A stretch of DNA of 64,000 nucleotides from Caldimonas tepidiphila (GTDB lineage: Bacteria > Pseudomonadota > Gammaproteobacteria > Burkholderiales > Burkholderiaceae_C): contig NZ_QXMG01000010.1 of assembly GCF_003569765.1 (NCBI RefSeq), positions 1-64,000 of the forward strand, read 5' to 3'. The translations under genes were made by a program, and so were the position numbers. Below the pieces are notes generated by a model. It saw nothing but the letters and a program-made list of their open reading frames with translations. It did no database searches and had not been told where the DNA came from. This document shows, one piece after another, positions 1-64,000 of the stretch; position 1 is the first letter of the stretch; each line of letters opens with the position of its first letter.

Positions 1-345
1 CGGCCACGACAGGTTGATCAGGATGTAGCACAGCGGCAGGATCACCAGCAGGATGCCGAGGATGTCGATCACCGCGTTGGCGCGCCTGGACAGGTGCGAG
101 GACAGCACGTCGATGCGCACATGGGCGTTGCGCAGGAAGACGTAGCCCGCGCCCAGCATGAACACGGCAGCGAACAGGTACCACTGGACTTCCAGCAGCG
201 CGTTCGAGCTCATGTTGAACACTTTGCGCACGATCGCGTTGCCGGCGCTGATGAGCACCGCGGCGAGCACGAGCCACATGATCAGCTTGCCGATCAGCTC
301 GCTGACACGATCGATGAGCCCTGATAACTTGAGCAAGGCAGCCAC
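1..345 (-). CDS. TRAP transporter small permease (DctQ-type), 3' part cut by window edge
   Basis: This is the N-terminal 115 residues of a DctQ-like membrane subunit of a tripartite periplasmic (TRAP) solute transporter. These proteins have four membrane helices and pair with a large DctM permease and a soluble binding protein. Visible features are a first helix near residues 20-40, an amphipathic stretch, a second helix near 52-72, the family-typical LRNAHVRIDVLS segment after it, and a third helix near 92-112. The start is a GTG at 343-345 with GGAG about 8 bases upstream. The gene runs off the left edge, so DctM is presumably just outside. The hydrophobic pattern resembles the subgroup annotated for mannitol or chloroaromatic substrates, but the substrate cannot be told from this. 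Confidence 0.8.
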   Translation of the reverse strand, partial: MAALLKLSGLIDRVSELIGKLIMWLVLAAVLISAGNAIVRKVFNMSSNALLEVQWYLFAAVFMLGAGYVFLRNAHVRIDVLSSHLSRRANAVIDILGILLVILPLCYILINLSWP

Positions 346-427
346 GACAGCTCCAGGTAAAGGTTTGAAATGCTGTGGACCGCAGGCGCGCGCGCGCCTC
401 CCGGCCCTTCAGGAAAGGCGCGCAATT

Positions 428-447
428 CTAGGGGGGGAGGGAGGGCG
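428..447 (+). other. G-run tract, possible G-quadruplex motif
   Basis: Fifteen bases at 431-445 consist of seven G, A, three G, A, three G, which satisfies a four-run G-quadruplex pattern with one-base loops. The tract lies in the 229-base gap between the TRAP permease start (345) and the end of the next gene (575). Folding is only predicted from the pattern. Confidence 0.4.
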
Positions 448-522
448 GAAGCCGAGGAGGATTACGAATGTTCCCCGAAATTTTTGGGGGTAATGCGTAA
501 CGCTGCCTTCCCTGCTAGAGAA

Positions 523-549
523 GACCCTTAGGGGTTTGCCCCAGGGGTC
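523..549 (-). terminator. possible hairpin after the rhodanese-like gene
   Basis: Read on the minus strand, GACCC and GGGGC pair with CCCC and GGGTC around a short CAAA loop, with a small bulge. It lies 26 bases past the stop of the upstream minus-strand gene. There is no run of U after the stem, so it is weak as an intrinsic terminator. Confidence 0.35.
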
Positions 550-574
550 TGTGGCGGCGGCTGAAAGGGAGCGT

Positions 575-916
575 TCAGCCGCCGCTGGCCGCAACGAACA
601 GCTTGGTGCTGCGCGCGCCGCTGCGGCAGAAGGCGAGGATCGGCTTCGGCAGCGTCTGCAGCAGCTCGGCGAACTGAGCGATCTCCTGCGGCGACTGGTA
701 GGCGCCGTTGACCGGCAGGTGCCGGTACTCCAGGCCCGCGGCGCGCGCGGCCGCCTCGATCTGCGCGCTCGTCGGCTGCGTCGGTCCGCCCTCGAAGTCG
801 GGGCGGTTGTTGATCACGCTGCGAAAGCCCGCCTCGGCGGCGAGCTGCATCGCGGCGGGTTCGAGTTGCGGCGCGACGGACAGCTCGGGCGTGACGGGGG
901 TGGCGGGCAGGCTCAT
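575..916 (-). CDS. TIGR01244-family sulfur transferase / DUF442 phosphatase-like protein
   Basis: A 113-residue single-domain cytosolic protein of the rhodanese/tyrosine-phosphatase-like fold (DUF442), also known as the small domain fused to beta-lactamase-like Blh proteins. The catalytic P-loop is visible as CRSGARS near residue 96: a cysteine followed by SGxRS, as in cysteine phosphatases. Other family landmarks are VINNRPDFEG near residue 35 and HLPVN near residue 67. The length is normal for the stand-alone form. The start ATG at 914-916 follows a GGAG-rich stretch. The neighbours are not linked in function. The in vivo substrate is not established for stand-alone members. Confidence 0.85.
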   Translation of the reverse strand: MSLPATPVTPELSVAPQLEPAAMQLAAEAGFRSVINNRPDFEGGPTQPTSAQIEAAARAAGLEYRHLPVNGAYQSPQEIAQFAELLQTLPKPILAFCRSGARSTKLFVAASGG

Positions 917-963
917 CGGGGGGCTCCTGGAGTGCGATCGGAACGGGGCGGGGGAGGGCTGGC

Positions 964-1410
964 TCAGCCCGCCAGTGCGCGCTTGACGGCGCCGGAGACC
1001 AGCGCCATGTCGGCCTTGCCGGCGAGGCGCGTCTTGGCCGCGCCCATCACGCGCCCCATGTCGCCGGGGCCGGCCGCGCCGAGCTCGGCGACGATCGCGC
1101 GCACCTCGGCGTCGATCTCGTCGGCGCCCAGGCGCTGCGGCAGGTAGGCCTCCAGCACCTTGATCTCCGCGCCTTCCTTGTCGGCGAGGTCGGCGCGGCC
1201 GGCGGCCGCGTACTGCGATTGCGCGTCCTTGCGCTGCTTGATCAGCTTGTCGACCAGCGAGACCACCGCGGCATCGTCGAGCTCGATGCGCTCGTCGACT
1301 TCCTTCTGCTTGCAGGCCGCGAGCAGCATGCGGATCGTCGTCAGGCGTTCGCTGTCCTTGGCGCGCATCGCCGTCTTCATGTCTTCGGTGATCTGGTCTT
1401 TCAGGCTCAT
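964..1410 (-). CDS. yqeY: GatB/YqeY domain protein
   Basis: A 148-residue YqeY protein: an N-terminal helical bundle followed by the small domain shared with the C-terminus of the GatB subunit of Asp/Glu-tRNA amidotransferase. It starts MSLKDQITEDMKTAMRAKD, which is typical, and contains the conserved KQRKDAQSQY and EAYLPQ segments. The open frame reaches to 1635, but the upstream part is arginine-rich noise and the family start is clearly the ATG at 1408-1410. It lies downstream of rpsU on the same strand. Pairing rpsU with yqeY is common in proteobacteria, often followed by dnaG and rpoD, which are absent here. A tRNA-related role is suspected for the family but not proven. Confidence 0.92.
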   Translation of the reverse strand: MSLKDQITEDMKTAMRAKDSERLTTIRMLLAACKQKEVDERIELDDAAVVSLVDKLIKQRKDAQSQYAAAGRADLADKEGAEIKVLEAYLPQRLGADEIDAEVRAIVAELGAAGPGDMGRVMGAAKTRLAGKADMALVSGAVKRALAG

Positions 1411-1474
1411 GGTGGTGCGGAGGGTGAAATCGCGTCGATGGTAACGCGGGGCGCCGGCGGGGCGCAGAAACGAC

Positions 1475-1506
1475 AAAGCCCGCGTGGGCGTCCCCAGGCG
1501 GGCTTT
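1475..1506 (-). terminator. intrinsic terminator of rpsU
   Basis: A nine-base perfect stem, AAAGCCCGC with GCGGGCTTT, encloses an inner TGGG/CCCA pairing. The T-rich ends on both sides make it usable in either direction. It lies 20 bases after the rpsU stop, between rpsU and yqeY. Confidence 0.75.
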
Positions 1507-1525
1507 GTGCGCGAAGACTGACCGA

Positions 1526-1738
1526 TCAGTACAGCTTCTTGGGCAGCTGCATGCTGCGCACGCGCTTGTAGTGACGCTTGACCGCGGCGGCCTTCTTGCG
1601 CTTGCGCTCGGCGGTCGGCTTTTCGTAGAACTCACGGGCGCGCAGTTCGGTCAACAGGCCGATCTTCTCGATCGTGCGCTTGAAGCGGCGCAGGGCAACG
1701 TCGAACGGCTCGTTTTCTTTGACGCGAATGGTAGTCAT
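1526..1738 (-). CDS. rpsU: 30S ribosomal protein S21
   Basis: A 70-residue bS21 protein, a small basic component of the 30S subunit near the anti-Shine-Dalgarno end of 16S rRNA that helps initiation. It shows the family pattern: [20 protein letters not shown] at the N-terminus, a central REFYEKPT segment and a lysine/arginine-rich second half. Full length for the family. It has its own promoter at 1823-1851 and a terminator at 1475-1506, so it is probably expressed mainly as a single-gene message with some read-through into yqeY. Confidence 0.98.
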
Positions 1739-1822
1739 TGAGAGGTCAGATCCTTATCTTGCGCCGCTCACTCCGGTGTACCGGCCGAAGCTGTAGGCGC
1801 GGGTTTGCTAGCAAAGCGGGCG

Positions 1823-1851
1823 ATTATAGGAGCAATCTGCGCGGGACGCAA
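1823..1851 (-). promoter_or_regulatory. sigma-70 promoter of rpsU
   Basis: On the minus strand, TTGCGT (1846-1851) is followed by a 17-base spacer and a perfect TATAAT (1823-1828). It lies about 85 bases before the rpsU start codon, leaving an untranslated leader of about 75 bases. This is the best consensus promoter I saw in the window, as expected for a ribosomal protein gene. Confidence 0.8.
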
Positions 1852-1903
1852 AATCGGGTGTGCGTCGCACGCAGAAACCGTGACGGAAGTCGGGACAAGG
1901 GCG

Positions 1904-1930
1904 GCCCCGGCTCCTTCAGGAGGCCGGGGC
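1904..1930 (-). terminator. hairpin overlapping the stop codon of the flavoprotein gene
   Basis: GCCCCGGC (1904-1911) pairs with GCCGGGGC (1923-1930), with further CTCC/GGAG pairing inside. The TGA stop of the upstream gene (1916-1918) sits in the loop. No long U tract follows. It may end or stabilise the transcript just before the rpsU promoter. Confidence 0.5.
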
Positions 1931-3130
1931 TTGAGCCGCGACGCCGCGCGCGCAGGCCGCGGCGCTGGCCCAGGCCCACTGGAAGTTGTAGCCGCCGAGC
2001 CAGCCGGTCACGTCCACCACCTCGCCGATGAAGTGCAGGCCGGGGACCTTGCGGCTCTCCATCGTCTGCGAGTCCAGGTCGCGCGTGTCGACGCCGCCGA
2101 GCGTGACCTCGGCCTTGCGCCAGCCCTCGGTGCCGTCGGGAACGACCGCCCAGCGCGCGAGGCTCTCGGCGAGGCGCTGCAGGTCCTTCGTGCCGACCTC
2201 GGGCATCGGCCGCGTCGCGGGCAGCTGGTGCACCGCGAGCCAGGTGTCGGCGAGGCGCTGCGGCAGCCACTGCGCGAGCTCGTTGCCGAGCTGGCGCCTC
2301 GAGCGCGCCTTGGCGGTGAGCAGCTCGTCGGGAAGCGAGCGGCCCGGCGCGAGGTCGAGCTTGAGCGGCTCGCCCGCTTGCCAGTAGCTCGAGATCTGCA
2401 GGATCGCCGGGCCGCTCAGGCCGCGGTGCGTGAACAGCAGGTCCTCGACGAAGTGGCCGCGCTCGCGGCCCTTGCCGGTCTCGATCGCGACCTCGAGCGC
2501 GATGCCCGCCAGCGGCACGAAGGGGGCCCATTGCGCGGCGTCGAAGGTCAGCGGCACCAGCGCGGGGCGGGGCTCGACGATGCGGTGCCCGAACTGGCGC
2601 GCGAGCCGGTGGCCGAAGTCGCTTGCGCCGATCTTCGGGATCGACAGCCCGCCGGTGGCGACGACGACGCGCGCGGCGGCGACCGTACCCTGCTGCGTGT
2701 CGACCTCGAAGCCGTCGCCGCACTGGCGCACCGCCTGCACGCCGCAGGGCTGCCAGCGCGCGACGCCCCCGGCCTCGCACTCGGCGAGCAGCATGCGGAT
2801 GATCTGCTCCGCGGAGTCGTCGCAGAACAGCTGGCCGCGGTGCTTCTCGTGGAAGGCGATGCCGTGGCGCTGCACCAGCTCGATGAAGTCGCGCGGCGTG
2901 TAGCGCGCCAGCGCCGAGCGGCAGAAGTGGGGATTGTTCGAGAGGAACTGCGCCGGCGTCGCGTCGCGGTTCGTGAAGTTGCAGCGCCCGCCGCCGGAGA
3001 TGCGGATCTTCTCGGCGATGCGCGCCGCGTGATCGAGCACCAGCACGCGCAGGCCGAGCTGGCCGGCGATGCCGGCGCAGAACAGTCCGGCCGCGCCGGC
3101 GCCGATCACCACCATGTCGTATCTGTGCAT
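1916..3130 (-). CDS. HI0933/BaiN/YhiN-family NAD(P)/FAD-dependent oxidoreductase
   Basis: A 404-residue flavoprotein of the HI0933 family. The N-terminal Rossmann FAD site is clear (VVIGAGAAGLFCAG, residues 7-20), followed by the family signature ISGGGRCNFTN near residue 45. The C-terminal FAD-binding segment carries the conserved GEVVDVTGWLGGYNFQWAWASG-like motif near residue 370; here the end reads ASAAACARG. Length and start (ATG 3128-3130) match the family. Some homologues (BaiN) act in bacterial steroid metabolism, but most have no known substrate and nothing nearby suggests one. It probably carries bound FAD and acts in the cytosol. Confidence 0.9.
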   Translation of the reverse strand: MHRYDMVVIGAGAAGLFCAGIAGQLGLRVLVLDHAARIAEKIRISGGGRCNFTNRDATPAQFLSNNPHFCRSALARYTPRDFIELVQRHGIAFHEKHRGQLFCDDSAEQIIRMLLAECEAGGVARWQPCGVQAVRQCGDGFEVDTQQGTVAAARVVVATGGLSIPKIGASDFGHRLARQFGHRIVEPRPALVPLTFDAAQWAPFVPLAGIALEVAIETGKGRERGHFVEDLLFTHRGLSGPAILQISSYWQAGEPLKLDLAPGRSLPDELLTAKARSRRQLGNELAQWLPQRLADTWLAVHQLPATRPMPEVGTKDLQRLAESLARWAVVPDGTEGWRKAEVTLGGVDTRDLDSQTMESRKVPGLHFIGEVVDVTGWLGGYNFQWAWASAAACARGVAAQAPAS

Positions 3131-3204
3131 GGGGCGGGATTATCCCGGCGGCACGCCGCCGGGGCCGGCGCAGGGCTGCTGTGTCGGGCCGGCGCCGCCT
3201 TCAG

Positions 3205-3990
3205 TCAGGCCGCGTGCTCGCGCCGCGGCGCGTCGCGCAGCGCGAGCAGCCCGCGCATCACCTCGCCGACGACGATCACCGCCGGGCTGCCGAGCCGCTC
3301 CTGCTCCAGCGTCCGGCGCAGCGCGCCGAGCGTCGCCACCGCGTGGCGCTGCTGCGGCTGGCTCGCGTGCTGCACGATCGCGAGCGGCGTGCCTTCGGGC
3401 AGCGTCCTCAGCAGCGCCGCCTCGATCGACGCGGCCTGCGCGACGCCCATGTAGATCACCAGCGTGAAGCCCTGCGCCGCGGTGCGGCCGAGCTGGTCCC
3501 AGTCGAGCGCGTCGGCGCCCTGGCGCGGATGGCCGGTGACGAAGATCACGCCGTGGGCATGGTCGCGGTGCGTCAGCGGCGCGCCGAGGGCGGTGGCGGC
3601 GGCCAGACCCGAGGTGATGCCGTTGACCACCTCGACCTCGATGCCGGCCTCGCGCAGGTGCTCGGCCTCCTCGCCGCCGCGGCCAAACACGAAGGGGTCG
3701 CCGCCCTTGAGCCGCACGACGCGCTCGCCCTTGCGGGCCTCGTCGATCATCAGCCGCTCGATGAACTCCTGCGGCGTGCTGCGGCAGCCGCCGCGCTTGC
3801 CGACGTGCACGATGCGGGCGGACTTGCGCGCCCAGCGCAGCACCTCGTCGCTCACGAGGTCGTCGACCAGCAGCACCGTGGCGGCGCGGATCGCGCGGAT
3901 CGCGCGCAGCGTCAGCAGGTCGGCCGCGCCGGGGCCGGCGCCGACGAGCGTGCAGCGGGGGACCTTGGCGGACTTCTCAGCCTGCAGCAT
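3205..3990 (-). CDS. cobA: uroporphyrinogen-III C-methyltransferase
   Basis: SUMT transfers two methyl groups from S-adenosylmethionine to uroporphyrinogen III, giving precorrin-2 for siroheme and cobalamin. The 261-residue protein is full length for the single-domain form. It has the SAM-binding GAGPGAADLLT motif near residue 18, the VGKRGG segment near 63, the LKGGDPFVFGRGGEE motif near 93 and GITSG near 124. It is the methylase alone, without the CysG oxidase/ferrochelatase domain. Its start overlaps the end of ybiB by 14 bases, so the two are translated from one message. No sulfite or nitrite reductase gene lies nearby in this window, although cobA is often beside one in this order. Confidence 0.95.
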   Translation of the reverse strand: MLQAEKSAKVPRCTLVGAGPGAADLLTLRAIRAIRAATVLLVDDLVSDEVLRWARKSARIVHVGKRGGCRSTPQEFIERLMIDEARKGERVVRLKGGDPFVFGRGGEEAEHLREAGIEVEVVNGITSGLAAATALGAPLTHRDHAHGVIFVTGHPRQGADALDWDQLGRTAAQGFTLVIYMGVAQAASIEAALLRTLPEGTPLAIVQHASQPQQRHAVATLGALRRTLEQERLGSPAVIVVGEVMRGLLALRDAPRREHAA

Positions 3991-4960
3991 GGGCTTCTCC
4001 TGCTGCGACAGCGGCCGCGGCGGAGGGGGCCGCGCCGGGCAGCTCCCCCAGGGTGCGCAGCAGGCACTCCACCTGGCGCAGCAGCGGCGCCGGCGCGGGC
4101 TTCTCGCCGCTCGCGACCGCCTGGATGTAGAGCGCGGTGGTGGCCGCGTCGTGCTCGCGCGGCAGCAGCGGCACCTGCGCGAGCGAGCCCTCGAGCTGCG
4201 GCACGCTCAGCTCCGCGCGCAGCTCGCCGCCGAGGAACACGTCCATCTTCGGCGTGCGGCGCGCGTCGGCCACCGGCTCGCCCTCGGTGCCGCGCATCAG
4301 CAGCGCGTTGGCGCGCGTGGCGGCCAGGAACTCGCTCAGCGACACGGCGTACTCCGGGTGGGTGTAGTTGACGACGCGCAGCGCGAGGCCCGGCGGGCAG
4401 GGATCGAGCAGCTTGGCCACCGTGTGGCCCGGGTTGCGCAGCCCGATCACCCAGCGCGCCTCCAGCAGCCGCGCCAGCGGCGGGCACAGCAGCTCGGTGC
4501 GCATGAACACCGGCTCGCGCCGCGACCAGGCGCGCGCGATGTCGGCCGGGGTCTGCGCGATCGGCAGCCCGAGGTTCTGGAAGATCTCGGCGGTCGTGAC
4601 CCGTCCCGGGTCGTGACCGAGGCCGTGCACCAGAACGGGGACGCCTTCCTGCGCCAGCAGCTGCGCCAGCAGCGCCGTCAGGTTCGGCAGGCGCCGCGCG
4701 CCGTTGTAGGAAGGCAGCACGACCGCGGGCCGCTCGGGCTGCACCGGGATGCAGCGCGCGGTGACGGCGTCGAGGAAGCCGGCGAGCTCGTCGGTGGTCT
4801 CGCCCTTGATGCGCATCGCGACCGCGAAGGCGCCCACCTCGAGGTCGCTGGCCCGGCCGTCGAGCACCTGGCACATCAGGTCGAAGGCCTGCTCGCGCGT
4901 GATGCCGCGCGCGCCTCGCGCGCCGCGGCCGATTTCCTTGATGTAGGGGGCAATGCTCAT
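3977..4960 (-). CDS. ybiB: YbiB/TrpD2-family nucleic-acid-binding protein
   Basis: A 327-residue protein with the fold of anthranilate phosphoribosyltransferase (TrpD). The N-terminal helical domain is at about residues 1-75, with ITREQAFDLMCQVLDG and the MRIKGETTDELAGFL motif. The larger domain has LPSYNGARRLPNLTALLA near residue 82 and VHGLGHDPGRVTT near 112. The TrpD catalytic glycine loop is not kept as GTGGD. Members such as E. coli YbiB bind DNA and RNA rather than make tryptophan. I take the ATG at 4958-4960, which gives the typical MSIAPYIKEIGRG start. The gene lies directly upstream of cobA and overlaps it by 14 bases. The reason for this pairing is not evident. Confidence 0.88.
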   Translation of the reverse strand: MSIAPYIKEIGRGARGARGITREQAFDLMCQVLDGRASDLEVGAFAVAMRIKGETTDELAGFLDAVTARCIPVQPERPAVVLPSYNGARRLPNLTALLAQLLAQEGVPVLVHGLGHDPGRVTTAEIFQNLGLPIAQTPADIARAWSRREPVFMRTELLCPPLARLLEARWVIGLRNPGHTVAKLLDPCPPGLALRVVNYTHPEYAVSLSEFLAATRANALLMRGTEGEPVADARRTPKMDVFLGGELRAELSVPQLEGSLAQVPLLPREHDAATTALYIQAVASGEKPAPAPLLRQVECLLRTLGELPGAAPSAAAAVAAGEAHAAG

Positions 4961-5042
4961 TCGGTGTCTCCAGTACCTCGCGGCTGACGCAAGTGTCGGG
5001 CCAGCGTCGGCGCGGCGGCTCGTTCGGGGGTGGCGCCGCGCT

Positions 5043-5441
5043 TCAACGCAGGTCGCCGTCGACGTAGAACCAGCGCCCGTCCTCGCGCACGAAGCGGCTG
5101 GTCTCGTGCAGCCGGTGCGCGCGCCCGCCGAGCTTGCTGCGCGCGACGAACTCGACCGTCGCGTGCGTCTCGTCCTGCTGCGCATGGCGCCGCACGTCGA
5201 GGCCGAGCCAGCGCAGGCCCGGCTCGTGCGGCTCGATCGACGCGGGGCGCGTGCGCGGGTGCCAGGTCTCGAGCAGGTAGTCGCCGAGGCCGAGCACGAA
5301 GGCGCTGTAGCGCGAGCGCATCAGCGCCTCGGCGTCCGGCGCCCGCAGCCGCTCGGGCCCCGCGTGCCAGCGGCCGCAGCAGTTCTCGTAGGGCAGGGGG
5401 CGGCCGCAGGGGCAGGCGGCGGGGGCGGGAGGCTGGGTCAT
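5043..5441 (-). CDS. ychJ: YchJ-family protein with SEC-C zinc motif
   Basis: A 132-residue UPF0225/YchJ protein. It begins with a SEC-C-type zinc site, [17 protein letters not shown] (residues 10-26), and continues with the family-specific [22 protein letters not shown] segment near residue 41 and a cystatin-like domain ending in [10 protein letters not shown]. Full length for the short form, which has one SEC-C motif instead of two. Function unknown; the zinc motif suggests protein or ribosome contact. It is transcribed away from yaaA; only 53 bases separate the two start codons. Confidence 0.9.
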
Positions 5442-5494
5442 GCGCGAAATGTAGTGCTGCTCTACAGTTCGCGCCTCACCACCGCCGCAACGCC

Positions 5495-6268
5495 ATGCTG
5501 TTCCTGCTCTCTCCCGCCAAGTCGCTCGACTACGAGACCCCGCCCCAGGTCGACACCCACACGCTGCCCGCCTTCGTCGCGCGCTCGGCGGAGCTGATCG
5601 GGATCCTGCGGCAGAAGTCGCCGGCGGAGATCGCGAGCCTGATGAAGCTCAGCGACGCGCTCGCGGGGCTCAACGTCGCGCGCTACGCCGCGTGGAGCGA
5701 GACCTTCGACGCGCAGAACTCGAAGCAGGCGATCCTCGCCTTCAACGGCGACGTCTACGAGGGACTCGACGCGCGCAGCCTGACGGCCGAGCAGCTCGGC
5801 TGGGCGCAGGAGCACGTCGAGATGCTCAGCGGCCTCTACGGCGTGCTGCGCCCGCTCGACCTGATGCAGCCCTACCGGCTCGAGATGGGCACGAGGCTGC
5901 CCAACCCGCGCGGCAAGGACCTCTACGCCTTCTGGGGCGGCGCGATCGCCGAGCACCTGAACGCGCGGCTCGCGGCCGAGCCCGCGCCGGTGGTGGTCAA
6001 CCTCGCCTCCGAGGAGTACTTCAAGGCGGTGGACCGCAAGGTGCTGAAGGCGCGCGTGCTGCAGTGCGTGTTCGAGGAGGGCAAGGGCGGGGGCTGGAAG
6101 ATCGTCAGCTTCCACGCCAAGCGCGCGCGCGGCCTGATGACACGCTTCGCGATCGAGAGGCGCTGCACGCGCCCCGAGCAGCTGCAGGCCTTCGACCTCG
6201 AGGGCTACGCCTTCGACGTGGCGGCGTCGGACGACGCGCGCTACGTGTTCCGGCGCCGCGCCGCCTGA
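5495..6268 (+). CDS. yaaA: peroxide stress protein YaaA (DUF328)
   Basis: YaaA lowers free intracellular iron during hydrogen peroxide stress and binds DNA. This 257-residue copy is full length. It has the characteristic start [16 protein letters not shown], the [17 protein letters not shown] segment near residue 76, [22 protein letters not shown] near residue 112 and [13 protein letters not shown] near residue 165. The frame stays open upstream to 5030, but that part is arginine-rich and non-conserved, so the ATG at 5495-5497 is used. It is divergent from ychJ. The known E. coli gene is OxyR-controlled; I could not pick out an OxyR site here. Confidence 0.95.
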
Positions 6269-6326
6269 TCCGGGTCGGGTTCGCGATCAGGCGCGGCCCG
6301 CGGCGGCTCAGGCACAATTTCCGGCC

Positions 6327-7160
6327 ATGAGCATCCAGCACATTACCGTCGAACTGCGTCACTGGATCGTCGAGCAGACCGCTGCCGGCCACAGCCCGCA
6401 GGCGGTCCACGAGGCCATGCTCCAGCAGGGCTGGAGCGAGGAGGTCGCGGTCGCGGCCCTCGAGCAAGCGCTCGGCGAGAAGATCTACGAGGACGGGCCG
6501 CCGGTCGCGCTGCCCGAGCCGGACCTGGGCGGCTCGCCCAACCGCATCTGGGCGCACGACCGCGAGGTCAGCGTGCTGCTGCAGATGAAGTCGCCGCGCG
6601 TGGTGCTGTTCGGCGGCCTGCTCAGCGACGAGGAGTGCGACGAGCTGGTGGCGCTGGCGCGCGAGCGGCTGGCGCGCTCCGAGACGGTGCAGACGCTCAC
6701 CGGCGGCAGCGAGGTCAACGCCGCGCGCACCAGCGAGGGCATGTTCTTCCAGCGCGGCGAGCACCCGCTGTGCGAGCGCATCGAGCGGCGCATTGCGGCG
6801 CTGGTGAACTGGCCGGTCGAGAACGGCGAGGGCCTGCAGGTGCTGCGCTACCGGCCGGGCGCGCAGTACCTGCCGCACTACGACTACTTCGATCCGGCGC
6901 AGCCCGGCTCGCTGCAGATCCTCAAGCGCGGCGGCCAGCGCGTCGGCACGCTGGTGATGTACCTCAACACGCCCGAGCGCGGCGGCGCAACCACCTTCCC
7001 CGACGTGCAGCTCGAGATCCCGCCGACCAAGGGCCACGCCGCCTTCTTCAGCTACGCGCTGCCGCATCCCTCCACCCGCACGCTGCATGGCGGCGCGCCG
7101 GTGATCGAGGGCGAGAAGTGGGTGGCGACGAAGTGGCTGCGCGAAGGCCGCTTCGACTGA
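6327..7160 (+). CDS. 2OG-Fe(II) dioxygenase, prolyl 4-hydroxylase-like
   Basis: A 277-residue protein with a C-terminal prolyl-4-hydroxylase alpha-subunit-type domain (about residues 90-272) that uses iron, oxygen and 2-oxoglutarate. The facial triad is visible: His184 and Asp186 in LPHYDYFDP, and His254 in RTLHGGAPV. The 2-oxoglutarate-binding basic residue is Lys264, ten residues after the distal histidine. The first 75 residues form a separate helical region that may bind the target. Bacterial relatives hydroxylate prolines in proteins such as EF-Tu, but the substrate here is unknown. The gene starts at ATG 6327 and ends 7 bases before the CoA-transferase gene, so the two are probably co-transcribed. 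Confidence 0.88.
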   Translation: MSIQHITVELRHWIVEQTAAGHSPQAVHEAMLQQGWSEEVAVAALEQALGEKIYEDGPPVALPEPDLGGSPNRIWAHDREVSVLLQMKSPRVVLFGGLLSDEECDELVALARERLARSETVQTLTGGSEVNAARTSEGMFFQRGEHPLCERIERRIAALVNWPVENGEGLQVLRYRPGAQYLPHYDYFDPAQPGSLQILKRGGQRVGTLVMYLNTPERGGATTFPDVQLEIPPTKGHAAFFSYALPHPSTRTLHGGAPVIEGEKWVATKWLREGRFD

Positions 7161-7167
7161 GCCGGCG

Positions 7168-8229
7168 ATGAACGAGCCGCTGCCGCCCGCTGTCCCGTCG
7201 CACGAGGAGCCGCCGCCGCTTGCCGGCGTGCGGGTCCTCGACCTGACGCGGCTGCTGCCGGGGCCCTTCGCGACGCTGCACCTGCGCCGCATGGGCGCCG
7301 ACGTGCTGAAGATCGAGGATCCGGGCGCAGGCGACTACGCGCGCGAGCTGCTGCGCTCGCCGCAGCGGCGCGAGGCGGGCGAGCCGAGCCTCTTTTTCGC
7401 GCTGCTCAACGAGGGCAAGCGCACGCTGCGGCTCGACCTGTCGCAGCCGGGGGGGCGCGAGGAGCTGCTCGCGCTCGCGCGCGAGGCCGACGTGCTGGTC
7501 GAGGGCTTCCGTCCCGGCGTGATGGAGCGGCTCGGCGTGGGCTGGGAGACGCTGCGGCGCGAGAACCCGCGCCTCGTGATGGCCTCGATCAGCGGCTACG
7601 GCCAGGCCGGCCCCTGGGCGCACCGCGCCGGCCACGACCTGAACTACATCGCGCAGTCCGGCGTGCTCGAGCAGATCGCGACGCGCGAGGGCCGCCCGGT
7701 GATCCCGAACTTCCAGATCGGCGACCTGTTCGGCGGCACGCAGGCGGCGCTCGCCGGGCTGCTCGCGGCACTCTTCGCCGCGCAGCGCAGCGGGCGCGGG
7801 CGGCAGGTGGACGTGTCGATGACGCACGAGCTGCACGCGCACAACCTGCTCGCGCGCCTTGCGGTGCTGGAGGAGGGCCGCACGCCCGCCCACGGCCTCG
7901 GGCTGCTGACCGGCGGCGTGCCCTGCTACCAGGTCTACGCGACCCGCGACGGGCGCTGGATGGCGGTCGGCGCGCTCGAGCTGAAGTTCTGGCGCGCGGC
8001 CTGCGAGGTGCTCGGCCGCCCGGAGTGGGGCGAGCGGCACTGGTCGCTCGGGCAGGAGATCGGCGGCGCCGATGCGCTGGCGCTGCAGGACGAGGTGGCC
8101 GCGGTGTTCGCGACGCAGACGCTGGCCGAATGGACCGAGCGCTTCGAGCCGGTCGACTGCTGCGTCACGCCGGTGCTGCGCATGGACGAAGCGATGCGTC
8201 ACCCGCTGTTCGCCGCCGCGCCGGGCTGA
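7168..8229 (+). CDS. family III (CaiB/BaiF) CoA-transferase, alpha-methylacyl-CoA racemase-like
   Basis: A 353-residue member of the CaiB/BaiF family. Landmarks are GVRVLDLTRLLPGPFATLHL (residues 20-39), GADVLKIEDPGAGDYAR, and a GHDLNYIAQSGVL motif near residue 154 that resembles alpha-methylacyl-CoA racemase more than formyl-CoA transferase. The Asp that carries the CoA ester in transferases falls in this motif. It is somewhat shorter than typical racemases (about 380 residues); the C-terminus ends at HPLFAAAPG. It either racemises branched acyl-CoA or moves CoA between acids; the sequence alone does not decide. It lies 7 bases after the dioxygenase gene. Confidence 0.85.
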   Translation: MNEPLPPAVPSHEEPPPLAGVRVLDLTRLLPGPFATLHLRRMGADVLKIEDPGAGDYARELLRSPQRREAGEPSLFFALLNEGKRTLRLDLSQPGGREELLALAREADVLVEGFRPGVMERLGVGWETLRRENPRLVMASISGYGQAGPWAHRAGHDLNYIAQSGVLEQIATREGRPVIPNFQIGDLFGGTQAALAGLLAALFAAQRSGRGRQVDVSMTHELHAHNLLARLAVLEEGRTPAHGLGLLTGGVPCYQVYATRDGRWMAVGALELKFWRAACEVLGRPEWGERHWSLGQEIGGADALALQDEVAAVFATQTLAEWTERFEPVDCCVTPVLRMDEAMRHPLFAAAPG

Positions 8230-8260
8230 GCCGCCGCCGGGTTCTCCTCCACCCGCCATG

Positions 8261-8286
8261 AAAAACGGCCTCCCGAGGGAGGCCGT
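8261..8286 (-). terminator. intrinsic terminator of the first RhlE gene
   Basis: On the minus strand a nine-base stem (ACGGCCTCC with GGAGGCCGT) and four-base loop is followed directly by five U. It lies 45 bases after the helicase stop and also faces the end of the convergent CoA-transferase gene. Confidence 0.85.
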
Positions 8287-8330
8287 GGTGCTTGCGGGCA
8301 GGCCGGCCCGAGGGCCGGTGCTGCCGGGGA

Positions 8331-9938
<1,608 letters not shown>

Positions 9939-10269
9939 TGACTTTCTTTCAAGGCGAGGCGCAGCTCCCCGATGGCTCGAAGGCCACGACAAGGGCGCTG
10001 CAGAACGCGAAAACGCGTTCTCGTGTGGGGTCGCAGATCGGAAGGGAAGAGGGGGCGGAAAACGCCCGATCCCCAGCGGTTGAAGCGACGGCATCGCCGC
10101 CAACCAGGACTCAAGACGCGGTGTGGTTCCTGGAGTCGGAACCTGCGGCACCATCGGTGCCCCGGCTTGAAAGGGTCAGAGGGGATGAACGGATCGCAGG
10201 AGACGGCTCCAGCGAAGACCGCGATTGTGCACGAGTTCGGGCCGGCCCGTGCACTCTTACGCGGAAAAG
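9939..10269 (-). promoter_or_regulatory. long untranslated leader region of RhlE copy 1
   Basis: About 330 bases lie between the terminator at 10270-10290 and the helicase start, with no convincing gene on either strand. A possible -10 element (CACAAT) lies near 10227 on the minus strand, but its -35 is poor. If transcription starts there, the leader is roughly 280 nucleotides. DEAD-box helicase genes are often autoregulated through such leaders; this is inference only. Confidence 0.4.
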
Positions 10270-10291
10270 AACCCGCATGTCATGCGGGTTT
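10266..10291 (-). terminator. intrinsic terminator after the barrel-like gene
   Basis: AACCCGCAT (10270-10278) pairs with ATGCGGGTT (10282-10290) around a three-base loop. On the minus strand it is followed by UUCUUUU. It lies 29 bases past the stop of the upstream gene. Confidence 0.8.
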
Positions 10292-10318
10292 GCGAGGATG
10301 GCGGCACTGCCGGGCGGG

Positions 10319-11443
10319 TCACAGTACCGCGGCGTAGCCGAGTGACAGGGTCCTGGAATGGGCGCCCGAGCCGAGCCGGTCGGTGCCCAGCTTCAGCTGC
10401 CAGCCGTGCCAGTTCACGCCGAAGGTGGCGCGACGTTCGTGGAAGCGCCAGCCCAGCTCGGTGCGCAGGAACGGCCAGCGCTGCTGCCAGCTCACTGCCG
10501 GCAGCGCGCCGAAGCCCGGCAGGGCGTCGATCGAGGCGTTCAGCGTGCTGTCCGGGCTCGCCTGCCAGTTCCCGCTCAGCTTCCAGCGCAGCGGCGCATG
10601 GGCGGTGAGGCCGTCCTGGCGGTTGCGGCCCTGCAGCAGCGGCTTGTAGACCACGAAGCCGTCGGCGTCGATGGCCTGTGTGTCCGACGCCAGCGTGAAC
10701 TCCTGGCGCGGCATGCCCTGCCAGTGCAGCCAGCCGGCGTCGCGCACGGAGGCCGCCAGGCCGAAGCGCTCGCCCTGCCAGGACACCCCGGCGCCGAACA
10801 GGAGGCCGGCGCCGTGCGGAGCATGCTCGCGCTGGAACGGGAAGCTCAGGCGATCGTTGAGCTCGCTCGAGCGCAGGTCGAAGCGGTAGGAGTCGCGCGC
10901 GGCGTCGAACTGCACCGGGCCTTCGATGCTGCGTTCGCGCCAGCGTGCCAGCCTCAGTGCCTGGAGCGACAGATGGGCGCGCCAGGCGGGAGCGGGTTCG
11001 AAAGCCCGCTTCAACTCGAGGCCCGCGCCGTTGAAGCCCCGCAGGCGGGCCTCGGTATGCCATTGCGTGTCCGCTTCGGCGCGGGTGTGTCCGGAGCCGT
11101 GCTTCAGCAGGCTGATGGCGTCGCGGTTGACGGTGAGGGTGGCGCGGCTGCGGGCGAGCAGGCTCCAGGTCCACGCGCCGTCGGCACGGCTCAGGCGGGC
11201 TTCGTCGTCGACATAGGCGAGGTTGCGCCGGCCTCGCTCCTGCAACCGCTCGAAATCGTCCTTCTCGAGATCGGCCAGCGGCAGCGGGTCGCTGTGGCGA
11301 TCGGTCTGCAACTGGAACTGCCACTGCGGGCTGGCGCCATGCACCGCGGGGGCGACGCCCAGGACCATCCAGCAGATCCAGGACCAGCGGCCCGTGCGAG
11401 AGGGGACCCGGGCGGCCTCGGGAGTCGGGGGGCAATGCTTCAT
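10319..11443 (-). CDS. exported protein of unknown function, possible outer-membrane barrel
   Basis: I do not recognise a family. The 374-residue product starts MKHCPPTPEAARVPSR, with a hydrophobic segment (WSWICWMVLGVAPAVHG) ending in AVHG-A, consistent with a signal peptide. The mature part has many alternating hydrophobic/polar stretches, abundant Trp, Arg and Gly, and a final strand-like LSLGYAAVL, as in outer-membrane beta-barrels; the last residue is Leu rather than the usual Phe. It lies downstream of the Ala-Pro lipoprotein on the same strand, each with its own terminator. The ATG at 11441-11443 was chosen because it gives the signal peptide; the frame stays open to 11536. Barrel topology is inference. 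Confidence 0.6.
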   Translation of the reverse strand: MKHCPPTPEAARVPSRTGRWSWICWMVLGVAPAVHGASPQWQFQLQTDRHSDPLPLADLEKDDFERLQERGRRNLAYVDDEARLSRADGAWTWSLLARSRATLTVNRDAISLLKHGSGHTRAEADTQWHTEARLRGFNGAGLELKRAFEPAPAWRAHLSLQALRLARWRERSIEGPVQFDAARDSYRFDLRSSELNDRLSFPFQREHAPHGAGLLFGAGVSWQGERFGLAASVRDAGWLHWQGMPRQEFTLASDTQAIDADGFVVYKPLLQGRNRQDGLTAHAPLRWKLSGNWQASPDSTLNASIDALPGFGALPAVSWQQRWPFLRTELGWRFHERRATFGVNWHGWQLKLGTDRLGSGAHSRTLSLGYAAVL

Positions 11444-11520
11444 GGGATGGGGACAGTTCAGGGCGGGATTTGCGGGCCGGCCTCCGTCCGGGGGAGCGGA
11501 GGCGGGCATCCCGGGCCTGG

Positions 11521-11547
11521 AAAAAGGGCCCGGCATGCCGGGCCCTT
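11521..11547 (-). terminator. intrinsic terminator of the Ala-Pro lipoprotein gene
   Basis: An eleven-base near-perfect palindrome (AAGGGCCCGGC with GCCGGGCCCTT) is followed on the minus strand by UUUUU. It starts 26 bases past the stop codon. Confidence 0.88.
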
Positions 11548-11572
11548 GTCGGTGGCAACAGGGACGCGAGGC

Positions 11573-14173
11573 TCAGTTGGGCCGGGTGAAGTCCAGCGAC
11601 AGGAAGGTGCCGTCGCTGAAGGTCATGATTCCGGTGCCCAGATCCAGTTCGCCCACCTTGGTGCTGTTGTTGAGCATCAGGTCAGCGCGCAGGTCGCCCT
11701 TCGTCACCTTCATCGACAGGCCCGACTTCGCCTCGTTCAGCGTGAGGGCGGGCAGGCCGGCGCCGTTGCGGAACGCGGTGACGTTGACCGTCATGCGCGG
11801 CGTGCCGGAGACCAGGCTGCGGTACTGGAGCGTCACCGGGGCGGCATATCGGTCATGACTGTTCTGCGAGGCTCCGAGCGTGAACTCCAGCACCGGCCGG
11901 GTGGGTGCAGTGACCTTGCCGACGAAGCTCAGGTCGGCGCGCAGGTAGTTCGTTGCCGAGGTGGGCAGCCTCTCCTCGAACTGGTCGAAGCGCGATACCG
12001 AGACATCCAGCTTGCCCGACATGAACTCCTTCGTCACGCCCGCGTCGATCGTGCGCAGTGCGCCGGCAAGGACGAACTTCGTCGGGGCATGCGTCGTCAG
12101 CGACTTGCTCCACACCGAGTCTGTGGCGGCGAAGGTGCCTTCGAACTCGGCGCCCGGCGTGGTCCAGGCGACGTTGAGGGACGCAGCGGAGAGTTCGCCG
12201 CCCGCGGACTCCACGGCGCCAGGATGGTGCGGGGCCACGATGGTGCCGTTGCTGTCGCGCGAGACCGGAATCTCCGAAACGCTGCCCGATTTGATGGTCA
12301 GCTTGCTCAGCTGACGGTCCTGGGCATCGAATGCCGTGACGGAGCCCGCGATCGTGCTGACGGAGTCCTTCGCGCCGTTGATCGTGCGGGTGCCGCTCAG
12401 GTTCCAGCCGTGATAGGCGTTCACGAGCGCCGTGCCTCCCATCTCGAAGGCGCCAGGCAGCTTGCCGTCGATGGCGTAGGAGACGATGCTGCCCTGGGCG
12501 TTGGTCGTCGTCGTCACCTGGCCGCCGTAGACATCGCTCAGCGAATTGTTGGCGAGCAGCGTATTGCTGGCGCTGATGAAGATGCGCTGGCGAGCGCGGG
12601 CCTGGTAGTCGAAGCTGCCCGGCGTCGCGGTCGGTGTGAGAGAGAAGCCGTGGCGCCACTCGTGGCGCTCGCCGTTCTGGGTGATCGTGGCGTAGAAGTT
12701 GGCCGCGCAGCCGATGTAGTTGGCATTGGCCGGCCCGGTCGCGAGAGTCGTCAGCGCGCTGTTCTGGAACAGTTGGCAGCCGACGGCGTTCAGCCAGGAC
12801 AGGTTGCCGTCGCCGGTGGAGAGTGCGCCGGGGGCCCGGGCAATGGTGGGCACCGTGACGCGACCCGCCTTGTAGTCGTTGTAGAGCTCGATGCCCATCA
12901 GCAGCGTGCCCGCGTCCTTGATCAGCATCTCCGCCGGGGCCTGCACGCCCGCCATGGCGTCGCGGAACTTGAGCGCTTCGACCTTCACCTCGCCGGCGCC
13001 GATCGTGCCGGACGAGAACAGGAACAGCGTGGTCCAGTCGCTCTTGATTTCCGTGAAGAGGTGCTTGGCGGAAGCGATCGCGGTGGCCGCGGGATCCGCC
13101 GGTGCGGGAGCAGGTGCCGGTGCCGGGGCAGGTGCGGGAGCAGGTGCAGGTGCAGGTGCAGGTGCAGGTGCAGGTGCAGGTGCAGGTGCAGGTGCAGGTG
13201 CCGGTGCCGGTGCCGGTGCCGGTGCCGGTGCCGGTGCCGGTGCCGGTGCCGGTGCCGGTGCCGGTGCCGGTGCCGGTGCCGGTGCCGGAGCAGGTGCCAC
13301 GGGCGTGCATGCCTCACCCGTGCAGCCCAGATTCCCGACGACGCTGACGAGCAGGGCCGGCGCGACCGAGCCGCGCAGCGCGTCGTCGTTCAGCACGGTG
13401 TTGACCGCCGACGCCAGGGCGCCCGAGACATCGACCGTGCCTGCACTGAGCTTGAGGGTGGTGGTGGAGGCGGCCTCTGCCATCTTCTCGACCACGCACT
13501 TCACCTGGCTGCCCGCCGAGTCGACGGCGCAACCCATCGCGCCGTCGTTGGCGAGCCGGGAGACTGCCGTCAGCAGCACCGCCATCTTCTGCTCGTCGGG
13601 GCTGCTCGCGTTGCTGGTGCTCTTCACCTCGACCGCGCTGGGGTTGAAGCCGAGCAGTTGCGTGACGGTCGAGATCGCCTGGCTGGCGGAGGCGGCACTC
13701 ACGCCACCGGCGGACTTCTCGGCGGCGGAGACGGCCATCTCGCTGAACGGCGTGATGTTCGCGCTGGTGGTGACGGTGCCCGTGCTCGTCGGCACGAGCA
13801 GCGAACGCATCGTGAAGCCGGCCGGCAGGGGCTTCGACTGACCGCTCACCTCGTCGAGATGGGTGGTGCCGGCTTGCGCGGTCACCTTGATGACGTAGGG
13901 CTGGGACTGGGTGGCCGGGAAGCTCAGGGTGTAGCGACCGTTCTGATCGGTCAGCACCGGAGGCACCAAGGGCGTGGGGTTGACGGAGCCGTCGGCATTG
14001 ACTGCATGGGCGGACACCAGAGCATTGGCCATCAGGCCCTTCGCCGCCGTGCCGCTCAGCGACATGCGGGCGCTGGTGTCATTCGACGTGGTGGTCGTGC
14101 TGCTGCCGCCGCCGCCACAAGCCGCCAACAGGCCGGCGCTCAACATTGCGGCCCATAGAACCTTCTGGTGCAT
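11573..14173 (-). CDS. large surface or periplasmic lipoprotein with 33 Ala-Pro repeats
   Basis: An 866-residue lipoprotein of unknown function. The N-terminus MHQKVLWAAMLSAGLLAACGGGG carries a lipobox (LLAAC), then a Gly/Ser/Thr-rich spacer. Residues about 35-90 look like a carboxypeptidase-regulatory-like sandwich domain (SGTAAKGLMANALVSAHAVN, NGRYTLSFPA). A helical domain follows to about residue 285. Next is a rigid linker of 33 Ala-Pro dipeptides, then about 510 residues rich in beta strand (NGSVSEIPVSR and similar) with no family I can name. I use the ATG at 14171-14173, because GGAAGG lies 6-12 bases before it; the ATG at 14186-14188 has no ribosome site. Its own terminator makes it a single-gene unit. 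Confidence 0.7.
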   Translation of the reverse strand: MHQKVLWAAMLSAGLLAACGGGGSSTTTTSNDTSARMSLSGTAAKGLMANALVSAHAVNADGSVNPTPLVPPVLTDQNGRYTLSFPATQSQPYVIKVTAQAGTTHLDEVSGQSKPLPAGFTMRSLLVPTSTGTVTTSANITPFSEMAVSAAEKSAGGVSAASASQAISTVTQLLGFNPSAVEVKSTSNASSPDEQKMAVLLTAVSRLANDGAMGCAVDSAGSQVKCVVEKMAEAASTTTLKLSAGTVDVSGALASAVNTVLNDDALRGSVAPALLVSVVGNLGCTGEACTPVAPAPAPAPAPAPAPAPAPAPAPAPAPAPAPAPAPAPAPAPAPAPAPAPAPAPAPAPAPAPAPAPAPADPAATAIASAKHLFTEIKSDWTTLFLFSSGTIGAGEVKVEALKFRDAMAGVQAPAEMLIKDAGTLLMGIELYNDYKAGRVTVPTIARAPGALSTGDGNLSWLNAVGCQLFQNSALTTLATGPANANYIGCAANFYATITQNGERHEWRHGFSLTPTATPGSFDYQARARQRIFISASNTLLANNSLSDVYGGQVTTTTNAQGSIVSYAIDGKLPGAFEMGGTALVNAYHGWNLSGTRTINGAKDSVSTIAGSVTAFDAQDRQLSKLTIKSGSVSEIPVSRDSNGTIVAPHHPGAVESAGGELSAASLNVAWTTPGAEFEGTFAATDSVWSKSLTTHAPTKFVLAGALRTIDAGVTKEFMSGKLDVSVSRFDQFEERLPTSATNYLRADLSFVGKVTAPTRPVLEFTLGASQNSHDRYAAPVTLQYRSLVSGTPRMTVNVTAFRNGAGLPALTLNEAKSGLSMKVTKGDLRADLMLNNSTKVGELDLGTGIMTFSDGTFLSLDFTRPN
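13101..13298 (-). repeat. 33-unit GGTGCN hexamer tandem repeat coding (Ala-Pro)33
   Basis: The plus strand shows 33 consecutive six-base units. After seven mixed units come nine identical GGTGCA units (13143-13196), then fifteen identical GGTGCC units (13197-13286), then two mixed ones. On the coding strand each unit gives Ala-Pro (GCA followed by CCT or CCG). The two homogeneous blocks look like separate slippage or recombination expansions. Unit length is a multiple of three, so changes alter linker length, not frame. Confidence 0.95.
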
Positions 14174-14550
14174 TCCTTTTCCTTCCATGGTTTACAAGAT
14201 GCATCTCGCCGATACGATCGGCAACAGATGTTATTGAAGTTTTGGAATGTTTCCCGAGGTGCTGCAGGCGCAACGACGCCGGAGGCAGGAGGGCGTGAAT
14301 TCGATCACCGAAATCGCGGGCCGGGGAGGGCGAGACGCCCCGGGTGGCTCCAGGGCCGGCGCGACGGGCGTGCGCCGGAGCGTGTGTGCAATCCTCGGCC
14401 CGGATCGCGACAGGCCCGCCTCGCCTCGCGCTCGCCGGCCACGGCTCGCGCACGGCGGCTGCCCGGCACCCGGAGGGCGGGAAAGGCGATGGGGGGCTTC
14501 GGGTCCGGCACCGGCGCCTGCATTGGGCGCAGGCAGGGGCCGCTCCGGTC
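14174..14550. other. gene-free stretch upstream of the lipoprotein gene
   Basis: I see no convincing gene here. It should hold the minus-strand promoter of the lipoprotein. A small inverted repeat, CCGAT-ACG-ATCGG, at 14209-14221 lies about 40 bases before the start codon and could be an operator. The nearby sequence is more AT-rich than average. Frames open on both strands here are arginine-rich and look like chance. Confidence 0.4.
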
Positions 14551-14577
14551 AAGAAAAAGGCCGGCGGAGGCCGGCCT
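14551..14577 (-). terminator. intrinsic terminator of the second RhlE gene
   Basis: AGGCCGGC (14558-14565) pairs with GCCGGCCT (14570-14577), followed on the minus strand by UUUUUCUU. A second perfect nine-base stem at 14598-14618 (CCCGGCGAC with GTCGCCGGG) lies between it and the helicase stop. Confidence 0.85.
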
Positions 14578-14625
14578 GCGACGCATGTTCCGCTGCACCC
14601 GGCGACAGGGTCGCCGGGCGCCGGA

Positions 14626-16125
<1,500 letters not shown>

Positions 16126-16482
16126 GGAGGAAGCCCGTGCAACGGGCTGCGGTCCTGCCTGCTACCGCCGGGATTCGGGGGCACCAGTCGGAGGCAAAGG
16201 AAGTTTGCAGAGGTCGGAAACGACTGCGGCACCTTGACTGGAGGAGGTGCCGCGCAACCATTGTAGGCCGCGTGCCGGTTTCAGGTGGCGCCGCCGGCCG
16301 GGAAGCCGTATTTCCGGTGGGCACGGGGCCCGTCCGGCCGGGCGGCGACAGGGCGCGGGCGGGTCCCGGCGCAGCGTCGTACGCCCCTTTGCGGGGGCGG
16401 CGGCGCGGAAGCGGCGACAATACGCACATTCCTCCCGGTTTTCTCCGGACTCCCCTTCCCAGCTAGCGAACACTCTTCAGAG
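16126..16482. promoter_or_regulatory. divergent promoter region between rhlE copy 2 and ettA
   Basis: 357 bases without a gene. It should contain the promoters of both flanking genes. A GACAAT element at 16416-16421 could be the -10 for ettA, but I see no matching -35. Small open frames here are arginine/proline-rich and were rejected. Confidence 0.45.
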
Positions 16483-18147
<1,665 letters not shown>

Positions 18148-18168
18148 GCCGAGCCCTCCCGGACGCCG

Positions 18169-18212
18169 AAGGCGCCGGTGCCCCCGCTGCAGGGGGCACC
18201 GGCGCCTTTTTC
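18169..18212 (+). terminator. intrinsic terminator of ettA
   Basis: A perfect 17-base stem (AAGGCGCCGGTGCCCCC with its complement), a six-base loop and a T5 tail, 21 bases after the ettA stop. It also faces the end of the convergent NDH-2 gene. Confidence 0.93.
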
Positions 18213-18225
18213 ATTGCGGCGGGGA

Positions 18226-19683
18226 TCAGTGCGGCCGGGGCGCGGCTTGTCGTGGCGCCTCCTGCGCGACGGCGGGCCGGCCGATGTCCCAGCCGGGCGT
18301 CGCGCTCGGCCCGGGCTGCTGCTCGGCGGGCGCGGGCGGCGGCTCGCGCTCGATCATCACCCGTGCATTGCGCTCGAAGGTCACGTAGGACCAGGCCCAG
18401 TCGGTCATCGCCGCGAGCCGGTGGCGGAAGCCGATCAGGAACCAGATGTGCACGAAGAGCCAGAACAGCCAGGCCGCGTAGCCGCTGAAGCGCCGACGCC
18501 CGAGCAGCGGGAACTCCACGTCGGCCACCGCCGCCTTGCGCCCGATCGTCGCGAGCGAGCCGTAGTCGACGTAGTGGAAGGGGCGGGTCGGCTCGCCGCG
18601 CAGGCGGCGCAGGATGCACGCGGCGGCATGGCGGCCCATCTGCTTGGCGGCGGGGCTGACGCCCGGCACCGGCACCGGCTCGCCGCGCTGTCCCGGGCGC
18701 GGGTGGCTCAGCGCCGCCGCCATGTCGCCGATCACCGAGATTTCCGGATGGCCCTCGATGCTCAGGTCCGGCCCGACCGGCACCCGGCCGGCCCGGTCGA
18801 GCGTGACGCCGGTGCCCTCCGCCAGCACCTTGCCGAGCGGCGACGCCGCGACGCCCGCGGCCCAGACGACGGTGCGGCTGACGAGCTCGTGCTCCCGGCC
18901 GTCCTCGCCCAGGTAACGCAGGCCGCGCGCATGGATGTCGGTGACGCGGCAGCCGGTGCGCACCTCGACGCCGAGGCGCTGCAGCTGCGCGCGGGCCTTC
19001 TCCGACAGCTCCTCCCCGTAGGCCGACAGCAGCCGCGGCGAGCCCTCGATCAGCACCACGCGCGCCTGGCGCGTGTCGACGCGGCGGAACTGATCGGGCA
19101 GCGTGTGGCGCGCGACCTCGATCAGCGTGCCGGCCATCTCGACGCCGGTGGGCCCGCCGCCGATCACCGCGAAAGTGAGCCACTCCTCGTGCCGCTCGGG
19201 GTAGCGCTCGGCCTGCTCGAAGGCCTTGAGCACGCGGTTGCGCAGCTCCATCGCGTCGGCGAGGGTCTTGAGGCCCGGCGCGTGCTCGGCCCACTCGTCA
19301 TGGCCGAAGTAGCTGTGGCCCGAGCCGGCAGCGACGATCAGGTGCTCGTAGGGCAGGGCGGTGCCGTCGTCGAGCCGCACGAGGCGCGCGGCGACGTCGA
19401 TGCCGGTGACGGTGGCCAGCAGCACCGTCAGGTGCCCGCGGCGGATCTGCTCGCGCAGCACGTGCCGGATCGGCGCCGAGATCGCCGGCGCGCTCATCCC
19501 GGCGGTCGCCACCTGGTAGAGCAGCGGCTGGAACAGGTGGTGGTTGGTGCGGTCCACCAGCGTCACCTCGACGTGGTCGCAGGCGAGCTCGCGCGCGGCC
19601 TCGAGCCCGCCGAAGCCGCAGCCGATGATCACGACGCGCGGCTTCGACGGCGGGGGCGTGGGCGGGGGCAGGGTGGGGGGCAT
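18226..19683 (-). CDS. ndh: type II NADH:quinone oxidoreductase-like flavoprotein
   Basis: A 485-residue NDH-2-type protein that would oxidise NADH and reduce quinone at the inner membrane without pumping protons. FAD site: VVIIGCGFGGLEAAREL (residues 17-33). The family hallmark HHLFQPLLYQVATAG lies near residue 47, the NAD site AVIGGGPTGVEMAG near residue 171, and the second FAD segment SVIGDMAA near residue 310. Near residues 395-420 is a hydrophobic stretch (SGYAAWLFWLFVHIWFLIGF) that anchors to the membrane, followed by a conserved YVTFERNARV. The N-terminal 15 and C-terminal 45 residues are proline-rich extensions. It is divergent from the DUF1415 gene. Confidence 0.9.
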   Translation of the reverse strand: MPPTLPPPTPPPSKPRVVIIGCGFGGLEAARELACDHVEVTLVDRTNHHLFQPLLYQVATAGMSAPAISAPIRHVLREQIRRGHLTVLLATVTGIDVAARLVRLDDGTALPYEHLIVAAGSGHSYFGHDEWAEHAPGLKTLADAMELRNRVLKAFEQAERYPERHEEWLTFAVIGGGPTGVEMAGTLIEVARHTLPDQFRRVDTRQARVVLIEGSPRLLSAYGEELSEKARAQLQRLGVEVRTGCRVTDIHARGLRYLGEDGREHELVSRTVVWAAGVAASPLGKVLAEGTGVTLDRAGRVPVGPDLSIEGHPEISVIGDMAAALSHPRPGQRGEPVPVPGVSPAAKQMGRHAAACILRRLRGEPTRPFHYVDYGSLATIGRKAAVADVEFPLLGRRRFSGYAAWLFWLFVHIWFLIGFRHRLAAMTDWAWSYVTFERNARVMIEREPPPAPAEQQPGPSATPGWDIGRPAVAQEAPRQAAPRPH

Positions 19684-19778
19684 GGCGGTCTTCTCCGGTT
19701 CGCGGATGCGGCAAGCGACGTGCCGCGCTTGACGGCGCGCCGCCCGTGGCCTTGCCGCTGTGGCTACACTGCCCGCCC

Positions 19779-20360
19779 ATGAACGAGCAGCCTTTGGACG
19801 CCGAGCGCGTCATTGCCGAGATGCGCAACTGGGTCGACCGCGCGGTGATCGGCCTGAATCTCTGTCCCTTCGCCAAGTCGGTGCAGGTCAAGGGGCAGGT
19901 CCGCTATGTCGTGAGCCGGGCCACCGAGCCCGAGGCGTTGCTCGCGGAGCTGGCGCAGGAGCTGCAGCGGCTCGCCGACACCGACCCGGAGCTCACCGAC
20001 ACGACGCTGCTGATGCATCCGCTCGTGCTTCAGGACTTCCTCGACTTCAACGACTTCCTCGGCGCCGCCGAGGCGCTGCTCGAGGACCTGGAGCTCGACG
20101 GCATCCTGCAGGTGGCGAGCTTCCACCCGCAGTTCCAGTTCGCCGACGCGTCGCCCGACGACATCACCAACCACACCAACCGCGCGCCCTGGCCGACGCT
20201 GCACCTGCTGCGCGAGGAGAGCATCGACCGCGCGGTGGCCGCGATCCCCGACGCGGAGGCGATCTACGAGGCCAACATCGAGACGATGCGGCGGCTCGGC
20301 CCCGAGGGCCTGGAGCGCGTGCTGCGCGGCGAGGACGCGGGCGATGAGCGCGGCGCCTGA
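19779..20360 (+). CDS. DUF1415 family protein
   Basis: A 193-residue protein of the DUF1415 family (function unknown). Features typical of the family are VIGLNLCPFAKSV near residue 25, LMHPLVLQDFLDFNDFL near residue 79 and LQVASFHPQFQFAD near residue 109, followed by the DDITNHTNRAPWPTLHLLREESI segment. The conserved Cys and His residues suggest a metal or redox site, but no biochemistry is known to me. The ATG at 19779-19781 gives the family start. The EI24 gene begins 30 bases downstream, so the genes at 19779-22099 look like one operon. Confidence 0.9.
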   Translation: MNEQPLDAERVIAEMRNWVDRAVIGLNLCPFAKSVQVKGQVRYVVSRATEPEALLAELAQELQRLADTDPELTDTTLLMHPLVLQDFLDFNDFLGAAEALLEDLELDGILQVASFHPQFQFADASPDDITNHTNRAPWPTLHLLREESIDRAVAAIPDAEAIYEANIETMRRLGPEGLERVLRGEDAGDERGA

Positions 20361-20390
20361 GCGCCGCGCCGCCGCCGGGGAGGCGCCGCG

Positions 20391-21293
20391 ATGATGCGGC
20401 CGGTGCTCGACGCGCTGTGGCGCGCCGCGGCCTACTGCCTGCATCCGCGCGTGGTGCTGTACTCGATCGCGCCGGTGGTGCTGGTGGCGGGCCTCGCGCT
20501 GCTGCTCGGCTACTTCTTCTGGGGTGACGCGGTGGCGGCGATCCGTGCCCAGTTGGAGGGCTGGGCGCTGGTGCAAACCGTCACGCTGCTTCTCGAGTCG
20601 ATCGGCTGGGAAGGTTTTCGCAGCGTGATGGCGCCGCTGATCCTCGTCGCGCTCGCGGTGCCCGTGCTGGTGGTGCTGACGCTGCTGCTGGTGTCGGTGC
20701 TGATGACGCCGGGCATCGTCACGCTGGTGACGACGCGGCGCTTCCCGCGCCTGGAGCGCCGCCACGGCGAGAGCTTCCTCGCCAGCGTGCTGCACTCGCT
20801 CGGCGTCTCGCTGCTCGCACTCGCCGCGCTCGCGGTGAGCCTGCCCTTCTGGCTGATCCCGCCGCTGGCGCTGCTGCTGCCGCCGCTGGTGTGGGGCTGG
20901 CTGACCTGCCGCGTGATGGCCTTCGACGCGCTGGCCGACCACGCCAGCCGCGAGGAGCGGCTCGAGCTGATGCACAGGCACCGCTGGCCGCTGCTGGGCC
21001 TCGGCGTGATCTGCGGCTACCTGGGCGCGGCGCCCTCGCTGCTGTGGGCCTTCGGCGCCTTCACGCTGATCCTTGCTCCGCTGCTGCTGGCGGTGTCGGT
21101 CTGGCTCTACACGCTGGTGTTCGCGTTCTCGTCGCTGTGGTTCGCGCACTACCTGCTCGCCGCGCTCGCGGCGCTGCGGGCCGAGCGCGACAGCGCCGCC
21201 GCGGGCGAGCTGCCCCTCGTCGAGCGGGTGGAGGGCGTGCCGCCCGCGCTGGCCCCCGCCCCGGCTCCCATGCTCCCAGGAGATTCCGCATGA
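20391..21293 (+). CDS. EI24 domain membrane protein (CysZ-like superfamily)
   Basis: A 300-residue integral membrane protein of the EI24 family, which also contains the sulfate transporter CysZ. Five or six hydrophobic segments are visible: residues about 20-40, 85-105, 125-165, 205-225 and 230-260. The conserved central part has MTPGIVTLVTTRRFPRLERR near residue 105. The C-terminal 40 residues are hydrophilic and proline-rich. It overlaps the start of the next gene by four bases (ATGA at 21290-21293), so translation is probably coupled. The transported substrate, if any, is unknown. Confidence 0.85.
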   Translation: MMRPVLDALWRAAAYCLHPRVVLYSIAPVVLVAGLALLLGYFFWGDAVAAIRAQLEGWALVQTVTLLLESIGWEGFRSVMAPLILVALAVPVLVVLTLLLVSVLMTPGIVTLVTTRRFPRLERRHGESFLASVLHSLGVSLLALAALAVSLPFWLIPPLALLLPPLVWGWLTCRVMAFDALADHASREERLELMHRHRWPLLGLGVICGYLGAAPSLLWAFGAFTLILAPLLLAVSVWLYTLVFAFSSLWFAHYLLAALAALRAERDSAAAGELPLVERVEGVPPALAPAPAPMLPGDSA

Positions 21294-22099
21294 ACTTCGG
21301 CCTCATCATCGTCGGCGACGAGATCCTCTCCGGCAAGCGCCAGGACAAGCACCTGCCGAAGGTGATCGAGCTGCTCGGCGCGCGCGGCCTCGCGCTGTCC
21401 TGGGCCCAGTACGTCGGCGACGACCCGCAGCGCCTGGAGCGCCTGCTGGGCGAGGCCTTCGCGTCCGGCGAGACCGTGTTCTCCTGCGGCGGCATCGGCG
21501 CGACACCCGACGACCACACGCGCCAGTGCGCGGCACGCGCGCTCGGGCAGCCGCTGGCGCTGCACCCCGAGGCCCGCGCGCTGATCCTCGAGCGCATGGC
21601 CGACGTCGCCCGCGAGCAGGGCCAGACCTTCGAGCCCGAGCATCCCGCCAACCGGCGCCGCCTCGAGATGGGCGTGTTCCCGCAGGGCGCGCGCATCATC
21701 CCGAACCCCTACAACAAGATCCCCGGCTTCTCGGCGGACGGCCCCGCAGGCGGCACGGTGCATTTCGTCCCCGGCTTCCCGGTGATGGCCTGGCCGATGA
21801 TCGAGTGGGTGCTCGAGACGCATTGCGCGCACCTCTTCCACCGCGTGAGCCATGTCGAGCGCTCGGTGATCGTCTACGGCGCGATGGAGGCGGCGCTCAC
21901 GCCGCTGATGGAGGAGATCGAATCGCACTTCGCCGGCGTGCGGGTCTTCAGCCTGCCGAGCGTCGACCACCCGGTGCATGGCCGCCACATCGAGCTTGGC
22001 GTCAAGGGCGAGGCTGCGGCGAGCGAGGAGGCCTACGCCGCGCTGCTGGCCGGGCTGCGCGAGCGGGATTGCCCGCTGGGCCCCGAACTGGTGCGCTGA
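21290..22099 (+). CDS. competence/damage-inducible protein A-like (MoaB/CinA N-terminal) protein
   Basis: A 269-residue protein with a molybdopterin-binding (MoCF) fold, as in the N-terminal half of CinA. Landmarks are FGLIIVGDEILSGKRQDKH (residues 3-21), VFSCGGIGATPDDHTRQ near residue 64 and FVPGFPVMAWPMIEWV near residue 159. It lacks the C-terminal CinA deamidase domain, so it is the short form that is widespread in betaproteobacteria. By relation to CinA it may hydrolyse ADP-ribose or a related nucleotide, but this is not shown. It starts inside the end of the EI24 gene. An AGGAGA ribosome site lies 6-8 bases before the ATG. Confidence 0.87.
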   Translation: MNFGLIIVGDEILSGKRQDKHLPKVIELLGARGLALSWAQYVGDDPQRLERLLGEAFASGETVFSCGGIGATPDDHTRQCAARALGQPLALHPEARALILERMADVAREQGQTFEPEHPANRRRLEMGVFPQGARIIPNPYNKIPGFSADGPAGGTVHFVPGFPVMAWPMIEWVLETHCAHLFHRVSHVERSVIVYGAMEAALTPLMEEIESHFAGVRVFSLPSVDHPVHGRHIELGVKGEAAASEEAYAALLAGLRERDCPLGPELVR

Positions 22100-22136
22100 C
22101 ACCTCCTGCGGTATCCCCATATTGGTGCTATAACTG

Positions 22137-22151
22137 GCACTGAATTGGTGC
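22137..22151 (+). promoter_or_regulatory. NtrC-binding site upstream of glnA
   Basis: GCAC-TGAATT-GGTGC matches the enteric NtrC site pattern GCAC-N6-GGTGC seen at glnA. Its centre lies about 141 bases upstream of the start site predicted from the sigma-54-like promoter at 22260-22275, close to the classical enhancer distance. A lone GGTGC half-site occurs at 22124-22128. Confidence 0.65.
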
Positions 22152-22259
22152 ACTCGGCGCTCTCGCACCCTCTCTGAAGTCTGCTGCAGGCACCTGCGCC
22201 CAACCTCAGGCATCTCGCTTCAACTGCGTTCCCCGGTGTGGTGAGCATGCCTCTGAAAC

Positions 22260-22275
22260 GGGCATGGTTTCTGCT
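22260..22275 (+). promoter_or_regulatory. sigma-54-like promoter of glnA
   Basis: GGGCAT-GGTTT-CTGCT has the invariant GG (22261-22262) and GC (22273-22274) ten bases apart, as required for a -24/-12 promoter, with fair agreement to TGGCAC-N5-TTGCA. Together with the upstream NtrC site it fits nitrogen-controlled transcription. A TGCTACATT extended -10 overlaps it, so a sigma-70 promoter is also possible. Confidence 0.55.
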
Positions 22276-22359
22276 ACATTGCAGTGCGCTTTTCGGGAGG
22301 GTCCGGCGGCCTGACCCCGATGTCCCCCATACACATTGATTCCCCATGAGGAGCTCTTG

Positions 22360-23775
22360 ATGGCAAAGACCGTCGCCGACGTGATGCAGATGGTGAAGGA
22401 GAACGAAGTCAAGTTCGTCGACTTCCGTTTCACCGACACCCGCGGCAAGGAACAGCACGTGACCGTGCCGGTGTCGCATTTCGATGAAGACAAGTTCACG
22501 TCGGGTCATGCGTTCGACGGTTCCTCGATCGCCGGCTGGAAGGGCATCGAAGCCTCCGACATGCAGCTGATCCCGGATCCGAACACGGCCAACATCGATC
22601 CGTTCTTCGAAGAGCCGACGCTGATCCTGACCTGCGACGTCATCGATCCCGCCGACGGCAAGCCCTACGAGCGCGACCCGCGCTCGCTGGCCAAGCGCGC
22701 CGAGGCCTACATGAAGTCCACCGGCCTGGGCGACACCGCCTACTTCGGTCCGGAGCCCGAGTTCTTCGTGTTCGACAGCGTGCGCTGGAACATCGACATG
22801 TCCGGCTGCTTCTCGCAGATCGAATCCGAGGAAGCCGCCTGGAACACCGGCAAGGACTACGAGCACGGCAACAAGGGCTTCCGCCCGACCGTCAAGGGCG
22901 GCTACTTCCCCGTCCCGCCGGTCGACTCGGGCCAAGACATGCGCTCGGAGATGTGCCTGATCCTCGAGCAGATGGGCATCCCCGTCGAGGTCCACCACCA
23001 CGAGGTGGCCAACGCCGGCCAGATGGAGATCGGCACCAAGTTCAGCACGCTGATCGAGCGCGCCGACTGGGTCCAGCTGCAGAAGTACATCATCCACAAC
23101 GTCGCGGCCGCCTACGGCAAGACCGCCACGTTCATGCCCAAGCCGATCGTCGGCGACAACGGCAGCGGCATGCACGTGCACCAGTCCGTGTGGAAGGACG
23201 GCAAGAACCTGTTCGCCGGCGACGGCTACGCGGGCCTGTCCGACTTCGCGCTGTACTACATCGGCGGCATCATCAAGCACGCCCGAGCGCTCAACGCGAT
23301 CACGAACCCCGGCACCAACAGCTACAAGCGCCTGGTGCCCGGCTTCGAAGCCCCGGTGAAGCTGGCCTACTCGGCCAAGAACCGCTCGGCCTCGATCCGC
23401 ATCCCCTACGTCGCGAACCCGAAGGGCCGTCGCGTGGAAGCCCGCTTCCCGGATCCCCTGATGAACCCCTACCTGGGCTTCGCCGCGCTGCTGATGGCGG
23501 GCCTGGACGGCGTCGAGAACAAGATCCACCCGGGCGAGGCCGCCACAAAGGACCTCTACCACCTGCCGCCGGAAGAGGACGCGAAGATCCCGACCGTCTG
23601 CCACAGCCTGGACCAGGCGCTCGAGGCGCTCGACGCCGACCGCGCCTTCCTGACCAAGGGCGGCGTGTTCACGGACGCCTACATCGACGCCTACATCGAC
23701 CTGAAGATGCAGGAAGTCACGCGCTTCCGCATGGCCACGCACCCGGTCGAGTTCGACATGTACTACGCCCTCTGA
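22360..23775 (+). CDS. glnA: glutamine synthetase, type I
   Basis: A 471-residue GlnA that makes glutamine from glutamate, ammonia and ATP, forming dodecamers in the cytosol. Typical features are the start [20 protein letters not shown], the [12 protein letters not shown] loop near residue 49, the metal-binding [11 protein letters not shown] near residue 129, [10 protein letters not shown] near residue 267 and the [12 protein letters not shown] site near residue 345. The adenylylation tyrosine lies in DLYHLPPEE near residue 396, so activity is presumably adjusted by GlnE. A GAGGAGCT ribosome site precedes the ATG. It is followed by ntrB and ntrC, and preceded by NtrC and sigma-54 signals. Confidence 0.98.
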
Positions 23776-23801
23776 TCCGCTCCACCGGATCCGACAGCGA
23801 G

Positions 23802-23829
23802 AAGGGACGGCGCGAGCCGTCCCTTTTTC
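23802..23829 (+). terminator. intrinsic terminator of glnA
   Basis: AAGGGACGGC and GCCGTCCCTT form a ten-base stem with a GCGA loop and a T5 tail, 27 bases after the stop. It separates glnA from the ntrB-ntrC part, so ntrBC must depend on read-through or on its own promoter. Confidence 0.9.
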
Positions 23830-23962
23830 TTTGCCTTCTTCTTCTCGGCGGCGCGCCGATGCCGGGGCGCGGCGCGTGCCCTATTTCGCAGGCGCGCGGC
23901 CTTTGGCCGATACTCGAACGCTTTGGCTTGAACCGCTCGCCGCAGTCGGGTTCCAATTCCGC

Positions 23963-24532
23963 ATGCTGCCGAAGAACCCTCCGAATCTCCCGATCTCCTG
24001 CCGGGGCCTGACGGCCGGCGCGCTCGTCGTGCTGGCCGGCGCGCTCGCGACGCCGGCGCAGGCCCAGGGCACCGTCTACCGCTGCCCGGGCAACAGCTTC
24101 ACCAACTCGATCTCCGAGGTGGAGGCGCAGCAGCGCGGCTGCAAGCCGCTCGACGGCGGTCATGTCAGCGTGCTGCAGACGCGCATCCCGCGCACGCCGC
24201 CGCCCGCCGCGCCCGCGTCGGGCGCCTCCGGCCCGGCCGCGGCGCCTGCGCCCGCGCCCGTGTCACGCCCGGCCGACTCGCGCGTGAGCCCGAGCGAGCA
24301 GCGCGCGCGCGACAGCGACGCGCGGCGCATCCTCGAGGCGGAGCTGCGCAAGGAGGAGGAGCGCCTGGCCGAGCTGCACAAGGAATACAACAAGGGCGAG
24401 CCCGAGCGCCGCGGCGACGAGCGCAACTACGCGCGCTACCAGGAGCGCGTGTCGGAGATGAAGGCCGGCATCGCGCGCAAGGAGAGCGACATCGCGGCGA
24501 TCAAGCGCGAGCTCGCGAAGCTGCCGCAGTGA
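23963..24532 (+). CDS. exported coiled-coil protein, DUF4124-like N-terminus
   Basis: A 189-residue protein inserted between glnA and ntrB. A signal peptide is evident (hydrophobic GALVVLAGALATPAQAQG, cleavage likely after AQA near residue 35). The mature start GTVYRCPGNSFTNSISEVEAQQRGCKPL has two cysteines and resembles DUF4124-type domains. A proline/alanine linker follows, then a charged coiled coil from about residue 110 to the end (SDARRILEAELRKEEERLAEL and onwards). Similar proteins sit at this place in related genomes as far as I recall. Function unknown. The ATG at 23963 lacks a clear ribosome site. Its stop overlaps a GTG that could start ntrB. Confidence 0.65.
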   Translation: MLPKNPPNLPISCRGLTAGALVVLAGALATPAQAQGTVYRCPGNSFTNSISEVEAQQRGCKPLDGGHVSVLQTRIPRTPPPAAPASGASGPAAAPAPAPVSRPADSRVSPSEQRARDSDARRILEAELRKEEERLAELHKEYNKGEPERRGDERNYARYQERVSEMKAGIARKESDIAAIKRELAKLPQ

Positions 24533-24534
24533 AC

Positions 24535-25638
24535 ATGAAGCCGCATCCGCAGACCCTGCTGCCGGCGCCGCTGCCGGCCTCCCCCTACGACGCGCTCGAC
24601 CACCTCGCGACGATGGTGGCCGTGGTGCGCACCGACGGCGCCTGCCTGTTCGTCAACACCGCCTTCGAGAACGTGCTCGGGCTGTCGCGGCGCAGCATGC
24701 TGCGCGGCTCGCTGTTCGACTGGTTCGGCGCGCCCGATCAGGTGCGCGACATCGTCGCGGCGGTGGCGCGCAACGACTTCTCCGCCAGCCGCTCCGACGC
24801 GCTGCTCAAGCGGCTGTCGGGCCCGGCCCATGGCGAGCCGCTGCCGGTGCACGTGATCGTGTCGCAGACGGGCGACCCGGACACGGCGGTGGTCGAGCTC
24901 GTCGAGATCCAGCAGCAGACGCGCCAGGACCGCGAGGAGCGCGCGCTCGACCAGGCGCAGGCCACCAAGGAGCTGATCCGCAACCTCGCGCACGAGATCA
25001 AGAACCCGCTCGGCGGCATCCGCGGCGCGGCCCAGCTGCTGGAGATGGAGCTCGAGTCGAAGGGCCTGACCGAGTACACGCAGGTCATCATCAACGAGGC
25101 CGACCGGCTGCAGGCGCTCGTCGACCGGCTGCTCGCGCCGCACCGCAAGCCCCACGTCGTCAGCGACGTCAACGTGCACGAGGTCTGCGAGCGCGTGCGC
25201 TCGCTGATCCTCGCCGAGTTCCCGCGCGGCCTGCAGGTACGGCGCGACTACGACACCTCGATCCCCGACTTCCGCGGCGACCGCGAGCAGCTGATCCAGG
25301 CGGTGCTCAACATCGCGCACAACGCCGCGCAGGCGCTCGCCGAGCGCCGCGCCTGCGGCGACGCCTGCATCACGCTCAAGACCCGCGTCGGGCGCCAGGT
25401 CACGATCGGCAAGCAGCGCTACCGTCTGGCATTGGAATTGCATATCCAGGACAACGGTCCGGGCGTTCCCGAATCGATCCGCGATCGCATCTTCTTCCCG
25501 CTGGTGTCGGGGCGCGAGGGCGGGTCCGGCTTGGGGCTGACGCTCGCGCAGACCTTCGTGCAGCAGCACCACGGCACGATCGAATGCGAGAGCGTGCCCG
25601 GGCACACGGACTTCAAGATCCTGATTCCGCTGCCCTGA
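24535..25638 (+). CDS. ntrB: nitrogen regulation sensor kinase NtrB
   Basis: A 367-residue cytosolic histidine kinase/phosphatase that senses nitrogen status through PII and controls NtrC. A PAS domain (about residues 20-130; VVRTDGACLFVNTAFENVLGLS) is followed by the phospho-acceptor segment NLAHEIKNPLGGIRGAAQLLE with the catalytic His near residue 152. Then come the ATPase boxes: N box LNIAHNAAQAL, G1 DNGPGVP and G2 GGSGLGLTLAQ. No membrane segment, as usual for NtrB. I use ATG 24535; a GTG at 24529, overlapping the previous stop, is equally plausible. ntrC follows 62 bases later. Confidence 0.96.
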   Translation: MKPHPQTLLPAPLPASPYDALDHLATMVAVVRTDGACLFVNTAFENVLGLSRRSMLRGSLFDWFGAPDQVRDIVAAVARNDFSASRSDALLKRLSGPAHGEPLPVHVIVSQTGDPDTAVVELVEIQQQTRQDREERALDQAQATKELIRNLAHEIKNPLGGIRGAAQLLEMELESKGLTEYTQVIINEADRLQALVDRLLAPHRKPHVVSDVNVHEVCERVRSLILAEFPRGLQVRRDYDTSIPDFRGDREQLIQAVLNIAHNAAQALAERRACGDACITLKTRVGRQVTIGKQRYRLALELHIQDNGPGVPESIRDRIFFPLVSGREGGSGLGLTLAQTFVQQHHGTIECESVPGHTDFKILIPLP

Positions 25639-25700
25639 GTCCGACGGTCCTCCGGTGGGCGGGGCGGGCGGCCGAAATACAAGAGAGGGCAGGGCGCTGC

Positions 25701-27251
<1,551 letters not shown>

Positions 27252-27258
27252 GCCAGCG

Positions 27259-27278
27259 CCGCGCGCTCACGCGCGCGG
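27259..27278. terminator. GC-rich hairpin between convergent ntrC and xthA
   Basis: CCGCGCG pairs with CGCGCGG across a short CTCA-containing loop in the 33-base gap between the two stops. No U tract is present on either side, so its use as a terminator is uncertain. Confidence 0.4.
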
Positions 27279-27284
27279 GGCTCC

Positions 27285-28064
27285 TCAGGCGATCTCGACG
27301 AGCACCGGCGCGTGGTCGCTCGGGCGCTCGTTGCGGCGCGGCTGCTTGTCGATCGTGCAGGCGGTGACGCGGCCCTTGAGCGCGTCGCTCACGAGGATGT
27401 GGTCGATGCGCAGGCCCTGGTTCTTCCTGAACGCGAGGTTGCGGTAGTCCCACCAGCTCCAGCTCCGCGGCGCCTGCTCGAAGAGCCGGAACGCGTCGCT
27501 GAGGCCGAGGCCCACGAGCGCCTGGAAGTGCCCGCGCTCCTCGGGCGTGCAGTGGATCTGGCCGGCCCAGGCGACGGGGTCGTGCACGTCGCGGTCATCG
27601 GGGGCGATGTTGTAGTCGCCCATCAGCACGAGGCGGGGGTGGCGCGCGAGCTCTTGCGCGAGCCACTCGCGCAGCGCCTCGAGCCAGCGCATCTTGTAGG
27701 CGAACTTCTCGCTGCCCGGCGCCTGGCCGTTGGGGAAGTAGGCGCCGATCACGCGCAGCGCGTCGGGCGTGCCTTCGAGCAGCGTGCCGGCGATGACGCG
27801 CGCCTGCTCGTCGGCGAAGCCGGGGATGTTCTTCACCACGTCGGTGGCCGGCGTGCGCGACAGCAGCGCGACGCCGTTGTAGGTGCGCTGGCCGAACCAC
27901 TGCGCCTGCCAGCCGGCCTCGGCCAGCGCCGCGGCCGGGAACTTGTCGTCGGTGAGCTTGGTTTCCTGCAGCACGAGCGCGTCGGGCTGCGCGGCGGCGA
28001 GCCAGTCGAGCAGCTGCGGCAGGCGCACGGCGAGCGAGTTGACGTTCCAGGTGGCGAGCCGCAT
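27285..28064 (-). CDS. xthA: exodeoxyribonuclease III
   Basis: A 259-residue AP endonuclease and 3'-to-5' exonuclease for base-excision repair. It starts MRLATWNVNSLAVRLPQLLDWL, with the metal-binding Asn; LQETKL carries the catalytic Glu near residue 34. GVALLSR, GAYFPNGQ, MGDYNIAPDDRDVHDP near residue 149 and the final RIDHILVSD and PSDHAPVLVEI, with the catalytic His, are all present. Full length for the XthA/ExoA family. Convergent with ntrC. Confidence 0.95.
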   Translation of the reverse strand: MRLATWNVNSLAVRLPQLLDWLAAAQPDALVLQETKLTDDKFPAAALAEAGWQAQWFGQRTYNGVALLSRTPATDVVKNIPGFADEQARVIAGTLLEGTPDALRVIGAYFPNGQAPGSEKFAYKMRWLEALREWLAQELARHPRLVLMGDYNIAPDDRDVHDPVAWAGQIHCTPEERGHFQALVGLGLSDAFRLFEQAPRSWSWWDYRNLAFRKNQGLRIDHILVSDALKGRVTACTIDKQPRRNERPSDHAPVLVEIA

Positions 28065-28179
28065 GGTTCTCTTCGTTCCTCTTCAGATCGGTGGTCGGGA
28101 CGCGCCGCTGCACGGCGGTCCCGGATTGTGCTCCGCAGCCGGCTTCCCCGCTCGCCTCGCCACGCGCCGTGGCGCCGTC

Positions 28180-28692
28180 TCAGCGGAACCTTCGCGCCAC
28201 CCGCATCAGCGCGCGCTGCAGCACGACCAGGATCGCGGTGACCAGCACGGCGGTCGTGAAGAGCGCCAGGCTCTCCTCCTCGGCCGCGCGCAGACCGAAG
28301 CTCAGCGCGGTCGACACCGCGGGCGGATGCATCAGGTCGAACACCACCATCGCGCCGATCGCCAGCAGCATCGCGATACCCGCGGACAGGTAGCCCGGCC
28401 CGAGCAGCTCGTGGCTGAGCCATCCGAGCAGGGCGGCGCCGATCTGGGAGATCACCAGCCGGCGCACGTTGTTCATCTCGTGCTCGGGATCGAGGTAGAT
28501 CAGGAAGGCGCTCGACGCCAGCGAGGCGAACAGCAGGCGCTGGCGGGCCACCGACTCGACGAAGGCGAGCACCAGCAGCACCGTGAGCGTGGGCATCAGC
28601 GCGAGCAGCAGCTCGGCCTTGACGCTGCGGCGCCGGCGCGAAGGCAGGCTCGACGGCCTGTCTTCCTGCGGGGGAGGAGCGGGGCTGGGCAC
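28180..28692 (-). CDS. HPP family integral membrane protein
   Basis: A small membrane protein, about 170 residues, with four hydrophobic helices and the family-naming HPP motif in FDLMHPPAVSTALSFGLRAAEEE near residue 105. An earlier conserved part is FLIYLDPEHEMNNVRRLVISQ. Some plant and cyanobacterial HPP proteins carry nitrite into plastids or cells; for bacterial forms the substrate is open. The start is uncertain: I use the GTG at 28690-28692, while an ATG at 28594-28596 would remove part of the first helix. The first stretch before the helices is proline- and arginine-rich. It heads the accessory block that runs to 41 kb. Confidence 0.75.
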   Translation of the reverse strand: MPSPAPPPQEDRPSSLPSRRRRSVKAELLLALMPTLTVLLVLAFVESVARQRLLFASLASSAFLIYLDPEHEMNNVRRLVISQIGAALLGWLSHELLGPGYLSAGIAMLLAIGAMVVFDLMHPPAVSTALSFGLRAAEEESLALFTTAVLVTAILVVLQRALMRVARRFR

Positions 28693-28759
28693 CCGGAGTC
28701 GAGCCGAGGTGGGGCAGACGAGGAACGGGCGAGCGAGGACGTCCGCCCCTGCGCACGCA

Positions 28760-29092
28760 TCAGGCCGCCGCCATCCTGCGGCACTCGTCGGCGCAGCGGC
28801 GGCACGCGACGGCGCACTGCTGGCAGTGATCGTGCTGGTGCTTCGCGCACTCGTCGCCGCAGGCCTGGCAGATGTCGGCGCAGACGCGGCACAGCTGCTT
28901 CGCGAACTCGCTGCCGCGCGCCATGTAGCCGGCGGCAAGCCGGCAGATCGCGGCGCAGTCGATGTCCAGCACGATGCAGCGCGCCATCATCTTGACGTCC
29001 TGCTCCTGCAGGCAGGCGCTGGCGCAGTGGTCGCAGGCATCGGCGCAGGCGTTGCAGGCCTCGACGCAGGCCTGGTGGATCTGGTGAGACAT
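28760..29092 (-). CDS. four-helix-bundle copper storage protein (Csp-like, DUF326)
   Basis: A 110-residue cytosolic protein with 19 cysteines, at positions 9, 13, 16, 20, 23, 27, 39, 46, 50, 68, 71, 75, 78, 82, 90, 93, 97, 100 and 104, mostly in CxxC and CxxxC spacing along predicted helices. This is the pattern of the Csp copper storage proteins, where thiols line the core of a four-helix bundle and hold many Cu(I) ions. There is no Tat or Sec signal, which matches the cytosolic Csp3 type. The C-terminal part also has histidines (KHQHDHC). The ATG at 29090-29092 has an AGGAGT site upstream. It would store or detoxify copper. Confidence 0.9.
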   Translation of the reverse strand: MSHQIHQACVEACNACADACDHCASACLQEQDVKMMARCIVLDIDCAAICRLAAGYMARGSEFAKQLCRVCADICQACGDECAKHQHDHCQQCAVACRRCADECRRMAAA

Positions 29093-29401
29093 GGGTCACT
29101 CCTTCCGTGTGGGTGTCGGCGCGTTCCTGCGCCGATGGTTGGAAACGTGGGGAGCAGGGGCGGTCGCCGGCCGGGAAAGCCGGCAGGCGTCCTGTCGGGC
29201 GTGCCACTGGCGTCGCCTGTCCGGTCGACGCGATGTGCAACTCCTGCCCCGGCTTGCATCGTGAACCTCACGCAGCGGCGCAGTGCCGGTCCGCGGATCC
29301 GGCCGTCCCGGGAGGCAGGGTCTGCTTCCCCGAACGGTTCCCCCAGGTGCGGCAAGCGGCGTTCCATGCGCGGGTCGTCCGCAAGGCCTGAGAGCGGTCT
29401 C
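29093..29401. other. gene-free stretch upstream of the copper storage gene
   Basis: 309 bases with no gene I can support. It should carry the minus-strand promoter of the Csp-like gene. I looked for a CueR-type inverted repeat and did not find a convincing one. Confidence 0.4.
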
Positions 29402-30724
29402 TCATTCGCTGCCCGCCGGCAGCTCGAGCCGCAGCCCCAGAACGCGCGCCTGCGCCAGCAGGACATCGCGGCGCGCCTGCAGGCTGACCGTCTGGGCAAT
29501 GGCCTCGGACACCAGCGCGAGCCGGCGCCGTAGCGCCAGCCGTCGCGAGGGCTCGGTGACTGCCTCCTCGACGATCCCGATCGCGTGCAGCAGTCGGGCG
29601 AACACCTCGGCGTCGCCGCGGGTGTGCGACACGATCGCGTCGAAGGCGAGCGCGCTCAGGCTCTCGAAGTCCGGTCCCCGCGCCACGACCCGCAGCGTGC
29701 ATCCGTCGCTGCGGCAGGGGCCGGGAATGTGCCGGCCCGCCAGCCGCACGAGCAGCGCGGTCAGGTGGTCGATGCACATCACCGCGGTCGTCGGGTCGTT
29801 GACGCCGGGCGACAGCGCCTTCACCGCCACGTCGACGATCTGCTGCACCCCGTAGGGCGCATCCTGGTGCACCGTGCGCTGGCGCTGGATCGAGAGCAGC
29901 CGGCACAAGGCGTCGGCGTCCGCCTCGCCGGGTGGTGCATCGCCCGACAACTCGGCAAGCGGCCGGCCCTCGATCACGAAGTCGCCGATGCAGTGCGCGA
30001 GGCGCACGACCCGATCCTGCCGTGCGGCGAACTCGAGCAGTCCCGCATCGTCCACCCCCACGATGTAGCCGGTCGACTTCGCGGCCACCGGGTGCCAGCG
30101 CGTCGGCATCCCGGCGGCGCAGTCCTCCGTGGCCGGCAGCGCTTCGCCGAGCCTGCAGGGGAAGAGGCGGTCGATGGCCCGCGTGGTCTCGCCGGCGATG
30201 CGCTCGAGGATCGAGGAGGCATGGATCGACGAGGCGACGTGGTGGATGAAGTAGATCAGCATCGCCACGCCGAAGAGCGCGAGCACCACGCCGCCGAGCA
30301 CCGCGAAGGAGGGCAGGAAGCCCGCTCCCTCGTCGCTGCTGCGCACGGTGCGCAGCACCACCAGGCAGTAGGCGAAGATGCCGACGAAGACCCCCAGCAC
30401 GAACTGGGTCGGGCGGTCGTTCATGAAGTTGCGCAGCACGCGCGGCGAGTACTGGCTCGACGCGAGCGACAGCGCGACGATCGTCACCGAGAACACGACG
30501 CCCGCGACCGTGATCATCGACGTCGCGATCGCCGACAGCATGCTGCGCGCGCCGTCGGGCCCGGCGCCGAAAAGGCGGGGCCACCGTGCCGCGAGGTCCG
30601 CGTCGATCCAGGAATGGGCCTCGATCAGCATCAGCGCGAGCCAGATGGCACCCGCCACGACGAGGGTGGGCACGAACCACAGGCTCGCACGCAATCTCAG
30701 CCACAACTCACGCACCCGGCTCAT
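29402..30724 (-). CDS. DUF2254 family membrane protein
   Basis: A 440-residue predicted inner-membrane protein of the DUF2254 family. Four hydrophobic segments lie in the N-terminal half (about residues 18-38, 65-90, 110-130, 145-170), including SMITVAGVVFSVTIVALSLASSQYSPRVL, a strong family signature. A soluble C-terminal half follows with SPGVNDPTTAVMCIDHL near residue 300. Function unknown. The ATG at 30722-30724 has GGGGG about 8 bases upstream; the frame extends to 30814 but adds nothing conserved. It is divergent from the DUF421 gene. Confidence 0.88.
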   Translation of the reverse strand: MSRVRELWLRLRASLWFVPTLVVAGAIWLALMLIEAHSWIDADLAARWPRLFGAGPDGARSMLSAIATSMITVAGVVFSVTIVALSLASSQYSPRVLRNFMNDRPTQFVLGVFVGIFAYCLVVLRTVRSSDEGAGFLPSFAVLGGVVLALFGVAMLIYFIHHVASSIHASSILERIAGETTRAIDRLFPCRLGEALPATEDCAAGMPTRWHPVAAKSTGYIVGVDDAGLLEFAARQDRVVRLAHCIGDFVIEGRPLAELSGDAPPGEADADALCRLLSIQRQRTVHQDAPYGVQQIVDVAVKALSPGVNDPTTAVMCIDHLTALLVRLAGRHIPGPCRSDGCTLRVVARGPDFESLSALAFDAIVSHTRGDAEVFARLLHAIGIVEEAVTEPSRRLALRRRLALVSEAIAQTVSLQARRDVLLAQARVLGLRLELPAGSE

Positions 30725-30846
30725 CGAGTGCCCCCGCTGCAATCCGCGCGCCCATTGCCGCCGGGGGAAGGCATGGACATTGCCGAAAGCGGGCGACCGC
30801 GCCGTTCCCGGCATGCGGTCCGCAACGCGGACATGGGGGCAAGGGC

Positions 30847-31401
30847 ATGTTCTTCGACGGATGGATGGCGCTGGCGCGCATCGTGATTCTCGGCACGCTC
30901 GCCTACGTGGCGCTGGTGCTGCTGCTGCGCGTGACCGGCAAGCGCACGCTCTCCAAGCTCAATGCCTTCGACCTGATCGTCACGGTGGCGCTCGGCTCGA
31001 CGCTGGCGACGGTGCTGCTGTCCAAGGACGTCTCGCTCAGCGAGGGCGTGACAGCGCTGGCGCTGCTGATCGGGCTGCAGTGGATCCTCACCTGGCTGTC
31101 GGTGCGCTCGCGGCGCGTCTCCGACTGGGTCAAGGCCGAGCCGAGCCTGCTGTATCACGAGGGCCGCTTCCTGCGCGACGCGATGAGGCGCGAGCGCGTC
31201 ACCGAGGACGAGCTGCGCGCGGCGGTGCGCATGCACGGCTTCGGCCGCATGGAGCAGGCCGTGGCGGTGATCCTGGAGACCGACGGCAGCCTGGACGTGA
31301 TCGGCCCGCCCGGCGATCGGCCCTGGACGGCGCTGGCGAACGTGCAGGGCAGCGAGGCCCGGGCCCTGCGCGAGGCGCCTCCCGGGGACGAGGGGCCATG
31401 A
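30847..31401 (+). CDS. DUF421 family membrane protein (YetF/YcaP-like)
   Basis: A 184-residue protein with three N-terminal membrane helices (about residues 8-26, 40-60, 64-84) and a cytosolic C-terminal domain. The family motif LLLRVTGKRTLSKLNAFDLIVTVALGSTLAT occupies residues 24-54. The C-terminal domain has EPSLLYHEGRFL and a VAVILETDG segment. YetF-like proteins are membrane proteins of unknown role, in some bacteria linked to sporulation or stress. It is translationally coupled with the next gene through an ATGA overlap at 31398-31401. Confidence 0.88.
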   Translation: MFFDGWMALARIVILGTLAYVALVLLLRVTGKRTLSKLNAFDLIVTVALGSTLATVLLSKDVSLSEGVTALALLIGLQWILTWLSVRSRRVSDWVKAEPSLLYHEGRFLRDAMRRERVTEDELRAAVRMHGFGRMEQAVAVILETDGSLDVIGPPGDRPWTALANVQGSEARALREAPPGDEGP

Positions 31402-32765
31402 AGGAGGGGCTGCGGCGGGCGGCGCTGGCGCTGCTGCTCCTGCTCCTGCTCCTTGCGGCGGGGCTCGTCCCGGTCCACGGCCAGGCGGCGCCCGAGGCCT
31501 CCGCGCTGCCGGCCTCCGAGGCCGGCTCCAGCGCGGCGAGCGAGACCGCCAGCGTCACGCAGCAGGACCAGCGCCTCGTGCGCGAGCTGCTCGCGCGCCT
31601 GTCGCGCATCGAGGGCCTGCGCGGCGTGCGCGTGCAGGTCAACGCCGGTGTGGCGACGCTGCACGGCGAGGTGCCGACGGAGGAGGACCGCCAGCGCGCC
31701 GCGAAGCTGGCGCGGGACGTGAAGGGCATCGTCGAGGTGGACGACCAGCTGCGCCTGGACACCTCGCTCTCGGTGCGGCTGCGCCCGACGCTCGTGCGGG
31801 TGCGCTCGCTGGCCCAGCAGGCGGTGGGGGCGCTGCCGCTGTTCGTGCTGTCGGTGCTGCTGGTCTGGGGCATGGGATGGTTCGGGGGCTGGCTCGGCGA
31901 CCGCCAGGTGCTGCGGCGCCTGGTCGGCGGGCATCCCTTCCTCGTCGACCTGCTGCGCCAGACGGTGCGCGTGGCGGCCGTGCTGCTGGGGCTGGTGATC
32001 GCGCTCGAGCTGCTCGATGCCACCGCGCTGATCGGCGCGGTGATCGGCACCGCCGGCGTCGTCGGCCTCGCGCTGGGCTTCGCGCTGCGCGACGTGGTCG
32101 AGAACTACCTTGCCGGGCTGCTGCTGAGCCTGCGCCAGCCCTTCGCGCCCAACGACCACGTCGTGATCGACGGCCACGAGGGCCGGGTCGCCGCGCTCAC
32201 GACCCGCTCGACCACGCTCATCACGCTCGACGGCAACCACCTGCGGCTGCCGAACTCGGCGGTGTTCAAGGGCGTGATCCTGAACTACAGCCGCAACCCG
32301 CAGCGGCGCTTCACCTTCCGCATCGGCATCGGCGGCGGCGAGGATCTGCTGCGCGCGCGTCGCATCGGCGTCGACGCGCTGCGCCGGCTGCCGGGCGTGC
32401 TGGCCGATCCCGCGCCGCTGGCGCTGGTGATGGAGCTGGCCGAGTCGAGCGTGACGCTCGAGTTCAGCGCCTGGTTCGACCAGCGCGAGGCGGGCTTCTT
32501 CCAGCTGCGCAGCGAGGCGATCCGCGTCGTGAAGGGCGCGCTCGACGCCGGCGGCGTCGACCTGCCCGAGCCGACCTACCGGGTGCAGCTCTCGCGCGGC
32601 GTGGCGGGCAGCGCACGCCCCGCGCCGGGGCCGGCCCCGGACGGGGAGGGCGCGGAAGACCTCGACGCCCTGCCGGTCGAGCGCGCGGTGGAGCGGCAGG
32701 TGGCGCAGGAGCAGGCGCTGAGCGCCGGCAGCAACCTGCTCAAGTCGGACGCGCCGCGGGAGTGA
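31398..32765 (+). CDS. small-conductance mechanosensitive channel with N-terminal BON domain
   Basis: A 455-residue MscS-family channel that would open under membrane tension to release solutes. A leucine-rich signal or first helix (residues 8-26) is followed by a periplasmic BON domain (about 55-118; GVRVQVNAGVATLHGEVPTEEDR). Then come three helices (about 148-168, 186-206, 212-245). The pore helix and beta domain show GVVGLALGFALRDVVENYLAGLLL and RLPNSAVFKGVILNYSRNP. BON domains bind phospholipid or surfaces, so the fusion may link the channel to the outer envelope. The C-terminal 60 residues are variable. It is co-transcribed with the DUF421 gene. Confidence 0.9.
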   Translation: MKEGLRRAALALLLLLLLLAAGLVPVHGQAAPEASALPASEAGSSAASETASVTQQDQRLVRELLARLSRIEGLRGVRVQVNAGVATLHGEVPTEEDRQRAAKLARDVKGIVEVDDQLRLDTSLSVRLRPTLVRVRSLAQQAVGALPLFVLSVLLVWGMGWFGGWLGDRQVLRRLVGGHPFLVDLLRQTVRVAAVLLGLVIALELLDATALIGAVIGTAGVVGLALGFALRDVVENYLAGLLLSLRQPFAPNDHVVIDGHEGRVAALTTRSTTLITLDGNHLRLPNSAVFKGVILNYSRNPQRRFTFRIGIGGGEDLLRARRIGVDALRRLPGVLADPAPLALVMELAESSVTLEFSAWFDQREAGFFQLRSEAIRVVKGALDAGGVDLPEPTYRVQLSRGVAGSARPAPGPAPDGEGAEDLDALPVERAVERQVAQEQALSAGSNLLKSDAPRE

Positions 32766-32770
32766 GTCTC

Positions 32771-33246
32771 ATGCCCCGGGCGCCACGCGGATTCGGCCGC
32801 GGGTGCGCTCCGTGCCCTGGCCTGCTCCGTCGCGCAGGGCCAGGCCGCGAACGAGCACGCCGACCCGTCGCGGGCGCAGCAGACGCGACCCGAGCGGGCC
32901 GAGCTCGGCTGGGGCGCGGCCACGCAGAAGACCACGCGCGACCGGCTCGCGACCCGGCTGATCGGGACGAAGGTGCGCAACTGGCAGGGCGAGGATCTCG
33001 GCGAGATCCGCGAGCTCGTCATCGACGTGAACAACGGCCGGGTCCACTACGCGATGCTGTCCTTCGAGGGGGGCTGCTGAACCTGGGCGACAAGCTGTTC
33101 GCCTACCCCGTGACGCTGCTGCGCCAGGGCACCGGCGACGAGCTGATCCTCAACGTCCCTCGGGAGGCGCTGGAGCGCGCGCCGGGCTTCGAGCGCTCGC
33201 TCTGGCCCGGCTTCGAGGACAAGGCCGACCGCAGCGGCACCGACGG
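32771..33246 (+). pseudogene. broken PRC-barrel protein gene, frameshifted
   Basis: The first part, read in the frame of 32844-33080, gives the end of a signal peptide (LACSVAQGQAAN) and a PRC-barrel half (LIGTKVRNWQGEDLGEIREL) very like the intact gene at 36035. It then hits a TGA at 33078-33080. One added base in the G6 run at 33068-33073 would restore LGDKLFAYPVTLLRQG, which continues in another frame to about 33246. The likely ATG at 32771 is in a third relation to the first part, so at least two shifts are present. The second PRC domain and a proper stop are missing. It looks like a decayed partial duplicate; a sequencing error could explain only the G-run shift. Confidence 0.75.
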
Positions 33247-33325
33247 CATTCCCGGCGGCGCGCCGGCCGCCGGGCCGCCGGGTGCCAGTGAGCGCCACGG
33301 GGCGTGCCAGCGCGGCGCGACCCGT

Positions 33326-34390
33326 TCAGCCGGTCTGCGCGGCCCGGCCCCGCGCCTCGCCCGATTCCTGCCCCGACTGCAGCGTGTCCTCGATGTAGAG
33401 CTTGCGCACCAGCACCAGCGCGATGACCATCATCGGCGTCGCGAAGACCACGCCGACCGGGCCGAACAGGATGCCGAAGATCAGCGCCGAGAACAGCGTC
33501 AGCACCGGCGGCAGCGCGACCGCCCAGCGCTGCACGAAGGGCAGCAGCAGGTAGTCCTCGACCTGCTGCAGCGCGAAGAAGAGCAGCGCCACGTGCAGCG
33601 CCTTCTGCGGCCCCTCGATGAAGGCCATCAGCACCGACAGCAGCCCGGCCGTGATCGCGCCGAAGAAGGGGACGAAGGCCAGCAGCCCGGTGATCAGGCC
33701 GAGCGCGAGCGCGAGCGGGATTCCCAGCAGCCACAAGCCGATCGCGGTGCTGGTGCCGAGGAAGATCATCGACAGGCCCTGGCCGAGCAGCCAGCACGAC
33801 AGCGCGCGGCCGCTCGCGTCCAGCGCCTCCCCGGCGCGGTCGCGGTACGCCGGTGGCACCAGCCTGAGGACCCCCTTGCGGTAGGTGGGCGCGTCGGCGG
33901 CGAGGTAGACGCCCACGATCGCGATCAGCAGCGCGGTGCCGAGCGCGCCGAGCGTGGTGCCCGCCACCCGCGCGAGCCGGTTGCCGGTGAGGCCCGAGTC
34001 CATCGCGCCCTGCAGCACGTCGAGCAGCTGGCGCCCGAGCGCGTGGCTGGCGAGCCAGCTGGAGGCCGCGGCCCAGGCCTGCGGCAGCTGCTCGCGCAGC
34101 CGGGTGATCTGCTCCGCGAAGGCGCCGCCGACGAGCCAGCCGACCACCGCGAGGACGGCGAGCACCAGCAGCGCGGCGAGCACGGCCGAGACCTGCGGCG
34201 AGGCGCCCGTCCAGCGCTCCAGGCGCCGCGCGATGCCGCGCAGCATCGTCGCCATCACGATGCCGCCGAAGGCGAGCACCGCCACGCTGCTGAGCTGCCA
34301 CAGCAGCAGCAGCAGCAGCAGCACGACGACCGCGGTGGTCAGCAGCAGCAGCTGCAGGAAGCTCCAGGAGTCGTCGGTCGGTCGGGGCAT
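33326..34390 (-). CDS. AI-2E family transporter (PerM/TqsA-like)
   Basis: A 354-residue multi-helix membrane protein of the AI-2E exporter-like family. Two leucine-rich helices lie near the N-terminus (residues 12-50); a helix at about 68-88, a soluble segment rich in Ala and Leu, and five further helices follow. The conserved segment VPFFGAITAGLLSVLMAFIEGPQKAL lies near residue 245, and the family C-terminus has LFGPVGVVFATPMMVIALVLVRKLYIEDTL. Members export autoinducer-2 (TqsA) or act as Na+/H+ antiporters; the specific role here is unknown. The ATG at 34388-34390 gives MPRPTDDSWSF. The frame stays open to 35266 but is antisense to cls there. Confidence 0.9.
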   Translation of the reverse strand: MPRPTDDSWSFLQLLLLTTAVVVLLLLLLLWQLSSVAVLAFGGIVMATMLRGIARRLERWTGASPQVSAVLAALLVLAVLAVVGWLVGGAFAEQITRLREQLPQAWAAASSWLASHALGRQLLDVLQGAMDSGLTGNRLARVAGTTLGALGTALLIAIVGVYLAADAPTYRKGVLRLVPPAYRDRAGEALDASGRALSCWLLGQGLSMIFLGTSTAIGLWLLGIPLALALGLITGLLAFVPFFGAITAGLLSVLMAFIEGPQKALHVALLFFALQQVEDYLLLPFVQRWAVALPPVLTLFSALIFGILFGPVGVVFATPMMVIALVLVRKLYIEDTLQSGQESGEARGRAAQTG

Positions 34391-34548
34391 GGCGAAGGCG
34401 GCACGGGGCACATTCCGGCAAAGGCCCGCGAGCGGGTCCGCGCCTTCCCAGGCAAGCCGCGCACCTGCCGGCCGCGTCCGGGGGGGCGCTCCCCGGCGCG
34501 CCGAAGGCCGCCCGCCGCATGTGGGCGCCCTCGGGAGCGGCCTCGCGT

Positions 34549-35748
34549 TCAGAGCTGCGGGCGCAGCAGCGAGGCCAGGCGCTCCACCAGCTTCTTCGAC
34601 CAGGGGCGCCGCTGCCACTGGGAGAGCGTGATGCGGCGCGAGCGCTTCAGGTCGGCCTCGAACATCGCGGTCATCCGCGCGGCCAGCGCCTCGTCGTAGA
34701 CGTTCAGGTTGGCCTCGTCGTTGAGGCGGAAGGAGCGGTTGTCGAAGTTCGTGGAGCCTACCGACACGAGCAGCCCGTCGACGATCATCGCCTTGACGTG
34801 GTACATCGTCGGCTGGAACTCGTGGATCTCCACTTCCGCCTCCAGCAGCTCGCGCCACAGCGTGCGCGAGGCGCGACGCACGACCTTCATGTCGATGTGC
34901 CGTCCCGGCACGATGATGCGCACGCGCACGCCGCGCTTCCTCGCCTCGATCAGCGTGCGGCGCGCGAGTGCGTCCGGCACGAAGTAGGCGGCCGCGAGGT
35001 CGATGCTGCGGCTCGCCGCGGTGATCGACAGCAGGTACATCAGGTGCATGCTCTCGCTGCCGCCGGAGGGCGAGCTGCTGAACATCTGCGCCGGCATGTC
35101 GCCCTGCGCGCGCAGCTGCGGGAAGTAGTCCGGCCCGTGCAGCACGACGCCGGTGGCCTTGAGCCAGTTGTCGAGGAACACCGCCTGCATCTGCGCCACG
35201 ACCGGGCCCTCGACCCGGTAGTGCGTGTCGCGCCAGTGCCCGGGATCCTGCGCCCGGCCCTGCCACTCGTCGGCGATGCCGACGCCGCCGGTGAAGCCGA
35301 CGCGGCCGTCCACCACCAGCACCTTGCGGTGCGTGCGGTTGTTGATCCGCGAGAGATTCCAGCCGCGAGGCTCGTGGAAGCGCTTGACCTCGACTCCGGC
35401 CGACTTCATGCGCTCGACCAGGGACTCGTCCATCGGCAGGCTGCCGAACCAGTCGAGCAGCACGTGCACCCGCACCCCTGCGCGGGAGCGCTCGCTCAGC
35501 GCCTCGGCGAAGACGTGGCTGATCTCGCCGGACCAGTAGATGAAGGTCTCGAAATTGATGCTGCGCTGCGCCTCCCGGATCGCCGCGAGCATGGCCGGGA
35601 AGATCTCGTCGCCGTTGTGCAGTTCCGCGACGCGGTTGCCATCGACGATGGCCGGTCCGAGCATCACCCCCATCGAGCGGCAGAAATCCGGGTCGCGCAC
35701 CCCGTAGAGGCGCTCGATCCGGTGTTCGATCCTGCGGTCGTCGTGCAT
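34549..35748 (-). CDS. cls: cardiolipin synthase / phospholipase D-like protein (ClsB type)
   Basis: A 399-residue phospholipase D superfamily protein with two HKD motifs: THRKVLVVDGRVGFTGG near residue 164 and YHVKAMIVDGLLVSVGSTNFDNRS near residue 338. It lacks the two N-terminal membrane helices of ClsA and is close in size to ClsB (about 410). It would join two phosphatidyl groups into cardiolipin at the membrane surface. The ATG at 35746-35748 is chosen; the frame is open to 35880 but that stretch is rich in Arg, Pro and Cys and not conserved. It sits between two genes for envelope proteins in the accessory block. Confidence 0.88.
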   Translation of the reverse strand: MHDDRRIEHRIERLYGVRDPDFCRSMGVMLGPAIVDGNRVAELHNGDEIFPAMLAAIREAQRSINFETFIYWSGEISHVFAEALSERSRAGVRVHVLLDWFGSLPMDESLVERMKSAGVEVKRFHEPRGWNLSRINNRTHRKVLVVDGRVGFTGGVGIADEWQGRAQDPGHWRDTHYRVEGPVVAQMQAVFLDNWLKATGVVLHGPDYFPQLRAQGDMPAQMFSSSPSGGSESMHLMYLLSITAASRSIDLAAAYFVPDALARRTLIEARKRGVRVRIIVPGRHIDMKVVRRASRTLWRELLEAEVEIHEFQPTMYHVKAMIVDGLLVSVGSTNFDNRSFRLNDEANLNVYDEALAARMTAMFEADLKRSRRITLSQWQRRPWSKKLVERLASLLRPQL

Positions 35749-36034
35749 CAGTCCCAGCGGTTCATGGCAAGCCGCTCCCGGCGGGCGAGGCGCAGCGCAC
35801 CGTGGCGCCGCCTTCCTGCCCGCTACTTTCTCATGCCCTGCCGTGGTGCGGCAGGGAGGCCCGTCCCCGGCCCGGCACAAGGCCGCAGGCGGGGGACAGG
35901 GCAGGCCCCTTCATCCCCAGGGGAGGCCGCTCGTCGGTGCGGGGGCCGCAGGGGGCCCGACAGGCGTCTCGCTTGCCGGAGAGGGAGGCGGGCCCCGCCC
36001 GTGCCAGATCCTCTTTTCCAAAAGGAGAACTGCC

Positions 36035-36997
36035 ATGTATCGATTCCATGATTTCGGAGTGCCCGCCGCAAGGCGCAGCGCGATGTTCCTGAGCATCCCG
36101 GTGCTGGCCGCGGCGCTCGCCCTGTCCGTCCCTGCGGCTTGGGCCCAGAACGATGCCGGGACCCGGGCGCCGAACACGGCCGCCCCCGGCACCACCGGCC
36201 TGGGCACCGACCCCGGGAACACCTTCGATGCCGCCCGCACCACCGCGCCGGAAACCCGGGCCTCGCACGACATGCGCGTCAGCCAGCTGATCGGCAAGGA
36301 GGTGCGCAACCCGCAGGGAGAGAGCCTCGGCCAGATCCAGGACCTCGTCATCGACGTCGGCAACCAGCGCGTGCACTATGCCGTGCTGGCCTTCGGCGGC
36401 TTTCTCGGCATGAACGAGAAGCTGTTCGCCTACCCGGTGCGCCTGTTCCGGCAGGGGGCCGACCGCGAGCAGCTGGTGCTGAACGTGAACCGCGAACAGT
36501 TGCGCGAGTGGCCCGGTTTCGAGCGCAACCGGTGGCCGAACTGGAACGACGAGGCCTACCGCAACGAGGTGGAACGCTTCCACGGCCGAGGCGCCTCCGC
36601 GGCCGTGACGGTGCAGGCGCGGCAGAACATGCGGCTGGTGCGCGCCAGCGAACTGCTCGATCGCGACATCAACGACCTGCGCGGCAATGACGCGGGGGCG
36701 GTCGAGGACCTCGTCGTCAACCTCGGGGACGGCACCCTTCGGTACATGGTGATGGAGTTCGACCGGGCCTGGAACCCGGACGACAAGCTGCTCGCCCTGC
36801 CGATGACCGCCTTCGACGTCCCGACGCGACAGGACGTCGACCTGCGCCTGCGCGTCGAGCGCGAACGGCTGCGGAACGCACCGGGCTTCGCTGCCAATCG
36901 CTGGCCCGATCTGAACAGCCCGGAATGGCAGCGCAGGAACGATCGCTGGATCGGCAACCTCGGCGAGCGGGGAGCGTCCCGCGATGCGTCCTATTGA
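36035..36997 (+). CDS. exported protein with two PRC-barrel domains
   Basis: A 320-residue periplasmic protein. A signal peptide runs to about residue 36 (VLAAALALSVPAAWAQN). A disordered Thr/Pro/Gly-rich stretch follows. PRC-barrel 1 is at about residues 84-160 (LIGKEVRNPQGESLGQIQDL, KLFAYPVRLFRQG) and PRC-barrel 2 at about 203-290 (ASELLDRDINDLRGNDAGAVEDL, VMEFDRAWNPDDKLLALPM). Each ends in a similar PGFxxNRWP motif, showing internal duplication. PRC barrels bind partner proteins or RNA; exported ones are common in stress loci of this order. An AAAGGAGAA ribosome site precedes the ATG. It is the intact relative of the pseudogene at 32771. Confidence 0.88.
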   Translation: MYRFHDFGVPAARRSAMFLSIPVLAAALALSVPAAWAQNDAGTRAPNTAAPGTTGLGTDPGNTFDAARTTAPETRASHDMRVSQLIGKEVRNPQGESLGQIQDLVIDVGNQRVHYAVLAFGGFLGMNEKLFAYPVRLFRQGADREQLVLNVNREQLREWPGFERNRWPNWNDEAYRNEVERFHGRGASAAVTVQARQNMRLVRASELLDRDINDLRGNDAGAVEDLVVNLGDGTLRYMVMEFDRAWNPDDKLLALPMTAFDVPTRQDVDLRLRVERERLRNAPGFAANRWPDLNSPEWQRRNDRWIGNLGERGASRDASY

Positions 36998-37116
36998 CGC
37001 AGGCCGCAGCGGGGCAGTTCGAGCCGGGCCTGCCTCGTCCGCGCCCTCGGCGCTCGGGGCGCGCTTGCCTCGCCGGGCGCCCGCTGCGGAACGCGACGGT
37101 CCTGCCTTTCGTGCCC

Positions 37117-37605
37117 TTAGCGGGTGCTGTTCGGACCCGTGCCGGCCCACATCCGCTCGCGGTAGCTCATCGTCAGGTCCTCGTCGCTGCCCTGCGGACG
37201 CGCCGTCACGGTGATGTCGAACACCTGGCGCGGCAGGATCGTGTAGGTGCCGGTGTAGGCGACGCGGCCCTGGGCGCGGGTCTCGCGCATCGGCACCTCC
37301 TCGATGGCGCCGGCGAGGCTGGTGACGCGGGCCTGGACGCGGGCCGGGACGGTGCGGCTCGCGCCCTGCTCGTCCTTCAGCACCACCACGTTGAGCACCG
37401 CGCGGCCAGGAGCCGGCTCGATGCCGTGCTCGCGCGCGGTCTCGGCGGCCAGGGCCTCGCTGTTCACGCTCGAACTCTGCAGCGTGTAGGCGCCGAAGCG
37501 CTGCGTGTGCGCCTGCGACCACGCGGGCCCGGCCAGGGACAGCGAGAGCAGCAGCGCGGCCAGGGGCCGGGCGGCGGGCGTCAGTGCGGGGATGCTCAGG
37601 CTCAT
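37117..37605 (-). CDS. exported DUF4426-like protein
   Basis: A 162-residue protein with a signal peptide (AARPLAALLLSLSLAGPAWSQ, cleavage near residue 31). The mature domain RFGAYTLQSSSVNSEALAAETAREHGI, followed by RAVLNVVVLKDEQG and MRETRAQGRVAYTGTYTI, matches the DUF4426 pattern. The function of the family is unknown. The start ATG 37603-37605 has AAGGAGGT about 7 bases before it. Lies downstream of the DUF6152 gene on the same strand, 52 bases apart. Confidence 0.8.
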   Translation of the reverse strand: MSLSIPALTPAARPLAALLLSLSLAGPAWSQAHTQRFGAYTLQSSSVNSEALAAETAREHGIEPAPGRAVLNVVVLKDEQGASRTVPARVQARVTSLAGAIEEVPMRETRAQGRVAYTGTYTILPRQVFDITVTARPQGSDEDLTMSYRERMWAGTGPNSTR

Positions 37606-37657
37606 GGGACCTCCTTGCAAGCGGGGACAGGACAAGGGCGGCGGCAATGCTCGCGCC

Positions 37658-38125
37658 TCATGCCGGGTCGGAGCGCAGCGGATAGGCCTTGCCGCCGATG
37701 AAGAGGATCTCCGCGCGCAGCGTCGGCGTCTCGCGCACGGGCGGGCCGGCATGGCCGATCACGCCGATGCGATCCTTGATCTTCGGCCGCGGCACGTCCC
37801 AGACGCTGAGGCGGGCCAGCGAGGCGAGCTCGACCCGCCAGATCCGGCTGCTCTGCGTCGGCAGCGCGGCCTTGGCGAGCAGCGCGGCGGTGTCGACCTG
37901 CTCCTTCTGGCGCGGCACGAGGCGCTGGCGCAGGTCGGCGGGCACGCGGGCGCCCGGGTCGGGGGCCAGTTCCAGGTAGGCGTGCGGGTCGGACCACAGC
38001 AGCGTGGCCACCTCGCCCTCGAGATAGAGGGGGCGCGTGGTGTCGTAGGCCTCCCAGCCGTGCTCTGCCCAGGCTCGGGACGAGCAGAGCGCGGCGACTG
38101 CGGCAAGGACGGATCGGCGATGCAT
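37658..38125 (-). CDS. exported DUF6152 family protein
   Basis: A 155-residue protein with a short signal peptide (MHRRSVLAAVAALCSSRAWAE). The mature part has the family pattern HGWEAYDTTRPLYLEGEV, SDPHAYLELAPDPGA and, later, VWDVPRPKIKDRIGVIGHAGPPVR, ending in ILFIGGKAYPLRSDPA. DUF6152 proteins are small periplasmic proteins of unknown role, often near copper or stress genes. The ATG at 38123-38125 is the first giving a signal peptide. Confidence 0.8.
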   Translation of the reverse strand: MHRRSVLAAVAALCSSRAWAEHGWEAYDTTRPLYLEGEVATLLWSDPHAYLELAPDPGARVPADLRQRLVPRQKEQVDTAALLAKAALPTQSSRIWRVELASLARLSVWDVPRPKIKDRIGVIGHAGPPVRETPTLRAEILFIGGKAYPLRSDPA

Positions 38126-38298
38126 GGCAACTCCCGGGAAGGGCCGGATGGCGGGTGTCGTGGCGGGATGGCGAGCGCCGCACCGGGCGGGGACGCCGCG
38201 CCGCGTTCGTCCGGGATGCGGCAAGGCGTGTTCCCATACCCGGTCCGGGAGGCGGCGACACGCGCCGCAACGCTTCCCGCCCGGGCGCGCCGGCGCGC

Positions 38299-38844
38299 TC
38301 AATGCGTGGTGCCCGCTTCTCCTGTCCGGCGCGGCGCCGTATCGCTGCTGCCCAGGCTCGGGCGGTCGTCGCCCAGCATCGCGGAAATGCTGCTCGGCTC
38401 GTCATGCCGTTCCAGCCGGTCGTCGATGTGCCGCACCCCCGGCATGGCCAGCACCGTGGACAGCAGCGCGTCGATTTCCTGCGAGAGGACCTGGCCCCGC
38501 AGGCTCACGCTGTCCTGGTTGACCACCACCTCGATCGCCTCCGGGCGGCTGACCAGGCGGGGGAGTTCCGCGCGGATGCGCTCGCGCAGCTGCCGCTCGG
38601 GAGTCGGCTGCGAAGCGTCCGCGAGCGGCGCGGGGTCCCTCGCGGCCCCGCGCATGCCCTCGACCCGGTCGTCGTCCTCCGCCATCCAGCCCTGCCGGGG
38701 GGCGTCGTCGCGGGGATTCGGTGACATCGAGCCGAACTTGTCGCGCACCAGCGCCCGGCGCTGGCGACCCATGCGGGGATCGAGGTAGTAGAGGGCGGCC
38801 GCGCCGAGGGCGGAGAGGACCAGGGGCTTGAAGACGTTTCTCAT
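38299..38844 (-). CDS. BON domain protein with N-terminal membrane anchor
   Basis: A 181-residue protein. Near the N-terminus is a short hydrophobic segment, LVLSALGAAALYYLDPRMGRQRRAL, the signature of small envelope proteins that carry a glycine-rich helix and a DPxxGxRRR motif. The BON domain is at about residues 85-145 (LRERIRAELPRLVSRPEAIEVVV, VSLRGQVLSQEIDALLSTVLAMPGV). The C-terminus is polar. BON proteins help keep the outer envelope stable under osmotic stress. It follows the small acidic gene on the same strand, 39 bases apart, so it is probably in one transcript with it. Confidence 0.88.
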   Translation of the reverse strand: MRNVFKPLVLSALGAAALYYLDPRMGRQRRALVRDKFGSMSPNPRDDAPRQGWMAEDDDRVEGMRGAARDPAPLADASQPTPERQLRERIRAELPRLVSRPEAIEVVVNQDSVSLRGQVLSQEIDALLSTVLAMPGVRHIDDRLERHDEPSSISAMLGDDRPSLGSSDTAPRRTGEAGTTH

Positions 38845-38883
38845 GCAGCTTTCCTTCGGGGTGGAGGTCGAGTCGATGCGTCG

Positions 38884-39135
38884 TCAGCGGGGACCGAGCC
38901 GCCCGCCCGAACGCTCCCGGGCCGCTTCGCTCGCCTCCTCGGAGGCCGGCCCGCCGCCCGCGTCGCTGCCGCCGGTGCCGTCGCCCGGCCCCACCCGGCC
39001 GCTGCCGGTAGGCGCTCCCTCGGGCGGGCGGGACGAGCCGGGAGCGGGGCTCGCCGGGGCCTTCGGCGCGAAGTCGTCGGAGGGGCCCGAGGACTGCTCG
39101 GCCCGGCTCAAGGGATCCTGGTCTGCTGGCTTCAT
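38884..39135 (-). CDS. small Pro/Gly/Ser-rich protein of unknown function
   Basis: An 83-residue low-complexity protein, MKPADQDPLSRAEQSS followed by a proline- and glycine-rich middle and EEASEAARERSGGR near the end. No domain recognised; it is predicted to be disordered. It is supported mainly by a good ribosome site (AGGAGAG, 5-11 bases before ATG 39133-39135) and by its place just upstream of the BON gene. Could be spurious. Confidence 0.5.
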   Translation of the reverse strand: MKPADQDPLSRAEQSSGPSDDFAPKAPASPAPGSSRPPEGAPTGSGRVGPGDGTGGSDAGGGPASEEASEAARERSGGRLGPR

Positions 39136-39388
39136 GCTGCTCTCCTGTACTCGATGGAAGGCGGGGCTCTGGAAATGCATGCCGGGCAAGTTCGATGCCG
39201 GCACCCGCGGCAGCGGGAACGCGACCCGGCGCCTCGTCGGACGCCAACACGCGCGATCCCTCCAGGACACCGCCTTGCCGGCCTACAGGAATGGCGGTTG
39301 CCGGCCCTTCATGCAGGGACGGGAGGGAGTGATTCCGCGGCCGGCCCGCGCCGGTCCCGACCATCAACCTCACTGAGGAGCTCATCCC

Positions 39389-40081
39389 ATGAAGCATCTC
39401 TCCATTGCGCTCGGAGCCGCGGCGCTGTTCGCCGCCTCGCTGCCCGCATCCGCCCAGCAGGCCCGGGACGCGGCCGGCGCCATGCAGGGCAGCACCCGCG
39501 ACGCGGCCGCCGGCCCCGTCGTCTGGGTGAACACCAATGTCGTCAGCGGCACGATCACCGAGATCCACCGGGGGCAGCGCATGTTCACCGCCCGCACCGA
39601 CGACGGCCGGATGCTGACGATGGCCGTCGGCCGAGACGTGAACAACTTCGACACGCTGAAGCAGGGCGACCAGGTGTCGATCCGCTACACCGAGGCCGAG
39701 GCGATCGCGCTGGCCAAGCGCACCAGCGAGCGGCAGCAGATCGGCGAGATCCGCAGCACGGTGGAGTCCTTCGCATCGGCGCAGGCCCCGGCCGGGTCGG
39801 CGAGGCCCGGGATGAGCGCCGCCGAACGCACCACGATGGTCGCCAACGTCTTCGACATCGACCGCAGCAACGGCATCCTCACGCTGCGCGGCACCAGCGG
39901 CGAGCCGGTGGACATCCGCGTCGATCCGAAGGCGCTGCAGCAGATCAGCAAGAACGACCAGGTCGTGATCAGCTACCTCCAGTCGACCGCGGTCGCGATC
40001 GAGCCGAACCCCGGCGCCCGCGTCTCCGGCGGGCCTTCGAACAGCGGCGGCCGGGCCGGCTCCCGCGACGCGAACCGCTGA
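39389..40081 (+). CDS. exported protein of unknown function with two similar beta domains
   Basis: A 230-residue protein with a clear signal peptide (MKHLSIALGAAALFAASLPASAQQ). Two stretches look related: VVSGTITEIHRGQRMFTARTDDG near residue 51 followed by GDQVSIRYTEA, and VANVFDIDRSNGILTLRGTSG near residue 150 followed by NDQVVISYLQS. Each resembles a small beta-barrel in which a 'connecting' value is set and read out; I cannot name a family. A GAGGAGCT site lies before the ATG. It lies in the stress block just before the cation exporter. Confidence 0.75.
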   Translation: MKHLSIALGAAALFAASLPASAQQARDAAGAMQGSTRDAAAGPVVWVNTNVVSGTITEIHRGQRMFTARTDDGRMLTMAVGRDVNNFDTLKQGDQVSIRYTEAEAIALAKRTSERQQIGEIRSTVESFASAQAPAGSARPGMSAAERTTMVANVFDIDRSNGILTLRGTSGEPVDIRVDPKALQQISKNDQVVISYLQSTAVAIEPNPGARVSGGPSNSGGRAGSRDANR

Positions 40082-40163
40082 CGGCCGCTCCCGTCCCGCC
40101 GCGGCGCTTCGCCGCGGGGGCACAGCCCTTGCCCCGCTCGCGAGGGACACCGCGCGAAGGCCC

Positions 40164-41114
40164 ATGGGACAAGGACACGCTCACCACCATCATCATGCGG
40201 GCGGCAACGAGCGCGCGCTGCTGGGCGCGCTGCTGCTGACCTCGACCTTCCTCGTGGTCGAGGTCGTCGGCGGCGTGCTGGCCGAAAGCCTCGCGCTGAT
40301 CTCGGACGCGGCGCACATGTTCACCGACACGGCGGCGCTGGCCATCGCGCTGGCGGCGCTGCGCATCGGCCGCCGGCCCGCCGACCATCGCCGCACCTTC
40401 GGCTACTACCGCTTCGAGATCCTCGCCGCCGCGCTCAACGCGGTGCTGCTGTTCCTCGTGGCGATCTACATCCTCGTCGAGGCCTGGCAGCGCCTGCGGC
40501 AGCCCGCCGAGGTCGAGTCCGCGCTGATGCTGTGGATCGCGGTGGCGGGCCTCGTCGTCAACCTGATCGGCATGCGGCTGCTGAGCGGCGGCAAGGAGAA
40601 CAGCCTGAACATGAAGGGCGCCTACCTGGAGCTGTGGAGCGACATGCTCGGCTCGCTCGGCGTCATCGCCGGCGCGCTCGTGATCCGCCACACCGGCTGG
40701 AACTGGGTGGACTCGGTGGTCGCGGTGGGGATCGGGCTGTGGGTGCTGCCGCGCACCTGGCAGCTGCTGCGCGAGAGCCTGAACATCCTGCTCGAGGGCG
40801 TGCCCGAGGGCATCGGCGTCGACGAGGTCGAGCGCAGCCTGCGCGAGGTGCCGGGCGTGCAGAGCGTGCACGACCTGCACGTCTGGTCGATCTCCAGCGG
40901 CAAGACCAGCCTGAGCGTGCACGTGGTCTGCGACGACTCCGCACGGGACGGCTTCGAGCTGCTGCGCTCGCTGCGCGAGCTGCTCGCGCAGCGCTACGAC
41001 ATCCACCACTCCACCGTGCAGCTCGAGCGCGTGCCCTGCGAGCAGGCGCGCGAGTTCCACGGCTTCGGTCCCGCGGGGCATGCCGACGCGGCGCATGCCG
41101 GCCATTCGCACTGA
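40164..41114 (+). CDS. cation diffusion facilitator family metal exporter (CzcD/ZitB-like)
   Basis: A 316-residue zinc/cobalt/cadmium exporter of the CDF family working by proton exchange at the inner membrane. It starts with a His-rich cytosolic tail (HAHHHHHAG) and ends with another (HADAAHAGHSH). Six helices are visible. Metal-site residues are present in SDAAHMFTDTAALAIAL (Asp and His of helix II, near residue 47) and ELWSDMLGSLGVIAGAL (helix V, near residue 155). The C-terminal cytosolic domain carries HDLHVWSISSGK. The substrate is probably zinc by family; specificity is not certain. Confidence 0.93.
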   Translation: MGQGHAHHHHHAGGNERALLGALLLTSTFLVVEVVGGVLAESLALISDAAHMFTDTAALAIALAALRIGRRPADHRRTFGYYRFEILAAALNAVLLFLVAIYILVEAWQRLRQPAEVESALMLWIAVAGLVVNLIGMRLLSGGKENSLNMKGAYLELWSDMLGSLGVIAGALVIRHTGWNWVDSVVAVGIGLWVLPRTWQLLRESLNILLEGVPEGIGVDEVERSLREVPGVQSVHDLHVWSISSGKTSLSVHVVCDDSARDGFELLRSLRELLAQRYDIHHSTVQLERVPCEQAREFHGFGPAGHADAAHAGHSH

Positions 41115-41144
41115 GGGGCGGCCCCGCCGCCGCCCGCGGCCGGC

Positions 41145-41519
41145 TCACAGGCCGCAGGGCGGGACCATCAGCAGCGGCGCCGTCTCCCACACCACGCCCA
41201 CCAGCGCGAGCACGCCGCCGCCGAGCCGCAGCGCCGGGATCACCGGATCGCCCTGCGGCTTGTGCCGGCTGTCGCGCACCGAGCGCGCCAGCATCGCGAT
41301 CATCAGCGCGAGCACCGCGGCGCTGAAGACCAGCAGCGAGAGGCTCACCGCAGGCAGCCCGGCCCAGCGGGCGTCCGACCAGCCGCGCATGCAGCCTGCG
41401 GCCACGACGACGTAGAGCGCGAAGAAGTGCAGCGCCCACAGCAGCAGCGGTGCCGTGGCATGCCAGACGGCGGCACCGAAGCGCCGCGGGGGATCGGGTT
41501 GGGCGGGGCTTGCGGGCAT
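41145..41519 (-). CDS. small membrane protein at the end of the oxidase operon
   Basis: A 124-residue protein with three hydrophobic helices (about residues 20-42, 58-80 and 100-118), starting MPASPAQPDPPRRFG. I do not recognise a family. It begins 11 bases after the CoxA-CoxC stop on the same strand, so it is the last gene of the respiratory operon. By position it could be an assembly or subunit IV-like protein; a convergent CDF gene follows 30 bases away. Confidence 0.65.
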   Translation of the reverse strand: MPASPAQPDPPRRFGAAVWHATAPLLLWALHFFALYVVVAAGCMRGWSDARWAGLPAVSLSLLVFSAAVLALMIAMLARSVRDSRHKPQGDPVIPALRLGGGVLALVGVVWETAPLLMVPPCGL

Positions 41520-41530
41520 CGGGCGCCTCG

Positions 41531-44140
41531 TCAGTCCATCACGAGCGGCAGGAACTGCACCAGGGCGGCGATCACCAGGCCCTGCAGCGTCACGTAGTGC
41601 CACATCATCGCGGTGGCGTCCATCGCCGCGCGGCGGTCGGGTGCGAGCCGTCCGGCGAAGGAGCGCGCGAGCGTGAAGCCCGCCATCATCAGCAGCACCC
41701 CGACGTGGAAGCCCTGGTAGCCGAGCATGCTGGCAATCGTCGCGTCCCAGGCGCGCGCGCGCGGCTCGAGCCCCGCCTGCAGGTGCCCGAGGAGGTCCGC
41801 GCCCCAGGCGAGCGCGACGCAGCCGAACGCCGCCGCGAGCAACAGCTGCAGCAGGCGCTGGCGCCTCGCGCCGCCCGCGTGCACGCTGCGCCGCGCCAGC
41901 GCGGCGAGCAGCGAGCCGGCCAGCAGCAGTCCGGCGGCGGCGAGCGGCCAGCGGGCGGCCGGCAGCGCCGCGCCGGGCGGCGGGCAGACCTCGCTGCGCA
42001 TCGACAGGTGCACGTGCGCGAAGGCCATCGACGCGAAGATCGTCGCGTCCACCAGGAGCAGGATCACCATCGCCCACCAGACATGCGAGCGCCGGCCGCT
42101 GCCGCCCACCGGCAGCCACACGCCGCCCTGCTGCGGCGCCTGGCCCGCGCTCATGCCGGGCGGGACGCGGTCGGCGACGCGCACCAGCGGCGCATGCGGC
42201 GCCGGGTCGCTCTGCCACATCCAGTGCAGCACCGCGGCGATCGCCACCACGCCGCCGACGAAGGCCGGGATCACCAGCTTGACCGTCAGCAGCAGGAAGA
42301 AGGCCGCGGTGCCCGCGGCGGCGATCACCGGTGCCCAGCCGTAGCCGGGCAGCCGCAGCACGTACCAGGGCTGCGCGTCGAGCGGGCTGGTGACGAGCGT
42401 CTCGCGCCCGCCCGAGGTCGTCGGCGGCAGCCAGTGGCGGCCGGCCGCCACCTCCTCGACCAGCGAGGGCCGGCTCCACAGCGGCTCGCGGCTGTCGACC
42501 TGCGGGATGCTGCGCACGCCGTAGTTGCCGCCCTTGAGCCACTCGAGCGTGCCCGCCTGCCAGGGGTTGCCGACCGGCTGGCTGCTGCGCCGCTGCGTGC
42601 GCACGAGGTCGAGGAAGAAGCAGGCGACGCCCGCGGCGAACGTGAAGGCGCCGACGGTCGCGACCGCGTTCCACAGGTTCCAGCCGAGGTCGGCGTCGTA
42701 GGAGTAGACGCGCCGCGGCATGCCCTCCAGCCCGAGGATGTGCATCGGGAAGAAGGCGACGTTGAAGCCGACGAACATCAGCCCGAACACCCAGCGTGCG
42801 AAGCCCTCGGACATCGGCCGGCCCTTGACCAGAGGCATCCAGAAGTACAGCGCCGCGAAGATCGGGAACACCATGCCGCCGATCAGCACGTAGTGCAGGT
42901 GCGCGACGACGAAGTAGCTGTCGTGCACCTGCCAGTCGAAGGGGATCACCGCCACCATCACGCCGGTGAGGCCGCCGAGCACGAAGATGAACAGGAAGCC
43001 GAGGATGAAGAGCGTCGGCGCCTTCATCTGCACCTCGCCGCGCCACAAGGTGGCGATCCAGGCGAAGACCTGGATGCCGCTCGGGATCGCCACCGCGAGG
43101 CTGGCGGCCGACACGAAGGACAGCGCCAGCGGCGACAGCCCGGCCGAGAACATGTGGTGCGCCCACAGCGCGAAGCTGAAGAAGCCGACCGCGACCAGCG
43201 CGACGACCACCGCCCGGTGGCCGACCAGCGGCGTGCGCGCCAGCGCCGGCACCATCATCGACACCAGCCCCGCCGCGGGCAGGAAGATGATGTAGACCTC
43301 CGGGTGGCCGAAGAACCAGAACAGGTGCTGCCACAGCACCGGGTCGCCCCCGCGCTCGGCGAGGAAGAAGGGCCAGTCGAAGGCCCGCTCCATCTCCAGC
43401 AGCATCGTGCCGGCGATCAGCGCCGGGAAGGCGAACACGATCATCACGCCGACCACCAGCATCGCCCAGGCGTAGATCGGCATGCGAGCGAGCGTCATGC
43501 CCGGCGGGCGCGTGAGCAGGATGCCGACGATCAGCTCGATCGCGCCGGCGATGGCCGAGATCTCGATGAAGCCGATGCCCAGCAGCCAGAAGTCGGCGTT
43601 GAGCCCGGGCGAATGCTCCATGCTCGTGAGCGGCGGGTACATGAACCAGCCGCCGTCGGGCGCCACGCCGAAGAAGATCGTCAGGAAGAAGGCCACGGCG
43701 CCGATCGCGTAGGCCCAGAAGGCGTAGGCCGACAGGCGGGGAAACGGCAGGTCGCGCGCGCCGAGCATGCCCGGCAGCAGGTAGACCGCCACCGCCTCCA
43801 CGATCGGCACCGCGAACAGGAACATCATGATCGAGCCGTGCATCGTGAAGACCTGGTTGTAGGTCCCCGCCGACAGCAGCGTGTTCTCGGGCACCGCGAG
43901 CTGCGCGCGGATCGCCAGCGCCAGCAGCCCGGCGAGCACGAACATCAGCATCGCGGTGCCGATGTAGAAGAGGCCGACGATGGTGTTGTTGACCGCCGAG
44001 ACCTTGCGCCACCAGCCCCGGGGCGGCAGCCAGGCGCGCTCGAGCGCCTCCTCCTCGCCGGGCGGGCGCGGCAGGCGGCTCGGCAGCGTGTCGTCGTCGT
44101 CGCGGGCCTCGCGCCCGGCGTGCGGTTCGGGATGCTTCAA
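41531..44140 (-). CDS. ctaD: cytochrome c oxidase subunit I fused to subunit III
   Basis: An 869-residue fusion. Residues about 45-560 are the heme-copper oxidase subunit I: heme a ligand His101 (TMHGSIMMFLF), D-channel Asp130 (ARDLPFPR), His279-Glu281-Tyr283 with the cross-linked Tyr (GHPEVYI), CuB His328/His329 (AHHMF) and heme ligands His414/His416 (HLHYVL). The K-channel lysine position reads Gln357 (IPSGIQVFAW), which is unusual. Residues about 690-869 are the CoxC-type subunit III (five helices). It would reduce oxygen to water and pump protons, taking electrons from CoxB. It lies 13 bases after coxB. Confidence 0.93.
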   Translation of the reverse strand: MKHPEPHAGREARDDDDTLPSRLPRPPGEEEALERAWLPPRGWWRKVSAVNNTIVGLFYIGTAMLMFVLAGLLALAIRAQLAVPENTLLSAGTYNQVFTMHGSIMMFLFAVPIVEAVAVYLLPGMLGARDLPFPRLSAYAFWAYAIGAVAFFLTIFFGVAPDGGWFMYPPLTSMEHSPGLNADFWLLGIGFIEISAIAGAIELIVGILLTRPPGMTLARMPIYAWAMLVVGVMIVFAFPALIAGTMLLEMERAFDWPFFLAERGGDPVLWQHLFWFFGHPEVYIIFLPAAGLVSMMVPALARTPLVGHRAVVVALVAVGFFSFALWAHHMFSAGLSPLALSFVSAASLAVAIPSGIQVFAWIATLWRGEVQMKAPTLFILGFLFIFVLGGLTGVMVAVIPFDWQVHDSYFVVAHLHYVLIGGMVFPIFAALYFWMPLVKGRPMSEGFARWVFGLMFVGFNVAFFPMHILGLEGMPRRVYSYDADLGWNLWNAVATVGAFTFAAGVACFFLDLVRTQRRSSQPVGNPWQAGTLEWLKGGNYGVRSIPQVDSREPLWSRPSLVEEVAAGRHWLPPTTSGGRETLVTSPLDAQPWYVLRLPGYGWAPVIAAAGTAAFFLLLTVKLVIPAFVGGVVAIAAVLHWMWQSDPAPHAPLVRVADRVPPGMSAGQAPQQGGVWLPVGGSGRRSHVWWAMVILLLVDATIFASMAFAHVHLSMRSEVCPPPGAALPAARWPLAAAGLLLAGSLLAALARRSVHAGGARRQRLLQLLLAAAFGCVALAWGADLLGHLQAGLEPRARAWDATIASMLGYQGFHVGVLLMMAGFTLARSFAGRLAPDRRAAMDATAMMWHYVTLQGLVIAALVQFLPLVMD

Positions 44141-44153
44141 GGGCGGCGCTTCC

Positions 44154-45161
44154 TCACTTCAGTTGCGCGAGCCAGGCCGACAGCGCCTGCAGCGTCTGCG
44201 GATCGATCTGCCCGAAGGACGGCATGCGCGCGCCGGGCTTGAGCTCCTGCACGCCGGCGATCCAGCCGGCGAGCGTGCCGGGGTGCGTCGGCAGCAGCCC
44301 GGCGCCGATGTAGAGCCGGCTGCCGACATGCGTGAGATCGGGGCCCAGCCGGGACTCCTCGGCGACGCCGCGCACCGTGTGGCAGGCATTGCAGCGGTGC
44401 TCGAGGAAGGCGCGTCGGCCGGCGGCGAGCACCGGGTCGGCGGCCGGCGCCGCGGGCTGCGCCTGCCGCGCGAACCAGGCCTCGAAGGCCTCGGGCGTCT
44501 CGGCCACGACATGCAGCGCCATGTGCGCGTGCTGCTGGCCGCAGTACTCGGCGCACTTGCCGAGGTAGAGGCCGGGGCGCTCCGCGGTGAAGACGAGGTG
44601 GTTGACGCGGCCCGGCACCAGGTCCATCTTGCCGTTGAGCGAGGGCAGCCAGGCGCTGTGGATCACGTCGGCGGTCTCGAGCGCCAGGCGCACCGGGCGG
44701 CCCGCCGGCACGCGGATCTCGTTGGCCGTGGTGAAGCTGCGGCCGCTCGCCGGGTCGCGGTACTGCACCTCCCACCACCACATGCGGCCGATGACGCTGA
44801 CGACGAGCGCGTCCCCGGGCGGCGGGCGCGTCAGCTCGGCGCTGCGCACGCCGTTGAACACCAGCAGCGCGCTGAGCGTCACGACGGGGAAGACGACGCC
44901 GCCGCCGACCACCCAGCGCCAGGTGTTCACCGGCCGGGCGCCGCGGCGCAGCGACAGCGCGAGCAGCACCATCACGCCGACGAAGATCAGCGTGCCGCCG
45001 ATGAACAGCACCCAGGCGATGTCGGCGATCGCCTCGGCCTGCGGACCGGCCGGCTTCAGCACCGACAGCCAGCCGGGTGGCTGCGCGGCGGCGCGGCAGG
45101 GAAGCGCCGCCGCTGCGGACAGCAGCACGCCGGCGGCTCGGAGCGGATGGGCGGGCCGCAT
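44154..45161 (-). CDS. coxB: cytochrome c oxidase subunit II with fused cytochrome c domain (caa3 type)
   Basis: A 335-residue CoxB. A signal sequence or first helix lies at residues 8-26, then two membrane helices (about 48-72, 84-104). The cupredoxin domain carries the CuA ligands His168, Cys203, Glu205, Cys207, His211 and Met214 (CAEYCGQQHAHM). A C-terminal class I cytochrome c domain binds heme at CNACH (257-261), with a Met ligand probably in ARMPSFGQI. This makes a caa3-type oxidase that can receive electrons from another cytochrome directly. The ATG at 45159-45161 is 2 bases past the upstream stop. Confidence 0.94.
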   Translation of the reverse strand: MRPAHPLRAAGVLLSAAAALPCRAAAQPPGWLSVLKPAGPQAEAIADIAWVLFIGGTLIFVGVMVLLALSLRRGARPVNTWRWVVGGGVVFPVVTLSALLVFNGVRSAELTRPPPGDALVVSVIGRMWWWEVQYRDPASGRSFTTANEIRVPAGRPVRLALETADVIHSAWLPSLNGKMDLVPGRVNHLVFTAERPGLYLGKCAEYCGQQHAHMALHVVAETPEAFEAWFARQAQPAAPAADPVLAAGRRAFLEHRCNACHTVRGVAEESRLGPDLTHVGSRLYIGAGLLPTHPGTLAGWIAGVQELKPGARMPSFGQIDPQTLQALSAWLAQLK

Positions 45162-45163
45162 GT

Positions 45164-46657
45164 TCAGCGCAGCTGCCGCAGGTAGGCCGCCATGTGGCGC
45201 GCGTCCTCCTCGCTCGCGCCCATCGACGGCATCGGGCTGTCCGGCACCAGCGAGTGCGGCGCGACGATCCACTGCACCAGCAGTTCGGGCCGGTTCGGGA
45301 CGTGCCCGGCGATGTAGGCCCGCTTGCCGAACTTCACGAGCGGCGGGCCGACCCGGCCGCGCGCCGCCGGCACGCTGGGGATCTCGTGGCAGCTGCCGCA
45401 CTGGTAGCGTTCCAGCAGCTGCTTGCCGAGCGCGACCCGGCCCGCATCGGGCGGCCGGTCGCCGGCGCTGGCGGCGGTCGCGGTCGCGCCGAGGCCCGCC
45501 AGCGCCATCCACGCGGCGAAGGCCGCGCCGAGCCCGCCGAGCGACAGGCCGCCGATCAGCCAGCGCGGCAGCGGCCCCTGCGGCGGCTGTTCGCCGCGCG
45601 GCAGCGTCACGCTGCCGTGCGCGGGCCGCCCGCCGATCTCGGCCGGGTCGCCGTCGGGCACCGCGGAGCCGCGCAGGTCGCCGCCGGCGAAGCGCAGCGC
45701 GTCCGCCGGCCGCAGCGCCGAGGCATGCCCGCCGAGCAGCAGCGCGGCGCGCCACAGCAGGCTGCCGGCGAGCTCGCCCGCCGCGGCGAGCGCGGAGATC
45801 CACAGCAGCCGCTCCGCGGTGAAGAGCTGCGCGAGGTGCAGCGCCACCGGCAGCAGCAGGCCGGCGCCCAGCACGCCGAGCACGAACAGCGCGCCGGTGC
45901 CGCCGTGCACCAGCGGCGACAGCAGCTGCGCGGCGCCCAGGCGGACCAGCCACGCCAGCACGAAGATCCACGCCACGCCGGTGGCGAGCAGCGCGAACTT
46001 CTCCAGCGCCGCGTCGAAGGTCGAGCCGCCGAAGGCGAGGCCCGCGAGCGTGAGCGCCGACGCGCCGGCGGCGAGCGAGAAGGCGGCGAAGCTGCCGGCC
46101 AGCAGCGCCGGCGAGCGCGCCCACAGCGGCGTGCTGGTCGCCGACAGCAGCGGGGCGGTGTAGGTCGCCATCAGCAGCCCGACCGCGGCCGCCGGCAGCT
46201 GCACCAGCAGCTCCAGCCCCCGGGGCGCCACGAACCAGCGCAGGTCGCCCAGCAACTGCAGCAGCACCGTCAGCGCGGTCAGCCCGCTGAAGGCCATCAG
46301 CACCCAGCTGCCGATCGACATCGGCGAGGTGCGGCGGAAGATGCGCAGCATGTAGAGGAAGCGCCGCGGCGTCTTCAGGTCCGCGATCAGCAGCACCGCG
46401 CCGATCGCGCAGGCGGCCAGCGCCCCCCAGCGCGCCGGGCGCAGCACCACGGCGGCGGCCTCGCGGTCCGGGGCGATCATCAGCACGAGCGCCCCGAGGA
46501 TCTGCACCGCGCCCGCGATGCCCGCGAGCCAGATGTACACGGCCACCATCCACTTCCAGTGGCTGGGCTTGAGCGCGGGCAGCCCGTAGTAGCCGGCCGC
46601 CGCGGGTGGCCGCTCGGTGCGGCCGTGGCGGTGCAGGAGGCCTCGCGTCTCAGCCAT
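45164..46657 (-). CDS. NrfD/PsrC-type membrane subunit fused to C-terminal cytochrome c
   Basis: A 497-residue protein. Residues about 30-375 hold eight or nine hydrophobic helices with the NrfD pattern: HWKWMVAVYIWLAGIAGA near the start, IADLKTPRRFLYMLRIF and a TYTAPLLSATSTPLWA segment. Such proteins pass electrons between a ferredoxin subunit and membrane quinone. The C-terminus is a class I cytochrome c domain with heme at CGSCH (420-424) and a likely Met ligand in DSPMPSM. A fusion like this could carry electrons straight to a periplasmic cytochrome. The start overlaps the end of the FeS gene by 8 bases. Electron route is inference. Confidence 0.85.
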   Translation of the reverse strand: MAETRGLLHRHGRTERPPAAAGYYGLPALKPSHWKWMVAVYIWLAGIAGAVQILGALVLMIAPDREAAAVVLRPARWGALAACAIGAVLLIADLKTPRRFLYMLRIFRRTSPMSIGSWVLMAFSGLTALTVLLQLLGDLRWFVAPRGLELLVQLPAAAVGLLMATYTAPLLSATSTPLWARSPALLAGSFAAFSLAAGASALTLAGLAFGGSTFDAALEKFALLATGVAWIFVLAWLVRLGAAQLLSPLVHGGTGALFVLGVLGAGLLLPVALHLAQLFTAERLLWISALAAAGELAGSLLWRAALLLGGHASALRPADALRFAGGDLRGSAVPDGDPAEIGGRPAHGSVTLPRGEQPPQGPLPRWLIGGLSLGGLGAAFAAWMALAGLGATATAASAGDRPPDAGRVALGKQLLERYQCGSCHEIPSVPAARGRVGPPLVKFGKRAYIAGHVPNRPELLVQWIVAPHSLVPDSPMPSMGASEEDARHMAAYLRQLR

Positions 46658-47591
46658 AGATCAGCACTCCGAGCGCCGCGACGGTCAGCGCCGACGCGGT
46701 GGCCAGCCCCGCCACGAGCCCCGGCGCGATGCGGCGCGACGCGCGCGTCGGGTGCTCGGGCAGGTTGTAGGTCCCGGGCGGCGCGGTGAGCAGGAAGAAG
46801 GCGTTGAGCCCGGCGAGGTCCCGGCCGCTGTCGCCGGTGGCCGGGCTCTGCGCCTGCGGGTCGGCCGAGGGCGCGCCGTAGAGGTAGGCGCTGTCCACGC
46901 CGGCCTCGCGCAGGTGCTCGACGCGGCGCTGGGCGCGCTCGTGCAGGGTGCCGAGCTCGCCGAAGACGATCGAGTCGGTCGGGCAGGCCTTCGAGCAGGC
47001 GGGCTCCATGCCGGAACTGAGCCGGTCGTGGCACAGCGTGCACTTGTGCGCCTTGCCGTCGTCCTCGCTCAGGTCCACCACGCCGAAGGGGCAGGCCGGC
47101 ACGCAGTAGCCGCAGCCGTTGCAGATGTCGGCCTGCACCACCACGGTGTCGAACTCGCTGCGCCAGATCGCGCCGGTCGGGCAGGCCTCCAGGCAGGGCG
47201 CGTTCGCACAGTGCTTGCAGACGTCGCTCATCATCAGCCAGCGGTTCTGGAAGTGCGGCATCGCCGGCGCCGCGCCGCCGTCGGCCTTCGGCTCGTGGCC
47301 GATGTGCTCGACGAACATCACGTGGCGCCAGGTGCTGGCCGAGAGCTGCTGCGTGTTGTCGTAGCTCAGCCCGGAGAGGTGATTGGGCTCGGCCGGCAGC
47401 GCGTTCCAGGTCTTGCAGGCCACCTCGCAGGCCTTGCAGCCGATGCACAGCGTCGTGTCGGTGAAGAAGCCGTAGCGACGACCCGGGCGGATCGTCACGT
47501 CCGCGGTCAGGCGCGACTCGTCCGCGAGCGGACTGCTCATCATCGAGTCGTCGAGCGGCAGCTGAGGCGTGGCGTGTCGGTGGTCGGGCAT
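46650..47591 (-). CDS. four-cluster 4Fe-4S ferredoxin subunit with C-terminal membrane anchor
   Basis: A 313-residue electron-transfer subunit similar to FdnH/FdoH of formate dehydrogenase. Four cysteine groups for 4Fe-4S clusters are visible: CIGCKACEVACK, CKHCANAPCLEACP, CNGCGYCVPACP and CTLCHDRLSSG...ACSKACP. The last 27 residues form a membrane helix (IAPGLVAGLATASALTVAALGVLIYG), as in FdnH. No Tat signal is present. The gene starts an operon with NrfD-cytochrome c, coxB and coxA-coxC. Its natural partner is a molybdopterin subunit; the only one in the window is the FdhA at 58077. Confidence 0.9.
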   Translation of the reverse strand: MPDHRHATPQLPLDDSMMSSPLADESRLTADVTIRPGRRYGFFTDTTLCIGCKACEVACKTWNALPAEPNHLSGLSYDNTQQLSASTWRHVMFVEHIGHEPKADGGAAPAMPHFQNRWLMMSDVCKHCANAPCLEACPTGAIWRSEFDTVVVQADICNGCGYCVPACPFGVVDLSEDDGKAHKCTLCHDRLSSGMEPACSKACPTDSIVFGELGTLHERAQRRVEHLREAGVDSAYLYGAPSADPQAQSPATGDSGRDLAGLNAFFLLTAPPGTYNLPEHPTRASRRIAPGLVAGLATASALTVAALGVLIYG

Positions 47592-47850
47592 CGGCGAGCT
47601 CCCGTGGCAGGCGGGGCAGTTCTCGTGCCGCCTCCGTAGCCCTGCGGCCCCCTTCTCCAGGGGGCGCGTCCCCGACGGTGACGGGAATGCGCGCAGCGCT
47701 GTTCGGGAGGCGGGCCCGGGCGGGCACGCTGCTCGCTGCGCCATGTCGGGGGCCCGGCGCGAGGGGAGGGGCCGGCGACGAATCCACTCCTGCCGGCGGC
47801 CCCCTCCGTTGCGGGCGATTCCGTGCCTGTCGGGGAGGACAAGGGAGCGC
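47592..47850. promoter_or_regulatory. divergent promoter region between the respiratory operon and the GGDEF-EAL gene
   Basis: 259 bases with no gene supported. A hairpin GCCCCCT/AGGGGGC with a five-base loop lies at 47647-47665. No clear consensus promoter; the GGAGGACAAGGGAG site just before 47851 is the ribosome site of the plus-strand gene. Confidence 0.45.
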
Positions 47851-50538
47851 ATGCCGGATGCAGCCGTCGCAGATCGTCAGGAAAGCCGCCTCGGCAGGGC
47901 GCGGGTCGCGGCCGTCGCGGCCGTCGTCTTCGTCCTCGCCGCGCTGGTCGCCGCCTGGGTGATCCTGCTGCTCGAGGAGCACCGCGTCGAGCAGGTCCGC
48001 TTCGCGGCCAACATCGAGGGGGCCGACAAGGCCCAGGAGATCCGAACCGTCGTCGAGCGCGCGCTGTCGGCCACCTATGCGCTCGGGGCGCTCGTGCACC
48101 AGGGCAGGGGCACGGTGGAGGACTTCGAGCCGGTGGCGGCCGAGATGCTGCCCTTCTACCCGGGCGTGGCCGCGCTGCAGCTCTCGCCGGGCGGCGTGGT
48201 GCGGCAGGTTTTCCCGCTGGAGGGCAACCGGGGAGCGATCGGCCACGACCTGCTCGCCAACCCGCGGCGCAACCCGGAGGCCTTCATCGCGCGCGACACC
48301 GGCCGGCTGACGCTGGCCGGTCCCTTCGAGCTGCTGCAGGGCGGCATCGGGGCGGTCGGCCGCCTGCCGATCTACCTGCCGCGCGAGAAGGGCGGGGCGC
48401 TGGTGTTCTGGGGCTTCACGGCCGTGCTGATCCGCTTCCCGGACGTGCTGTTCAAGGCCCAGCTGCCGCAGCTCAGCGGCAGGGGCTACCACTACGCGCT
48501 GTGGCGGCGGTATCCGGAGAGCGGCGAGGTGCAGATCATCGCGGCATCGTCTCCCGAGCCCCTGCACGACACGGTGGACCACCCCATCGACATGCCCAAC
48601 GACCAGTGGACGCTCAGCATCGTGCCGCTCGAGGGGTGGAGCCAGGGGCGGCGGCTGGAGGCCCAGGTGGCGCTGGCGCTGCTGCTGTGCCTGCTGCTGG
48701 CCGCGGCGGCGGGGCAGATGGTGGCGCTGCAGATGAACCGCCGCCGCCTGCAGGACACCGTGGCGCTGGTGGAGCGCCAGAAGGCCGAGCTGCTCGCCAG
48801 CGAGGCGGACCTCCACCGCGCCCAGGCGGTCGCCGGCGTGGGCAGCTGGGTGCTCGACAGCCGCAGCGGCACGCTGGCGCTGTCGCCGCAGGCGCGCCTC
48901 ATCTTCGGCGTGGCGCAGGGCGAGCGGGTCGATCCGCAGGCCCTGAGGTCGCGCGTCCATCCCGCGGACGACGCGGCCTTCGGCCGCGCCTGGCAGCGCA
49001 TCCTCGACGGCGAGGCCTGCGAGGTGGAGCACCGCATCCTCCTCGACGGCGAGTGCCGCTGGGTGCGCGTGCTGGCCGAGGGCCGCAGGGAGCGGCCGCG
49101 GCGCGAGGGCGAGGGCGACGTGGTCGGCACGGTCCAGGACATCAGCCGGCGCAAGCGCGACGACGAGCTGATCTGGCGCCAGGCCAACCTGGACGGGCTC
49201 ACCGGCCTGGCGAACCGCCACCTGCTGCTCGACCGGCTGGACAAGGCGCTCGCCCGCGCCCGGCGCGGCGGGCACCGGGTCGGGCTGATGCTGCTGGACC
49301 TCGACGGCTTCAAGCAGGTGAACGACACGATGGGCCATCACGTCGGCGACGAGCTGCTGGTCGAGCTGGCGGCGCGGCTCAGGCGCGGCGTGCGGCCCTA
49401 CGACACCGCGGCGCGCCTCGGCGGCGACGAGTTCACGGTGGTCATCGAGGACCTCGGCCACGCGGAGGACCTGCTGCGCGTCGCCGACGGCGTGCTCAAG
49501 CTGCTGCGCGAGCCCTTCGAGCTCGAAGGCACGACCCGCCACCTCTCCGCCAGCATCGGGCTGGCGCTGCACCCCGACGACGCCGAGGACGCGCTGGCGC
49601 TGCTGCGCTGCGCCGACATCGCGATGTACCAGGCCAAGCGCCAAGGCAAGGACCGCTGCCAGTTCTACACCGCGCAGATGCAGCAGGCCGTGCTCGCGCG
49701 CATGGAGATCGAGGCCGAGCTGCGCGCCTCGCTGGAGCGCCGGGACTTCGAGCTGCGCTACCAGCCGATCGTCGATGCGGTGAGCGGCACCCTGGTCGGC
49801 GCCGAGGCGCTGCTGCGCTGGCGGCATCCCCGGCTCGGCTGGGTGCCGCCCCAGGACTTCATCCCGGTGGCCGAGGAGACCGGGCTGATCGTGCCGATCG
49901 GCCAGTGGGTGCTCGCCGAGGCCACGCGCCAGCTCGAGCAGTGGCGAGCGCTCGGCGGCCCGCCGCTGTACCTCGCGGTCAACGTCTCGGGCGTGCAGTT
50001 CCGCGAGGCCGGCCTGCAGGAGTTCGTGGCGCGGCTGCTGGCCGAGCGCGAGCTCGGCGACTGCCGGCTGATCCTGGAGATCACCGAGTCGGTGCTGATG
50101 GACGAGGGCGAGGCGGTCGAGGCGCGCATGCGCGGCATCAAGAGCCTGGGCGTGGGCTACTCGCTCGACGACTTCGGCACCGGCTACTCCTCGCTGTCGA
50201 GCCTGCGGCGCTTCCCGGTGGACACGGTGAAGATCGACCGCAGCTTCATCAGCGGCTGCCAGGAGGGCGGCAGCAGCGCGCGCCTCGTCGAGGCCATCGT
50301 CAGCATGGCGCACAGCATGAGCCTGACGGTGACGACCGAGGGCGTCGAGACGCAGGAGCAGGCCGCCTTCCTGCGCGCGCTCGGCTGCGACAGCCTGCAG
50401 GGCTACCTGATCGGCCGCCCGCTGCGGGCGGCGGACTTCGAGCGGCTGCTGCGCCGCAGCGCTGCCGCCCGGGGCACGGTGGCGGCGGACGCGGGCGGCG
50501 CGCAGCGCGGATCCGCCGGGGAGGCCCCCGGGAGGTGA
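47851..50538 (+). CDS. CHASE-PAS-GGDEF-EAL cyclic-di-GMP signalling protein
   Basis: An 895-residue inner-membrane protein that may make or break cyclic di-GMP. Helix at about residues 15-40, periplasmic CHASE sensor domain (about 45-265), second helix (about 275-297), PAS/PAC domain (about 315-430; GSWVLDSRSGTLALSPQARLIF). The GGDEF domain (about 445-600) keeps the GGDEF signature, so cyclase activity is possible. The EAL domain (about 620-870) keeps EALLRW, NVSG, EITES and DDFGTGYSS, so hydrolase activity is possible. The balance cannot be told. Good ribosome site GGAGGACAAGGGAG before ATG 47851. Confidence 0.93.
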   Translation: MPDAAVADRQESRLGRARVAAVAAVVFVLAALVAAWVILLLEEHRVEQVRFAANIEGADKAQEIRTVVERALSATYALGALVHQGRGTVEDFEPVAAEMLPFYPGVAALQLSPGGVVRQVFPLEGNRGAIGHDLLANPRRNPEAFIARDTGRLTLAGPFELLQGGIGAVGRLPIYLPREKGGALVFWGFTAVLIRFPDVLFKAQLPQLSGRGYHYALWRRYPESGEVQIIAASSPEPLHDTVDHPIDMPNDQWTLSIVPLEGWSQGRRLEAQVALALLLCLLLAAAAGQMVALQMNRRRLQDTVALVERQKAELLASEADLHRAQAVAGVGSWVLDSRSGTLALSPQARLIFGVAQGERVDPQALRSRVHPADDAAFGRAWQRILDGEACEVEHRILLDGECRWVRVLAEGRRERPRREGEGDVVGTVQDISRRKRDDELIWRQANLDGLTGLANRHLLLDRLDKALARARRGGHRVGLMLLDLDGFKQVNDTMGHHVGDELLVELAARLRRGVRPYDTAARLGGDEFTVVIEDLGHAEDLLRVADGVLKLLREPFELEGTTRHLSASIGLALHPDDAEDALALLRCADIAMYQAKRQGKDRCQFYTAQMQQAVLARMEIEAELRASLERRDFELRYQPIVDAVSGTLVGAEALLRWRHPRLGWVPPQDFIPVAEETGLIVPIGQWVLAEATRQLEQWRALGGPPLYLAVNVSGVQFREAGLQEFVARLLAERELGDCRLILEITESVLMDEGEAVEARMRGIKSLGVGYSLDDFGTGYSSLSSLRRFPVDTVKIDRSFISGCQEGGSSARLVEAIVSMAHSMSLTVTTEGVETQEQAAFLRALGCDSLQGYLIGRPLRAADFERLLRRSAAARGTVAADAGGAQRGSAGEAPGR

Positions 50539-50706
50539 GGCCATCCCGCCACCCGTGTTTTTTCCGGAACCGCAGGCCCTCCACGCAGGAGGCCGCGCGC
50601 CGAAGTGCCCGCCCTGTGGAGCGGACGCCGGGCTCACCCTTGCCCCTGCGACCCCGCACCTTCCCCTGGGGGAACCCGCGCCCGGCGCGATGCCGGCGCG
50701 TTCACC

Positions 50707-51369
50707 TCATTCCGCGCCGGTCTCTGCAGCGGAGTGCCGCAGGGGCTCGGCCGCGAAGGCGAGCGCGTCGTCGAGCCGGTCGTTGCCCCAGAACAGCTCG
50801 CCGCGCACCAGGAAGCTCGGAGCGCCGAAGAGGCCGAGCCGCTGCGCCTCGGCGGTCTGCTCGCGCAGCCGCGTGCGCGCGGCGCCGCGGACGGCCTCGT
50901 CGATCAACTCCGCCGCCGGCAGGCCCAGTTCCCGCAGCACCCCGGCCACGGTGTCCTGCGGGTCGATGTCGCGGTCGAGCGCGAAGTTCAGCCGCATCAT
51001 CTCGCGGCAGTAGGCGCCGATCCACGGCTGCCCCGCATGGGCCGCCGCCACGCGCATCGGCAGCACCGCGCTGCGCGGGAACACCGAGGGCTTCTTCCAC
51101 GGCAGCCCGTACTTGCGGCACTGGCGCTCCATGTCGCGCCACACGTAGGCGCCCTTCTCCTTCTGCAGCACGAAGGGCGAGCTGTCCCAGCCGAAGCTGT
51201 TGAAGATCGGCCCGAGCAGGAAGGGCCGCCACGCCACGCGCAGGCCGAGCCGCTCGGCGGCAGGCTCGATGCGCATCGCGCTCAGATAGCTGTAGTTGCT
51301 GGCGAAGTCGAACCAGAACCCGATCTCCGGCAGCGCGCCCGCCATGTCCTTGTCCCTGTCCTGCGTCAT
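50707..51369 (-). CDS. 2-hydroxychromene-2-carboxylate isomerase / DsbA-family oxidoreductase
   Basis: A 220-residue thioredoxin-fold protein of the HCCA isomerase/GST-kappa family. The start IGFWFDFASNYSYLSAMRIEP matches the SxYSY pattern near the active site; the usual DsbA CxxC is replaced by S-N-Y-S, as in HCCA isomerase. Other landmarks are WRPFLLGPIFNSFGWD and the end FGAPSFLVRGELFWGNDRLDDAL. HCCA isomerase converts an intermediate of naphthalene degradation using glutathione; stand-alone homologues have other, unknown substrates. The ATG at 51367-51369 has GGGAGGGG upstream. Next to a LysR gene on the same strand. Confidence 0.87.
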   Translation of the reverse strand: MTQDRDKDMAGALPEIGFWFDFASNYSYLSAMRIEPAAERLGLRVAWRPFLLGPIFNSFGWDSSPFVLQKEKGAYVWRDMERQCRKYGLPWKKPSVFPRSAVLPMRVAAAHAGQPWIGAYCREMMRLNFALDRDIDPQDTVAGVLRELGLPAAELIDEAVRGAARTRLREQTAEAQRLGLFGAPSFLVRGELFWGNDRLDDALAFAAEPLRHSAAETGAE

Positions 51370-51466
51370 CGGCGTCCCCTCCCATCCCTTCGCGTGGATC
51401 CGGGTGCGATTCGACCCGCTTCCCGAGGGCGGCTCAAGCGACTTTCCCGGCGTGCTTGCATGCGCC

Positions 51467-52390
51467 TCATGCATGCGAGTCCGTTTCGCCGCGCGCCTCC
51501 TCGAGGATCCAGTCCACCACCTGCCGCACCTCCGCACGGGGCTCGGGCTGCGCCTGCAGCAGCCAGCAGCCGGCGTGCTCGGGCAGGTCGGTCGCGAGCG
51601 GCTGCAGCGCGCACAGCCGCCCGTCCGCCAGCAGCGGCGCCACCAGCGGCAGCCGCCCGAGCGCCAGCCCCTGGCCGGCCACCGCCGCGTGCACCACCTG
51701 CTCGTACTGGTTGAAGCGCAGCATGCCGCGCGGCCGCGGCGCCGCGGGCCCGAGCGCGTCGAGCTGCCGCGCCCAGCCCACCTGCGCGGGGCGCTGCGGG
51801 GCGTCGAACTCCAGCAGCACCTGCTCGGCCAGCACCTCGCGCAGCGCGCGGCCGGCCAGGCCGAGCGAGGGATGCGCCACCGGCACCACCGACTCGCCGA
51901 AGAGGCGCAGCGCGCCGCGTGGCGGCGTGTCGTCGTGGATGTAGCGGATCGCGAGGTCCACCCCCTCGCGCTGCAGGTCCAGCGACTGGTTGGTCGCGGC
52001 CACGCGCAGGTCGATCTCCGGGTGGCGCTGCTGCAGCCGGCCCAGGCGCGGCAGCAGCCACAGCGCGGTCACGCCGGTGCTGGCGGTGATCGTGACCGGC
52101 TCGCGCGCGCCGCGCCGCGCCAGCGTGCCGCACAGGTCCTGCAGCTGCTGCAGCGCGAGGTCGGCGACGCGGAACAGCCGCTCGCCCTCGGGCGTGAAGC
52201 GGACCTGCCGGTGGCCGCGCACCAGCAGCTTCGTATCCAGCGCCTCCTCCAGCGCCAGCACCTGCCGGCTCACCGCGGACTGCGTCAGGCACAGGTCCTG
52301 CGCCGCGAGCGTGATGCTCATGCGCCGCCCCACCGCGACGAAGCCGCGCAGCGCATCGAGCGGGGGCAGCCGGTGCAGGGGCAGTGACAT
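51467..52390 (-). CDS. LysR-family transcriptional regulator (GcvA-like)
   Basis: A 307-residue regulator. The N-terminal winged helix-turn-helix has LRGFVAVGRRMSITLAAQDLCLTQSAVSRQVLALEEALDTKLL (residues 14-56), close to GcvA and BetI-type LysRs. A periplasmic-binding-like effector domain runs from about residue 95 to the end. It is divergent from the MFS gene across 117 bases, so it probably controls that gene, and may also control the downstream isomerase. The effector is unknown. Confidence 0.92.
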   Translation of the reverse strand: MSLPLHRLPPLDALRGFVAVGRRMSITLAAQDLCLTQSAVSRQVLALEEALDTKLLVRGHRQVRFTPEGERLFRVADLALQQLQDLCGTLARRGAREPVTITASTGVTALWLLPRLGRLQQRHPEIDLRVAATNQSLDLQREGVDLAIRYIHDDTPPRGALRLFGESVVPVAHPSLGLAGRALREVLAEQVLLEFDAPQRPAQVGWARQLDALGPAAPRPRGMLRFNQYEQVVHAAVAGQGLALGRLPLVAPLLADGRLCALQPLATDLPEHAGCWLLQAQPEPRAEVRQVVDWILEEARGETDSHA

Positions 52391-52507
52391 TCCGATTCCT
52401 CATGCGAACGATGCAGGAAGATTGCTTGAGCCGGTCCCCGTCGTCAATTCGAATCGGGGCTGCGGGCCGCCTTCCGGACGGCCGGCGACAGGCGAAGGGA
52501 GACGGCG
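52391..52507. promoter_or_regulatory. LysR-MFS divergent regulatory region
   Basis: 117 bases between divergent starts, the usual place for a LysR binding site. I could not pick one T-N11-A motif with confidence. A GAAGGGAGACG ribosome site sits before ATG 52508. Confidence 0.45.
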
Positions 52508-53755
52508 ATGATGCGGGGCGAGACGGGGGAGCAGGCGGGCGCCGGGCTGCACGGGCGGCTGCTGCTGGCGGTGGTGTGCGGCGGGCTGGTGATGGGGCTC
52601 GCGCTCGGCGTGCGGCACGTGCAGGGCCTGTTCCTGCTGCCGATGACGCTGGAGCGCGGCTGGTCGCGCGAGGCCTTCGGCTTCGCGCTGGCGATGCAGA
52701 ACCTGGTCTGGGGCCTGGCGCAGCCCTTCACCGGCATGATCGCCGACCGCTTCGGCGCGCTGCGCGTCGTCGTCGCCGGCATGGGGCTCTACCTGCTCGG
52801 GCTGGCGGGGATGTCGGTCGCCGCGACGCCGCTGGCGCTGACGGCGAGCAACGGGCTGCTCGTCGGCGTGGCGCTGTCGGGCACGGCCTTCGGCCTCGTC
52901 TACGGGGCGCTGAGCCGCATCGCGCCCCCTGCGCAGCGCAGCGCGGCGCTGGGCCTCGCGGGCGCGGTGGGCGGATTGGGCCAGTTCCTGATGGTGCCGA
53001 TCGCGCAGGGGCTGATGGAGTGGCTCGGATGGGCCGCGGCGCTGCTCGCGCTCGGCCTCGCCTTCGCGGCCTGCCTGCCGGCGGTGCGCGCGTTCGACGA
53101 CCGCGCCGAGCTCGGCGCGGCGGCGCGCGCGGGCGGCCCGTCGATGGGCGCCGCGATCCGCGAGGCCTTCGCGCACCGCGGCTTCTGGCTGCTGAACCTG
53201 GGCTTCCTCGCCTGCGGCTTCCAGCTCGCCTTCATCGCCTCGCACCTGCCGGCCTACCTGCTCGACCGGGGGCTCGCGCCCGGCGTCGCGGTGGCGGGGC
53301 TGGCCACGATCGCGCTGGCCAACGTCGCGGGCACCTGGCTGTGCGGCTGGGCGGGCGGGCGCTGGCGGCGCAAGCGGCTGCTCGCGGGCATCTACCTGCT
53401 GCGCAGCGCGGCGATGGCGCTGTTCCTGCTGCTGCCGCTCTCGCCGCTGACGGTCTATGCCTTCTGCGCCGCGATGGGGCTGATGTGGCTCGGCACCCTG
53501 CCGCTGACGAGCGGGCTGCTGTCGCAGGTCTTCGGCGTGCGCTGGATCGCCACGCTGTTCGGCTTCGTCTTCTTCGGCCACCAGCTCGGCGCCTTCCTCG
53601 GCGTGTGGCTGGGCGCGCGGGTGTTCGACGCGACCGGCTCCTACGAGGCGCTGTGGCTCGGCTCGATGGCGCTCGGGCTGCTGGCGGCCGTGCTGCACTG
53701 GCCGATCGACGACCGCGAGATCGCGCGGCCGGCTGCCGTGGCGGCGGGCGCATGA
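52508..53755 (+). CDS. MFS transporter
   Basis: A 415-residue protein with twelve predicted helices and the major facilitator pattern: IADRFGALRVVVAGMGLYLLGL in the loop 2-3 region near residue 78 and a long central loop near residue 195-215. Similar to monocarboxylate/oxalate-type MFS proteins in the N-terminal half (GVRHVQGLFLLPMTLERGWSREAFGFALAMQNLVWG). Substrate unknown. Its stop overlaps the start of a 49-residue gene (ATGA at 53752-53755). Probably under the LysR gene next door. Confidence 0.88.
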   Translation: MMRGETGEQAGAGLHGRLLLAVVCGGLVMGLALGVRHVQGLFLLPMTLERGWSREAFGFALAMQNLVWGLAQPFTGMIADRFGALRVVVAGMGLYLLGLAGMSVAATPLALTASNGLLVGVALSGTAFGLVYGALSRIAPPAQRSAALGLAGAVGGLGQFLMVPIAQGLMEWLGWAAALLALGLAFAACLPAVRAFDDRAELGAAARAGGPSMGAAIREAFAHRGFWLLNLGFLACGFQLAFIASHLPAYLLDRGLAPGVAVAGLATIALANVAGTWLCGWAGGRWRRKRLLAGIYLLRSAAMALFLLLPLSPLTVYAFCAAMGLMWLGTLPLTSGLLSQVFGVRWIATLFGFVFFGHQLGAFLGVWLGARVFDATGSYEALWLGSMALGLLAAVLHWPIDDREIARPAAVAAGA

Positions 53756-53901
53756 AGGGCCTGCGCTCCGCGGCGGGCCGGGTCGCGCTCGGGCTGGCCG
53801 CCGCCGTGCCTGCCGCGCTCGGGCTCGCGCTGGCGTTCTCGGCCTGGCTGCGTCCGGGCCATGTGCTGGACTGGCTCGCGGTGCTGGCCTTCTGCGGCTG
53901 A
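53752..53901 (+). CDS. 49-residue single-pass membrane protein, coupled to the MFS gene
   Basis: A tiny protein, MKGLRSAAGRVALGLAAAV followed by PAALGLALAFSAWLRPGHVL and a hydrophobic end DWLAVLAFCG. Two hydrophobic stretches suggest a membrane peptide. The four-base ATGA overlap with the MFS gene supports translation. No family recognised; it could be a transporter accessory peptide. Confidence 0.55.
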   Translation: MKGLRSAAGRVALGLAAAVPAALGLALAFSAWLRPGHVLDWLAVLAFCG

Positions 53902-53962
53902 GGCGGGGCGGGGCCGGGCCGGTTGCGGAGCGCCCGGCGCAGCCGGCAGCCCGATCCCGGCC

Positions 53963-55156
53963 TCAATCCGCCTTGAAAGGATCGGCGTGGCGCGGATTGG
54001 AGAGGAACTCGTGGTCGGTCAGGGTTCTGAGGAAGGCGATGATGTCCGCCTGCTCCTGCTCGTTCAGGTCGATGCGGCTGATCAGCGGGCTCTTCAGGGG
54101 GTTGGCGCGACCATCGCCGGCATGCGGGCCGCTGGTGATCTGGCGCCCGCCCGCCGCATAGGTCCGCAGCACCTCCTCCAGCGTGGCCACCGAGCCGTCG
54201 TGCATGTAGGGCGCCGTCACTTCCACGTTGCGCAGGCTGGGAGCGCGGAAGCGGCCCATGTCGCCGGCCTGCGCAGTGAGCTCGAACAGGCCGCGGTTGG
54301 GCTCGGGATAGGCACCCGTGCCGCCGAGGTTGTAGAGCCCGGTGTTGTGGAACGGCGTCGGGACGAGGCGGCTGGCGGAGTGAAGGATCTGGTTGTTGAA
54401 GTTGAAGCTGCCGTGGCAGTGGAAGCACTCGGCCTTTTCCCCGAAGAAGAGCCGCATGCCGCGCTGCTCCGCGTCGCTCAGCGTCGTCTCGCCGACCAGC
54501 CACCGGTCGTAGCGGCTGTTGCCGGAGATCAGCGTGCGCTGGAAGGCCGCGATGGCCTTGATCACGTTGCCCCAGTGCAGCGGCCGGGCCTCGCCGGGGA
54601 AGGCCGCGGCGAAGCGCTCGGGATAACGCGAGGGCAGCGTGTCCTCGCGCAGGCGCTGCAGCACGGCTTCCTTGTTGCCGTCGTTGACGCCCATCTCCAC
54701 CGGGTGCTCGCCGAACAGCGGGGTCTCCATCTGGCGCTCCAGCGTCACGAGCGAGGGGTTGGCCCAGGTGAGGGTGGCGTTGTAGGCCACGTTCGAGAGG
54801 TGCTGGGAGCTGCGCGGGTGCAGCTCGCCCGTCGCTCCCAGGGAGCGAGCGAGGCCGTCGCTGAAGGCCTTCTCCTGGACATGGCAGCCGGCGCAGGCCA
54901 GCCGCCCGTTGCCCGACAGGCGCTTGTCGTAGAAGAGGTAGCGGCCGAGCTCGACCTTCTGCGCCGACATCGGGTTGTCCGCCGGCACCCGGGGCTCCGG
55001 GAACCTCGCCGGCAGCGACCAGGTCCAGGGCTCGACCGCGGTCGGGGGCTCGCCCGCTGCGCTGCCGCCGCCCCCTGCTCCGCCACCGCAGGCAGCAAGG
55101 CCGGCCACCACGGCGGCGAGCGCGGCGCCCGTGGCGATCCGGGATGCGGCCCGCAT
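53963..55156 (-). CDS. mbnH: MbnH-family di-heme enzyme (cytochrome c peroxidase-like)
   Basis: A 397-residue di-heme protein of the bacterial cytochrome c peroxidase superfamily, MbnH branch. The N-terminus is a lipoprotein or signal sequence (LAAVVAGLAACGGG, lipobox LAAC). Heme motifs are CAGCH (88-92) and CFHCH (244-248). Conserved KVELGRYLFYDKRLSGNGRLAC and VEVTAPYMHDGSVATLEEVLRTY are present. MbnH proteins form a high-valent di-heme state and convert a Trp of the partner MbnP to kynurenine. The stop of the upstream mbnP overlaps this start by one base (TGATG), so the two are translationally coupled. Confidence 0.92.
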   Translation of the reverse strand: MRAASRIATGAALAAVVAGLAACGGGAGGGGSAAGEPPTAVEPWTWSLPARFPEPRVPADNPMSAQKVELGRYLFYDKRLSGNGRLACAGCHVQEKAFSDGLARSLGATGELHPRSSQHLSNVAYNATLTWANPSLVTLERQMETPLFGEHPVEMGVNDGNKEAVLQRLREDTLPSRYPERFAAAFPGEARPLHWGNVIKAIAAFQRTLISGNSRYDRWLVGETTLSDAEQRGMRLFFGEKAECFHCHGSFNFNNQILHSASRLVPTPFHNTGLYNLGGTGAYPEPNRGLFELTAQAGDMGRFRAPSLRNVEVTAPYMHDGSVATLEEVLRTYAAGGRQITSGPHAGDGRANPLKSPLISRIDLNEQEQADIIAFLRTLTDHEFLSNPRHADPFKAD

Positions 55157-56094
55157 CACTTCGCCACGGCCCTGAACAGGGTCTGGGCCGCGCCGCCCGC
55201 GATCGGCCGCCCGGTGCCGCTGCCGTCGGGCTTCCAGTCGATGGCGAGCGCCTCGAACACGCGCAGGCACTCCGGGTCCGTGCCGCCGGACATGCAGCCC
55301 GGCCCGCCGCCCCGGTTGACCGTGATGTCGGTCCCCGCGAGCAGCGCCTGCAGATCGATCGCGATCCTCTGCGTGGCGGGATCGAAGTTCGCCAGCGTGA
55401 ACTCCATGCGGTTCGGCGCCGCGCACGACACCGTCTCGCCGCTGGCCGGGTTGCCACTGCAGCCCGTCGAGCCGAGGTGGAAGAGGAATGAGCTCGTCGT
55501 CCAGGGGCGGGACGTGCCGGCCGGCTCGGTGAGCTCGATGTTGGCGAACTTGCGGCCGGACTGCCAGCTCCAGGCCATCCCCTGGAGGTCGAGCGGCCGG
55601 GGGGCCATGGCGTAGTCGCTGTGGTTCAGCGCGAAGGGCACGCCCATCGTCAGCTTCACCCCGGTGTAGTCGCCTGCCGGCACGGTGCCCCGGATCGTGG
55701 CGTTGGTCGCGGCGGTGCCCTCGCTGCACGCGCCGCTTCCGTCCTCCAGGTCGATCAGGGTCAGGCTGTCGCTGCCCGCGGTAAGGTTCCAGTCGTCGTT
55801 GGCGCCCAGCGCGAGGGCCACTTCGCTGCCATCGGACCTGAGCAGCCTGACGTTCGAGATGTAGAAGCGCAGGTCCTGGAGCTGCGCGTCGACGCCGCCG
55901 CTGCCCAGCCCGCTCACCAGGGTGCCGCAGCTCACCGGCGCGCTGCCGGCCCGGGCGACGAACTCCAGGGTGACGCCCTGGGCAAGGCCCTGGCCGGCCT
56001 CCCTCTCACCGCCGCCTCCACCGCAGCCGGCAAGGGCGGCGACGGTCGCGAGTGCCAGGGTCGGGAGCAGGCGGAGCTGGAATTCTTTCTTCAT
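55156..56094 (-). CDS. mbnP: MbnP-family copper-binding protein (four-Cys 'metallo-mystery' partner)
   Basis: A 312-residue periplasmic lipoprotein (lipobox LAGC, Cys24). The mature part has the MbnP layout: cysteines at 56, 123, 212, 224, 267 and 276, a QLQDLRFYISNVRLL core near residue 71, GVKLTMGVPFALNHSDY with His158, a MAWSWQSGRKF segment near 173 and FLFHLGSTGC with His206. In characterised members a Trp becomes kynurenine and forms part of a Cu(I) site; which of the tryptophans here (102, 175, 177, 198, 287) is modified cannot be told. No methanobactin precursor or MbnB/C genes are nearby. It is followed by mbnH. Confidence 0.9.
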   Translation of the reverse strand: MKKEFQLRLLPTLALATVAALAGCGGGGGEREAGQGLAQGVTLEFVARAGSAPVSCGTLVSGLGSGGVDAQLQDLRFYISNVRLLRSDGSEVALALGANDDWNLTAGSDSLTLIDLEDGSGACSEGTAATNATIRGTVPAGDYTGVKLTMGVPFALNHSDYAMAPRPLDLQGMAWSWQSGRKFANIELTEPAGTSRPWTTSSFLFHLGSTGCSGNPASGETVSCAAPNRMEFTLANFDPATQRIAIDLQALLAGTDITVNRGGGPGCMSGGTDPECLRVFEALAIDWKPDGSGTGRPIAGGAAQTLFRAVAK

Positions 56095-56794
56095 GGGAGG
56101 TTTCTTGTCCTGGTGGGTAGGCATCGAGGATGGGCAAGGGGCGCCGGTTCGACAGCTTGCGCCGGGCGCAAGGCTCGTTCGCCCGTGCGGCGTCCCGTCG
56201 CGCAAGCTGCGCCCGGTCGCGCCGGGCGAGACGTCAGGGCATGGGGTCCGGGGGGCTCCCGCCATCCGGGGGCGGGCGGCGCCGGACAAGGCGAGACAGA
56301 TGCGAAGCTCCTGCGTTCGCGCCGCAGTGGAGTGGACGCTGCTGCGGCCGATCGGGCGCCGAATGAATGGAGAGGATCGCTCGACAGTACATCGAGGAAA
56401 GCGGCGACGGTAATCGGAATCCGCTCATGATTCCGTCTTCTCCAAGCATGGCAGGCATCGGATGAGCGTCCGATGCCTTATTACGGGAATATCGTGCAAC
56501 TCCATGATTGATTCGCCTTGGCCTTGCTCGGAAACCTGCCTCGGCTGGAAGCGGGTTCCGGACGCCAATCAAAGCTGAAGGATCCCGACGTTACTTGAAC
56601 GCGAAAGACGGATAGACCCCTCGTCCTGGGGTGCTCACCAATTCCGGGGGTAAGCGCCTCTCATTTGCTGCAGCGGGAAATTCCTTCGGGGCAGAGGATT
56701 CGAGGGGCGAGAATCTATACTGGGACGGCTTGGCGTGTCACGGCGAGTCTCGTGTGTGACGGAGCCGGCATTCAACCACTTCAGAATACGTCCC
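56095..56794. other. 700-base gene-free stretch with several hairpins
   Basis: Between the divergent mbnP and DUF1028 genes I see no supported gene. It is clearly more AT-rich in its second half. It contains a perfect ten-base stem, AGGCATCGGA with TCCGATGCCT (56453-56478), preceded by a smaller CGGAAT/ATTCCG hairpin near 56415-56435. The first ~100 bases should hold the mbnP promoter. A small RNA or a decayed gene is possible. Confidence 0.5.
56453..56478. terminator. strong orphan hairpin
   Basis: Perfect ten-base stem with a six-base loop (TGAGCG). It is followed on the plus strand by TATTA and is not adjacent to the end of any gene I can call. It may be the terminator of an unseen small transcript on either strand. 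Confidence 0.4.
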
Positions 56795-57454
56795 GTGACC
56801 TTTTCGATAGTTGCCCGGTGCGCGCGCACCAACCAGGTTGGCGTCGCGGCAGCGACTGCGGTCCAGGCGGTCGGCAAGCTCGCATGCCATGCCATCGCCC
56901 ATGTCGGCGCCATTGCGTCGCAGGCGCTGACCAACCCCTACCTTGCCTACGACGGCCTGCGCCTGCTGGAGCGTGGCGCCTCGGCTGAAGAAGCCTTGCG
57001 GCGTGTGCTGGCCACCGACCCCGATGCGGACAAGCGGCAAGTCGGCGTGGTCGACATCCAAGGACGCACCGCGGCCTGGACCGGTTCCGAAGCCATTCCC
57101 TGGGCAGGCCACCTCGCGGGGCGAAACTGCTCTGTTCAAGGTAATCGACTGGCCGGGCCGCAGGTGCTCGAAAGGGCGCTGGCATCGATGCACGGTACGG
57201 AACACCTCGATCTTGCGGAGCGACTGACACTCGCCCTGCTGGAAGGTGATTCAGCGGGCGGTGATCTCAAGGGCGAGCGTTCGGTCAACGTGCTGGTCTT
57301 TTCGTCCGAGGAATACGCGCTGTGCGATATCCGGATCGACGACCACGAGGCCCCCCTGGATGAACTGCGTCGATTGTTCGCGGTGTACCAGACCAGGATA
57401 TTGCCGATCGTGCGCACCCTTCCGAAGCGGTCCGATATCCCGCGGCCGGACTGA
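56795..57454 (+). CDS. DUF1028 family (Ntn-hydrolase-like) protein
   Basis: A 219-residue DUF1028 protein, predicted to have the N-terminal-nucleophile hydrolase fold. Family features are TFSIVARCARTNQVGVAAATAVQAVG at the start, GAIASQALTNPYLAYDGLRLLERGASAEEAL near residue 45 and DIQGRTAAWTGSEAIPWAGHLAGRNCSVQGN near residue 90. I use GTG 56795 as the start since homologues begin with TFSIVARD. An earlier in-frame GTG at 56735 is less likely. Codon use is slightly less GC-rich than its neighbours, suggesting transfer. The substrate is unknown. Confidence 0.85.
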   Translation: MTFSIVARCARTNQVGVAAATAVQAVGKLACHAIAHVGAIASQALTNPYLAYDGLRLLERGASAEEALRRVLATDPDADKRQVGVVDIQGRTAAWTGSEAIPWAGHLAGRNCSVQGNRLAGPQVLERALASMHGTEHLDLAERLTLALLEGDSAGGDLKGERSVNVLVFSSEEYALCDIRIDDHEAPLDELRRLFAVYQTRILPIVRTLPKRSDIPRPD

Positions 57455-57709
57455 GCGGCAGCAGGCGCCGCGCATGCCGGCGCAACGCCGGCACAGGCCC
57501 GGACCGGCGCAGCCCCGGGCCTATCCGGCGATATTGCCGAGTGGCAAGTCCGCATATCGCTTGAACGACAGGCGCGTGCCCCAGGCGGCCCCTCCCGCCA
57601 AGGCACGCCGTCCTCACTGCACCCCGAGCCCGGCCGTGCGAGCGGCACGCACGCGGGCAGCCGTTCCGGGGAGGACGCATCGCGGCTTTCCGGAACGCCG
57701 CCCCGCGCC

Positions 57710-58015
57710 TCAGCCGGGCCGCATCGCGCCGCAGTTCCAGCACTGCTCGAACGGCCCCTCCACCGCCTCGCCGCAGCCGCGGCAGAGCCAGCGCCGCTGC
57801 GGCAGGTGGCGCAGTTCGTGCAGCAGCGCGGTGGCGCGGTCGAACTCGGCGTCGTCGAGCACCCAGACCTCGGGCTGCGCCTGGTCGGGCGGGATCTCGC
57901 CGGCGATGCCGCTGGCATAGAAGCGCTGGACCACCGCCTCGATGCCCGCCTGCGTCAGCATGTCGGCCCAGAGCGCGGCGATGGCGATGTTCGGGGCATG
58001 GATCAGACGCTTCAT
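57710..58015 (-). CDS. DUF2007 protein with C-terminal zinc ribbon
   Basis: A 101-residue protein. The N-terminal DUF2007 (putative signal-transducing, PII-like) domain is at about 1-70 (IHAPNIAIAALWADMLTQAGIEAVVQRFYASG). A zinc ribbon-like C-terminus has two CxxC pairs, CRGC and CWNCG. It starts about 60 bases after the end of fdhA on the same strand and may be in its transcript. Function unknown. Confidence 0.82.
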   Translation of the reverse strand: MKRLIHAPNIAIAALWADMLTQAGIEAVVQRFYASGIAGEIPPDQAQPEVWVLDDAEFDRATALLHELRHLPQRRWLCRGCGEAVEGPFEQCWNCGAMRPG

Positions 58016-58076
58016 CGTGGGCCCATGGTGCCACGCCGGGCCGCCGGCCGCGACGCGGGCGCCACGTGCCCGGGCT

Positions 58077-61000
58077 TCAACCCCGCGCCAGCCGCCCCTT
58101 GTCGATGCGGCAGGTCAGCGCCTTGCCCTCGTGGATGCTGGTGTTGGGGTCCATCACGATGCTCGTCAGCGTGTTGGCGATGTCGCCGGTGGCGTAGCCC
58201 TTGTAGCCGAAGTGCCAGGGCATGCCGATCTGGAACACGCGGCGGCCGTCGATCGTGAAGGGCGTCAGCCGCTGCGTGACGAGCGCGCGGGTCTCGATCG
58301 CGCCGCGCGCGGTCGAGATCGTCACCCAGTCGAGCGAGCGCACGCCCAGCTCCTCGGCGAGCTCGGGCGGGATCTCGCAGAAGCCCTCGGGCTGCAGCTC
58401 GGCCAGCAGCGGCGCGCCGCGCGTGGGCGCCGCGCCGCAGTGGTGCTCGGTGAGCCGGTAGGTGGTCAGCACGTGCGGGTGCTGCGGGTCCGGACTCGGG
58501 TGGTAGGGGTTGTCGGGGCGCTCGCGGGTGCCGGCGGCGGGGTTGTGGCGCTGGCCGTACAGCAGGTTGCGCACCGGCGACTCCATCGGCTCGTAATGCG
58601 TCGGCAGCGGCGCGTCCTTCAGCCCCGAGGGCGCGAACAGCGCCGCCTTGCCGTCGGCCATCATCACGAAGGGATGGTGGCCGGCATGCGCGGCCATGCC
58701 GCGCGGCTTCTTGTCGTCGGCGGGCGTGTAGCCGGGCTCCTTGCTCTCGTCGAAGTCGATCTCGTCGGTGCTCTCCCACTGCTGCGCCTCGGCGTTCCAC
58801 CACACCAGCTTCTTGCGCTCGCTCCAGGGCTTCCCTTGCGGGTCGGCCGAGGCGCGGTTGTACATCGTGCGGCGGTTGCCCGGCCATGCGAAAGCCCAGC
58901 CGAGGTGCGTGCCCGGGCCGCCCGGCGGGTCGGCCTGGCGGGAGCGCGCGCGGTTGTCGCGCTCGCCGGGGAAGATGCCGCTGTAGGCCCAGCAGCCGCA
59001 GGCGGTCGAGCCGTCGTCGGCCAGCTCCTTGAAGCCGGCGAGCTGCCGGCGGTCGGCGACCGTCCAGCCGTTGATCTCGCGCAGCACGTCCTCGGCGTCG
59101 GGCTCGCCGCGCTCGTCGGCCTCGCGGTAGTCCCAGGTCAGTGCCTGCAGAGCGCGGTCCTCGGGGCGGGTGCTGCCCGCATACAGCGCCTTCAGCCGCT
59201 TTGCCAGGTGGTGCATGAACCACAGCTCCGAGCGGTTGTCGCCCGGCGCGTCGACCACGTGGTCGTGCCACTGCACGAGGCGGTGCTCGTTGGTGAAGGT
59301 GCCGGCCTTCTCGCCCGCGAGCGAGGCCGGCATCAGGAAGACCTCGGTCCTGATCCGGTCGGGCGTTAGGCCCTCGGCCCGCACCGCCGGGCTGTCCTTC
59401 CAGAAGCTCGCGCTCTCGGTCTCGGAGGTGTCGCGCACGACGAGCCAGTCCAGCCGCGCCAGCCCCTGCTGCACCAGGGCCGAGTTGCTGCCGCCCATCA
59501 CGACGTTCTGCCCGAGCAGGAAGAGGCCGCGGATCTGCCCGTCCTTCATCGCCAGCGTCATCGGCAGCTGCGAGTGGTCGCCGACGTTGCGCGGCAGCCA
59601 GTCGTAGCCCCAGCCGTTGGCCGGGCTGCCCGCCTCGCCGTACCAGGCGCGCATCAGGCTGACGATGTACTTCGGGAAGTGGTGCCACCAGCCGGTGTGC
59701 GTCGTCTCGGCGCGGATGTAGGACTCGAGCGTCTCGTGCGGCTTGCCGGCCTTGGGGCTTGGCAGGTAGCCGGGCAGCATGTCGTAGAGCGTCGGGATGT
59801 CGGTGCTGCCCTGGATCGAGCAGTGCCCGCGCAGCGCGAGGATGCCGCCGCCGGGCCGGCCCGTGTTGCCGAGCAGCGCCTGCAGGATGCCGGCGGCGCG
59901 GATCATCTGCACGCCATTGGTGTGGTGCGTCCAGGCCACCGCGTAGCAGATCGCGCCGGTGCGCTCGGGGCCGGAGTTCTCGGCGAGCGTGCGGGCCACC
60001 TGCACGAGCGTCGCGGCCGGGCAGCCGGTGATGCGCTCGACCGTCTCGGGCGTGTAGCGCGCGTAGTGGCGCCGCATGATCTGGTAGACGCAGCGCGGGT
60101 GCTGCAGCGTGCGGTCCTGCGCGACGGGGAAGTCGAGCTGCTCGTCGTCGGGCGCGAGCGGCCCCGAGGTCTCGACGTGCTTCTCGGCGAGCGGCGGCTT
60201 CACGAGGCCGCTCTCGTAGCGCCAGGACTCGTGCGTGTAGCCCTTCATCTCCTCGTCCCAGCCGGAGAAGAAGCCGTCGCCGTCCTCGGCGTCGACGTAC
60301 TCGTCGGTGATGATGGTCGCGAGGTTGGTGTAGTTCAGCGCGTAGTCCCTGAACCACAGGTCGTGCTCGAGGATGTGGTGGATCAGCCCGCCGAGGAAGG
60401 CGATGTCGGTGCCGGAGCGGATCGGCGCGTGCAGGTTCGACAGGGCGGAGGTGCGGGTGTAGCGCGGATCGACATGGATGATCTTCGCGCCGCGCTCCTT
60501 GGCCTGCATCACGAAGCGGAAGCTGATCGGGTGGTTCTCGGCCATGTTCGAGCCCATCACCATCACCCAGTCCGAGTTCGCGAGGTCCCACTGCGCGAGG
60601 GTCGAGGCGCCGCGGCCGTAGGTGGCGCCGAGGCTCGGCACCGAGGAGCTGTGGCAGATGCGCGCCTGGTTCTCGATCCAGACCATGCCCAGGCCGCCGC
60701 CGAACAGCTTCTTGATGAGGTAGTTCTCCTCGTTGTCGAGCGTGGCGCCGCCGAGCGAGGCGAGCGCGAGCGTGTGGTTCAGCGGCGTGCCGTCCTCGCC
60801 GCGCGCGACGAAGGTCTCGTCGCGCACCTGCCTGGTGAGCTGCGCGATGCGGTCCATGGCCCAGTCGAGCGGCTTGCGCTCCCAGCGGTCGCTGTAGGGC
60901 GCGCGGTACATCACGTGGTGGATGCGCTCGGGGCTCGTCATCGTGTCGAAGGTCGCCGCGCCCTTGGGGCAGAGCGTGCCCTGGTTGATCGGGCTGCGCG

Positions 61001-61292
61001 GGTCGCCCTCGATGTGGATCACCCGGCCCTCTCGCGCGTAGACGAGCTGCGCGCAGCCCACCGCGCAGAAGGGGCAGATGCTGGTGCCGACGCGGTCGGC
61101 GGAATCCAGCCGCGCCTGCGCGAGCTCCGACTCCCGGCTGCGCGCGGCCTCGCGCAGCGAGTCGGCGCCGCGCATCTGGCGCGGCAGCGACCACTCGCGC
61201 CAGAACTCGGCCAGCAGCGCCGGGATGCGCTTGAGCGGGTTGCCGTTGACCGGCTCGGCGCGCGAGCCGCGGTCCTCCAGTCGCGCGCTCAT
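58077..61292 (-). CDS. fdhA: formate dehydrogenase catalytic subunit (molybdopterin, Cys type)
   Basis: A 1071-residue protein of the DMSO-reductase family, closest to FdnG/FdoG. The 4Fe-4S site uses Cys73, Cys76, Cys80 and Cys108 (CPFCAVGC, then TLCPKG). The residue that binds molybdenum is Cys213, where E. coli has selenocysteine (NQARICHSS), next to the conserved His214. Two further features resemble FdnG: DSWVMVMGSN-like NSDWVMVMGSNMAENHP and the C-terminal domain with ALTCRIDKG. There is no twin-arginine signal; the first 65 residues form a charged helical lead. A cytosolic or inner-face location is thus likely. Its ferredoxin partner is probably 46650-47591. Confidence 0.92.
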   Translation of the reverse strand: MSARLEDRGSRAEPVNGNPLKRIPALLAEFWREWSLPRQMRGADSLREAARSRESELAQARLDSADRVGTSICPFCAVGCAQLVYAREGRVIHIEGDPRSPINQGTLCPKGAATFDTMTSPERIHHVMYRAPYSDRWERKPLDWAMDRIAQLTRQVRDETFVARGEDGTPLNHTLALASLGGATLDNEENYLIKKLFGGGLGMVWIENQARICHSSSVPSLGATYGRGASTLAQWDLANSDWVMVMGSNMAENHPISFRFVMQAKERGAKIIHVDPRYTRTSALSNLHAPIRSGTDIAFLGGLIHHILEHDLWFRDYALNYTNLATIITDEYVDAEDGDGFFSGWDEEMKGYTHESWRYESGLVKPPLAEKHVETSGPLAPDDEQLDFPVAQDRTLQHPRCVYQIMRRHYARYTPETVERITGCPAATLVQVARTLAENSGPERTGAICYAVAWTHHTNGVQMIRAAGILQALLGNTGRPGGGILALRGHCSIQGSTDIPTLYDMLPGYLPSPKAGKPHETLESYIRAETTHTGWWHHFPKYIVSLMRAWYGEAGSPANGWGYDWLPRNVGDHSQLPMTLAMKDGQIRGLFLLGQNVVMGGSNSALVQQGLARLDWLVVRDTSETESASFWKDSPAVRAEGLTPDRIRTEVFLMPASLAGEKAGTFTNEHRLVQWHDHVVDAPGDNRSELWFMHHLAKRLKALYAGSTRPEDRALQALTWDYREADERGEPDAEDVLREINGWTVADRRQLAGFKELADDGSTACGCWAYSGIFPGERDNRARSRQADPPGGPGTHLGWAFAWPGNRRTMYNRASADPQGKPWSERKKLVWWNAEAQQWESTDEIDFDESKEPGYTPADDKKPRGMAAHAGHHPFVMMADGKAALFAPSGLKDAPLPTHYEPMESPVRNLLYGQRHNPAAGTRERPDNPYHPSPDPQHPHVLTTYRLTEHHCGAAPTRGAPLLAELQPEGFCEIPPELAEELGVRSLDWVTISTARGAIETRALVTQRLTPFTIDGRRVFQIGMPWHFGYKGYATGDIANTLTSIVMDPNTSIHEGKALTCRIDKGRLARG

Positions 61293-61368
61293 TGGGGCAC
61301 CCTCGCGCTGCGCGCGGTCCCTCCGCGAGGGACAGAGCGCTTCCTTCGGAGCGGCCGTGCGGAAGCGC

Positions 61369-61623
61369 TCATGCCCGGTCTCCTTGCGTGTCGCGCAGGC
61401 GCCAGAGCCCGCTGACCACCTGCGCCCGGGTCGTCGGCGAGGGATGCAGCCGCACGCGCACCGGCGCCGCCTCGTCCATCAGCCGCCGCAGGTCGCCGGG
61501 CCCGGCCGGCACCGAGGGCGCGAGCGTGCACTCCACGCGCTCGCCGCCCTCCTTGACCAGCTGGAATCGGTGCTCCTGCACCCGCACGATGGTGCCGTGT
61601 TCGTGGCGTTCGGATCTGCTCAT
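61369..61623 (-). CDS. small protein upstream of fdhA
   Basis: An 84-residue hydrophilic protein, MSRSERHEHGTIVRVQEHRFQLV, then CTLAPSVPAGPGDLRRLMDEAAPVRVRL near the middle. I do not recognise a family; the strand-rich start could be a small beta-barrel. Same strand as fdhA, 76 bases before it, so probably the first gene of its transcript. The ATG at 61621-61623 has CGAGG upstream. The frame remains open to 61740. Confidence 0.6.
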   Translation of the reverse strand: MSRSERHEHGTIVRVQEHRFQLVKEGGERVECTLAPSVPAGPGDLRRLMDEAAPVRVRLHPSPTTRAQVVSGLWRLRDTQGDRA

Positions 61624-61845
61624 GGCGTGGGCCTCGGAGAAAAGGAGGGGGCGGGAACATCGGTTGCACTGGGCGGCCATGGCCCGCTTCCTCGATGTCC
61701 GCCCCTGCCCGACGGGATCAATCGGCGTTCCCGGCAGCACGCGTGCTTTCCCGCACCGGGGCCTTGCACTTTCGTGTCAGCGCTGCGGCATGTTTTCTCA
61801 TCCTTGCGGCAATGGCGCCGGCCGGCCGGCACGGCGGGACCCGCG

Positions 61846-62397
61846 ATGAGCCGTCGCCGTCTGGTCGTGCTGACGGCACTCGCGACCACGGCGCTGCTGG
61901 GCCTGCTCGGACTGGTCGGAGCGGCGGCCTTCGTCTGGAGCGGGCTCTACAACGTCGCGGCCACGACGCAGCACCTGCAGCTCACCTACTCGGTGCTGGA
62001 GCGGGCGATGGCGCAGTCGGTGAAGCTGCGTACCGGCGACATCAAGGTGCCGCCGCTCGAGGACGAGCAGCTCGTGCAGCGCGGCGCGCTGTGCTTCCAG
62101 GCCAACTGCGTGCAGTGTCACGGCGCGCCCGGAGTCGCGCCGGATCCGATCGGCCGCAGCATGCAGCCGCTGCCCGGACCGCTCCACGTCGCGACCCAGC
62201 GCTGGAGCAGCGCCGAGCTCTACTGGATCACCCGCAACGGCATCAAGATGAGCGGCATGCCCGCCTGGGCTTTCCGCATGGAGGACGAGGACCTCTGGGC
62301 GGTCGTCGCCTTCCTGAACCGGATGCCCGAGTTGCGGCCCTCGGAGTACCGGGCGCTGGTGGCGCCGATGGCGGGGATGCAATGCCGGCGCGAGTGA
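61846..62397 (+). CDS. membrane-anchored class I cytochrome c
   Basis: A 183-residue protein with one N-terminal helix (LVVLTALATTALLGLLGLVGAAAFVWSGLYNVAA) anchoring it to the inner membrane, then a cytochrome c domain with heme at CVQCH near residue 87 and a Met ligand likely in IKMSGMPAWAF near residue 138. Probable periplasmic electron carrier. It is divergent from fdhA and overlaps the next cytochrome gene by 16 bases, so it belongs with the formate/oxidase system. Confidence 0.88.
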   Translation: MSRRRLVVLTALATTALLGLLGLVGAAAFVWSGLYNVAATTQHLQLTYSVLERAMAQSVKLRTGDIKVPPLEDEQLVQRGALCFQANCVQCHGAPGVAPDPIGRSMQPLPGPLHVATQRWSSAELYWITRNGIKMSGMPAWAFRMEDEDLWAVVAFLNRMPELRPSEYRALVAPMAGMQCRRE

Positions 62398-62804
62398 AGA
62401 GGGCGACAAGGGGCGCGTGGCCCGGCGGCCGGCGCCTGCCGTTGCGGCTCGGCGCGGCGCTGCTCGCGGCGGCGCTGGTCGCCGGCTGCGGCAAGCCGCC
62501 GATCGACGATCCCCGCGCAGGCCAGGGAGACCCGGAGCGCGGCATGCTCGTGATGCACCAGCACGCCTGCAACGCCTGCCACGTGATCCCGGGCGTCACG
62601 GGGCCGGACATCCATGTCGGGCCGCCGCTCGAAGGCATGGCGCGCCGCCAGAACATCGCCGGGGCGATTCCCAACACGATCGAGAACATGGTGCGCTGGC
62701 TGCGCGACCCGCAGGCCATCGACCCGAAGACCGCGATGCCCGACATGGGTCTCACCGAGAACGACGCGCTCGACGCGGCGGCCTACCTGGCCACGCTGCA
62801 CTGA
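62382..62804 (+). CDS. cytochrome c lipoprotein
   Basis: A 140-residue lipoprotein (LLAAALVAGCGK, lipobox VAGC) with a class I cytochrome c domain, heme at CNACH near residue 64 and a Met ligand in TAMPDMGLTENDA near residue 122. Resembles the cytochromes that feed caa3 oxidases. I take ATG 62382; a GTG at 62394, inside the previous gene's stop region (GTGA), is equally likely. Forms a pair with the cytochrome at 61846. Confidence 0.87.
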   Translation: MPARVKRATRGAWPGGRRLPLRLGAALLAAALVAGCGKPPIDDPRAGQGDPERGMLVMHQHACNACHVIPGVTGPDIHVGPPLEGMARRQNIAGAIPNTIENMVRWLRDPQAIDPKTAMPDMGLTENDALDAAAYLATLH

Positions 62805-62852
62805 ACCCGCGCCGGGGCCGCCCGCGGCCCGGCTGGACCTGCCGGAGGCACG

Positions 62853-64000
62853 ATGAACGACTTCAACGTGATCGTCACCCTGCTCGGCGGCACGATCCTG
62901 CTGCTGGGGCTGGCGTCAAAGCGGCTGGCGGCGAGCCCCTTCCCGCCGACGCTGCTGGCCCTGCTGCTGGGCGTCGGCATCGGGCCCGAGGCGCTGAACC
63001 TGATCGATCTCGACCGGCTCGGCGACCGGGCGGACCTGCTGGAGAAGGCGGCGCGGCTTGCGCTGGGCATCGGGCTGGTCGGCGTGGCGCTGCGCATCCC
63101 GTCCCGGTTCCCCCGCGAGCACTGGCGCTCGATGCTGACCCTGATCGGCCTGGGCATGCCGCTGATGTGGGCGATCAGCGGCCTGCTGGTCTACCTGATC
63201 CTCGGGCTGCCCTTCTGGCTGGCGGCGCTCATCGGCGCGGTGATCACGCCCACCGATCCGGTCGCCGCCAGCCCGATCGTCACCGGCCCGGTCGCGGAGG
63301 AGAACATCCCGGACCGCGTCCGCCACGCGATCTCCTTCGATTCGGGCGCCAACGACGGGCTGGGCTACCTCTTCGTCTTCCTGGCCTACCTGATGCTGAC
63401 CCGGCATGCGGGGGAGGCCCTGTCGCACTGGGTGCTGACGACGATGCTGTGGGAGGTGGGTGTGGCGACGCTGTCCGGCCTGCTGCTCGGCTACGTCTGC
63501 GGCAAGCTGCTCAGGGCCGCCGAGGGGCTCGGCTCCATCAAGAGCGACTGGCGCCTCGTCTACACGGTGGCGCTCGGTTTCCTCGCCGTGGGCGCCGGCA
63601 AGCTGATCCACAGCGACGAGGTGCTCGTCGTGTTCGCCGCGGCCGCGGCCTTCGACCAGGTGGTGAGCGCGCAGGACCGCAAGAACGAGGAGCAGGGCCA
63701 GGAGGCGGTCAACCGCTTCTTCGCGATCCCCATCTTCGTGCTGCTGGGCGTCGCCATCCCCTGGGGCGGCTGGCAGGCGCTCGGCTGGAAGGGCGCGCTG
63801 CTCGCGGTCGCGGTGCTGCTGCTGCGCCGGCCGCTGACGCTGCTCCTGCTGCGGCGTTTCCTGCCGGAGGTCCGCAACGTCAAGGACGCGCTGTTCGTCG
63901 GCTGGTTCGGCCCGATCGCCGTGGCCGCCATCTACTACGCGTCGCTGATGGAGAAGAAGCTGGGCCAGCCGCTGGTCTGGGACGTGGTGAGCCTGGTGGC
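62853..64000 (+). CDS. CPA1-type Na+/H+ antiporter, 3' end cut by window edge
   Basis: The first 382 residues of a cation:proton antiporter (NhaP-like). About ten hydrophobic helices are visible. The ion-binding region has VITPTDPVAASPIVTG near residue 130 and an ISFDSGANDGLGYLFVFLAY segment near residue 163, where CPA1 proteins keep the Asn-Asp (ND) pair. It starts at ATG 62853 with GGAGGCAC upstream and runs to the right edge of the window without a stop. Confidence 0.9.
   Translation, partial: MNDFNVIVTLLGGTILLLGLASKRLAASPFPPTLLALLLGVGIGPEALNLIDLDRLGDRADLLEKAARLALGIGLVGVALRIPSRFPREHWRSMLTLIGLGMPLMWAISGLLVYLILGLPFWLAALIGAVITPTDPVAASPIVTGPVAEENIPDRVRHAISFDSGANDGLGYLFVFLAYLMLTRHAGEALSHWVLTTMLWEVGVATLSGLLLGYVCGKLLRAAEGLGSIKSDWRLVYTVALGFLAVGAGKLIHSDEVLVVFAAAAAFDQVVSAQDRKNEEQGQEAVNRFFAIPIFVLLGVAIPWGGWQALGWKGALLAVAVLLLRRPLTLLLLRRFLPEVRNVKDALFVGWFGPIAVAAIYYASLMEKKLGQPLVWDVVSLV

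Follow-up and report, generated by a model that had tools for sequence, protein, structure and literature searches.

The window, a 64,000-nucleotide stretch of the Caldimonas tepidiphila genome, encodes what we read, with moderate confidence, as a formate-respiration module, in which an Fqo-type formate dehydrogenase (FDH) sits in a resident caa3 oxidase cassette, its NrfD membrane subunit is fused to a cytochrome c, and electrons would travel through quinone and the bc1 complex. A link between formate oxidation and oxygen consumption is probable, with electrons most likely still passing through the ordinary quinone pool. The system is most likely a formate:quinone oxidoreductase that is either tethered to a caa3 oxidase or produced along with it.

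A minus-strand cluster (41145-47591) encodes an iron-sulfur subunit (FeS), NrfD::cytochrome c, CoxB::cytochrome c, a CoxA-CoxC fusion and a small membrane protein. The FeS gene (stop at 46650) overlaps that of NrfD (45164-46657), CoxB starts at 45161, 2 bases past the NrfD stop, and CoxB and CoxA-CoxC are separated by 13 bases. On the same strand, fdhA (58077-61292) lies 10.5 kb upstream of FeS, with two divergent cytochrome c genes beyond it (61846-62804). This gene content and arrangement, which apart from the small membrane protein had been claimed in an earlier note on this DNA, is borne out by Pfam and NCBIfam profiles together with the coordinates. Between fdhA and FeS (47592-58076), Pfam identifies genes for CHASE-GGDEF-EAL, DsbA-like, LysR, MFS, MauG-like di-haem, DUF1028 and DUF2007 proteins; when 30 genomes were searched with part of this insert, the longest matches covered the LysR-MFS genes and came from two genomes of the same genus. 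The present distance between FdhA and FeS is a point against the module that we favour. A promoter and terminator scan gave no signal near FeS, and a tRNA search of the whole 64-kb window found none.

The oxidase genes have the features of an A-type caa3 enzyme, with families assigned by TIGR02866 and TIGR02891, and the CuA ligands of CoxB and subunit I motifs of CoxA read by eye. CoxB (subunit II; 44154-45161, minus strand) carries the CuA motif CAEYCGQQHAHM and a C-terminal cytochrome c; it matches Pfam COX2 (E=6e-21) and Cytochrom_C (E=8e-8) and scores over the TIGR02866 cut-off. The 869-aa CoxA-CoxC ORF (41531-44140, minus strand) joins subunits I and III: its CoxA part passes TIGR02891 (673.1 bits, cut-off 670.75) and gives the only Pfam match in the ORF (COX1, E=5e-140), and residues 676-857 align at 29% with an annotated subunit III of Methylocystis. 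The last cassette gene encodes small membrane protein D (41145-41519, minus strand), for which a Pfam search returned no family and which matches the gene after coxAC at 35-38% in four loci (L067, L068, L069 and L075). Divergent from fdhA on the plus strand are cytA (61846-62397), a predicted membrane-anchored cytochrome c (Cytochrome_CBB3, E=5e-15), and cytB (62382-62804), a cytochrome c with a lipobox-like start that matches the gene beside cytA at 53-62% in L067-L070 and L182. The CoxA-CoxC protein aligns at 63-66% with five same-family loci and at 48-51% with two others. An FDH-less version of the cassette is present in five same-family loci, where relatives of cytA, paired with cytB, are divergent from a caa3 cassette ordered lipoprotein cytc-coxB-coxAC. 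The window also resembles COX operon type a as described in PMC4013037 (fused COX1-COX3, COX2-cytochrome c) in its CoxB::c, CoxA-CoxC, accessory cytochromes and small D protein, and differs in having an FDH as donor module; in that description, type a-I lies next to alternative complex III (ACIII) and type a-II often contains PQQ dehydrogenases.

The fused protein (45164-46657, minus strand) matches Pfam NrfD (E=1.7e-17) and Cytochrom_C (E=9e-5), both above cut-off, and carries the haem motif CGSCH. Its FqoC-like AlphaFold core has eight long transmembrane helices with pLDDT above 90 and finds PsrC (2vpw_C) as top Foldseek match, along with ACIII C chains. Sequence alignment against solved structures gave no match at E up to 0.01, and the putative kinship with PsrC and ActC rests on the modelled fold. 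Because GC3 stays at 0.88-1.0 through the NrfD/cytochrome c junction, we take the fusion to be a single reading frame; a frameshift artefact was rejected on the same continuity. The C-terminal domain (45167-45442, minus strand; CGSCH, PMPSMG) is 44-58% identical to the separate cytochrome c before coxB in 10 family or order relatives, which shows its kinship with the cassette's own cytochrome. Preceding it is a ninth hydrophobic helix (TM9; 45488-45562, minus strand), identified by hydropathy and by comparison with lipobox-bearing relatives. All ten separate cytochromes examined have a lipobox, and the window has LAGL at similar spacing, with Leu for the lipobox Cys. In our interpretation, TM9 was once the signal peptide of the cytochrome as a lipoprotein. 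Among 79 relatives, none showed another NrfD::cytochrome c fusion, and a search of a collection of open-access papers by title and abstract opening gave neither such a fusion nor an FDH-caa3 gene cluster.

The position of TM9, where separate cytochromes have their lipoprotein signal peptides, also suits a different reading, in which signal peptidase I cuts after TM9 to free an ordinary cytochrome c for CoxB and the fusion serves translational coupling only. The lipobox Cys is absent and a possible AxA site follows directly (small-residue ATATAASA before GD), and there is a parallel in the cytochrome b/c1 polyprotein FbcH of Bradyrhizobium. The hydrophobic stretch of about 25 residues is, however, long for a cleaved signal, and we regard such processing as unlikely, if deserving of some weight. 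TM9 and the cytochrome are poorly modelled (pLDDT mostly under 60).

FdhA (minus strand) is an FdnG-like molybdopterin FDH alpha subunit that passes NF041513 (1433 bits, cut-off 1400) and TIGR01553 (946, cut-off 814) and has Cys (codon TGC, 60656-60654) at the Sec position of aligned 1kqf_A. FeS (46650-47591, minus strand; start codon at 47591 or 47543) is an FdnH/FqoB-like four-cluster ferredoxin with a C-terminal membrane helix. It matches Pfam Fer4_11, has TIGR01582 as best family match (155 bits, under its cut-off) and 1kqf_B as top structure match, and aligns at 64-68% with the FDH beta subunits of two Fqo-type loci. The earlier note had assigned FdhA to this FeS subunit by inference, and the pairing of FdhA as catalytic partner of FeS-NrfD is now well supported by comparative evidence: the same FdhA type is found in 78 of the best 80 related FeS loci (encoded on the FeS strand in 56 and on the other strand in 22), and FdhA and FeS show about the same similarity (64-65%) to the trios of Indioceanicola and Chelatococcus. 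Measured from the window, the path lengths of the two proteins also correlate (rho 0.82 over 80 rows, indicative only since the rows are related).

Together with NrfD, these subunits match FqoABC, a tentatively named and uncharacterised formate:quinone oxidoreductase (Calisto and Pereira 2021, PMC8076601), in their FdnG/FdnH-like peripheral subunits and an eight-helix NrfD with conserved quinone-site counterparts (Y41, D93, S111/S114, Y166 and T167, assigned by motif and spacing). The window departs from FqoABC in that its NrfD has a cytochrome c behind a ninth helix and its fdhA stands 10 kb away, whereas the three genes share one locus in 78 of 80 relatives. The taxa listed for FqoC in PMC8076601 are Actinobacteria, Chlorobi, Crenarchaeota, Chloroflexi and Deltaproteobacteria; our best 80 loci are, judging by record titles, mostly from Alphaproteobacteria, with about a quarter Chloroflexota-like and three from Burkholderiales. 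The alpha and beta subunits are likewise homologous to those of E. coli FDH-N (FdnGHI, 1kqf), from which the window differs in having NrfD as anchor in place of the cytochrome b gamma subunit FdnI, Cys for Sec, and no Tat signal.

PF00384 matches eight places in the genome. RR-bearing FDH-like alpha genes on contigs C12 and C19 score below the TIGR01591 cut-off, and both lie beside FDH gamma genes, the former also adjoining an FDH3 beta gene; a Mo enzyme on C13 has its own FeS-DmsC gene; the C20 match is NuoG; an alpha subunit on C30 passes TIGR01591; and Mo proteins on C36 and C52 are NasA/Dms-like, below cut-offs. With own partners on C12, C19 and C13 and NuoG on C20, FeS-NrfD is unlikely to serve another Mo enzyme of this genome. 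Because two other FDH-like sets with gamma subunits and the C30 alpha subunit are encoded, the genome need not rely on this locus to oxidise formate.

A Tat signal was looked for at the FdhA N-terminus and none was found. Its most hydrophobic 15-residue stretch within the first 45 residues scores 0.33 (no more than 1.08 in the 57 relatives whose N-terminus is visible); the two RR-bearing FDH alpha genes of the same genome reach 1.45 and 1.69 (first 70 residues). In 9 of 78 relatives the start of FdhA has a Tat-like RR motif, but no strongly hydrophobic stretch accompanies it. On this comparison we rejected export of FdhA by Tat. Since FdhA lacks a Tat signal, FeS should be cytoplasmic; the haem domain, because it is preceded by the ninth helix, would have to be periplasmic, placing the two on opposite membrane faces. 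Positive-inside counts favour an N-in topology for the window NrfD (16 K/R versus 4), though not clearly for the NrfD family, where N-in is obtained in 38 of 55 rows with tails and in 2 of 55 from inter-helix loops alone (K/R means 4.7 versus 9.8).

These predictions bear on the direct route that the earlier note had proposed, in which electrons pass from FdhA through FeS, NrfD-cytochrome c and CoxB-cytochrome c to aa3, free of bc1, as in a formate:cytochrome c oxidoreductase resembling ACIII. Such a wire would suit the covalent joining of NrfD to the cytochrome that precedes CoxB in relatives, the recurrence of the FDH-caa3 neighbourhood, and the plasmid-borne caa3 relatives (CoxAC 39-51% identical) beside PQQ dehydrogenases or GMC oxidoreductase, enzymes that could feed cytochrome c directly. 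It is countered by the expected placement of FeS and haem on opposite faces, by the quinone-site residues of NrfD, and by the presence in the genome of Rieske, cytochrome b and cytochrome c1 genes, adjacent on C52; CxxCH is also absent from the NrfD of all 79 relatives, those adjoining caa3 included. NrfD subunits are furthermore described as lacking a redox cofactor and interacting with quinone, and the termini of PsrC as lying on the same face as its own quinone site and FeS partner (PMC8076601); the window NrfD has one extra helix before the haem. The direct route is thus not supported, and we consider it quite improbable. Very doubtful, too, is a one-polypeptide bridge in which NrfD::cytochrome c links cytoplasmic FDH to the periplasmic haem on CoxB, independently of bc1, via bound quinone at two sites.

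ACIII beside caa3 shares with the window an NrfD-type membrane subunit and haem c adjoining the oxidase. Unlike ACIII, with its pentahaem ActA, ActB and two NrfD-like subunits, the window cluster has no ActA pentahaem protein, ActD or ActE; its NrfD is the sole PF03916 match in the genome (a DmsC-type anchor is on C13), its catalytic side is predicted to be cytoplasmic, and its donor would be formate. SoeABC sulfite dehydrogenase resembles the window in its predicted cytoplasmic Mo and FeS subunits and inverted NrfD; it acts on another substrate and, as listed in PMC8076601, its trio includes no cytochrome or oxidase.

Comparison with other genomes supports recurrent linkage of FDH and caa3 genes in other proteobacterial families. 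The earlier note had suggested looking for the combined gene order without the 10-kb insert; the intact order was found in Skermanella aerolata (L101; fdhA-FeS-nrfD-coxB-coxAC) and in L125 and L143 (fdhA-FeS-nrfD-formate channel-ctaG-coxB-coxAC), the NrfD fusion in none of the three. A formate channel gene (PF01226) follows nrfD in L125, L136 and L143. The adjacency and fusion could instead be an accident of genome rearrangement joining functionally unlinked modules, as the 10.5 kb between fdhA and FeS and the absence of the other module from most examined relatives of either would allow. No CoxA is seen in 72 of the 80 FDH loci, a large share of which are on short contigs, and in two of the eight that have it, it is on the opposite strand and further off. 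We nevertheless hold an accident to be highly improbable: the linkage recurs mostly in one orientation, with a formate channel in three loci, 7 of 49 genomes have CoxA inside the FDH locus versus 0.53 expected (a choice biased upward), and the reading frame is unbroken across the NrfD fusion. Inheritance of the FDH set with the cassette within the family was rejected, as the window's genome is the only one of 399 in the family to have an FqoB-like FeS at E up to 1e-50.

In the formate-respiration module that we favour, an Fqo-type FdhA-FeS-NrfD set, probably acquired horizontally, would have inserted between the divergent cytA/cytB pair and the cytc-coxB-coxAC-D operon. NrfD would have been joined to the lipoprotein cytochrome c native to the cassette, with fdhA now 10 kb away. 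FdhA (Mo, Cys-ligated) would oxidise formate in the cytoplasm, and the FeS clusters would carry the electrons to quinone at a cytoplasmic-side site of NrfD. Quinol would be oxidised by bc1, which would reduce periplasmic cytochromes (cytA, cytB or the NrfD-borne cytochrome c), and these would deliver electrons to CoxB cytochrome c, CuA and aa3. By its fusion to NrfD, the cytochrome would keep FDH and oxidase joined or, at a minimum, set their stoichiometry.

These findings connect a family of uncharacterised formate:quinone oxidoreductases with one particular terminal oxidase. They also present a natural case in which a subunit of a respiratory dehydrogenase is covalently linked to the cytochrome of the oxidase itself. 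A dehydrogenase-oxidase supercomplex becomes directly testable, as do the membrane side and acceptor of NrfD-type formate dehydrogenases. Furthermore, related caa3 cassettes have PQQ, GMC or formate dehydrogenases as neighbours, a pattern suggesting that this oxidase is a plug-in terminal module for several donors.

Gene calls in the window placed every gene named in the earlier note where that note had put it. On the minus strand, a gene for an FdnH/FqoB-like ferredoxin (FeS, 46650-47591) opens a cluster that continues with NrfD::cytochrome c (45164-46657), which overlaps FeS, CoxB::cytochrome c (44154-45161), a CoxA-CoxC fusion (CoxAC, 41531-44140) and a small membrane protein, D (41145-41519). 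Successive genes overlap or are separated by at most 13 bases. The formate dehydrogenase alpha gene, fdhA (58077-61292), is found 10.5 kb upstream on this strand; diverging from it are two adjacent cytochrome genes, cytA (61846-62397, +) and cytB (62382-62804, +). Third-position GC content stays at 0.88-1.0 throughout the junction of NrfD and cytochrome, so the fusion reads as a single frame. It is the sole PF03916 match in the 5.47-Mb genome; a separate DmsC-type anchor is found on another contig, C13, with a different Mo enzyme (L063:5122-7035 and 7066-9270, -), where an FeS domain and the anchor are joined in a 637-aa protein that has a single CxxCH motif.

The 10-kb insert separating fdhA from FeS holds a gene for a MauG-like di-haem peroxidase family protein (53963-55729, -) and an MFS transporter (52508-53755, +) with sub-cut-off matches to lactate and oxalate/formate transporter models; a putative role in formate supply is possible. 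A DUF2007 gene (57710-58015, -) immediately downstream of fdhA is possibly co-transcribed with it.

The pairing of FdhA with FeS and NrfD, which had rested on inference, is borne out by related loci. An FeS-alignment scan of GTDB contigs gave 463 relatives, and among the best 80 of these FdhA is present in 78 (on the FeS strand in 56, on the opposite strand in 22; none was found in L097 or L099) and NrfD in 79 at E ≤1e-3, or 78 at 1e-4. Compared with the contiguous trios of Indioceanicola and Chelatococcus, FdhA and FeS of the window show much the same similarity (64-65%). In the FdhA and FeS trees, the relatives' distances to the window correlate (rho 0.82), a value that is indicative only, as the 80 rows are kin to one another; the nearest row differs, being L089 by FdhA and L082 by FeS. 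The set fits the FqoABC group, for which formate:quinone oxidoreductase is a tentative name by Calisto and Pereira (PMC8076601), and an FDH alpha-beta-NrfD cluster has been described in Rhodococcus equi (PMC13332983).

Linkage of this set to an oxidase recurs in other genomes. A CoxA-type gene matching CoxAC occurs in eight of the 80 loci (L084, L092, L101, L124, L125, L134, L136 and L143), more distantly and on the opposite strand in L084 and L134. L135 gave only a weak match, with another CoxA query, and in L095 coxB lies at the edge of the locus, while a contig of equal length in that genome has coxAC in the corresponding position. Comparison genes were absent (cytochrome b, Rieske, NuoH, NuoD and NorZ) or rare (NuoL 1, CcoN 2, and NuoG 2, weakly matched). 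Based on CoxA counts in 49 genomes, for a sample of 50 of the 80 loci that included every linked locus, we observed seven linkages versus 0.53 expected by chance (nominal P = 1.4e-6, relatedness ignored); scaled to all 80 loci, the expectation is roughly 0.9 versus eight.

The insert-free order that the earlier note's proposal called for is seen in Skermanella aerolata (L101: fdhA-FeS-nrfD-coxB::c-coxAC-small membrane protein-ctaG-cytochrome c), but without the cytochrome fusion, as CxxCH is found in none of 79 relatives' NrfD ORFs (longest 404 aa; seven end at a contig edge). Crenalkalicoccus (L143) carries fdhA-FeS-nrfD-formate channel-ctaG-coxB-coxAC-D-cytB, Falsiroseomonas (L125) shares this core, formate channel included, and in Siccirubricoccus (L136), coxAC, ctaG and cytB lie upstream of fdhA and the channel gene follows nrfD. 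Near FDH but with no caa3 in the locus, cytA and cytB occur in Noviherbaspirillum (L082, selB between) and a MAG (L094); cytA is near FDH in L128. Conversely, five caa3 loci of the window's genus or family (L067-L070, L182; CoxAC 63-66% identical to the window's) have cytB-cytA and, divergent from it, cytc-coxB::c-coxAC; a match to D was found in L067-L069, and to FDH genes in none of the five. From these arrangements, the FDH, caa3 and cytA/cytB modules pair in every combination; the window holds all three. In family loci L077 and L078, CoxAC is more distant (48% and 51%) and the layout different. Some 8 kb past the window end (contig C8, ~71.4-74.9 kb; L060:11427-14942) there is another CoxA-CoxC-type gene (46% to that of the window), which adjoins a UPF0093 gene.

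These loci suggest how the fusion may have arisen. The separate cytochrome c just before coxB has a lipobox-like Cys 24-38 residues ahead of CxxCH in 10/10 family or order loci (by a loose pattern), and the window fusion has LAGL at that place, 30 residues ahead of CGSCH. The FDH set would have inserted between cytA and cytc, joining NrfD to the former signal peptide of the cassette cytochrome; loss of the lipobox Cys would preserve the joint, and 10 kb of other genes would have come to separate fdhA from FeS. With the best few candidates per genome scored, FqoB-like FeS was found in 1/399 family genomes (the window's own), 6/399 order genomes (including it) and 2/152 genomes of the class of genome G548, so this type of FDH is rare in these groups. 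Whole-fusion searches, scoring few candidates per genome, yielded no second protein matching both parts in overlapping sets drawn from the order (300 genomes), related genomes (149) and the phylum (398), nor on plasmids, and searches of a library of open-access papers brought up none about an FDH-caa3 operon or NrfD-cytochrome c fusion.

Judged by its N-terminus, window FdhA is without a Tat signal: its most hydrophobic 15 residues among the first 45 score 0.33, versus 1.45 and 1.69 (first 70 residues) for two RR-bearing FDH alpha genes of the genome. The same measure reaches at most 1.08 in the 57 relatives with a visible N-terminus, and 9/78 relatives have an RR motif alone at the start. For the R. 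equi alpha subunit, SignalP gives no signal peptide and DeepTMHMM calls one (PMC13332983). The window's active-site residue is Cys (TGC); relatives have TGA in 59 of the 71 loci where the site was found (among L080-L159; four readings, with CGG, CGC or CTC, probably come from misplaced sites, one could not be read, and nine further loci yielded none), and the family looks mostly selenoprotein.

Lacking a Tat signal, FdhA should oxidise formate in the cytoplasm. The AlphaFold core of window NrfD has eight long helices (pLDDT above 90), and counterparts of the FqoC quinone site (Y41, D93, S111/S114, Y166 and T167, assigned by motif and spacing) sit at its N-terminal face; in PsrC, the quinone site, the FeS partner and both termini share one face (PMC8076601). 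A ninth, poorly modelled hydrophobic helix is predicted to take the chain to the opposite face, where haem would attach. K/R counts of 16 versus 4 in the window NrfD agree with this topology, as do counts with tails included in 38/55 family rows, but inter-helix loops alone are contrary, agreeing in only 2/55. Because FdhA would be cytoplasmic, the core PsrC-like and the ninth helix crossing, FeS and haem should be on different sides of the membrane, without a cofactor to bridge them. This predicted arrangement, together with the quinone-site residues and the adjacent Rieske, cytochrome b and cytochrome c1 genes on contig C52, makes it improbable that FDH electrons pass directly through NrfD-cytochrome c to the oxidase without bc1, the route proposed earlier.

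Related caa3 cassettes on plasmids of Sinorhizobium (L035), Methylocystis (L036) and Dinoroseobacter (L037) adjoin genes for PQQ methanol/ethanol dehydrogenases or for a GMC oxidoreductase, an arrangement that would suit an oxidase used as a plug-in terminal module. For the window, we prefer a formate:quinone reductase and caa3 oxidase in one module, since quinone is the expected acceptor of FeS-NrfD electrons, the two cofactors would face opposite sides and bc1 genes are present. Quinone would take up electrons from FeS and bc1 would act between reductase and oxidase; the formate:quinone reductase and caa3 perhaps form one supercomplex.
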